Shown here in pieces: positions 1 through 33,475 of a stretch of DNA of 33,475 nucleotides (positions are counted from its first letter, which is position 1; each line of letters begins with the position of its first letter). The position numbers were made by a program, and so were the translations under genes. Below the pieces are notes generated by a model. It saw only the letters and a list, made by a program, of their open reading frames with translations. It made no database searches and was not told where the DNA came from. Location of the stretch: assembly GCA_903845055.1 (NCBI GenBank), contig CAIMWF010000004.1, positions 1-33,475 on the forward strand. The letters run 5' to 3'. The stretch comes from an uncultured Bacteroidales bacterium (lineage in GTDB: Bacteria; Bacteroidota; Bacteroidia; Bacteroidales; FEN-979).

Positions 1-1100
1 GCGACAAAGACGAAGCCGGTTTGCTGGGTTGAAACCGCGCGTTCGTGCACATAGGGCACGCTGTCCGATTTCCAGGTCATCGGGCGCCAGCGGTAAGGGC
101 ACTGGAAGGGGCCTGCACCGATGTCGTAGGTCATGTCCATCTTGGTGCCTTCATAGTGGTCGCGCATGAGGTTCATCACCTCATTCACGCTGACTTTCTT
201 GTCGGGTTTCACCCACAACGGCATGCGGTTGGTGGTGTAACCCCATTTTCCCGTGGTGAGGTGGCCCATGGCATAATCCTGGTACTGGCCCATCCCGGCA
301 TTGATGTGGTTGAACATCGCCCAGACGCGCGCTTCACAGGCGCGGGCACCGCTGAAGGTGACCGGTGCGTAGGTGTCGGAAAAGCTGAACTCTTCGTCTT
401 TCCCGTCAAAATATTTTTTTGAACGCGCAAAGGTGATTACATCCTTCGAATAGATGCAATTCAGCGGATCGTTCAGCGGGAAGGTGGTGATCCTGGCCTG
501 GTTTGCGTGGCCGCACACATACCCGTCGGGGATACGCATGGCAACCCATACGGCACCGAGCTGGCCTTCGCCCTTGCTGATCATTTCAAGGATCCAGGCT
601 TCATTTGCATCGGAAATAGAAAAGGATTCGCCTTCGCTGGCATAACCATATTTTTCGGTCAGATCGCCGAAGATTTTGATGGCTTCGCGGGCGGTCTTCG
701 AACGCTGCAGGGAGACATAAATCAGGGCGCCATAGTCAACAATCGCCCCTTTCTGGGTCTGAAGTTCTTCGCGTCCGCCAAAGGTGGTTTCGCCGATGGC
801 AACCTGGTATTCGTTCATGTTACCGATCACATTGTAGGTGTGTTTCACCTGGGTGATCTTGCCCAGTGGTTTGCCGGTATCCCATTCCACAACATCGAGC
901 ATGGCTCCGGCGGGCCAGTCGCGGGCCGGCCAGTGGTACAATTCCCCGTACAGGGAATGCGAATCGGCCGAATAGGTGATCATTACCGACCCGTCGGTCG
1001 TGGCGCCTTTGGTAAAGATGAAATTGGTACAGGCCGTCGAGTGGAAATTGAAGCCTGCCAGGAGCAGCATCAACATCAGGCCAGCAAAGGTTTTTCTCAT
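1..1100 (-). CDS. C69-family dipeptidase, 3' end cut off by window edge
   Basis: The minus-strand frame opens with ATG at 1100 and stays open to the window edge (366 residues seen), so the C-terminal part is missing. Family C69 (U34) dipeptidases are Ntn-hydrolases whose catalytic Cys becomes the N-terminal residue after processing. Here residues 1-23 are a hydrophobic signal peptide ending STA, followed directly by Cys24 in ACTNFIFTKGATTDGS, which is the classic family start. Later blocks fit the same family: SISDANEAWILEM near the middle, then AMRIPDGYVCGHANQARI. It should act in the periplasm or outside the cell on short peptides. It is divergent from the beta-barrel gene at 1333, and a TAnnTTTG element lies about 88 bases upstream of its start. 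The family call is firm; the substrate is unknown. Confidence 0.9.
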   Translation of the reverse strand, partial: MRKTFAGLMLMLLLAGFNFHSTACTNFIFTKGATTDGSVMITYSADSHSLYGELYHWPARDWPAGAMLDVVEWDTGKPLGKITQVKHTYNVIGNMNEYQVAIGETTFGGREELQTQKGAIVDYGALIYVSLQRSKTAREAIKIFGDLTEKYGYASEGESFSISDANEAWILEMISKGEGQLGAVWVAMRIPDGYVCGHANQARITTFPLNDPLNCIYSKDVITFARSKKYFDGKDEEFSFSDTYAPVTFSGARACEARVWAMFNHINAGMGQYQDYAMGHLTTGKWGYTTNRMPLWVKPDKKVSVNEVMNLMRDHYEGTKMDMTYDIGAGPFQCPYRWRPMTWKSDSVPYVHERAVSTQQTGFVFV

Positions 1101-1187
1101 ATTGGATATGGAATTAGTGAATGAATGAATAGGGTCTATCTCCCGAATGCATTCCTGCAAGCGAATGATAACCTCAGAAATGCGTGT

Positions 1188-1195
1188 CAAAATTA
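1188..1195 (-). promoter_or_regulatory. Predicted -7 element (TAATTTTG) for the C69 dipeptidase gene
   Basis: Read on the minus strand this is TAATTTTG, a perfect match to the Bacteroidota TAnnTTTG element. It lies in the 232-base divergent gap 1101-1332, which holds no gene. The implied 5' leader is about 80 bases. I see no convincing -33 TTTG partner. Confidence 0.45.
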
Positions 1196-1304
1196 CATAA
1201 TTTCCCTGAACGTATTACGGATGAAGTGATCACCCTAACCACTTATCTTCGCTTTTTTTAAGGCAGTGACTGTTATGGTTGCTCCCTGCAGTGGTTTATT
1301 TCAT

Positions 1305-1312
1305 TAATTTTG
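1305..1312 (+). promoter_or_regulatory. Predicted -7 element (TAATTTTG) for the beta-barrel gene at 1333
   Basis: TAATTTTG matches TAnnTTTG perfectly and lies 20 bases before the ATG at 1333. A weak TTG at 1279-1281 could be the -33 part. Its position argues that the true start is 1333, because the upstream in-frame TTG-type start at 1279 would lie before the promoter. Confidence 0.55.
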
Positions 1313-1332
1313 TATCCCGAATAAAAACGCAT

Positions 1333-2100
1333 ATGAAAACAACGTACCTGGTCATCGTCTTCTTCTCCGTTTTTAACATGCTTTATTCCCAGATAGCGGA
1401 AACCACGGCAAAGGAGGTCAGGCGGCGCAATATGCTCGTTTATGTGTCAGGCGGGTATTCGGCACCCCTCGGCATATATGCGTCTTCCGATAAGACGAAT
1501 AAAAATTCGGGATATGCCGGAGGCGGGTTCACCGTTGAAGCCGGCGTGGCCTGGATGGGAAAAAAACACCTGGGATTGGCCGTACAGTATGATTTTCTGC
1601 AGAACCCGGCGAAAAATATGGCCAACCTGGTATATCCGAACGGTGTGCCCGATTCGGTCGGATCAGGGCCCTTTACCAGCCATTGTCTTTTGCTGGGTCC
1701 CGTTTTTATGATGAATATCAAAAGGCTTTACCTCGAAGCCAAATTGCTGGGCGGGGTCATGCTTTCGACCGGCAAAATTTTCAATACGCCCGATCCTACC
1801 GATACAACGGGAACCCGGTCAAGCCAGAACACGGGCACGGGGTTTGGTTTCCAGCTTTCGGCCGGGGTTGGATATACGATTGTCAGGAATCTTACGTTTA
1901 AATTCAACCTGGGCCTGCTGGGCGGATGGCCGGTCGCCCGTAAACAGTATCCATCCGTCCTGGTTGGGTATCAGCATATGGTTGACCCGGTAACCCACAT
2001 CGGTTATGACACTCCGGTTTACTCGGCACCGGTGGATTTGGAAGTAAAGAAACCCGTGATGACCCTGAATCCGTCCTTCGGCCTGGTTTACCAGTTTTAA
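1333..2100 (+). CDS. Predicted outer-membrane beta-barrel protein (255 aa)
   Basis: I do not recognise a named family. Residues 1-20 form a signal peptide (MKTTYLVIVFFSVFNMLYSQ) and the rest looks like a small outer-membrane beta-barrel: many alternating short hydrophobic/polar strands rich in Gly and aromatic residues, such as GFGFQLSAGVGYTIV and LTFKFNLGLLGGW. The last residue is Phe (NPSFGLVYQF), a usual ending for barrel proteins. The frame is open upstream to 1279, but I chose ATG 1333 because the signal peptide begins there and a TAnnTTTG element ends at 1312. The beta-barrel gene at 2141 follows after 40 bases, so the two may be co-transcribed. Function unknown. Confidence 0.75.
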   Translation: MKTTYLVIVFFSVFNMLYSQIAETTAKEVRRRNMLVYVSGGYSAPLGIYASSDKTNKNSGYAGGGFTVEAGVAWMGKKHLGLAVQYDFLQNPAKNMANLVYPNGVPDSVGSGPFTSHCLLLGPVFMMNIKRLYLEAKLLGGVMLSTGKIFNTPDPTDTTGTRSSQNTGTGFGFQLSAGVGYTIVRNLTFKFNLGLLGGWPVARKQYPSVLVGYQHMVDPVTHIGYDTPVYSAPVDLEVKKPVMTLNPSFGLVYQF

Positions 2101-2140
2101 CCGGATCGCTGAAAACCTGTTTTATTCTTAAAATATCTCT

Positions 2141-2902
2141 ATGTACCGTCGATTTACACTCTCCTTCACTGCCCTGCTTCTTTTGTCGTCCATGGTGTCG
2201 GCACAAGTCAACATCCGCGACTCCGTCATCTCCACATCGCTTGTCTATGCCACCTACGGGTACCAGTTTCCCGGGGGTGACCTGGCGAAGCGGTTTGGAA
2301 GCAATTCGAGCATCGGCGGGGGGTTCCTGTTTAAAACAAAACACAACTGGCTGTTCGGCGCCGAAGGAAATTACCTCTTTGGCCAGAGCGTGTACAACAG
2401 CGACGCACTCATCAAAGGCATTGCGACCAAAGAGGGATTTGTCATCGATGGCAACGGCTACATGGCCGATATCGTGTTTTATGAAGCAGGGTATAATGCC
2501 TTTTTCAAATTCGGCAAGGTGATCCCCCTGCTGGCGCCCAACCCCAACTCGGGGTTCACCCTCCTGGCCGGTGCCGGTTACATGCAGGACAAGATCAGGA
2601 TCCACGAGATCGGAAATACCGCCCCCCAGCTCAACGGCGATTACAACAAAGGTTACGACCGCCTCAATGGTGGAATCGCGGTCACCGGCGCACTGGGGTA
2701 TATGTACCTTAGCAACACGCGCCTGCTGAACTTTTCTGTAAGTTTTGAATTCACCCAGGCCTGGACCAACCCTTACCGTGAACGCGATTTCGATACGGGT
2801 AAAAAAGACACTCAGAAGCTGAACAGCCAGTATTACACCATCAAGGTCTTCTGGATGATCCCTTTATACCGCAGGACGCCGAAGGAATTTTATTATTACT
2901 AG
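2141..2902 (+). CDS. Predicted outer-membrane protein upstream of waaA (253 aa)
   Basis: The protein has a signal peptide at residues 1-22 (MYRRFTLSFTALLLLSSMVSAQ). The remainder has repeated Gly/aromatic-rich amphipathic segments typical of an eight-to-ten-strand beta-barrel, for example GGGFLFKTKHNWLFGAEGNY, GFTLLAGAGYMQDK and LLNFSVSFEFTQAW. The C-terminus ends in KEFYYY. It sits 50 bases before waaA in the same direction, so it may be expressed with this lipid A-core gene. That context hints at an envelope role, but nothing in the sequence gives a specific function. No recognisable promoter lies in the 40-base gap upstream. Confidence 0.72.
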   Translation: MYRRFTLSFTALLLLSSMVSAQVNIRDSVISTSLVYATYGYQFPGGDLAKRFGSNSSIGGGFLFKTKHNWLFGAEGNYLFGQSVYNSDALIKGIATKEGFVIDGNGYMADIVFYEAGYNAFFKFGKVIPLLAPNPNSGFTLLAGAGYMQDKIRIHEIGNTAPQLNGDYNKGYDRLNGGIAVTGALGYMYLSNTRLLNFSVSFEFTQAWTNPYRERDFDTGKKDTQKLNSQYYTIKVFWMIPLYRRTPKEFYYY

Positions 2903-2952
2903 GCCGCGACTCATTCCGAATGATGACAATTAACAGGTTAAAATAGTTTTAC

Positions 2953-4200
2953 ATGGGGCTGTTATACACCCTGGGGATTTTCTTATACGGTTTCCTTTTA
3001 AAGGCCGCATCGCCCTTTAACCCGAAGGCCCGCCAGTGGGTGGAGGGCCGTAAGAGGTTGTTCCAAGCCCTGGCGACGGCATACAGGGATGCAGACAGGG
3101 AAGCAAGGCCGGTGACCTGGTTCCACGCCTCTTCGCTGGGGGAATTCGAACAGGGACGCCCGATCATCGAAGCCTTCAGAAAAGCCTACCCCGGCAGCAG
3201 GATACTGCTTACTTTTTTTTCCCCCTCGGGGTATGCCGTCCGTCACAATTATGACCAGGCCGACGAGGTTTTTTACCTGCCGCTCGACACCCCCCGCAAT
3301 GCCCTCCGCTGGCTGCAGATCGTAAGACCGGAAAGGGTCGTCTTTATCAAGTATGATTTCTGGTTCAACATGCTCGACGCGCTGAGGGTGAAGCAGATTC
3401 CGGTCTTCTTCGTCTCGGTGAAATTCCGCCCTTCCCAGCTATTTTTCAGGTGGTACGGGGGGTGGTTCCGGCGGAAGCTTGACGGCATCACCTGGTTTTT
3501 CGCACAGAATGATGAATCGCAGCAACTGCTGCATTCCATCGGCATGAAGAATGTTTCGGTGACCGGCGACACCCGTTTCGACCGGGTATTTGCCATGGCG
3601 GCCAACAGGGACTCGTTTCCTGCGGTGGAACATTTTGCAAACGGGCAACCGGTATTTATCTGCGGGAGTACATGGAAAGAAGATGAAGAACTGCTTTTTC
3701 CATTTATTCATGAGAACGGAGGCAAGTTTAAATTTATCATCGCCCCACATGATACCGGCACCGAACGCATAAAGTACATCATTGGCCAGCTGAAGGTGCC
3801 GGTGGTCCGCTATTCTGAGCTCACCGCTGCCAGCGCCGCACAGGCCAGCGTATTGCTGGTCGATTCGGTCGGCATCCTGGCACAACTTTACCAGTACGCA
3901 AAGCTGGCCTATATCGGCGGTGGCTTCGGTGTGGCGATCCACAATATCCAGGAGCCGGTAACCTTTGGCGTGCCGGTTTTTTTCGGTCCGAAATATCACA
4001 AATTCAGGGAGGCCGTTGAACTGGTTGAGCAGGGCGGGGCTTTCTGTGTGTACACGACCGCCGAACTTCGCGGAAAGGTTGCGGAGATCATGGAAGATCA
4101 AAAGAGTTACCTGCTGATGAGCGACCTTTGCCGGCGCTATGTCGACGACAACCGGGGCGCTACGGGTAAGATCATGGATTATTTCCTGGAGAACCGCTGA
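2953..4200 (+). CDS. waaA: 3-deoxy-D-manno-octulosonic acid (Kdo) transferase
   Basis: WaaA/KdtA transfers Kdo from CMP-Kdo to the lipid A precursor on the inner face of the inner membrane, the first step of LPS core assembly. The protein is 415 aa, the normal length. An N-terminal membrane anchor (about residues 3-20) is followed by the GT30 N-terminal domain with FHASSLGEFEQGRP; Glu64 in SLGE is the expected catalytic base. The C-terminal Rossmann domain has IGGGFGVAIHNIQEPVTFG followed by VPVFFGPKYHKF (from about residue 320), the CMP-binding block. Its last 29 bases overlap the mqnC tail on the other strand. The waaA call is secure; how many Kdo units are added cannot be judged. Confidence 0.95.
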   Translation: MGLLYTLGIFLYGFLLKAASPFNPKARQWVEGRKRLFQALATAYRDADREARPVTWFHASSLGEFEQGRPIIEAFRKAYPGSRILLTFFSPSGYAVRHNYDQADEVFYLPLDTPRNALRWLQIVRPERVVFIKYDFWFNMLDALRVKQIPVFFVSVKFRPSQLFFRWYGGWFRRKLDGITWFFAQNDESQQLLHSIGMKNVSVTGDTRFDRVFAMAANRDSFPAVEHFANGQPVFICGSTWKEDEELLFPFIHENGGKFKFIIAPHDTGTERIKYIIGQLKVPVVRYSELTAASAAQASVLLVDSVGILAQLYQYAKLAYIGGGFGVAIHNIQEPVTFGVPVFFGPKYHKFREAVELVEQGGAFCVYTTAELRGKVAEIMEDQKSYLLMSDLCRRYVDDNRGATGKIMDYFLENR

Positions 4201-5281
4201 CCAGCTGGAAATCCTGGTTGCGCTGTCTTGGGTTGAACCCCGCCTCTCGAATCGCCTCCTGGATTCCGTCCGCATCGAATTTATGGCTGGCGCCAGCCAC
4301 CCGCACTACATTTTCTTCGATCATGATGCTTCCGAAATCATTGGCGCCGGCGTGCAGGCAAAGCTGCGCCGTTTCTTTTCCAACGGTCAGCCAGGATGCC
4401 TGGATGTTGGGGACGTTGGGGAGCATCAGCCTGCTGATTGCGATCATCCGGATATATTCTTCCGGTGTCACCCTGTTGAACACCCCCGATTTTTCCCTCA
4501 GCACCGTTTTGTCATCCTGGAAAGGCCATGGAATGAACGACAGGAATCCCTTGTGCCCGGCGGGGCGTTCGCCCTGTACGTGGCGGATGGCCGCAAGATG
4601 CTCAAGCCGCTCTTCCAGCGTTTCGATGTGTCCGAACATCATGGTGGCGGAGGTGGTGAGGTTCAGGGCATGGGCGGCGCGCATCACATCAAGCCACTCA
4701 CGGGTATTGCATTTGGCAGGGGAGAGGATCTTCCGCACACGGTCAGAGAGGATCTCGGCTCCGGCCCCGGGCAGGCTGTCGAGCCCGGCATCGACCAGCC
4801 GTTCAAGCACCGCCCTGACCGGCAGTTTTTCCATTTTACTGATGTGCGAGATCTCCGGCGGGCCCAGCGCATGCAGGCGGATATCGGGATAATGTTTTTT
4901 GAGGTCGGTAAAGAGTTTTTCATAGAAGTCGAGGCTCAGCTTCGGGTGCAGACCGCCCTGGAGCAGCAGTTGGTTGCCTCCCAGCCGTTTCATCTCCTCG
5001 ATCTTGCTGCAGTATTCGGGGATGGTGGTTACGTAGGCATCCTTGCTGTGCCCGTTGCGGTAAAAATTGCAGAATTTGCAGCCCGAAATGCAAACATTGG
5101 TGATGTTCACGTTGCGGTCGATGATCCAGGACACGTTTTTTCCCGGGTGCAACCGTTGCCGCATGTCATTGCCTGCAAGCATCAGCGCTGCCAGCGGCAT
5201 TGTTTCAAAAAGCTGTCTCCCCTCTTCAATGGTCAGATATTCAAGAGCAAGCGCTTTTTCAATCAACGTGTTGTTTTTCAT
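4172..5281 (-). CDS. mqnC: Cyclic dehypoxanthinyl futalosine synthase (radical SAM)
   Basis: MqnC is a radical SAM enzyme that cyclises dehypoxanthine futalosine in the futalosine route to menaquinone. The protein is 369 aa. The cluster motif CxxxCxxC is present as C64, C68 and C71 in NVCISGCKFCNFYR, preceded by WIIDRNVNIT, which is typical of MqnC. The C-terminal block ANDFGSIMIEENVVRVAGA also favours MqnC over its relatives MqnE and CofH. It is divergent from the aminopeptidase gene (94 bases apart) and convergent with waaA, overlapping its 3' end by 29 bases. The other mqn genes are not in the window. Paralogue confusion with MqnE is possible but unlikely. Confidence 0.88.
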   Translation of the reverse strand: MKNNTLIEKALALEYLTIEEGRQLFETMPLAALMLAGNDMRQRLHPGKNVSWIIDRNVNITNVCISGCKFCNFYRNGHSKDAYVTTIPEYCSKIEEMKRLGGNQLLLQGGLHPKLSLDFYEKLFTDLKKHYPDIRLHALGPPEISHISKMEKLPVRAVLERLVDAGLDSLPGAGAEILSDRVRKILSPAKCNTREWLDVMRAAHALNLTTSATMMFGHIETLEERLEHLAAIRHVQGERPAGHKGFLSFIPWPFQDDKTVLREKSGVFNRVTPEEYIRMIAISRLMLPNVPNIQASWLTVGKETAQLCLHAGANDFGSIMIEENVVRVAGASHKFDADGIQEAIREAGFNPRQRNQDFQLVSGSPGNNP

Positions 5282-5334
5282 ACCCGATCAGCGTGCGGCC
5301 GCAATCAAATGAACCCGGCCAGCAGAAAATTTCC

Positions 5335-5342
5335 TAATTTTG
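5335..5342 (+). promoter_or_regulatory. Predicted -7 element (TAATTTTG) for the aminopeptidase gene
   Basis: This is a perfect TAnnTTTG match in the mqnC-pepA divergent gap, 33 bases before the ATG at 5376. Confidence 0.55.
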
Positions 5343-5358
5343 TCCCTTTAAACCGCGC

Positions 5359-5366
5359 CAAAAGTA
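5359..5366 (-). promoter_or_regulatory. Possible -7 element (TACTTTTG) for mqnC
   Basis: On the minus strand this reads TACTTTTG, matching TAnnTTTG, with a leader of about 70 bases to the mqnC ATG at 5281. It would place the mqnC start almost on top of the pepA start, in a face-to-face overlap. No -33 partner was identified. Confidence 0.3.
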
Positions 5367-5375
5367 CATAAAATC

Positions 5376-6860
5376 ATGATCCCATCCATCATCCTCACCA
5401 GCAAAGAACAGGAACTCGAACACCTCGTGGTCGTTGTATCGAAGCTTTCGAAGTTGCCCGCCTCCATATTCAGCCAGGCGGAAAAAAAATACATCAGGGA
5501 GCAGGTCGAAACTCATAAAAAGGAGCTGGTAACCTTTAACCGTCTTGATTACCAGGTTTTCGTATGTTTTATCCGTGAAGAGCAGGAGCCCCCGGTTCGA
5601 CTGGAGGCATGCCGGAAGACCGGTGACCGGATTGCCGGATTCCTTGCGGAGCACAAGGCCGGGCGCGCAGCCATCTTCGATGCCGCGAACCTGCCCGGCG
5701 AAGTGCTGGCCGTTGCCGAAGGGATGGCACTTGGTAGTTACCGGTTCCTCAAATACAAGCAGGATAAGGAACAGGACAGCACCCTTCGTGAAATTGAGAT
5801 ATATTCAAAAGCGCTGGAGGATGCAGGCGATGAACATGAAGGCCAACATCATGCGTTTCACGTCACGCGTCACTCGATCCCCAACCTCAATATCCTGCTC
5901 CGGGCTGTTGAACTTTGCCGCAACCTCGTCAATGAACCCAATTCCCACCAGGACGCCACCTCCTTTGCCCGGGAAGCCATGCGGATGGCCCATGATTCGG
6001 GAGCGACGGCGGAGGTGATGAACAAAGCGAAGATAGAGGCACTGAAAATGGGAGGACTGCTTGGGGTGAACCGCGGAAGTTCCGAACCACCCACCTTTAC
6101 CGTCATGGAGTGGAATCCTGGCAACGCAGTCAATAATAAACCGCTGGTCCTTGTCGGCAAAGGGGTCACCTATGATACCGGCGGGATGAACCTCAAGCCG
6201 GGCGATTCGATGCTGAACATGAAGTGCGACATGGCCGGGGCGGCCGCGGTGGCTTCGGTGGTATACGCGATAGCCATGGCAAAGCTGCCGGTTCACGTGG
6301 TCGGCCTCATGCCCGCCACCGATAACCGCCCGGGGATGAAGGCGCTGGTTTCGGGCGATGTCATCACCATGCACAACGGCATGACCGTTGAGGTGCTGAA
6401 TACCGACGCCGAGGGGAGGCTGATCCTGGCCGACGCCCTGAGTTATGCAAAAAAGTTTGACCCGGCGCTGGTGATCGACCTGGCAACCCTCACGGGCGCA
6501 GCCGTGCGCGCCATCGGGAAATACGGCGCCGCTGCCATGCAGTCGAAGGCGGCCAAACAGCTCGAGTCACTCAAAACCTCCGGTTTTGATGTTTGTGAAC
6601 GGCTGGTTGAGTTCCCCATGTGGGACGACTACGGCGAACTGGTCAAATCGGACCTGGCCGACCTGAAGAACCTCGGGCCACCGGAAGCAGGGATGATCAC
6701 CGCAGGTAAATTCCTGGAGAAGTTCACCGATTATCCATACATCCACCTCGACATTGCCGGACCGGCATTCCTCGACAAACGCGACTCCTACCGGGGACAG
6801 GGAGGCACCGGCTTCGGGGTCCGCCTGCTGTTTGACTTCGTAAGCCGTTTCACCAGTTAA
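5376..6860 (+). CDS. pepA: Leucyl aminopeptidase, M17 family
   Basis: M17 aminopeptidases are cytoplasmic, usually hexameric, two-metal enzymes that remove N-terminal residues from peptides. The protein is 494 aa. All the known active-site positions are present with the same spacing as in E. coli PepA: Lys262 and Asp267 (VGKGVTYDTGG), Lys274, Asp285 (CDMAGAAAV), then Asp344, Glu346 and Arg348 in the family signature NTDAEGRL. The N-terminal domain (about residues 1-165) is divergent, as is usual. It has its own promoter-like element and precedes pdxA by 31 bases. Specificity for leucine is by family convention only. Confidence 0.95.
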   Translation: MIPSIILTSKEQELEHLVVVVSKLSKLPASIFSQAEKKYIREQVETHKKELVTFNRLDYQVFVCFIREEQEPPVRLEACRKTGDRIAGFLAEHKAGRAAIFDAANLPGEVLAVAEGMALGSYRFLKYKQDKEQDSTLREIEIYSKALEDAGDEHEGQHHAFHVTRHSIPNLNILLRAVELCRNLVNEPNSHQDATSFAREAMRMAHDSGATAEVMNKAKIEALKMGGLLGVNRGSSEPPTFTVMEWNPGNAVNNKPLVLVGKGVTYDTGGMNLKPGDSMLNMKCDMAGAAAVASVVYAIAMAKLPVHVVGLMPATDNRPGMKALVSGDVITMHNGMTVEVLNTDAEGRLILADALSYAKKFDPALVIDLATLTGAAVRAIGKYGAAAMQSKAAKQLESLKTSGFDVCERLVEFPMWDDYGELVKSDLADLKNLGPPEAGMITAGKFLEKFTDYPYIHLDIAGPAFLDKRDSYRGQGGTGFGVRLLFDFVSRFTS

Positions 6861-6874
6861 TTTTGATATCTTTG
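6858..6874 (+). promoter_or_regulatory. Two overlapping -7-like elements upstream of pdxA
   Basis: TAATTTTG at 6858-6865 (overlapping the pepA stop) and TATCTTTG at 6867-6874 both match TAnnTTTG. The second ends 17 bases before the pdxA ATG, so pdxA and murF-alr may have their own promoter even though pepA lies close upstream. Confidence 0.45.
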
Positions 6875-6891
6875 CACCCTAAGACAGCTTT

Positions 6892-7953
6892 ATGGAACAA
6901 ATTGCAGAAAAAGAAAGGCGGGTTCGCGTCGGGATCACGCATGGCGATGTAAATGGAATCGGTTACGAGATCATTATCAAAACACTACAGGACCAGCGGC
7001 TGATGGAGTTGTACACCATCGTGGTCTATGGCTCGTCAAAAGTAGCTTCATACCATAGGAAAACCCTGAACATCAGCGATTTTAACTTCAACCTGGTGAA
7101 AAAGGCCGACCAGGCCCACCCGCGCAGGCCGAACATCGTCAACATCCACGACGAGGAGATCAAGATCGACCTCGGGAAATCAACCCCCATCGCCGGGGAA
7201 TTGTCCCTGCTTTCACTTGAAGCCGCCACCGATGACCTGATGAAGGGCAACATCGATGTGGTGGTCACCGCGCCGATCAATAAAAAGAACATCCAGTCGC
7301 CCGGTTTTGCTTTCCCCGGGCATACCGAATATTTCGCAGGGAAATTCAAGACTGATAATTACCTGATGCTCATGGTGACCAGTGCCCTGAGGATCGGTGT
7401 GGTGACCGGTCATATCCCCCTTGGGAAGGTGAAGGAAACGCTCACCGAGGAGCTCATCCTTTCGAAGATCCAGGTCATGAACCAGTCGCTGAAGCGCGAT
7501 TTCGGCATTGTCAAGCCACGCATCGCCGTTCTTGCACTGAACCCGCATGCCGGCGACGACGGCCTGATCGGCTCGGAGGAGAAAACCCTCATCCTGCCGG
7601 CCATCGAAAAGGCCTATGCCCAGAACATCCTTGCATTCGGGCCCTACCCGGCCGACGGCTTTTTTGGAGCCACCAGCTTTAAGAATTTCGACGGCATCCT
7701 GGCCATGTACCACGACCAGGGAATGGTTCCCTTTAAACTGATGTCGTTTGATGAAGGGGTCAATTTCACCGCGGGACTGCCCGTTATCCGCACCTCGCCG
7801 GCACACGGAACAGCTTACGACCTTGCCGGGAAGAACGAAGCTTCGCCCGAAGCCTTCCGCAATGCATTGTACCTTGCCGGCGACATCTTCATGCATCGTC
7901 TCGAATATGACGAGCTCCATGCCAACCAGCTGCACCCTTCCGGAAATCAATAA
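6892..7953 (+). CDS. pdxA: 4-hydroxythreonine-4-phosphate dehydrogenase
   Basis: PdxA oxidises 4-phosphohydroxy-L-threonine in DXP-dependent pyridoxal phosphate synthesis. The protein is 353 aa. The start GITHGDVNGIGYEI (residues 14-27) corresponds to the usual ITxGDPxGIGPE block. The three metal-binding histidines are seen as His144 (FPGHTEYF), His219 (LNPHAGDDG) and His274 (AMYHDQG); the last two are 55 residues apart, as in E. coli PdxA. The late block TSPAHGTAYDLAGK is also diagnostic. It is 8 bases upstream of murF-alr, whose racemase half needs PLP, so the pairing is functionally sensible. Confidence 0.95.
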   Translation: MEQIAEKERRVRVGITHGDVNGIGYEIIIKTLQDQRLMELYTIVVYGSSKVASYHRKTLNISDFNFNLVKKADQAHPRRPNIVNIHDEEIKIDLGKSTPIAGELSLLSLEAATDDLMKGNIDVVVTAPINKKNIQSPGFAFPGHTEYFAGKFKTDNYLMLMVTSALRIGVVTGHIPLGKVKETLTEELILSKIQVMNQSLKRDFGIVKPRIAVLALNPHAGDDGLIGSEEKTLILPAIEKAYAQNILAFGPYPADGFFGATSFKNFDGILAMYHDQGMVPFKLMSFDEGVNFTAGLPVIRTSPAHGTAYDLAGKNEASPEAFRNALYLAGDIFMHRLEYDELHANQLHPSGNQ

Positions 7954-7961
7954 AATACCTC

Positions 7962-10460
7962 ATGACCGGACCCGGCTATACGGTTTCTGAGATTGCCTCC
8001 ATCTGCCAGGGGGAGATACACCCGGCCGGCAGGCATGAAGGGTTGGTTCTCGACTTGCTCATAGACAGCCGCAGCCTGATACACCCGGATCACTGCCTTT
8101 TTATCGCGCTGGTTTCCGATCGCAACGACGGTCATAACTACATTCCCGAACTCTGTGAAAAGGGGGTGGGAACCTTCCTGGTTTCAAAACTCCCCGATCT
8201 TTCCCCGGCAGCCGTAAAAAACAACCCTTCCTTTATCCTGGTGGCCGATACGCTTGTCGCCCTCAGGCAACTCGGTGCCTGGCACCGCCGGCAATTCAGC
8301 ATACCAGTAATTGCCGTAACCGGCAGCAACGGGAAAACGATCGTCAAAGAGTGGCTTTTCCAGCTGCTGAGCCCGGATCACAAGGTGATACGCAGCCCGA
8401 AAAGCTATAATTCGCAGGTGGGCGTTCCGCTTTCGGTATGGAAGATGACTGCTTCACACGACCTGGCGGTTTTTGAAGCCGGTATTTCAAAACCGGGCGA
8501 GATGGAAAGTCTCGAAGACATCATCCGCCCGACGATCGGCATATTTACCAACATCGGCCATGCCCACGATGAATATTTTACCGGCCAGCGCCAGAAGGTG
8601 GAGGAAAAACTGAAGCTTTTCAGCCGCGCCTCCGCGCTCGTTTACTGCGCCGACCATACAGCGATAACCACCTGTCTCCGCGAAGTTGAGGCTTTCCGCC
8701 ACCTCCGCACCTTCACCTGGAGCCGGAACCAGGTTGCCGACCTGCGGATCACGGCCACGGAGAAAGAGGGAGGACGAACCCTGGTCAGGATGATGTCAGG
8801 GATGGAGACGCATTCCTTCGTGATCCCTTTTCCCGATGATGCCTCTGTTGAAAACGCTATCCATTGCATTGCAACGATGCTTTACCTGGGTTACGCTGCC
8901 GATGTCATAGCATCCCGGTTATCCCTGCTGCAGCCTGTCGCCATGCGCCTCGAACTCAAAGAGGCCATCAACCACTGCTCCCTGATCAACGACAGTTATA
9001 ATTCAGACATCAATTCGCTGGCCATTGCCCTTGATTTCCTCGATCAGCAGAACCAGCAGATGCAAAAGACCGTCATTCTTTCCGACCTGCTTCAAACCGG
9101 CCGCGACAAGGATGAACTATACCGGGAGATCGCCTCCATGCTTGTTTCAAGACGGATTACCCGCCTGATCGGCATCGGCCGCGACATGGTGCATCATGCC
9201 GGGAAGTTTCCCATGCACAAGGACTTTTTCCCGGCCACGGACGATTTCCTGCAGCATTTCCCGGTCTCCTCCTTCCAGCATGAAACCATCCTGCTCAAGG
9301 GCGCCCGGATCTTTGAATTTGAGAAAATCAGCCAGGTGTTACAGCAAAAGGCCCATGAAACGGTCATGGAGGTCAACCTCGACGCGCTGGTCCACAACCT
9401 GAACCATTACCGTTCGCTGCTGAAGCCCGGCACCACCGTCATGGCCATGGTGAAGGCATTTTCATACGGGAGCGGGAGCTATGAAATCGCAAATGTGCTG
9501 CAGTTCCACCGCGTCGGGTACCTTGCCGTTGCCTATGCCGACGAAGGGGTTGAACTGCGGAAGGCCGGGATCCGCCTGCCCGTGATGGTAATGAGCCCCG
9601 AGGAGGAGAGCCTCGACACCCTCCTGAAGTTCAACCTTGAACCCGAAATTTACAACCTCCACATCCTGCGTTTGCTTGAAGAGGCCATCGCCCGCAACCA
9701 GACCGCAATCCAGCAGCAGGTGCGTATCCATATCAAGCTGGACACGGGAATGCACCGGCTTGGGTTTTCACCCGGCGAACTGGAACCGCTGGTAAAACGG
9801 CTTCAGTCGAATCCCGACCTCCACGTACAGTCGGTTTTTTCGCACCTGGCAGCCAGCGAGGATCCCCCGGAAGATGATTTCACCCGCGGACAGATCCGCC
9901 TTTTTGAGGAGATGAGTGCCAGGATCACCGGCATCCTCGGTTATCCGGTGCTGCGTCATATCCTGAATTCTGCCGGGATCCACCGGTTCCCCGAAGCCCA
10001 TTTCGACATGGTCAGGCTTGGCATCGGCCTGTACGGCGTGGGGAGCAACCCGGCCGAGCAGGAAAAACTGAGGAATGTCAGCACCCTGAAAACCGTGATC
10101 ACCCAGGTAAAAACCATCGCGGCGGGCGATACGATCGGATACAACAGGAAGGGAATTGCAAAGGAGGAGATGGTGATCGCCATCATCCCGGTAGGATATG
10201 CCGACGGGCTGAACCGCAGGCTTGGCAATGGCCGCGGAAGATTTTACATCAGCGGTAAACCGGTACCGGTGGTCGGGAACATCTGCATGGACCTGACCAT
10301 GATCGACGTGACCGGACTGATGGTGAAGGAGGGCGACGAAGTGATCATTTTCGGGGATGACCATCCCCTGGCAGGGCTCGCCTGCGAAATGGGAACCATC
10401 CCCTACGAGGTCCTTACCTCCATTTCGCGTCGTGTGAAGCGGATCTATTACTATGAATGA
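7962..10460 (+). CDS. murF-alr: Fused MurF ligase / alanine racemase
   Basis: This is one 832-aa chain with two peptidoglycan enzymes, an arrangement common in Bacteroidota. The N-terminal half (about residues 1-460) is MurF, which joins D-Ala-D-Ala to the UDP-MurNAc-tripeptide: its ATP loop is VTGSNGKT (Lys125), and the NDSYNSDINS block follows later. The C-terminal half (from about 465) is a PLP-dependent alanine racemase: the PLP lysine is Lys498 in MAMVKAFSYGSG, the second catalytic residue is Tyr727 in TIGYNRKG, and LGIGLYGVG and VGNICMDLTMID are further family blocks. One oddity is that the MurF P-loop continues TIVKEW rather than the common TTTK. Both halves look intact. It probably forms an operon with pdxA. 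Confidence 0.93.
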   Translation: MTGPGYTVSEIASICQGEIHPAGRHEGLVLDLLIDSRSLIHPDHCLFIALVSDRNDGHNYIPELCEKGVGTFLVSKLPDLSPAAVKNNPSFILVADTLVALRQLGAWHRRQFSIPVIAVTGSNGKTIVKEWLFQLLSPDHKVIRSPKSYNSQVGVPLSVWKMTASHDLAVFEAGISKPGEMESLEDIIRPTIGIFTNIGHAHDEYFTGQRQKVEEKLKLFSRASALVYCADHTAITTCLREVEAFRHLRTFTWSRNQVADLRITATEKEGGRTLVRMMSGMETHSFVIPFPDDASVENAIHCIATMLYLGYAADVIASRLSLLQPVAMRLELKEAINHCSLINDSYNSDINSLAIALDFLDQQNQQMQKTVILSDLLQTGRDKDELYREIASMLVSRRITRLIGIGRDMVHHAGKFPMHKDFFPATDDFLQHFPVSSFQHETILLKGARIFEFEKISQVLQQKAHETVMEVNLDALVHNLNHYRSLLKPGTTVMAMVKAFSYGSGSYEIANVLQFHRVGYLAVAYADEGVELRKAGIRLPVMVMSPEEESLDTLLKFNLEPEIYNLHILRLLEEAIARNQTAIQQQVRIHIKLDTGMHRLGFSPGELEPLVKRLQSNPDLHVQSVFSHLAASEDPPEDDFTRGQIRLFEEMSARITGILGYPVLRHILNSAGIHRFPEAHFDMVRLGIGLYGVGSNPAEQEKLRNVSTLKTVITQVKTIAAGDTIGYNRKGIAKEEMVIAIIPVGYADGLNRRLGNGRGRFYISGKPVPVVGNICMDLTMIDVTGLMVKEGDEVIIFGDDHPLAGLACEMGTIPYEVLTSISRRVKRIYYYE

Positions 10461-10482
10461 CCATTACCTTGAAAAATTCGCT

Positions 10483-10490
10483 TATTTTTG
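10483..10490 (+). promoter_or_regulatory. Predicted -7 element (TATTTTTG) for the first GT2 gene
   Basis: This is a perfect TAnnTTTG match, 18 bases before the ATG at 10509. It marks the likely start of the GT2/GT-C transcription unit 10509-14558. An in-frame TTG at 10488 overlaps the element, which argues against that codon as the start. Confidence 0.5.
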
Positions 10491-10508
10491 CCCCCTGACC
10501 AGCCGACT

Positions 10509-11252
10509 ATGGAATCCCGAACGTTAAGCATATTAATCCCGGCTTACAACGAAGCAGCCACCATTCACCACATCCTGGACAAGATCCTTGCGGTTGAACT
10601 TCCGTCAGGGGTGCAGAAAGAGATCATCATTGTGAACGATTTCAGCACCGACAAGACGATCGCGGTGGTGGAATCCTATATTTCCGGACATCCGGGCTGC
10701 GATATCCGGCTTTACAGCCAGCCGAAAAACCATGGCAAAGGCGCCGCGCTGCACCGGGGGATCAAAGAGGCCACGGGTGAGTTCATCATCATACAGGATG
10801 CCGATCTCGAGTACGACCCTGCCGATTACAATGTACTGCTGAAACCGGTCCTGGATGGCTTCGCCGATGTGGTTTACGGCTCACGCTTCATGGGAGGAAA
10901 ACCCCACAGGATTCTCTTTTTCTGGCACTCCATCGGGAACAAACTGCTCACGGTAATCTCCAACATGTTCACCAACCTCAACCTTACCGACATGGAGACC
11001 TGTTACAAGCTTTTCCGTGCCGAACACCTGAAACAGATCCGTTTCAGGGAGAACAGGTTCGGGTTCGAACCGGAGGTAACCTCCAAGATCGCCCGTTTCC
11101 CGAAAATCCGCATCTACGAAGTCGGGATCTCCTACTACGGACGTACCTACGAAGAGGGAAAGAAGATCGGGATGAAAGATGCCGTGCGGGCTGTATGGTG
11201 CCTCATTAAATATAACATATTCGACCGGAAGTACCTTAACACGGGCAACTGA
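10509..11252 (+). CDS. GT2 glycosyltransferase, DPM1-type (polyprenyl-phosphate sugar synthase-like)
   Basis: The protein is 247 aa with a GT-A fold and no membrane segments. The nucleotide-sugar block is [13 protein letters not shown], the DxD-like metal site is DADLEYD, and [27 protein letters not shown] and [18 protein letters not shown] are blocks typical of the short DPM1/ALG5-like GT2 group. Such enzymes move a sugar from a nucleotide donor to polyprenyl phosphate on the cytoplasmic face, giving the lipid-linked sugars that GT-C enzymes use outside. The neighbouring GT-C proteins fit that role, but the sugar and acceptor are not readable. ATG 10509 was chosen because the -7 element lies just before it. 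The next gene starts 46 bases downstream. Confidence 0.85.
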
Positions 11253-11298
11253 CCGGTTCACCGGCCACCGGGACGATGAGCAACGACATATCCTGAAC

Positions 11299-12783
11299 AT
11301 GGTCCAGATGCCTGCTCTTTTCATTACCCTTTACAGCCCCTTCTCCATGGTACTGGCGGCAGCAGCAGTCATACTGCTGTGGCGGCTGTTATCTGCCCTC
11401 TTCCGTTTTCCTGTTGCGCTCGTCACCACCTTGCTGATCCTGGCAGGGACCAACCTTACGGGACAGATTTTTACGGCCCCTCTTTCCGCGAATGTCATCC
11501 TTTTCCCGCTTTACCTGCTGGTAATCCTGCTGACGATTCAATTTCAAGAAGGCCGGAAATGGCTCCCATTGTTCCTGCTCTTTCCCGGGATGATCGCAAT
11601 TGCATTCCTGGGCGCCACGGGGATCTCCATGATTTTATTCCCGGTTTTCGCAATTTTCAGCAAATCTCACCCGCTGCGGCTGACGCCGAAAACACGGGGG
11701 CAGCTGATGTTCCTGGGTGCCATCGCCCTGGTCTGCTCACTCCTGAGGCAGTTCGCGGCCTTCACCGATCCTGTTGCGGTCCTCTTTCCCGGTTATCCGG
11801 ACGGGAGTCACTTCCTTGCCGGGCCGGTTAACATCCACCGGGTATTGTTTTCCATCCAGAATGGCTGGCTGGTATACACCCCCCTGGTGGTCCCGGCAAT
11901 TGCCGGGTACTGGTTCCTGGCGCGGGATAACCGCGAATATTTCGCCGCTGCATTTCTGGTCCTGGTCGTTTCACTGGCAGACGCCGGCGGAATCCCGACC
12001 TGGTTTTTCCCCGGCCGCTTCGGGTATCCATACCTCGTTGAGACCTATGCCCTGCTCAGTCTGCCGCTGGGTTCCCTGGTGCAAAGGTTGTGGAACGGCA
12101 GGGCGAAACTCCGCGTCATTCTCTTCACTGTGTCGATCCTGCTGATCACCCTGAATCTTTTCCAGGAGTGGCAGTTCAGCCGGGAAATCCTCCGGCCCGG
12201 GAGGATGACCCCGGCCTGGTATGCCGCCACTTTCGGTAAAACCCGCATCGACCCGCATGACCAGGGGTTGCTGAGACCATGTTTTCCCACGACACCCGAC
12301 TCCATCCCTGCCGATCCGCCGTTAACCTGCAAGAGCCTGGCACGGTTTGATTTTGAGCAGCCGATGGCCGAGTGCGGACCATCGCAGCTTGAGCGCGCGG
12401 CGCATTCGGGGAAATACGGCCTGCTGATGAACGAACAACGGAGGTTTTCACCCGGGCTGAAGATCTCCATGAAAGATCTGGCCTGCGGCGATTCCTGCTG
12501 GCTCAGGGCAGGAGGATATTTTTATTATTCATGTACCCCGGCGGCCAGCAAGGTCTTCCTGGTGATCACCTGCATTCACATGGGTAATCCCTACAAATAC
12601 CGGGTCGTCGACCTCTCCTCCGACCGGTTCCATCCAAAACAATGGAATCACGTTGAGATGAGTTATCTCGTCCCGTTTCCAGTCGACACGGATGACCAGT
12701 TGCAGGTCTATTTTATGAATTGGGGGGACCAGGAGTGTTTCATCGACGATTTCGACATCAACCTCTGTAAAACGGCACCATGA
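11299..12783 (+). CDS. Polytopic GT-C-like protein lacking its catalytic N-terminus, with C-terminal beta-sandwich domain
   Basis: The protein is 494 aa with about eight membrane segments in residues 10-320. It is a paralogue of the 592-aa proteins encoded at 12780 and 16871. Shared blocks are LAGTNLTGQI, NGWLVYTP (NGLFLYNP in the neighbour) and WFFPGRFGYPYLVE (WFFGGSFGSRPFVE in the neighbour). It starts about 130 residues later in the alignment, so the first membrane segment and the SDxxxYYxYLPATF loop, where GT-C enzymes carry the catalytic acid, are absent. Residues 350-494 are a soluble domain shared with four other proteins here. The frame is open upstream to 11179, but that part lies inside the GT2 gene and carries no family sequence, so I chose ATG 11299. 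The stop overlaps the next start (ATGA). Probably non-catalytic, possibly a partner subunit. Confidence 0.7.
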   Translation: MVQMPALFITLYSPFSMVLAAAAVILLWRLLSALFRFPVALVTTLLILAGTNLTGQIFTAPLSANVILFPLYLLVILLTIQFQEGRKWLPLFLLFPGMIAIAFLGATGISMILFPVFAIFSKSHPLRLTPKTRGQLMFLGAIALVCSLLRQFAAFTDPVAVLFPGYPDGSHFLAGPVNIHRVLFSIQNGWLVYTPLVVPAIAGYWFLARDNREYFAAAFLVLVVSLADAGGIPTWFFPGRFGYPYLVETYALLSLPLGSLVQRLWNGRAKLRVILFTVSILLITLNLFQEWQFSREILRPGRMTPAWYAATFGKTRIDPHDQGLLRPCFPTTPDSIPADPPLTCKSLARFDFEQPMAECGPSQLERAAHSGKYGLLMNEQRRFSPGLKISMKDLACGDSCWLRAGGYFYYSCTPAASKVFLVITCIHMGNPYKYRVVDLSSDRFHPKQWNHVEMSYLVPFPVDTDDQLQVYFMNWGDQECFIDDFDINLCKTAP

Positions 12784-14558
12784 AAAAGAAGTCAATGATA
12801 TCGCGTGGCGCCCTTGAGGAAATTCTCGTCTTTTCCACGCTTTTCGTGGTTTGTCTGTACCTTGCCGCGCAGCTCAATTTCATCGGCGGAAAGCCGCGCG
12901 GGGCCGGGGTGTTCGCTTCCGACAAAAGCATCTATTACGTATACCTGCCGGCAACCTTCATTTACGGGTGGGACGTAAATAAATTTCCCCGACACTGCGA
13001 TACCATCTACAAAGGTTTTATCCTCGACTATAAAACAGGTAAGATCGTCAATAAAATGACCTGTGGCGTGGCCCTGCTGTGGACCCCTTTTTTCCTCGTC
13101 ACCCATGCCATCGCCACCGTTTTCAACCTGCACCCCGATGGTTTTTCCGATTTTTACCAGGAGATGGCGCTCATTCCCCCGGTCTTCTTCCTGGTGCTGG
13201 GACTTTTTTTTACAAAGCGGTTCCTACGGTATTATTTCCCGCCCCCCGTTGTTTACACCTGCCTGCTGTTCCTGCTTGCGGGGACGAACCTGTTCTATTA
13301 CGGACTGGTGGAGGGTCTCATGTCGCATGTCCATTCATTTTTCCTGTTTGCACTTTATCTTTACCTCCTGAAGAAATTCCACGGCGATCCCGGCCGGTCG
13401 CTGAAACTGTTTGCCGCGATCAGCGCCACGGTCGCCCTTGCCATCCTGGTCAGGCCCACCAACCTGGTCATCCTCGCCTGGTTTTTCCTGCTCGATGCCG
13501 CGAACCTGCAGGAAATCGCCAAAAGGATACGCATCTTTTTCCGGACTGAATACCTGCTGACTTTCGCCCTCATCGTCTTCCTGGTTTTCCTGCCGCAGCT
13601 CATTTACTGGAAATATGTTTCGGGCAGCTTCCTGCACTATTCTTACGGTAAAGAGGGCTTCTTCTACTGGAAGAACCCGGTGATCCTGCCCCTGCTGTTT
13701 TCGCCGTTCAACGGGCTGTTCCTCTATAACCCGATGGTGCTGCTTTTCGTGGCAGGCGCTTCCTGGATGATTTTCCGCAGGAAGGCGAACGGGTTGGTGC
13801 TTCTGTTCACCTTTGCCCTGGTTGCCTGGATTTCGGGTTCGTGGCACATGTGGTTTTTCGGAGGCAGTTTCGGCTCAAGGCCCTTTGTGGAATACGATGC
13901 GATCCTGTCGCTCGGCTTTGGCTTTTTCCTTGCGGAAACCGCACGGCTGAAGAATCTGTTCACGCGGTCGCTGGTGTTGCTTTGCATGATCATTTTCAGT
14001 TATTACAACCTGAAACTGGTATACCACAACAGCTGGTACACCGGTTCGGTCTGGGACTGGGATGCCTATAAAAACCGCCTGGAGGATGCATCCATCCTGC
14101 ACTTTTCAAAAGACAGCTACACCTACATCAACGATTTTGAGAATATCTCCTTCGAGCCGGCGATCGTGATTTCAAACGTCTGGTATCATTCGCGCAATAT
14201 TTCGGGGCTGGTCGATTCAAGATATGAGTATTGCGGCGTATACCGGCGCGGCATGAACGCGATCCTCGACCACCCTGCCGGTCATATCACGGCTGGTCTG
14301 TGGGTCAGCCCCGTCGGTTCCGATTCAACCGATGTGGTGCTGGTAGCCTCCATCGAGGACGAGCAGCACCATCCCTGGTTCTACAGGATCATGCCGGTGA
14401 ACAGGTCGGGAACAAAGACGGGAACCTGGTCGGAAGTGCGGCTGTCGTTTGCAATCCCGCACTGGCTCAGCGAACCCGAATACACGCTGAAGATCTACCT
14501 CTGGAATGTTCACCACCATACCTTTTACCTGGATGATGTCCGCGTGAAAATTGAATAA
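12780..14558 (+). CDS. GT-C-type membrane glycosyltransferase with C-terminal beta-sandwich domain (paralogue 1)
   Basis: The protein is 592 aa. After a first membrane segment (about 15-35) comes an extracytoplasmic loop with SDKSIYYVYLPATF; Asp48 is the likely catalytic acid of a GT-C fold. Around ten further membrane segments run to about residue 425, with the motifs LVRPTN, FSPFNGLFLYNP and FFGGSFGSRPFVEYDA. The soluble C-terminal domain (451-592) opens with NDFEN and closes with YLDDVRVKIE. It resembles the protein encoded at 16871 from end to end (same length, same motif order). GT-C enzymes use polyprenyl-linked sugars, which the adjacent GT2 could supply. It is translationally coupled to the previous gene by a 4-base overlap and converges with the next gene at an 8-base gap. 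Donor and acceptor are unknown. Confidence 0.78.
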   Translation: MKKKSMISRGALEEILVFSTLFVVCLYLAAQLNFIGGKPRGAGVFASDKSIYYVYLPATFIYGWDVNKFPRHCDTIYKGFILDYKTGKIVNKMTCGVALLWTPFFLVTHAIATVFNLHPDGFSDFYQEMALIPPVFFLVLGLFFTKRFLRYYFPPPVVYTCLLFLLAGTNLFYYGLVEGLMSHVHSFFLFALYLYLLKKFHGDPGRSLKLFAAISATVALAILVRPTNLVILAWFFLLDAANLQEIAKRIRIFFRTEYLLTFALIVFLVFLPQLIYWKYVSGSFLHYSYGKEGFFYWKNPVILPLLFSPFNGLFLYNPMVLLFVAGASWMIFRRKANGLVLLFTFALVAWISGSWHMWFFGGSFGSRPFVEYDAILSLGFGFFLAETARLKNLFTRSLVLLCMIIFSYYNLKLVYHNSWYTGSVWDWDAYKNRLEDASILHFSKDSYTYINDFENISFEPAIVISNVWYHSRNISGLVDSRYEYCGVYRRGMNAILDHPAGHITAGLWVSPVGSDSTDVVLVASIEDEQHHPWFYRIMPVNRSGTKTGTWSEVRLSFAIPHWLSEPEYTLKIYLWNVHHHTFYLDDVRVKIE

Positions 14559-14566
14559 CCCGTTTT

Positions 14567-16048
14567 TTATTTCCTGATCACCTTTACCAGGACGGTTTTT
14601 CCATCGTCGAACAGGATTACCGGCAGCCCTCCCCGCAATGGGATAAGGGTGATATCCTCCCTGAAAACATAATAGTAGCCAGCTGCAATGGAGGGCCCGT
14701 CGCGCGTGACCGGTTTCAGCCAGGTCATGCCCCCCGTTTCGCGGTAGAAATTCAGCGTTGGTTCAAACGGCCATGAAATGGCCAGGGTGACGGGTCCGGG
14801 ATGTTCATGCAGACGGACCTCCTTCCCGAGGAGAGCCAGGACATGCCCCGACTCCTTGTCGTAGTTCCAGTCGAGGAAGGTGGTGGAGGAAAATACGGCA
14901 AAGGTGTGAACGACCGCTGCGATGGCGAGCAGCATTGCCAGGGTGAGCGGGATGAATTTGGCGTTCATTTCCCGGTAAAGTTTTGCAACCAGGAATCCCA
15001 GGCAAAGCATGAACATCGGGACGAAAAGCAACCCGTAACGCCTGATCAGCAGTTTGGTGCCAAGGAGGTAAAATTGTGAAACATTGATTAAAACGGTCAG
15101 CATCAGCAGCAGGAAAACCAGGAGCAGGATGCGGTCTTCGTGCAGTAGTGCCTTGCTTTTCTTCAGGAACATCACGGCCAGGATGACTGCTGCCGGAACC
15201 ATAACGGCAACCACCAGGATTTGGATAAGAATTTTGCCCCAATGGGCATAGCCTGCCCCGTAAAAAAAGGTTTCAGCCAGGCTCCCGACCGTATCGTGCC
15301 AGAAACCGGATTCGCCCCCGTAAAAAAACTGGTCGGCCACAACCAGTTTCCTCACCGGCCCTGCCAGGATGAGGCCAAGTACCACGAAAACGACCAGGTT
15401 GATCAGGTTGATCCTGGCGAGAACCCTGGTTTTCGTGGAATAAAGTTCGCCGTTCACCCGGCACTCAAGCAGGTGCCATAGGTTTACGGTCGCCACCAGC
15501 GCCAGCAGGTAATTAAGCATGGTGAAATGGCTGAACACCCCGAGGCAGGCAAAGAGGACCGACCAGAGATAATTCCCATATCCCGGGCGGCTTGTATACC
15601 GCACCAGGAAAAAAATGCTGGTCACCAGGAAACAGTAGGAGAGACCGTTTCCCCTCGCCAGCGCAAAGAAGTCGAGCAGGTAGGGATTGCACGTTGCCAG
15701 CGCGAAGACGGGCAACATCACCCAGGGCTCCAGTTTCCGCAACAGCAGCAGGGTAAAACCCAGGAAACCGGCCAGGGCCAGAAGGTTCGGCAATCGCAGG
15801 ATGATCACCGGGCTGCCGAAAACCCATGAAAGGAATTTCATCAGCAGCGTATTGAGCAGGTGGTTGTTGGGCGAAGCGACCTTGTAGCTGAAAATATCCG
15901 CAAGCGGCGCGGTTACAAAGCGATTGTAGGTAAAACTCTCATCATGCGTAAAAGTGGAGGTAACGGCCTTTTGAATGACCATGCCCAGCAAAAGCACCGC
16001 CAGCACATCAATCAGAACCCACGAAAAAACCTTTGCCTGCTTTTCCAT
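14567..16048 (-). CDS. GT39/GT83-like membrane glycosyltransferase (493 aa)
   Basis: This is a polytopic membrane protein with roughly 10-12 hydrophobic segments. After the first one (about residues 8-28) comes the catalytic-loop motif THDESFTYNRF with Asp36-Glu37, the position of the acidic pair in PMT/ArnT-like GT-C enzymes. It is followed by SPNNHLLNTLLMKF, frequent in Bacteroidota relatives. The C-terminal ~90 residues after the last segment are soluble and unlike the beta-sandwich domain of its neighbours. ATG 16048 is preferred over an in-frame TTG at 16057 because the sequence MEKQAKVFSW gives a normal short cytoplasmic start. The gene faces against its neighbours and has its own promoter-like element. 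Substrates are unknown. Confidence 0.8.
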   Translation of the reverse strand: MEKQAKVFSWVLIDVLAVLLLGMVIQKAVTSTFTHDESFTYNRFVTAPLADIFSYKVASPNNHLLNTLLMKFLSWVFGSPVIILRLPNLLALAGFLGFTLLLLRKLEPWVMLPVFALATCNPYLLDFFALARGNGLSYCFLVTSIFFLVRYTSRPGYGNYLWSVLFACLGVFSHFTMLNYLLALVATVNLWHLLECRVNGELYSTKTRVLARINLINLVVFVVLGLILAGPVRKLVVADQFFYGGESGFWHDTVGSLAETFFYGAGYAHWGKILIQILVVAVMVPAAVILAVMFLKKSKALLHEDRILLLVFLLLMLTVLINVSQFYLLGTKLLIRRYGLLFVPMFMLCLGFLVAKLYREMNAKFIPLTLAMLLAIAAVVHTFAVFSSTTFLDWNYDKESGHVLALLGKEVRLHEHPGPVTLAISWPFEPTLNFYRETGGMTWLKPVTRDGPSIAAGYYYVFREDITLIPLRGGLPVILFDDGKTVLVKVIRK

Positions 16049-16061
16049 CAAACACAAATTC

Positions 16062-16080
16062 TAAATCGTAAATCGTAAAT
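16062..16080. repeat. Short tandem repeat, 7-base unit TAAATCG
   Basis: Two full copies and a partial third copy of TAAATCG lie in the divergent gap 16049-16170. Such short AT-rich tandem repeats are frequent between Bacteroidota genes. No function is evident. Confidence 0.5.
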
Positions 16081-16113
16081 TGGGATTCGTCACCCGTCAT
16101 TTGTTTCCGGGCT

Positions 16114-16121
16114 CAAAGTTA
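16114..16121 (-). promoter_or_regulatory. Predicted -7 element (TAACTTTG) for the minus-strand GT gene
   Basis: On the minus strand this reads TAACTTTG, a perfect TAnnTTTG match, 65 bases upstream of the ATG at 16048. Only 16 bases separate it from the plus-strand element at 16138, giving back-to-back promoters. Confidence 0.45.
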
Positions 16122-16137
16122 TGAGTAAAATTGTTTT

Positions 16138-16145
16138 TACCTTTG
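16138..16145 (+). promoter_or_regulatory. Predicted -7 element (TACCTTTG) for the gene at 16171
   Basis: This is a perfect TAnnTTTG match, 25 bases before the TTG at 16171 and 58 bases before the alternative ATG at 16204. Confidence 0.45.
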
Positions 16146-16170
16146 AATCCGTGAAATATCCTCTCCATCC

Positions 16171-16803
16171 TTGAAAAATATCACAAGTCATCCCGGTTCA
16201 GAGATGTTTTTTTCCCTCCTTTCAGCAGCAGGTTTGCTTTCACTGTTTATCGTACTGAACAGCTATCTCCATGAAGGCTCCCTTGAAAAAAGCAGGAAGG
16301 CGGGTGAATTTCACGAAACAGAGCACCTCACCGACACGGCCGGGATGGTTACCAGCCGGGTGGCTTTCCACGATTTTGAAGCCGGCGACCCTGCCGATCC
16401 GGCCCTGCATCTTGCTGCCATCGGCCACACGGGAAAGCAGTCGCTGAAGATGAGTTCCGCCATGCCGTTTTCCCCGGGACTGTGGACCCGTTTCAGGGAC
16501 CTTCCTGCCGGCGGGCATGGCTGGATCCGCGCGACCGGGTACGTTTGGTTTTCCTGCTTGCCGGGGGATGTGAAATGCAGCCTGGTTGCCACCTGCAACC
16601 ACCAGGGAGCCAATTTCAAATACATGTTCATCGCCCTTGAAAAGGAAAACCTCGTGCCCAATCGCTGGAACAAAATAACCATCGACTACCGCATCCCTGA
16701 ACCTCCCCTGGGGGAGGATATCCTGCAGGTCTATTTCTGGTACCGCGGGAACGGGGAGATGCTGGCGGATGACATCGGGGTGGAGTTGCTGAGGGTTAAA
16801 TAA
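16171..16803 (+). CDS. Membrane-anchored stand-alone beta-sandwich domain protein
   Basis: The protein is 210 aa from a TTG start, or 199 aa from ATG 16204. One membrane segment near the N-terminus (FFSLLSAAGLLSLFIVLNS) is followed by a linker. Residues 67-210 are homologous to the C-terminal domains of four GT-C proteins in this window: HDFE at the start, FSPGLWTRF, GWIRATGYVWFSC, NRWNKITIDY, DILQVYFW and ADDIGVELL at the end. The pattern of short beta strands suggests a jelly-roll, possibly carbohydrate-binding, but no binding residues can be assigned. I slightly prefer the TTG because it gives a charged Lys-Asn start like the paralogues and follows the -7 element at normal distance. The ATG is also possible. 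Confidence 0.68.
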   Translation: MKNITSHPGSEMFFSLLSAAGLLSLFIVLNSYLHEGSLEKSRKAGEFHETEHLTDTAGMVTSRVAFHDFEAGDPADPALHLAAIGHTGKQSLKMSSAMPFSPGLWTRFRDLPAGGHGWIRATGYVWFSCLPGDVKCSLVATCNHQGANFKYMFIALEKENLVPNRWNKITIDYRIPEPPLGEDILQVYFWYRGNGEMLADDIGVELLRVK

Positions 16804-16870
16804 AACTCAAACACAGGGGCACGGAGCGTGCAGAGGACAAAGTCTTAAAACCAATGAAAAGAGAGCAAAC

Positions 16871-18649
16871 TTGAAGAAGAAATTTTCCGCCGGCAACTGG
16901 TTCTTTTATCTGCTGTTCTGCACCTCGCTGGTGCTTACCTGGTTTTTCCACAAGGATGCCGGCCGCTTTAACGACCGGGGCGAACTCTGGTCCGACCGGG
17001 CGGGTTACTATATATACCTGCCGGCCACCTTCTTTTACCATTTCGACACGCGCCGGATGCCCGCCGACCTCGACATCGTCACCGGTGGCGGGTTCAGCAT
17101 CGATACCGTTAAAAACAAACTCGACACGAAGTACACCTGCGGTGTTGCCCTGATGGTCGCCCCCTTTTTTTTCACGGCGGGACTGGTCTCGCGCCTCTGC
17201 GGTTTTGACGATGAAAACGGCTTTTCCATGCTATACATGCGCTTCATGGGGCTGGCCGCGGTTGTCTACCTGCTGCTCGGGTTATGGTTCCTGAAAAAAT
17301 TCCTCTGCTTTTATTATGATCCGCTGACCTGCTATGCGGTTATCACCCTGATTTTTCTTGGCACCAACCTCTTTTTTTATGCGCTCATCGACGGGATGAT
17401 GTCGCATGTCTTTTCTTTTTTCCTCTTTTCGCTGTTCCTGTATGCCCTCAAAAGATACCTGCTGCTGCCGGCCCGTTCCTGGTTCATGCTGCTGTCCTTC
17501 CTCCTTGCACTTTCCATCCTCATCCGGCCGACGAACATCATCCTTGGGTTCCTCTTTTTCACCTGGGATGCAACCGGTACTGCCGAATGGACCCGCCGGC
17601 TGAAGCAACTCCTGAAACCATCGCATCTCTTTTTTTTCCTGGCCGTCCTCTTTGTCCTGTTCCTGCCGCAGCTTGTTTACTGGAAGTACCTTTCGGGACA
17701 CTGGCTTCATTTTTCATACCAGGGCGAAGGATTCACCAACTGGCGCCACCCGAAGTTTGCGGCCGTTCTCTTCTCACCCGTCAACGGACTGTTCCCATAC
17801 ACCCCGGTGGCATTGCTCTTCGTGGCGGGCATGTTCATGATGCTCTACAGGAAGGCGCGCAACGGCCTGTCGGCGGCAACCATGTTCGTGCTGGTTACCA
17901 TTACCTGCGCCACCTGGAAAATGTGGTATTTCGGGTGCAGCTTCGGGCAAAGATCATACATTGAATACTATGCGATCATGGCCGTACCGTTCGGCTATTT
18001 TATCAACCATGTTTTTACAAGGCGGAATTTCATTGCCACGACCGCTCTCTTTTTTGTTTTATTCCTGTTCATTTATGTAAACCTCAGGTTTACCGTTGCC
18101 GGCTACAGGTATGAGCGTTGTTATTACGGCTCCACCTGGGACTGGGACCACTTTTACCATACCCTGGGGAAGACGGGAATCCTGGCTGCCGACTGCCGGA
18201 CCACCACCTTTGAAAACGATTTTGAGAACATGGCCATCCTGCCGGTGGTGAGGCCTTCGCAGGTGTTCACCCGTTCGGGGCAATACAGCGTCGCAGCCGA
18301 TAAAAAGGTGGAAGAGACCCCCTTGTTTTCAACCCGGCTCGATGAACTGGGTTATCCCTACCCGAAAAGGATCGGGGTGGAGGTATGGATGCTGAAACCA
18401 GGGAGCAGGCCTACCGGCGCATCGCTGGGCTACAGCCTGAACAACGGGGCAAAAGTCCTTTTCAGCGAGGAACAACCGGTCGACAGCCTGGTGCGGGCCC
18501 CGCTGACCTGGGCGAGGGTATACAAAACCTTCATCGTGCCCGATGTCAACGATTCGTCGCTGCAGATCAGGATTTTTATAAAAAATCCGAAACATGCCCT
18601 GCTGTTCGCCGACGACCTGTTGGTGCGGTACCGGTATAGCTGGAATTGA
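16871..18649 (+). CDS. GT-C-type membrane glycosyltransferase with C-terminal beta-sandwich domain (paralogue 2)
   Basis: This 592-aa protein is a full-length paralogue of the one at 12780. The extracytoplasmic loop after the first membrane segment has SDRAGYYIYLPATFFYHFD, with Asp42 as the likely catalytic acid. Later shared blocks are TCGVALMVAPFF, FLGTNLFFYALIDGMMSHVFSF, LIRPTN, FSPVNGLFPYTP and FGCSFGQRSYIEYYA. The C-terminal domain (449-592) starts NDFEN and ends near FADDLLVRY but is more diverged in its middle. The start is TTG at 16871, followed by AAGAAGAAA as in the ATG-started paralogue; no in-frame ATG lies nearby. A six-codon frame beginning with ATG at 16854 ends at TGA 16872-16874, overlapping this TTG. 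That could be coupling, chance, or a one-base sequencing error near the start. Confidence 0.76.
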   Translation: MKKKFSAGNWFFYLLFCTSLVLTWFFHKDAGRFNDRGELWSDRAGYYIYLPATFFYHFDTRRMPADLDIVTGGGFSIDTVKNKLDTKYTCGVALMVAPFFFTAGLVSRLCGFDDENGFSMLYMRFMGLAAVVYLLLGLWFLKKFLCFYYDPLTCYAVITLIFLGTNLFFYALIDGMMSHVFSFFLFSLFLYALKRYLLLPARSWFMLLSFLLALSILIRPTNIILGFLFFTWDATGTAEWTRRLKQLLKPSHLFFFLAVLFVLFLPQLVYWKYLSGHWLHFSYQGEGFTNWRHPKFAAVLFSPVNGLFPYTPVALLFVAGMFMMLYRKARNGLSAATMFVLVTITCATWKMWYFGCSFGQRSYIEYYAIMAVPFGYFINHVFTRRNFIATTALFFVLFLFIYVNLRFTVAGYRYERCYYGSTWDWDHFYHTLGKTGILAADCRTTTFENDFENMAILPVVRPSQVFTRSGQYSVAADKKVEETPLFSTRLDELGYPYPKRIGVEVWMLKPGSRPTGASLGYSLNNGAKVLFSEEQPVDSLVRAPLTWARVYKTFIVPDVNDSSLQIRIFIKNPKHALLFADDLLVRYRYSWN

Positions 18650-18713
18650 TACAGATTTGCATGGTGGCTGCCGATTGGCCTCAGAAGGTTCATGAGATCA
18701 CAAACTTGCCCGT

Positions 18714-20279
18714 ATGGATATACACAGGATCATCCAGTCCCAGTTTTCAACGCTCCAGCTCTGCTGGATCTTCTGTGCCTTTGGCTTCGCCATTTTCAGC
18801 ATTGTTTTATTCCTGAAGGACAGGCAGGGCATGAGCATTCTCTTCCTGTTTATTGCAGGGCTGATCCTGCGGTTGGTGGTTGCCGGGCTTGATCCCTTCC
18901 TGTGGACCTGGGACGAGCAATACCATGCGCTCGTGGCCAGGAACATGATGACCCACCCCTTCAAACCCATGCTCGTGAGCAACCCCTTGCTGGAATATGA
19001 TTTCAGGAACTGGCAGGCGAACCATGTGTGGGTACACAAACAACCCTTTTTCCTCTGGCAGATCGCCCTCTTTTTCAGGATGTTCGGCACCAGTGAGTTC
19101 GTGCTACGGCTGCCTACGGCCATCATGATGTCGCTGATGATCCCGCTGATCTGGCGCACCGGCAGGCTGACAAGCACGGCGGCTACTGCCTGGTATGCCG
19201 CTTTCCTCTACACCTTCACTTACTATTTTGTACAGATCGCTTCGGGTTCCATCGCCACCGACCACAACGACAGCGCCTTCATCTTCTTTGTCGGGCTCAG
19301 CATCTGGGCCTGGGCTGAGTATACCAGCTCGAAAGGGCGCCGCTGGCTCCTGCTCATCGGCCTGTTTGCGGGAATTGCCGTCCTCAACAAATGGGTCGCG
19401 GGGTTGCTTGTTTATTCCGGCTGGCTGATGGCCATCCTGGTGGCCAGTCCGGGGAAGGAATGGTTGCCTGCATTGAAGGCGATGGCGATTTCGGTGGGGG
19501 TCACCCTGCTGGCCGTTTTGCCCTGGGAACTCTTTATCCTGCATGCCTATCCTGCCGAAAGCCGGTTTGAACTCCTGGGTTACAGCAGGCATGTTCTGGA
19601 GACGCTTGAACACAATGGCGGCAACAGCCATTTTTATTTTGACCGGCTGGAAATGCAATATGGCGGCATCCTCGCGACTTTCCTGATCGTCCCGGGGCTT
19701 TTTATTCTTTTTCGTTCCATGAAGAACCGAACCCATCGGGTCGGGCTTATCACCTGCCTGGCAGGCACGTACCTGTTCTTTTCGTTTATCCCGACCAAGA
19801 TGGATATGTTCTGCCTGATCGTTTGCCCGGTCATCTTCCTCGGGCTGGGGGCTTTGATCGACTGGCTGGCGGGCCAGCTCCGCCAACGTGTCGCAGCCCG
19901 CGCCGTATTCTGGATTCTCTTTTTCCTGCTGGGATTCCTGGCCTGGGATACCCTGAACATCAACAAGATCGACGTGCTGCATTCGGATAAATTCGAACAC
20001 TGGAAATTCAGGAACCTCGAAGCCATCATCGACCGGCAGGCCATCGCGAAGCTGCCTTCGAAGGATTACGTGGTGTTCAACTGCAGCGGGAACAATGCCA
20101 TCATGTTCATGTTTTACTCGGGAACCACGGCATACGGAAACTATCCGGATCCCGCGCAGTACAGGGAACTAAAGGAAAAAGGAGTAAAAATCGCCACCTT
20201 CTCCGATGAAAACATCCCGGTTTACCTGAAGGAGGATCCTGCCGTAATCAGGATATTTATGAAGCCACTCTATTATTGA
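18714..20279 (+). CDS. GT39 (ArnT/PMT-like) membrane glycosyltransferase
   Basis: The protein is 521 aa with about 11-12 membrane segments. It is the clearest PMT_2/ArnT-like member here: after the second hydrophobic segment comes LWTWDEQYHALVARNMM with Asp67-Glu68, then HKQPFFLWQIALFF (compare HKPPLYFW in ArnT relatives) and EFVLRLPTAIMM. A second loop has ATDHNDSAFIFF. These enzymes transfer a sugar from a polyprenyl-phosphate donor to a lipid, protein or glycan acceptor on the outer side of the inner membrane. The C-terminal 110 residues are soluble and do not carry the beta-sandwich domain. It begins 64 bases after the previous gene; no clear promoter was seen in that gap. Confidence 0.84.
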   Translation: MDIHRIIQSQFSTLQLCWIFCAFGFAIFSIVLFLKDRQGMSILFLFIAGLILRLVVAGLDPFLWTWDEQYHALVARNMMTHPFKPMLVSNPLLEYDFRNWQANHVWVHKQPFFLWQIALFFRMFGTSEFVLRLPTAIMMSLMIPLIWRTGRLTSTAATAWYAAFLYTFTYYFVQIASGSIATDHNDSAFIFFVGLSIWAWAEYTSSKGRRWLLLIGLFAGIAVLNKWVAGLLVYSGWLMAILVASPGKEWLPALKAMAISVGVTLLAVLPWELFILHAYPAESRFELLGYSRHVLETLEHNGGNSHFYFDRLEMQYGGILATFLIVPGLFILFRSMKNRTHRVGLITCLAGTYLFFSFIPTKMDMFCLIVCPVIFLGLGALIDWLAGQLRQRVAARAVFWILFFLLGFLAWDTLNINKIDVLHSDKFEHWKFRNLEAIIDRQAIAKLPSKDYVVFNCSGNNAIMFMFYSGTTAYGNYPDPAQYRELKEKGVKIATFSDENIPVYLKEDPAVIRIFMKPLYY

Positions 20280-20356
20280 CCGCCATTTCATTCTTCCTCT
20301 GTTGAACCGGAGAATGCAGATTGAAACGATTGGGGAATCAGGTAATTTTTTTCTGC

Positions 20357-20364
20357 TAACTTTG
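20357..20364 (+). promoter_or_regulatory. Predicted -7 element (TAACTTTG) for the SGNH-MBOAT-SGNH operon
   Basis: This is a perfect TAnnTTTG match in the 134-base gap 20280-20413, 49 bases before the ATG at 20414. An in-frame TTG at 20369 lies only 4 bases after the element and is therefore an unlikely start. Confidence 0.5.
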
Positions 20365-20413
20365 CCTTTTGATTGGGTTCCCGGTAATAATTTCAGCCAT
20401 AACAGATTGTCAG

Positions 20414-21712
20414 ATGACGAGGATTAAAAGCACTCTCCTTTTTATTGTTCTTGCCGTGCTTGTTTTCCCAGCCTTACAAAAGTGCTTCCATTTCATCACC
20501 CCGGCCCCCCTCGAAGGCTATTTCCAGCCGAGTCCCAGGCCCGATTTCTCGCTGGCCTCCCTGTGCTCGGGTGAGTTCCAGCAAACCATGTCCCCGCACA
20601 TCGAGCGTACCACCGGGTTTCACGAAAATTTCGTGAGGATCTTCAACCAGGCCGATTTCACCTTCTTTTCGATACCCCACGCGGCAAAGATCATCATCGG
20701 CAAAAACAACCTGCTCCAGGCCGACTCGCATGTGGATGCATACCTCGGCCGGGATTTTGCCGGGAAGCGCTTCCTCGACGACAAGATCGAGCGGATCAGA
20801 TACCTGCAGGACTACCTCCGGCAGGAGAAGGGCATCCTGCTGCTGGTGGTTCTTGCCCCCGGCAAGGGATTTTATTACCCCGAAAGCATTCCCGCGAGGT
20901 ACCTGGAACGAAAAAAAAGCACCACCAACCAGGATTATTTTGCCTCCGGGCTCGAAAAGAACGGCATCAACCTGATCGATTTCAACCGGTGGTTTCTCGG
21001 CATGAAGGATACCTCGCGTCATGTCCTTTACCCGAAAACGGGGATCCACTGGAGCACCTTTGGCGCCACTCTTTGTGCCGACTCGCTGATCCGCTACCTT
21101 GAATCGGCGCTTCACCGCAGGCTCCCGCATCCAGGGGTCGAAAAGTGGGTCACCATGCAACGGGCCGATAAGGAGGACGACGATATGGACCGCGTGCTGA
21201 ACCTCCTCTGGAAGATCCCGGTCCCGCCGATGACCTACCCGGTATTCAGGTTCAATGCGGCGGATACCACCCGGAAACCGGCAGTCCTGTTCATCAGCGA
21301 CAGCTTTTACTGGAACTGGCAGCACACCGGCATCATCCGCAACACTTTCAGCCGCGGGGATATGTGGTATTACGACAAGGAGGTTTATCCCGCCCCGGCC
21401 GGAGGTCCGCTCAATACCGCGGAGGTCGGTCTCGACAGTGCCATCAGCCGGCAGGAGGTGGTCATCCTGATGCAGACCAATGCCGGTTACGGGAACATCG
21501 GGTACGGGTTCGTCGACCGGGCCTACGAATACTATTACCGGGGCATGACGCCTGTAAAACGGATCGAGGCGAACTACCGGGCCAACCCGGCATTGATGGA
21601 TATCATGAGGAAAAAGGCGGCGGATCAGCACCTCCCCGTTGAGTCTGTTTTGTACACCGATGCGGTTTTTCTCTACAATACCGAACTGAAACGTCTTTCA
21701 AAATACAATTAG
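20414..21712 (+). CDS. AlgX/AlgJ-like SGNH-fold protein A, probable O-acetylation partner
   Basis: The protein is 432 aa. A single N-terminal membrane segment (about residues 5-22) anchors a periplasmic domain. Signature blocks of the AlgX/AlgJ group are present: EFQQTMSPHIERTTGFHENF (start of the domain), TGIHWSTFG with His212, and LFISDSFYWNW with the likely nucleophile Ser297. The Asp usually two residues before the His is Gly210 here. The C-terminal ~40 residues carry a motif (KKAADQHLPVESVLYTDAV) shared with two other proteins in the window. In the known alginate systems such proteins take an acyl group passed by the MBOAT protein and put it on the glycan. The MBOAT gene begins 2 bases downstream. 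The start is supported by MTRIKSTLLF matching MRIKRTLLF of protein B. Confidence 0.78.
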   Translation: MTRIKSTLLFIVLAVLVFPALQKCFHFITPAPLEGYFQPSPRPDFSLASLCSGEFQQTMSPHIERTTGFHENFVRIFNQADFTFFSIPHAAKIIIGKNNLLQADSHVDAYLGRDFAGKRFLDDKIERIRYLQDYLRQEKGILLLVVLAPGKGFYYPESIPARYLERKKSTTNQDYFASGLEKNGINLIDFNRWFLGMKDTSRHVLYPKTGIHWSTFGATLCADSLIRYLESALHRRLPHPGVEKWVTMQRADKEDDDMDRVLNLLWKIPVPPMTYPVFRFNAADTTRKPAVLFISDSFYWNWQHTGIIRNTFSRGDMWYYDKEVYPAPAGGPLNTAEVGLDSAISRQEVVILMQTNAGYGNIGYGFVDRAYEYYYRGMTPVKRIEANYRANPALMDIMRKKAADQHLPVESVLYTDAVFLYNTELKRLSKYN

Positions 21713-21714
21713 CC

Positions 21715-23172
21715 ATGGTTTTCAACAGCAGTTTATTTTTACTTTATTTCCTGCCCTGTTTCCTGATTCTCTATTACCTGGCCGGGCGGCGGTTCAACAA
21801 CTGGGTGCTGCTCCTGGCCAGCATCGGTTTTTATGCATGGGGGGCTCCGAAATTTCTCTTTTTCCTGATGGCCTCGGTGTTGGCCGATTTCGTGGTTGTC
21901 GGGCAGATGAGCCGGCGGGAGGGTTCCGCGCGCCGGCGGCTGTTCTGGCTGTCGGTCATGCTGAATCTTGCGTTGCTGCTCTATTTCAAATACATGAATT
22001 TCTTCGCCGACCAGTTCCAGGCGATCCTCGGCCTCATCGGGTCGAAACCTGCGGTATGGACCCGGATCGCCCTGCCGCTGGGAATATCCTTCATCACCTT
22101 CCAGAAACTCTCCTATACCCTCGAAGTCCATAAAAAGCGGCAGCCTGTTTTCCGGAAACTGCAGGATTATGCCCTGTACATCTTTATGTTCCCGCAATTG
22201 CTTTCAGGCCCGATCGTCCGGCCCGGGCAGATTTCCGGCCAGATCACCGACCGCTCTGGGCAGGATAACATTGACGCGCGTCTCACCGGGTTTTACCGTT
22301 TCATCATCGGGTTGTCCAAGAAGGTGCTCATCGCCGACGTGCTCGGGGTCACCGTGAACGAGATCTTTGCCCTCTCGCCGGCCGAACTTTCCAGCGGCAT
22401 CACCTGGATAGGGGCCATTGCATACACCTTCCAGATCTACTTTGACTTCTCCGGATATACCGACATGGCCATCGGCCTTGCCCGCATGCTGGGTTTCCGC
22501 TTGCCCGAAAACTTCAACTCCCCTTATGTCTCGCAAAGCATCACCGAATTCTGGCGGCGCTGGCACATGACCCTTTCATTCTGGTTCCGCGATTACATCT
22601 TCCTGCCACTGGCTTACGCCACTTCGCGGAAACTGCCCAAAGAACGCTACATCGGCCTGCGCGCCGATAAGGTGATCTACCTCGTCGCCACCACCGTGAC
22701 CTTCCTGTTGTGCGGCTTCTGGCATGGTGCGGCATGGACCTTCGTGATCTGGGGTGCCTACATGGGTCTGTTCCTCATCATCGACCGTCTCTTCCTGATC
22801 AAATATCTGAAAAAGGCAGGAAGGATCCCCTCTGTAGCGATCACCTTCTTTTTGCTGATGATCGGGTGGCTTATCTTCAGGTCGCAGACCCTGTCCGATG
22901 CCTGGTTCCTGATCAAACGGCTGTTCCTTTTCCTGCCGGGCGACAACATGGTTTGGCTCAACCCGAAATTCTGGACCATGCTGGTGCTGGCCATCATCTT
23001 CTCTTTCTGGGGCGGTTCAAGGAAAGTTGAAACTTGGATCGGGAAACTCTATGACAACCCCGGCAACTTCCTGATGTTCACCTCCACCGTCATGGCCCTG
23101 ATGCTGTTTATCCTGTGCGAAGCGACCATCACCTCTTCGGGGTTCAACCCCTTCATTTATTTCAGGTTCTGA
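21715..23172 (+). CDS. MBOAT-family membrane O-acyltransferase (AlgI/DltB-like)
   Basis: The protein is 485 aa with about 11 membrane segments, the normal AlgI size. The start MVFNSSLFLLYFLP and the block LLLASIGFYAWGAP are typical. Conserved core blocks are FQIYFDFSGYTDMAIGLARM, then SITEFWRRWHMTLSFWFRDY with His284, then CGFWHGAAWTFVIWG with His337, the putative catalytic histidine of MBOAT enzymes. AlgI-like proteins move acyl groups (usually acetyl) across the inner membrane to a periplasmic SGNH partner. It lies between two such partners with gaps of 2 and 4 bases, so the three genes surely form one operon. No alginate or teichoic acid genes are present, so the acceptor here is likely a product of the neighbouring glycosyltransferases. 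Confidence 0.93.
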   Translation: MVFNSSLFLLYFLPCFLILYYLAGRRFNNWVLLLASIGFYAWGAPKFLFFLMASVLADFVVVGQMSRREGSARRRLFWLSVMLNLALLLYFKYMNFFADQFQAILGLIGSKPAVWTRIALPLGISFITFQKLSYTLEVHKKRQPVFRKLQDYALYIFMFPQLLSGPIVRPGQISGQITDRSGQDNIDARLTGFYRFIIGLSKKVLIADVLGVTVNEIFALSPAELSSGITWIGAIAYTFQIYFDFSGYTDMAIGLARMLGFRLPENFNSPYVSQSITEFWRRWHMTLSFWFRDYIFLPLAYATSRKLPKERYIGLRADKVIYLVATTVTFLLCGFWHGAAWTFVIWGAYMGLFLIIDRLFLIKYLKKAGRIPSVAITFFLLMIGWLIFRSQTLSDAWFLIKRLFLFLPGDNMVWLNPKFWTMLVLAIIFSFWGGSRKVETWIGKLYDNPGNFLMFTSTVMALMLFILCEATITSSGFNPFIYFRF

Positions 23173-23176
23173 CCCG

Positions 23177-24463
23177 ATGCGGATAAAGCGGACCCTCCTG
23201 TTCGTCATCCTGTTGCTGCTGGTTCTGCCTGCAGTGCAGAAACGGTTCCACCCGGTTTCGTCCAGACCACTGAACGGGGTGTTCGCCAATGCCGCCAAAC
23301 CTGTTTTTTCATGTTCAGCCTGGATGACCGGGCAATTCCAGGATGCCTGTACACGTTACCTGGAGGATCATACAGGTTTCCGACCCGACCTGGTGAGATT
23401 GTACAACCAGGTGGATTTCAGTTTTTTCTCACTTCCCCACGCCGAAAGGGTGGTGATCGGGAAAAACCATGAACTGTTTGCCAGCGGGTACATCAGGGGT
23501 TACCTGGGGCAGGATTTTCCCGGGAACCGTTACATTGACGAAAAGGTGAAGATGCTCCGCTATCTGCAGGAATACCTGTGGAAAGAAAAGCACATTTTCG
23601 TGGTGGTGGTGATCCCGCCCGACAAAGGCTCATTTTACCCCGAATGCATCCCCGGCAGGTTCCTGAAGGTAAAACGGCACCAGGCAGCCCGCGATTATTT
23701 CCTCCAGAAAGCAGGGAAGGCGGGAATCAACATCCTCGATTTCAACTCCTGGTTCCTGGCCATGAAGGACACTTCACCTTACCGGCTGATCCCCACGACG
23801 GGGGTTCACTGGAGCGAATACGGCGCCTGGCTGTCGGCCGACTCGGCCACCCGGTATCTTGAGCGGATGACCGGTTGCACCATGCCCCGGATGGTGCTTG
23901 ATTCGGTTGTAACCTCCACGCATCCCCGCCACAAGGACGACGATATCAATAAAACCATGAACCTGGTATGGAACGCTCCGCATGCCAGGCTGGCCTACCC
24001 GGCTTTCCATTTCGTGTCCGGTAAGACCATGTCAAAACCCTCGGCGCTTTTCGTGGCCGACAGCTTTTTCTGGGGGTGGTGGGATCAGCCCATCATCCAG
24101 AATCTCTTCAGGAACCCGGAGATCTGGTATTACGACCAGGAGATCTACCCCGAAAGTTTTACCAGGACGAAGCACACGTGGGAGGCCGGCCTCAGGGAGA
24201 CGGTAGAACGGCAGGACATCATCGTTCTGCTGCAGGTAGGAGCAGGCGGCGGGAATCCCGGGTCGGGGATCATCGACCGCCTTTTCGCCGAATTTGATAC
24301 TTCGGCGGGCAACCCGATCAGGAAGATTGAACGGACCATGCTTTCGGATACAGCATGGCTTGCAGCAGAAAAGCGTAAATCGGCCGAACGGAACCTGCCC
24401 CTGCCTGTGATGATGCGCAGCGATGCGATCAGCCTCTTCAATGATGACTTAAAAAGAAAATAA
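23177..24463 (+). CDS. AlgX/AlgJ-like SGNH-fold protein B, probable O-acetylation partner
   Basis: The protein is 428 aa and a paralogue of protein A along its whole length. It has an N-terminal membrane anchor (residues 4-20), QFQDACTRYLEDHTGFRPDL, IDEKVKMLRYLQEYL, TGVHWSEYG with His211, and LFVADSFFWGWW with Ser296 as likely nucleophile. Gly209 replaces the Asp expected two residues before the His. The C-terminal motif is present once (KRKSAERNLPLPVMMRSDAI), though its Lys-Ala pair has become Lys-Ser. It starts 4 bases after the MBOAT stop and ends 16 bases before the next membrane protein. Whether A and B act on different acceptors, as AlgJ and AlgX do in alginate acetylation, is an open inference. 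Confidence 0.78.
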   Translation: MRIKRTLLFVILLLLVLPAVQKRFHPVSSRPLNGVFANAAKPVFSCSAWMTGQFQDACTRYLEDHTGFRPDLVRLYNQVDFSFFSLPHAERVVIGKNHELFASGYIRGYLGQDFPGNRYIDEKVKMLRYLQEYLWKEKHIFVVVVIPPDKGSFYPECIPGRFLKVKRHQAARDYFLQKAGKAGINILDFNSWFLAMKDTSPYRLIPTTGVHWSEYGAWLSADSATRYLERMTGCTMPRMVLDSVVTSTHPRHKDDDINKTMNLVWNAPHARLAYPAFHFVSGKTMSKPSALFVADSFFWGWWDQPIIQNLFRNPEIWYYDQEIYPESFTRTKHTWEAGLRETVERQDIIVLLQVGAGGGNPGSGIIDRLFAEFDTSAGNPIRKIERTMLSDTAWLAAEKRKSAERNLPLPVMMRSDAISLFNDDLKRK

Positions 24464-24479
24464 ACAAATAAAACCCGGT

Positions 24480-26390
24480 ATGAACAGCGATTTTGTCACA
24501 AAAAACAAGGAATATTTTTACCTGGCGTTTTTTATTGTCGCCCTGATCACCTTTTACCCCCTCTTTTTTACCGGCTTTGCCACGGCCGACGATTTTCACT
24601 TTTACCTGATGACGCGAAGGGGCCTGGTCAAGGAGGACGCCTTTCATTTTGCCACCGTTGCCGGGCGGTTTTACTTTTACATCGTGAAACCGCTGTACAA
24701 CCTCCCGTATGTCTTCGACAACATGGTGGTTGTAAAGATTTTCCACCTTGTCCCGTTGATCTTCTGCTTCCTGCTCTTCGCAAGGATCATCAGGATGATG
24801 ACCGGGTCGAGGGAACTCTCATGGCTTTTCCTCCTTGTGTTCCTGATGACCATGCAGATCTCGCAGCACACCAGCCTTTTCCTGGCGTACCCGTTCTTTT
24901 TCACCTTCTCCTTTTCGCTGCTGCTCATCTCCTTTATCCTGCTGCTGCGCTATTACGAAAATAAAAAAAGGAGCATGCTCGTCCTGGCGGCGCTCTTTTT
25001 CCTCGTCGGGCTGCTGTTTTATGAAACCTACATCTTTTTCCTGCTTTTTGCCGGGCTGACCATCGCTTATCACAACCTGCGGGAAAAAAGACCGTGGCAG
25101 CAGGCGGCAAGGGATTCGTTCCTGCAACTCCTTCCTTTCCTGGTCATCGGCATCCTCTACATCGCCACCTATTTTATCTTCAGGATTTATCACCCGTCGC
25201 AGTATGCTGGGACCAGCTTCGGGATGAAGGAGGTGACGCTGAAGACCTTTTTTGCGGTGTTGTGGCACCTCTCCTTTTCCGCTTTCCCGCTTACCATTTA
25301 CTCGACAGAGCACACGCTGTTCTGGGACAAGTCGGAACTGGTCAGCGGGTACTCCCCGGTATTGCTGCGGCTGATCCTGAGCGCCCATGTGGAGTGGATC
25401 GTAAAGGGAGTGGTGGTGGCCTTCTGCGGGTATAAACTGCTTCTTGCCTCTCCCAGGCTGAAAACAGCAGGCCTCCTGGGTGCGATCCTGATCGCCCTGA
25501 TGATGATCTTCCTGCCGCACCTTCCACTGGCCCTGACTGAGAAATATACTTTTCATGCCGGCAAGCACGGCATGCTCGGGTACGTGACCACCTTTTATTC
25601 CTTCTTCGGGGTGTTGCTCCTTATCACGGTGCTGTTGAGTTACCTGATGAATCTCTTCAACTTCAACCTCATTGCCAAACGGATCATCACCTCGCTGTTC
25701 GTTTTGGGATTTTTCATCTGTTCCGTCCTTACCGACTTTTCGAATTATACCGTTGCAAAGGATATCCGCAGCGCCAACCTGCGGTTCTACGCCATCGACG
25801 AACTCCTGAAAACAGATGAATTCAGGGCCATCCCCGCCGGGACACCGTTTTATGCGAAGGAACTGTGGGACAATCCCTCCTCCTGCGCGCGCGGTGTCAC
25901 GGAGCAGGATTTTAACTGGTATGAATATTTCGAAGCCAAAAACAAGGTAACTTACCCAGTGGGACGTGATTCAGGTTATTTCCTGACCTATTCGAAAACT
26001 GTTCCCCAGGTGCCCTGGTACCTGACCCTGCGCCAGGCGGAGAAGTCGGAGGATGTGACACTGGTCATGGCCAAAATGTTGCCGCTGCAGCCGCGCGATT
26101 CGGTCGTTGACCACTTTGCCGACCGCGCCACCGTGATTTACTATTCGTCCTATAAGATCTTCACGGTGAGTTTCAGGGTCAGGGCCAGCCAGCCCGGCGA
26201 TACGATCCCGATCCGGGTGAACCAGATTAATGATAAGGAGGTCCCGATGCGGACGGTTGAAATGAACGTTTACGATACCAAAAAAGGACATCCGGCCACC
26301 ATTTTCACCATCCAGTTCCCGGGCATCGACCTCAATTCCATCATGATCTCCAACATGACCAACAAAACCAATAAATACTTTTACCTGTAA
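24480..26390 (+). CDS. Polytopic membrane protein, probable GT-C glycosyltransferase (636 aa)
   Basis: I do not recognise a named family. After the first membrane segment (about 12-31) comes TGFATADDFHFYLMTRRG, with the Asp37-Asp38 pair in the place where GT-C enzymes keep their catalytic acid. About ten more hydrophobic segments extend to about residue 420. The remaining ~210 residues are soluble and probably periplasmic. They are rich in beta-type segments near the end (IFTVSFRVRASQPGDTIPIRVNQ) but lack the xDFE and DDxxV motifs of the shared domain in the other GT-C proteins. It follows SGNH protein B by 16 bases and likely belongs to the same operon. Function is inferred from topology and context only. 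Confidence 0.65.
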   Translation: MNSDFVTKNKEYFYLAFFIVALITFYPLFFTGFATADDFHFYLMTRRGLVKEDAFHFATVAGRFYFYIVKPLYNLPYVFDNMVVVKIFHLVPLIFCFLLFARIIRMMTGSRELSWLFLLVFLMTMQISQHTSLFLAYPFFFTFSFSLLLISFILLLRYYENKKRSMLVLAALFFLVGLLFYETYIFFLLFAGLTIAYHNLREKRPWQQAARDSFLQLLPFLVIGILYIATYFIFRIYHPSQYAGTSFGMKEVTLKTFFAVLWHLSFSAFPLTIYSTEHTLFWDKSELVSGYSPVLLRLILSAHVEWIVKGVVVAFCGYKLLLASPRLKTAGLLGAILIALMMIFLPHLPLALTEKYTFHAGKHGMLGYVTTFYSFFGVLLLITVLLSYLMNLFNFNLIAKRIITSLFVLGFFICSVLTDFSNYTVAKDIRSANLRFYAIDELLKTDEFRAIPAGTPFYAKELWDNPSSCARGVTEQDFNWYEYFEAKNKVTYPVGRDSGYFLTYSKTVPQVPWYLTLRQAEKSEDVTLVMAKMLPLQPRDSVVDHFADRATVIYYSSYKIFTVSFRVRASQPGDTIPIRVNQINDKEVPMRTVEMNVYDTKKGHPATIFTIQFPGIDLNSIMISNMTNKTNKYFYL

Positions 26391-26404
26391 CCTGTTACCC
26401 GTTA
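26381..26404. repeat. Short imperfect repeat around TTACCTGT/CCTGTTACC
   Basis: A 24-base stretch made of near-copies of an 8-10-base unit (TTACCTGTAA, CCTGTTACCC, GTTA) begins in the last codons of the upstream gene and covers its stop. It resembles the short repeats often found between Bacteroidota genes. No function is evident. Confidence 0.35.
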
Positions 26405-26419
26405 AACAAAATCAGCACC

Positions 26420-27196
26420 ATGACGAACGATCTTAAGCCCGGCTCCGTGGGCAACAACATCACTAGCCTGTTCCCGAAAACAAAACCAGATCTCCCCCCC
26501 GAATTCAGGGCGGTTTATGAAACGTATTATAAAAAAAACAGGCAGGGGGAGACCGCCGCCACTTCGTTGTCGAGCAGGATGGAACACTGGCTTCATCTAA
26601 AGGTTGCCAAAGACGTAAAGCATTCGCAGGGAGGCGACCCCGTCACGCTGGAGATCGGGGCCGGGACGCTGAACCAGCTGCCGCTGGAGCCTCATGTCGG
26701 GCAATACGACATCGTGGAGCCCTTCGGGGAACTGTACCGCGGATCGCCCCACCTTCACCGCATCCGCAAGATCTACAATGATATCAGCGATGTGCCGGTA
26801 ACGAACCGTTACGACCGGATTACCGCGGTGGCGGCCTTCGAACACATCCTGAACCTGCCCGAAGTGGTCGCGAAAGGGGTCCTCCTGATGAGTGCAAAAG
26901 GTTCGATGAGGGTTTCGATACCAAACGAGGGTACAATTTTATGGAAACTGGGAACGTTAATAACCGGGTTTGAATTCAAACGGATGTACGGACTCGATTA
27001 CCAGGTGCTGATGCATTATGAACACGTAAATACAGCCGATGAAATAGAGGCGGTGATGAAGTATTTTTTCCGCGATGTTTCGACCAGCGTTTTCGGGATT
27101 AGCAAAAAACTGGCTTTTTACCGTTTTATGGCCTGTACCGGTCCTGATTCCGGGAAGGCGCGTGACTATCTCGCGGGTTTGAAGGACCGGAAATGA
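26420..27196 (+). CDS. SAM-dependent methyltransferase (class I)
   Basis: The protein is 258 aa, soluble, with a Rossmann-type methyltransferase core. Motif I is VTLEIGAGTLNQLP (residues 75-88), a second acidic position occurs in YDIVEPFGELY, and motif IV-like RITAVAAFEHILN lies before VAKGVLLMSAKGSMRVSIP, as in the methyltransferase-11 group. The first ~50 residues (SLFPKTKPDLPPEFRAVYE and onward) are an extension typical of sugar or lipid-linked methyltransferases in glycan clusters. It sits between the membrane protein at 24480 and a GT2 gene, so methylation of a glycan or lipid carrier is plausible, but the substrate is not known. Confidence 0.8.
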   Translation: MTNDLKPGSVGNNITSLFPKTKPDLPPEFRAVYETYYKKNRQGETAATSLSSRMEHWLHLKVAKDVKHSQGGDPVTLEIGAGTLNQLPLEPHVGQYDIVEPFGELYRGSPHLHRIRKIYNDISDVPVTNRYDRITAVAAFEHILNLPEVVAKGVLLMSAKGSMRVSIPNEGTILWKLGTLITGFEFKRMYGLDYQVLMHYEHVNTADEIEAVMKYFFRDVSTSVFGISKKLAFYRFMACTGPDSGKARDYLAGLKDRK

Positions 27197-27246
27197 AATG
27201 AACCCCTTAAACGCTTATCTTTAGCCCTGAAAACAAATTAACCATC

Positions 27247-28008
27247 ATGCCGGATCAGATTTACCTCAGTGTCGTTGTCCCGTCTTACAGGTCGTCAGAG
27301 ATCCTGGAAAGAAACCTGCCCTTTTTGCTTGCCTACCTGCAGAAGCAGGACTATAGTTCCGAAGTGCTGGTGGTCGACGACGGGAGCAACGACCATGGGG
27401 CTACGGAGGAGGTTTGCCGTAAACTGGGCTGCCTGTTCTTCAGCAACCCTGCAAACATGGGAAAAGGTGCGGCCGTCCGCACCGGGATGATGGCAGCACG
27501 GGGACTCTTCAGGATTTTCACCGACGCCGACATTCCCTACGAACTCGATGCCATCGGTACCATGCTCCGCTATCTTGATTTCAAGGAATTCCAGCTGGTC
27601 ATCGGCGACCGTAACCTCAGGGGATCCACCTACCTTACCGAGATCCCCGAACTGAGGAAATTCACCAGCATCTTCTTCACACGGTTTGTGGGCACCATTG
27701 TCACCGCCAATTTTTTCGACACCCAGTGCGGGCTCAAAGGATTCAGGGGGGATGTCGCGGATTTTATCTTCCGACACGCCCGGATCAACGGTTTTGCATT
27801 CGATGTCGAATTGCTCTACATCGCACTGAAGCAGAATTTCGAAATCAAAAGAATCCCGGTGCGGCTGAACAACAACAGTGAAAAGTCGACTGTAAGGGTT
27901 TTCCGGCATGGCATCACCATGTTCTTCGACCTCTTCAAAATCAAAATCAACAACGTAAAGGGCTATTACCGGGGACAAAAGGAAGATTCCCGGGAGCTTC
28001 CTTCCTAA
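27247..28008 (+). CDS. GT2 glycosyltransferase, ALG5/DPM1-type
   Basis: The protein is 253 aa with no membrane segment. Blocks: LSVVVPSYRSSEIL, then EVLVVDDGSND, ANMGKGAAVRTGM, the DxD site FTDADIPYE, IGDRNL, and FDTQCGLKGFRGDVADFIF, which is diagnostic of the dolichyl/polyprenyl-phosphate glucosyl- or mannosyltransferase-like GT2 group. It probably makes a second lipid-linked sugar donor for the GT-C proteins. A near-consensus TATCTTTA (one mismatch to TAnnTTTG) lies at 27216-27223. The stop overlaps the stop of the minus-strand gene by 4 bases. Confidence 0.87.
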   Translation: MPDQIYLSVVVPSYRSSEILERNLPFLLAYLQKQDYSSEVLVVDDGSNDHGATEEVCRKLGCLFFSNPANMGKGAAVRTGMMAARGLFRIFTDADIPYELDAIGTMLRYLDFKEFQLVIGDRNLRGSTYLTEIPELRKFTSIFFTRFVGTIVTANFFDTQCGLKGFRGDVADFIFRHARINGFAFDVELLYIALKQNFEIKRIPVRLNNNSEKSTVRVFRHGITMFFDLFKIKINNVKGYYRGQKEDSRELPS

Positions 28009-29963
28009 GGCATCTTCACCAGGTCAACCTTCAGGTTGTCCATGTAAAACACCTGTTTTCCCGGGTTCCAGATATAAAACTTCATGCAGTCGTCCGGTGA
28101 TTTGAACCCGGGCAGGCGGGCCGTGAGGGAGATCCTGTTCCATTGACCCGGCTTGAGTTTCTGCTGGTTGATGTTCATGGAGGTGTAGCTGTATGACTGG
28201 TTCTTATGCTCGAATGAAATCACCATCAGCGTGTTTGCCTCACGATCGACTGCCGTGAGGTACACGTAAGCCACGGCCCTGATGCCGTTCATCCCGGTGT
28301 TTTTCGGAAGTGTCGAAACCAGCAGCCAGGCTCCCGGGCTGAACTCCGTCTTTTCATCCATTTTGAACGAATGAAGGCCTGAAAAGGCAAAATCGCGCGA
28401 TAACATGCTCGTATCCGATCCCGGTGCCGGTTCAAAAGTGTTGAACAGGATGTTCTTAACGGCGGAGTTGTTCTCATCCGCTTCGATCAGCGAATCGCGG
28501 ATTGCGTAATTGTCGGCATGCTGCCCGGGCTGCAGCACCTTCATCACATAGCATTCGTAGGGATAACCGCCGAAGGTGATCCAGTTTTCGGTTGGTCTGA
28601 AATACCTGATGAGCCTGAAATGGGTGCGCCTCAGCATCGAATCGGGGGGGATCTGCGATTCATTCGATCCGAAATGGGCGTCCCAGATAAGGATCGAATT
28701 GGGCGGGATGGTGTCGAGGTAACGGCAGTCCTTCAGCAGGTAGCAGTCGGGGTTCTTTGTCTCAAAATAGTCAAGCCCCAGCTGCATGGAGGTGCTGATA
28801 TCGGTAAAATAGGGCTTCCGGCCCGCATAGGGCGATTTTTTGTACCAGTCCGAAACACGCTGGATGGTCGCCTCTTCCGGTCCGGGGGTATAGGGAATCG
28901 GGAAGGAAAGGAGGGTGGTGACTACCACCACCGCCAGCACCAGGGCCAGGAAGATCCGCTGGGCAATAACAGAAAAACGAAAGATTTGCTCCAGCCCTTC
29001 GTAACCCTTCAGGCACACCAGTGCCGCCAGGGGAAGCATGGCGGCCATCACGCGGCCCAGGCCCATGGAACCGCCGAGTGCTTTCCAGTATAGCACCGAG
29101 TGAAAGGCGAGGTAGAGCAGGAAGGGCGCCAGCGCCAGGAGGCCGAGCAGAACCGCCCGGCGGCGGACCAGGGGATCGCGTGCAAAGCATTCGATGCCGG
29201 TTACGGCTATCCCGGCCAGAAACAGCAGTTCGAGCGGCAGGCCGATGATGGAGTTACGCGATTGGATGAAATGCCATAAACTGCCCTTCTCGGTATAGAT
29301 GGGATGATGCCCTGAAACCGGGTAGGGGAATTTTGTAAAAACCCAGAAAAGATCATGGTGGTAAAAGGAGCCGATGATGCTGAAAATTACAAGACCGGAT
29401 ACGAGGAAGGGGATGGCCCGGTATTGTTTGTAAACAAATAAGACGAACATGAAAAGCGGGAGCATGATAAACCCTTCCGACCGGGCAAATGGCAGGAATG
29501 ACATGACAATGGCCGCCATGAGGTAATTTTTCCGCAGGAAAAAGAAGAGGGAGAGCACGAATATGAAACTGAAGATGATCTCGGTGAGCGCGGTAGGCAG
29601 CATGATGAAATAGAGCGGGGTGAAAAGGACCAGGATGATGGCTGCCAGCGGGTGCCTGAAGCCGAGCATCCCGGCGATGCGGAAACAGAAATAGGCCGTG
29701 GCGATCCCCGTAAGGATGTTGTACAGTTTCAAACCCTGCATCCCGAACTGTGCAAACGGGGAGCTGAAGATCGTGTACATCGGGCGCGCCCAGGTGTTTA
29801 GGAAATGTTCCGGGTGCCTGAAAGCGAAGTGGGAGAAAAGGTAATGCGCCACGTTGTCCGTCCCGCCGTAATAACCAGTGGACACAAAGGAGTAAATGAT
29901 GAAAAGCAGCAACAGGAACCCGAGGAGGATCCAGTGAAGGTTTTGTTTCAGGCGGTCGGACAT
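28005..29963 (-). CDS. GT-C-like membrane protein with C-terminal beta-sandwich domain (652 aa)
   Basis: A first membrane segment (about 10-28) is followed by TGYYGGTDNVAHYLFSHFAF; Asp36-Asn37 sits where GT-C enzymes carry acidic residues. The loop continues HPEHFLNTWARPMYTIF, a pattern seen in mannosyltransferase-like GT-C families. About ten further segments run to about residue 340, then a soluble linker with LIWDAHFGSNES. Residues 508-652 are the shared domain: NTFEP, TEFSPGAWLLV, IRAVAYVYLT, PGQWNRISLTARLP, MKFYIWN and YMDNLKVDLV. It is convergent with the GT2 gene (4-base overlap) and divergent from the SGNH gene at 30063, with its own promoter-like element. Function is inferred from fold and neighbourhood. 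Confidence 0.74.
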   Translation of the reverse strand: MSDRLKQNLHWILLGFLLLLFIIYSFVSTGYYGGTDNVAHYLFSHFAFRHPEHFLNTWARPMYTIFSSPFAQFGMQGLKLYNILTGIATAYFCFRIAGMLGFRHPLAAIILVLFTPLYFIMLPTALTEIIFSFIFVLSLFFFLRKNYLMAAIVMSFLPFARSEGFIMLPLFMFVLFVYKQYRAIPFLVSGLVIFSIIGSFYHHDLFWVFTKFPYPVSGHHPIYTEKGSLWHFIQSRNSIIGLPLELLFLAGIAVTGIECFARDPLVRRRAVLLGLLALAPFLLYLAFHSVLYWKALGGSMGLGRVMAAMLPLAALVCLKGYEGLEQIFRFSVIAQRIFLALVLAVVVVTTLLSFPIPYTPGPEEATIQRVSDWYKKSPYAGRKPYFTDISTSMQLGLDYFETKNPDCYLLKDCRYLDTIPPNSILIWDAHFGSNESQIPPDSMLRRTHFRLIRYFRPTENWITFGGYPYECYVMKVLQPGQHADNYAIRDSLIEADENNSAVKNILFNTFEPAPGSDTSMLSRDFAFSGLHSFKMDEKTEFSPGAWLLVSTLPKNTGMNGIRAVAYVYLTAVDREANTLMVISFEHKNQSYSYTSMNINQQKLKPGQWNRISLTARLPGFKSPDDCMKFYIWNPGKQVFYMDNLKVDLVKMP

Positions 29964-29985
29964 GGGATTTTGAAGTTGATCGGGG

Positions 29986-29993
29986 CAAATGTA
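29986..29993 (-). promoter_or_regulatory. Predicted -7 element (TACATTTG) for the minus-strand GT-C gene
   Basis: On the minus strand this reads TACATTTG, matching TAnnTTTG, 22 bases before the ATG at 29963. Confidence 0.5.
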
Positions 29994-30025
29994 TAAAAAA
30001 CCGGCGCCAAGCCTTTAAAAATCCT

Positions 30026-30033
30026 TAGTTTTG
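30026..30033 (+). promoter_or_regulatory. Predicted -7 element (TAGTTTTG) for SGNH protein C gene
   Basis: This is a perfect TAnnTTTG match, 29 bases before the ATG at 30063, in the 99-base divergent gap 29964-30062. Confidence 0.5.
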
Positions 30034-30062
30034 TATGGTATTTCGTCATTTCCTGCCTGTTT

Positions 30063-31526
30063 ATGCGTTTTATCAAGGTATTGCTCCTTTCTTTGGTCCT
30101 GCTGGTTTTTGCGACCCCTTCATTCCAGTATGGGCTGAAAATTTTTAATGAAACCCCGCTGAAGGGCTTCTACCACAAGTACCCGCCTCCTTCGCTTGAT
30201 TCCCTCACCCCCTCAGGCTGGTTCTCCTCCCGCTTCCAGGATGCGTTCACGCAGCATCTCAACGACCACACGGGGCTGCGCAACACCCTGATCCGCATCA
30301 GCAACCAGGCCGACTACTCCCTTTTCGGGATCATCCACGCCGAAGGCTTCATCCGCGGCAAACAGGGTTACCTTTACGAGGAGGATTACATTCATGAATA
30401 TACCGGCGAATATTTCATCGGGCAGGCTGCCATCGACAAAAAGCTGCTGCGGCTGAAGGATGTCATCGACAGTCTCAGGGCCCGTCATGTGACGCTGCTG
30501 CTGGTTTACGAGCCGGGCAAGGCCAGTTTTTACCCGGAACATATCCCCCTCCGGTTTCACCCGGAGAAAAGGAGCCTGACCAACTATGAATACATGACCA
30601 GGCGGTCGGCCGAACTGGGGATAGGGTTTCTCGACATGAACCGGTACTTCCTGCTGATGAAGGATACAGCCAGGTTTCCGCTGTTTCCGAAGTACGGGAT
30701 GCACTGGAGCCTGTTCGGGGTTCCTTATGCCGTGGATACGGTCGCCCGCGCCATTGAGCATGAAACGGGCGTGGCGCTGCCGCGTTTTTCATCAGGCCGC
30801 TATATCCGGTCAGGGATCCCGATGGGTTCCGACAACGACATCGGCGAACTACTCAACGTGGTATGCCCCCTGCACCCCACCCAGGGGGGCTTCCCGCAGG
30901 TAACCTTCGCAAAATCGCCGCCGGCGCCTTTGAAGGTGCTGGCCATCGCCGACAGCTATTACCTCAACATCATCACGGCATACGGCCGGAAAATGTTCGC
31001 CAGCCAGGACTACTGGTACTACAACAAGAAGGTCTTTCCCTACCAGAACAACAACCCGCCTCTTTACGTCGATAAATCAAACCTTCGCGAAAAACTTGAA
31101 AATTACAACCTGGTGCTGCTGATGATCTCGGAGATAAACCTTCACTGCGGCTTCTGGAATTTCGCCGATGAAGCTTACGCCGCCTTTCACCCCGGGTTGA
31201 GGGAACCGCTGGTCTGGGGCATCGAGAACGACATCAGGAACGACCGCGAATGGTTCAGGTTCATGGTAAGGAAGGCCCGGATCCAACACCGGCCGCTGGA
31301 GGAGATGATCCGCGAGGATGCCTGGTACACCTTTTATACCAATTACAACGAGCTGAAGGGAAAAAGCTACTGGGACAGCGTGTATCACATCACCTTCGAC
31401 ATAAAAAACAACGCGGAATGGTATGCGCAGGTTGTTAAAAAGGCCGCTGACCGGAAGATCCCGGTCGACTCCATGCTGCTGCTTGATGCTGTTTATTGTT
31501 ACGGTCAATCGAAAAATAAGCATTAA
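30063..31526 (+). CDS. AlgX/AlgJ-like SGNH-fold protein C with duplicated C-terminal motif
   Basis: The protein is 487 aa, about 55 residues longer than proteins A and B. It has an N-terminal membrane anchor (4-20), then RFQDAFTQHLNDHTGLRNTL, YGMHWSLFG with His214, and LAIADSYYLNII with Ser298. As in A and B, Gly212 stands in place of the expected Asp two residues before the His. The extra length comes from a second copy of the C-terminal motif: residues 387-426 (VRKARIQHRPLEEMIREDAW) and 442-481 (VKKAADRKIPVDSMLLLDAV). It has no adjacent MBOAT gene and its own promoter-like element, so it may use the MBOAT encoded at 21715 or have diverged in role. Confidence 0.75.
   Translation: MRFIKVLLLSLVLLVFATPSFQYGLKIFNETPLKGFYHKYPPPSLDSLTPSGWFSSRFQDAFTQHLNDHTGLRNTLIRISNQADYSLFGIIHAEGFIRGKQGYLYEEDYIHEYTGEYFIGQAAIDKKLLRLKDVIDSLRARHVTLLLVYEPGKASFYPEHIPLRFHPEKRSLTNYEYMTRRSAELGIGFLDMNRYFLLMKDTARFPLFPKYGMHWSLFGVPYAVDTVARAIEHETGVALPRFSSGRYIRSGIPMGSDNDIGELLNVVCPLHPTQGGFPQVTFAKSPPAPLKVLAIADSYYLNIITAYGRKMFASQDYWYYNKKVFPYQNNNPPLYVDKSNLREKLENYNLVLLMISEINLHCGFWNFADEAYAAFHPGLREPLVWGIENDIRNDREWFRFMVRKARIQHRPLEEMIREDAWYTFYTNYNELKGKSYWDSVYHITFDIKNNAEWYAQVVKKAADRKIPVDSMLLLDAVYCYGQSKNKH
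31221..31505 (+). repeat. Tandem duplication encoding two copies of a ~40-residue C-terminal motif
   Basis: Copy 1 (31221-31340) and copy 2 (31386-31505) encode related segments with the pattern DI[RK]N-x2-EW ... [RK]KA ... P[LV][ED]xM ... DA. The DNA itself is diverged, so this is an old duplication visible only at protein level. Single copies are encoded at 21560-21679 and 24323-24442. Confidence 0.7.
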
Positions 31527-31531
31527 ATTTG
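31524..31531 (+). promoter_or_regulatory. Predicted -7 element (TAAATTTG) for the C1A protease gene
   Basis: This is a perfect TAnnTTTG match overlapping the stop of the preceding gene, 24 bases before the ATG at 31556. Confidence 0.5.
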
Positions 31532-31555
31532 TCATGAATCATAGGGAACCGCGCC

Positions 31556-33475
31556 ATGAAAAAAAGTATATTGTTGCCCGTCTTTTTCATCTTTTTCCTC
31601 ACCGGCCTCCGGTCCTATTCACAGGACTATCCCTACCAGAAGGGGCTTGAACCCAAGGCGCTCACCCCCTATGAACTTTACGTACTTTCACGGGTGCCTG
31701 AGCTGAAGGTCCCCGACCTTTATAAGGGACCCGATGCGCCGCTGATGCCCTTTTCGGTCGACAACTCCCTGCAGCCCTTTTTCAGGCCCATCACCCAGCA
31801 GTCAGGCTATGAATGCGGCCAGTCGGCGGGCATCTCCTTCAATTTCACCTATGAGATCGATCGTTTGCGCGGCATCCCTGCCACCACCACGGCCACACAG
31901 TATCCCTCGCATTTTACCTGGGATTTCCTGAACAACGCGAACAATTACCAGGGAGCCAGCTTCTTTGATTCGTGGGAGATCGTGCGCGCCTGCGGCAACA
32001 TGAACATCGCCGATTACGGTGGCGCGCAGAATACCGGCGGGTATACCCGCTGGATATCGGGCTACGACCTGTACTTCAACGGGATGCACAACCGGATCAA
32101 TTCGGTGAAGGCCATCCGGGTGGATACCCCCGACGGGCTCCAGACCCTTAAATACTGGCTGTTCGATCATCTCGAAGGATCGGCTGTGGGCGGGGTGGCC
32201 AACATCTATGGGCAGTATTTCAGCCCCACCTTCGTACTGCCCGCCGGAACCCCCCAGGGCGGGAAGGTGGTCCAGCCTTTCTGGGGCGGCAGCCCCTCGC
32301 ACGCCTGGACCATCTGCGGGTACAACGATTCGATCAGGTACGATTTCAACGGCGACGGGCAATATACCAACAACATCGACATCAACGGCGATGGTGTGGT
32401 CGACATGCACGACTGGGAGATCGGCGGGTTGAAATTCGCAAACGGTTACGCCGGGACAGGCTGGGGAAACAACGGGTTCTGCTATACCATGTACAAGGAT
32501 CTTGCCGACAACGCCGGCTACGGCGGCATCTGGAACCATACCGTTTACGTGCTCGACGTGAAGGGAACCTGCGCCCCGACCCTCACCATGAAGGTTACGC
32601 TGAAACATACCTCGAGAAACAAGCTCAGGGTGACGGCCGGCCTGAATACCGATCTGGCAGCCACCACCCCTTCGATAGTCCTTGATTTCCCGATTTTCAA
32701 CAACCAGGGCGGTGACCTCTACATGCAGGGGGGAGCCACCGAAGCCGACAAAACCATCGAATTCGGTCTCGATCTGGCGCCGCTGATCAGCCAGATCAGC
32801 AACAACCAGCCGGCGAAGTATTTCCTGCAGGTGCAGGAAACCGACCCGGGGAATATCTACTCCGGTGAAATTGTAAACTGGTCGCTGATCGATTACACCC
32901 CGACGACCCCGGTCACCACCAGCTATCCAACGGGCAATGTCCCGCTGGTAAACAACGACATCACCCGGCTCAGCATGAATTACACCTTGGGTTTCAACAA
33001 GCCTTACGTGGTCAACGCCACCCTGCCGCCGGCACAGCTTTACCAGCCCTATTCGGCCACCCTCACCGCCACCGGCGGCATCCAGCCCTACCTGTGGGAT
33101 GTAAAACTTACCTACCCCGAAACGGTCTCCCCCTCCTCCATCCCGAATGCAACCCAGCAGCAGCTGGTGCTGACCAACAACAACAGCGGTTATGCCATCA
33201 AAACCCTCCCGTTCCCGTTTCCGTATTATAAAAAATTCGTCAACAAGGTCTATGTATATGCCGACGGGTATATCCTGTTCGACGACCAGCCCTACACCTG
33301 GCCCTACCTCTTCGACAAGAACCTGCTGTTCAAACAAACCAGCATCCTCTGTCCCTTCATGACCGACCTGGCCATCTATCCCTCTTCGGGGCAGGGAGTC
33401 TGGTACGAGGGCAATGCCAACTATGCCATCTTCAGGTGGAGTGCCTCCCTGTACAACATGCAGGGAAGCACCAGC
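31556..33475 (+). CDS. Secreted papain-family (C1A) cysteine protease, 3' end cut off by window edge
   Basis: 640 residues are seen with no stop. Residues 1-23 are a signal peptide (ending RSYSQ). The C1A core has Gln81 (oxyanion hole) and catalytic Cys87 in QQSGYECGQSAG, His249 in SPSHAWTICGYND, and probable Asn296 in ANGYAGTGWGNNGF. Between His and Asn lies an insert of about 30 residues with two Ca-binding-type loops: one starting at Asp263 (DFNGDG) and one at Asp275 (DINGDGVVDMHD). After the protease come beta-rich modules, including an Ig-like He_PIG-type repeat (LPPAQLYQPYSATLTATGG) and a region with VYVYADGYILFDD. The multidomain layout suggests a surface or secreted protein, perhaps exported by the type IX system, but the C-terminus that would show this is outside the window. 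Confidence 0.82.
   Translation, partial: MKKSILLPVFFIFFLTGLRSYSQDYPYQKGLEPKALTPYELYVLSRVPELKVPDLYKGPDAPLMPFSVDNSLQPFFRPITQQSGYECGQSAGISFNFTYEIDRLRGIPATTTATQYPSHFTWDFLNNANNYQGASFFDSWEIVRACGNMNIADYGGAQNTGGYTRWISGYDLYFNGMHNRINSVKAIRVDTPDGLQTLKYWLFDHLEGSAVGGVANIYGQYFSPTFVLPAGTPQGGKVVQPFWGGSPSHAWTICGYNDSIRYDFNGDGQYTNNIDINGDGVVDMHDWEIGGLKFANGYAGTGWGNNGFCYTMYKDLADNAGYGGIWNHTVYVLDVKGTCAPTLTMKVTLKHTSRNKLRVTAGLNTDLAATTPSIVLDFPIFNNQGGDLYMQGGATEADKTIEFGLDLAPLISQISNNQPAKYFLQVQETDPGNIYSGEIVNWSLIDYTPTTPVTTSYPTGNVPLVNNDITRLSMNYTLGFNKPYVVNATLPPAQLYQPYSATLTATGGIQPYLWDVKLTYPETVSPSSIPNATQQQLVLTNNNSGYAIKTLPFPFPYYKKFVNKVYVYADGYILFDDQPYTWPYLFDKNLLFKQTSILCPFMTDLAIYPSSGQGVWYEGNANYAIFRWSASLYNMQGSTS

What the first reader, a model, noticed from the sequence alone, without database searches (positions are those of the whole stretch)
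10509..31526. Candidate undescribed surface glycosylation/O-acylation locus with seven GT-C-type proteins and three AlgX/J-like proteins
Seen: two GT2 enzymes of polyprenyl-phosphate type, seven polytopic proteins (six with acidic loop motifs), one methyltransferase, one MBOAT acyltransferase and three SGNH partners, in 21 kb. Known: GT2 enzymes of this group feed GT-C enzymes, and MBOAT-SGNH pairs acylate glycans outside the membrane. Inferred: the genes build and decorate one or more surface glycans or glycoproteins. No flippase, polymerase of Wzy type, or alginate genes are visible, so a lipid-linked single-sugar donor route seems more likely than a classical O-antigen pathway.
Basis: partly seen in the sequence, partly recalled or inferred. 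Interest (0 to 1): 0.72.

Follow-up and report, generated by a model that had tools for sequence, protein, structure and literature searches.

The report
Sugar-decorating island with dead-enzyme partners
An uncultured Bacteroidales-like bacterium carries a 21-kb gene island that most likely adds sugars and acyl groups to a surface polysaccharide outside the inner membrane, and two of its sugar-adding enzymes are each encoded right behind a relative that lacks the catalytic part but keeps a sugar-binding-type domain.

The parts
10509..11252 (+). A: GT2, polyprenyl-phosphate-hexose-synthase-like, no TM helix seen; left end of the island
   Evidence: PF00535 3.8e-32; nearest solved chain dolichol-P-mannose synthase, 7.3e-15; match at E 4e-104 or better in 30 of 43 family genomes, own included
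11299..12783 (+). B: GT-C pseudoenzyme (membrane part without the catalytic loop) + CBM-like C-terminus; the ORF opens at 11179, but relatives of 474-493 aa fit the ATG at 11299
   Evidence: D48 column empty in 9 of 9 orthologs; directly before C in 8 of 8
12780..14558 (+). C: GT-C transferase + CBM16/22-like C-terminus; start overlaps the B stop by 4 bases
14567..16057 (-). D: probable GT-C transferase with THDES loop motif
   Evidence: profile links to the C family (96%) and to the PMT_2 protein G (76%), both with caveats
16171..16803 (+). E: one TM anchor + CBM-like domain, no transferase domain
   Evidence: 31.6% identical to the B C-terminus, 5e-27; next recognised gene is F in 13 of 13
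16871..18649 (+). F: GT-C transferase + CBM-like C-terminus
   Evidence: 35% identical to C over 579 aa, 1e-108; in 9 of 14 complete loci plus a 46-bit fragment in a tenth
18714..20279 (+). G: GT-C transferase of PMT_2 type with WDEQYH loop motif
   Evidence: PF13231 1.7e-19
20369..21712 (+). H: AlgX/J-like SGNH protein, one TM anchor, G-x-H-W instead of D-x-H-W
   Evidence: PF16822 2e-11; alignments
21715..23172 (+). I: MBOAT acyltransferase ending in FIYFRF (FXYXXF acyl-shuttle motif)
   Evidence: PF03062 1.9e-19; DltB chains 4e-32; C-termini
23177..24463 (+). J: AlgX/J-like SGNH protein, 42% identical to H
   Evidence: PF16822 4.1e-9
24480..26390 (+). K: probable GT-C protein with TADDF loop motif and C-terminal beta domain
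26420..27196 (+). L: methyltransferase, weakly assigned
   Evidence: PF13489 E 0.004, under cut-off
27247..28008 (+). M: second GT2; best NCBIfam match polyprenyl-P-GalNAc synthase PpgS, far under cut-off
   Evidence: PF00535 2e-17; NF058614 59.8 bits against cut-off 370
28005..29963 (-). N: probable GT-C transferase + CBM-like C-terminus
   Evidence: profile match to the C family 99.6%, mainly over the C-terminal domain; invariant D36, H40
30063..31526 (+). O: AlgX/J-like SGNH protein; right end of the island
   Evidence: PF16822 8.6e-12; in 12 of 14 complete loci, last gene before the right flank
31538..33475 (+). right flank: large secreted protein, cut by the contig end; the L083 homolog carries a T9SS sorting domain
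   Evidence: PF18962 3.9e-5 on the L083 homolog, 24.3 bits, just under the cut-off of 27
7962..10460 (+). left flank: MurF-alanine racemase fusion, the syntenic anchor
   Evidence: PRK11930 1142 bits; anchor

Best explanation
The island encodes periplasmic decoration of a surface polysaccharide. (1) A and M, soluble GT2s at the cytoplasmic face, load sugars onto polyprenyl phosphate (inferred from homology). (2) An unlinked flippase, perhaps the genome's single GtrA, turns the lipid (inferred). (3) The GT-C transferases C, F, G and probably D, K and N move single sugars from the lipid to an acceptor polymer in the periplasm (fold and loop acid shown for C; the rest by similarity). (4) CBM-like domains on C, F, N, B and E hold the acceptor (fold shown on C; binding inferred). 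B, a GT-C that has lost its catalytic loop, and E, the same domain on a membrane anchor, act as non-catalytic acceptor-holding partners of C and F (conserved pairing shown; complex inferred). (5) The MBOAT takes an acyl group across the membrane onto the Tyr of its C-terminal FXYXXF motif and passes it to the SGNH proteins H, J and O, which acylate the glycan (motif shown, route inferred from PatA/PatB). Swapping of GT-C genes between fixed ends would change the surface structure between species.
Against: No flippase gene is recognised on the contig, whose right end is cut. The acceptor is not identified; a secreted (T9SS-type) protein gene beside the island keeps protein glycosylation open. 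All 19 SGNH sequences aligned have Gly where AlgJ/AlgX have the triad Asp, so acyl transfer may be altered or absent. CBM rows are tied in Z with receptor-binding domains of clostridial binary toxins and a phage tailspike: the fold alone does not show sugar binding. The structure of K is uncertain. The CBM of the published GT136 enzyme was not needed for activity (PMC11127046). The link of E to the B lineage is weak (83/75) and that bootstrap had not settled.
Confidence: 0.58

Rival explanations
1. The GT-Cs glycosylate secreted or outer-membrane proteins (PMT-like O-glycosylation) and the MBOAT-SGNH proteins acylate the protein-linked glycan.
For: G matches PMT_2; STT3 and Pmt1-Pmt2 chains are among the structural neighbours of C; the island ends at a large secreted-protein gene whose homolog carries a T9SS sorting domain just under cut-off, and 150 matches to that domain were scored in the genome, the limit of that search, 10 of them under cut-off.
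Against: ALG12 and ArnT fit C better; in the two precedents read the CBM-bearing GT-Cs act on polysaccharide; up to six GT-Cs are many for one protein modification.
Confidence: 0.2
2. The GT-Cs build a main chain step by step in the periplasm from polyprenyl-phosphate sugars, as Emb/Aft enzymes build arabinan, rather than decorating a polymer made elsewhere.
For: Up to six GT-Cs for only two donor synthases; EmbB and EmbA-EmbB chains align over both domains of C; K resembles AftA best, weakly, with AftD among its top three.
Against: The Emb alignments have rmsd of 14 A or more over the whole chain, so domain placement differs; GT-C content varies in each locus, which fits side-chain decoration better than a main chain; Wzy-type genes exist elsewhere in the genome.
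Confidence: 0.13
3. B and E are decaying relics without function that happen to stay beside C and F.
For: B has only 50% identity to its nearest ortholog where C has 71% and F 67%.
Against: B is an open frame in 9 of 9 genomes and keeps its place before C in 8 of 8; E is found before F in 13 of 13. That random decay would give stops and loss at these distances is inference; no dN/dS was computed.
Confidence: 0.1

Closest known systems
Three-component pentofuranose-adding systems with a GT136 GT-C (Citrobacter youngae O1/O2; PMC11127046: abstract, the GT136 and CBM sections, first part of the Discussion read)
   Same: Polyprenyl-phosphate sugar donor, GT-C transferase with an Asp near TM1, C-terminal CBM that binds the unmodified polymer, sugar-modifying genes that differ between strains
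   Different: Here GT2-type donor synthases, no linked flippase seen, up to six GT-Cs instead of one, catalytically null CBM-bearing partners, and an attached MBOAT-SGNH module; sequence kinship to GT136 was not tested
Mycobacterial EmbA/B/C and AftD arabinosyltransferases (PMC3044687: outline and abstract read; AftD from PMC11127046)
   Same: GT-C fold plus CBM; several GT-Cs feeding on one lipid-phosphate sugar
   Different: Different envelope; whole-chain overlay poor (rmsd 14 A or more); no Emb protein lacking the catalytic loop is named in what I read
MBOAT-SGNH acyltransferases: AlgI-AlgJ-AlgX, PatA-PatB, DltB-DltD (PMC4148444 and PMC12148441: passages read)
   Same: MBOAT with WHG motif and FXYXXF C-terminus, PF16822 SGNH partners with one membrane anchor
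   Different: The triad Asp is Gly in 19 of 19 partners aligned; three SGNH proteins beside one MBOAT; no alginate or Dlt genes seen; DltB equivalog cut-off not met
ArnT / ALG12 and related polyprenyl-P-sugar GT-C transferases
   Different: Neither is known to me to carry a CBM or a pseudoenzyme partner (recalled, not searched)
LA_3751/LA_3752 putative glycosyltransferase family (NCBIfam NF047440)
   Same: Only curated family with a significant match to F (4.3e-5)
   Different: 22.5 bits against a cut-off of 200, so not a member

Membership tests
GT-C glycosyltransferase superfamily (C, F) | GT-C transmembrane fold | tested here: met
GT-C glycosyltransferase superfamily (D, N) | GT-C transmembrane fold | tested here: inconclusive
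   profile matches 96.3% and 99.6%, but the N match lies mainly in the C-terminal domain, and the D match may be helped by one row (L052) that carries such a domain; no model was made
GT-C glycosyltransferase superfamily (K) | GT-C transmembrane fold | tested here: inconclusive
GT-C glycosyltransferase superfamily | catalytic acid near the end of TM1 | tested here: met
   C/F D48 invariant in 31 rows; N D36; D D39/E40; G D67/E68; K D37/D38; that these residues are catalytic is inferred
GT-C glycosyltransferase superfamily (B as an active member) | catalytic acid near the end of TM1 | tested here: not met
   D48 column empty in 9 of 9 B orthologs; several other invariant residues lost too
Three-component polyprenyl-P-sugar systems (Gtr, GT136) | polyprenyl-phosphate sugar synthase in the locus | tested here: inconclusive
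   A and M are homologs of such enzymes; lipid product not testable
Three-component polyprenyl-P-sugar systems (Gtr, GT136) | linked flippase (GtrA, SMR or MATE) | tested here: not met
   none among the window proteins scanned; the right flank is cut by the contig end; one GtrA on another contig, with no glycan gene that I recognise in 1.5 kb either side
Three-component polyprenyl-P-sugar systems (Gtr, GT136) | GT-C with acceptor-binding CBM | tested here: inconclusive
   CBM16/22-like fold shown; binding not testable here
MBOAT-SGNH acyltransferases | MBOAT with catalytic His and C-terminal FXYXXF shuttle | tested here: met
   WHG and F.Y..F in 13 of 13 complete copies called in the family regions, 1 truncated copy left out; F.Y..F also in L012 (the G013 copy) and in L027, L032, L052 outside the family
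MBOAT-SGNH acyltransferases | SGNH partner with Ser-His-Asp triad | tested here: not met
   Ser and His kept, Asp position is Gly in 19 of 19
DltB equivalog (TIGR04091) | curated score cut-off | tested here: not met
   181.7 of 375 bits
Alginate acetylation system | alginate synthase genes beside algIJX | tested here: not met
   no such family among the window proteins scanned
Wzx/Wzy O-antigen cluster | flippase and polymerase in the cluster | tested here: not met
   none among the window proteins scanned; four Wzy_C proteins elsewhere in the genome

The most novel reading that the evidence does not exclude
Bacterial GT-C glycosyltransferases can work as obligate pairs with a pseudoenzyme: an ancestral CBM-bearing GT-C lost its catalytic loop, then TM1, then everything but an anchor and the CBM (B' to B to E), and the remnant now serves as a dedicated acceptor-holding or length-setting subunit of a neighbouring active GT-C, with gene swapping of such pairs diversifying a surface glycan.
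Probability: 0.4. Interest if true: 0.68.

Novelty: new variant of a known kind. Interest (0 to 1): 0.52.

Why it matters
Envelope glycan decoration in Bacteroidota is, to my knowledge, less mapped than that of enterics and mycobacteria (recalled). This island gives an easily recognised syntenic marker (MurF-Alr, GT2, GT-C with CBM-like domain, MBOAT, SGNH) for finding such systems in genomes. If B and E are real subunits, it makes directly testable whether a GT-C can be tuned by a catalytically dead paralog, and what the CBM on GT-C enzymes is for, a point the authors of the GT136 work call unclear (PMC11127046, Discussion).

Tried and rejected
Unrelated transporter fold for the polytopic proteins: rejected for C by structure; not excluded for K, and not tested by a model for D and N.

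B as a frameshift or assembly error: rejected. Only 46 bases separate the stop of the complete GT2 from the B ATG at 11299, so no catalytic loop is hidden there, and eight other genomes show the same loss.

Classical O-antigen cluster or alginate locus: no Wzx, Wzy or alginate gene among the window proteins scanned.

Search of solved structures by sequence with the C/F profile found nothing up to E 1. PHROGs found nothing for E, K, B and the flank protein. A plasmid search with C gave one distant record.

K against N by profile matched only at the C-terminus of one row (L079) that turned out to be another GT-C-like family, so it is not used as a link; that row was left out of the K alignment that was folded. 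The C/F profile against G gave only 33.5%, so G rests on Pfam.

Literature: six searches listed no description, by title or start of abstract, of this island or of a GT-C pseudoenzyme partner; two of them returned no paper, and one search showed 20 of 44. The library holds open-licence papers only. This is not proof of absence.

My first gene caller dropped overlapping genes: it missed E in G013, G014 and G017, A_GT2 and the MBOAT in G013, B in G032 and the 594-aa flank protein in G014. Locus counts in this report use the tblastn matrix or the direct reading of G032; the trees and one search use the gene-caller set, so G032 B is not in the tree.

Regions not taken: of 29 other family genomes with an A_GT2 match at E 4e-104 or better, 23 were fetched; G018, G024, G029, G035, G036 and G037 were not.
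Full report
Observation. The window is one whole contig (33475 bases) of a 3.95-Mb, 175-contig genome, 95% complete. The best matches of C in named genomes are in uncultured Bacteroidales and other Bacteroidota bins.

The CBM-like domain recurs. BLASTP inside the window links the C-termini of B, C and N with each other and with most of E, and a profile finds it in 74 proteins of the 24 family regions, matches under 90 residues dropped. One set of these is a protein of about 594 aa to the right of the island, with one TM, this domain and further sequence.

B is a conserved pseudoenzyme. The B frame opens at 11179, inside the GT2 gene, but relatives of 474-493 aa fit the ATG at 11299. In nine genomes (window, G017, G023, G027, G028, G030, G032, G034, L010) the D48 column is empty in 9 of 9, and several other invariant residues are gone. 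By my reading of the N-termini, G027, G028, G030 and G032 keep a TM1-like segment and lack only the loop; the window, G017, G023, G034 and L010 lack both. Full-length paralogs B' keep D48 in 7 of 7. In the tree of 43 rows all eight B rows (G032 not included) fall with B' (99/98); one origin is possible, not shown (67/96; 64% of bootstrap trees). B lies directly before C in 8 of 8 genomes with sequence beyond it (G030 ends there), with a 4-base overlap in the window, G023, G034 and L010, and all eight C-clade genes have B before them.

E is a second such partner. E is followed by F as the next recognised gene in 13 of 13 regions; a fourteenth ends at the contig edge. In G013 a 135-aa open frame lies between them. 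The F-type genes without E found here (G028, G030, G042, L010, and the G028/G032 second type) lie outside the 13-row F clade that has it. In a tree of the domains alone E falls with B and B', with modest support (83/75) and a bootstrap that had not settled.

A variable island at a fixed site. Of 43 family genomes, 30 (own included) have an A_GT2 match at E 4e-104 or better. I took regions of 23 of the other 29. Fourteen loci, the window included, show both ends; all 14 differ in content by best-match labels. MBOAT is in 13, O in 12, H or J type in 12 (in G009 only a 51-bit fragment), E in 9, F in 10 (in G026 only a 46-bit fragment), K in 8, N in 7. One genome brings an NAD-dependent epimerase and a DegT aminotransferase into the island (G009). 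In G006 the island is absent beside A_GT2, which there lies next to right-flank genes. L008, L009, L011, L012, L014 and L016 lie on contigs of the same length as those of G017, G023, G020, G013, G021 and G019 and were taken as the same, not counted twice.

Beyond the family. In 198 genomes of the order, own included, F-type GT-Cs occur in 74 and H-type SGNH in 60. Leaving out the own family, 70 SGNH matches at E 1e-30 or better were kept; 48 lie in genomes with a listed F match, and 12 of these, in 10 genomes (two genomes give two), are within 10 kb of one, against 0.71 expected under random placement (Poisson 2e-11); 32 genomes have both, Fisher p 6.7e-6. The F list was cut by the tool, and the null ignores contig breaks. 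K by contrast was found in 3 of 198, own included. Of 43 more distant loci found with C (L019-L061, flanks at most 10 kb, many cut), three also hold the MBOAT (L027, L032, L052). The acylation module is thus often near these GT-Cs but not bound to them.

Acylation module. The MBOAT ends in FIYFRF, matching the FXYXXF shuttle described for DltX and, as FIYSSF, at the PatA C-terminus (PMC12148441, passages), in 13 of 13 complete copies called in the family regions, with WHG in all 13. DltB is its only solved relative found by sequence; the DltB equivalog cut-off is not met (181.7 of 375 bits). AlgJ and AlgX use D-x-H plus Ser (PMC4148444, passages). The profile alignment puts Gly on that Asp, in 19 of 19 sequences. 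Ser-His dyads are known in CE2 SGNH enzymes, and AlgJ triad mutants kept about a fifth of their esterase activity (PMC9487903 and PMC4148444, passages), so loss of the Asp does not prove inactivity.

How it most likely works. Donor lipids made by A and M, an unlinked flippase, periplasmic transfer by the GT-Cs with CBM-like domains holding the acceptor, and acylation by MBOAT-SGNH. Shown: fold of C, motifs, pairing, synteny. Inferred: sugars, acceptor, complex formation, acyl transfer. The genome's one GtrA has no glycan gene that I recognise within 1.5 kb. Wzy-type proteins elsewhere could make the acceptor polymer.

Novelty. CBM-bearing GT-Cs fed by polyprenyl-phosphate sugars are known (PMC11127046; PMC3044687). 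What I did not find in the searches named under Tried and rejected is a conserved pseudo-GT-C or CBM-only partner paired with an active GT-C, nor this island. Hence a new variant of a known kind. On rechecking, the GT-C call of D and N was lowered from shown to probable and the confidence of the best explanation from 0.60 to 0.58.

Noticed in passing
L034:9869-11638 and L039:4321-6090; also the N-terminal additions of the G homologs in L034 and L039: Relatives of C and G carry a different added domain that reads like a fascin/ricin-type beta-trefoil instead of the CBM-like domain (my reading of the sequence, no search run).
   Followed up: no
L083:17422-19200 (G034) and orthologs right of the island: A protein of about 594 aa with one TM, the same CBM-like domain and further repeat-like sequence is part of the conserved right flank; Pfam finds nothing in it.
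   Followed up: partly
window 31538-33475: Start of a large secreted protein cut by the contig end; the homolog in L083 has a T9SS sorting domain just under the Pfam cut-off. In the own genome 150 matches to that domain were scored, the limit of the search.
   Followed up: partly
plasmid CP026659.1:115938-117038 and L023: C-type GT-C relatives occur on a plasmid record of a cockroach-gut Deltaproteobacterium (32% identity over 61% of C) and in a Desulfobacterales genome bin, which hints at transfer between phyla.
   Followed up: no
L079:10346-12226 and orthologs in G013, G014 (u11): Another polytopic protein family with the CBM-like C-terminus, not found in the window, follows the MBOAT in three relatives where the window has J and K.
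   Followed up: partly
L096 (G006): In this more distant relative A_GT2 stands between a sulfatase-type gene and a saccharopine dehydrogenase gene with no island: a possible empty or collapsed site.
   Followed up: no
window 2953-10460: KdtA-like Kdo transferase, MqnC, leucyl aminopeptidase, PdxA and a MurF-Alr fusion form a left flank that recurs in several relatives.
   Followed up: partly
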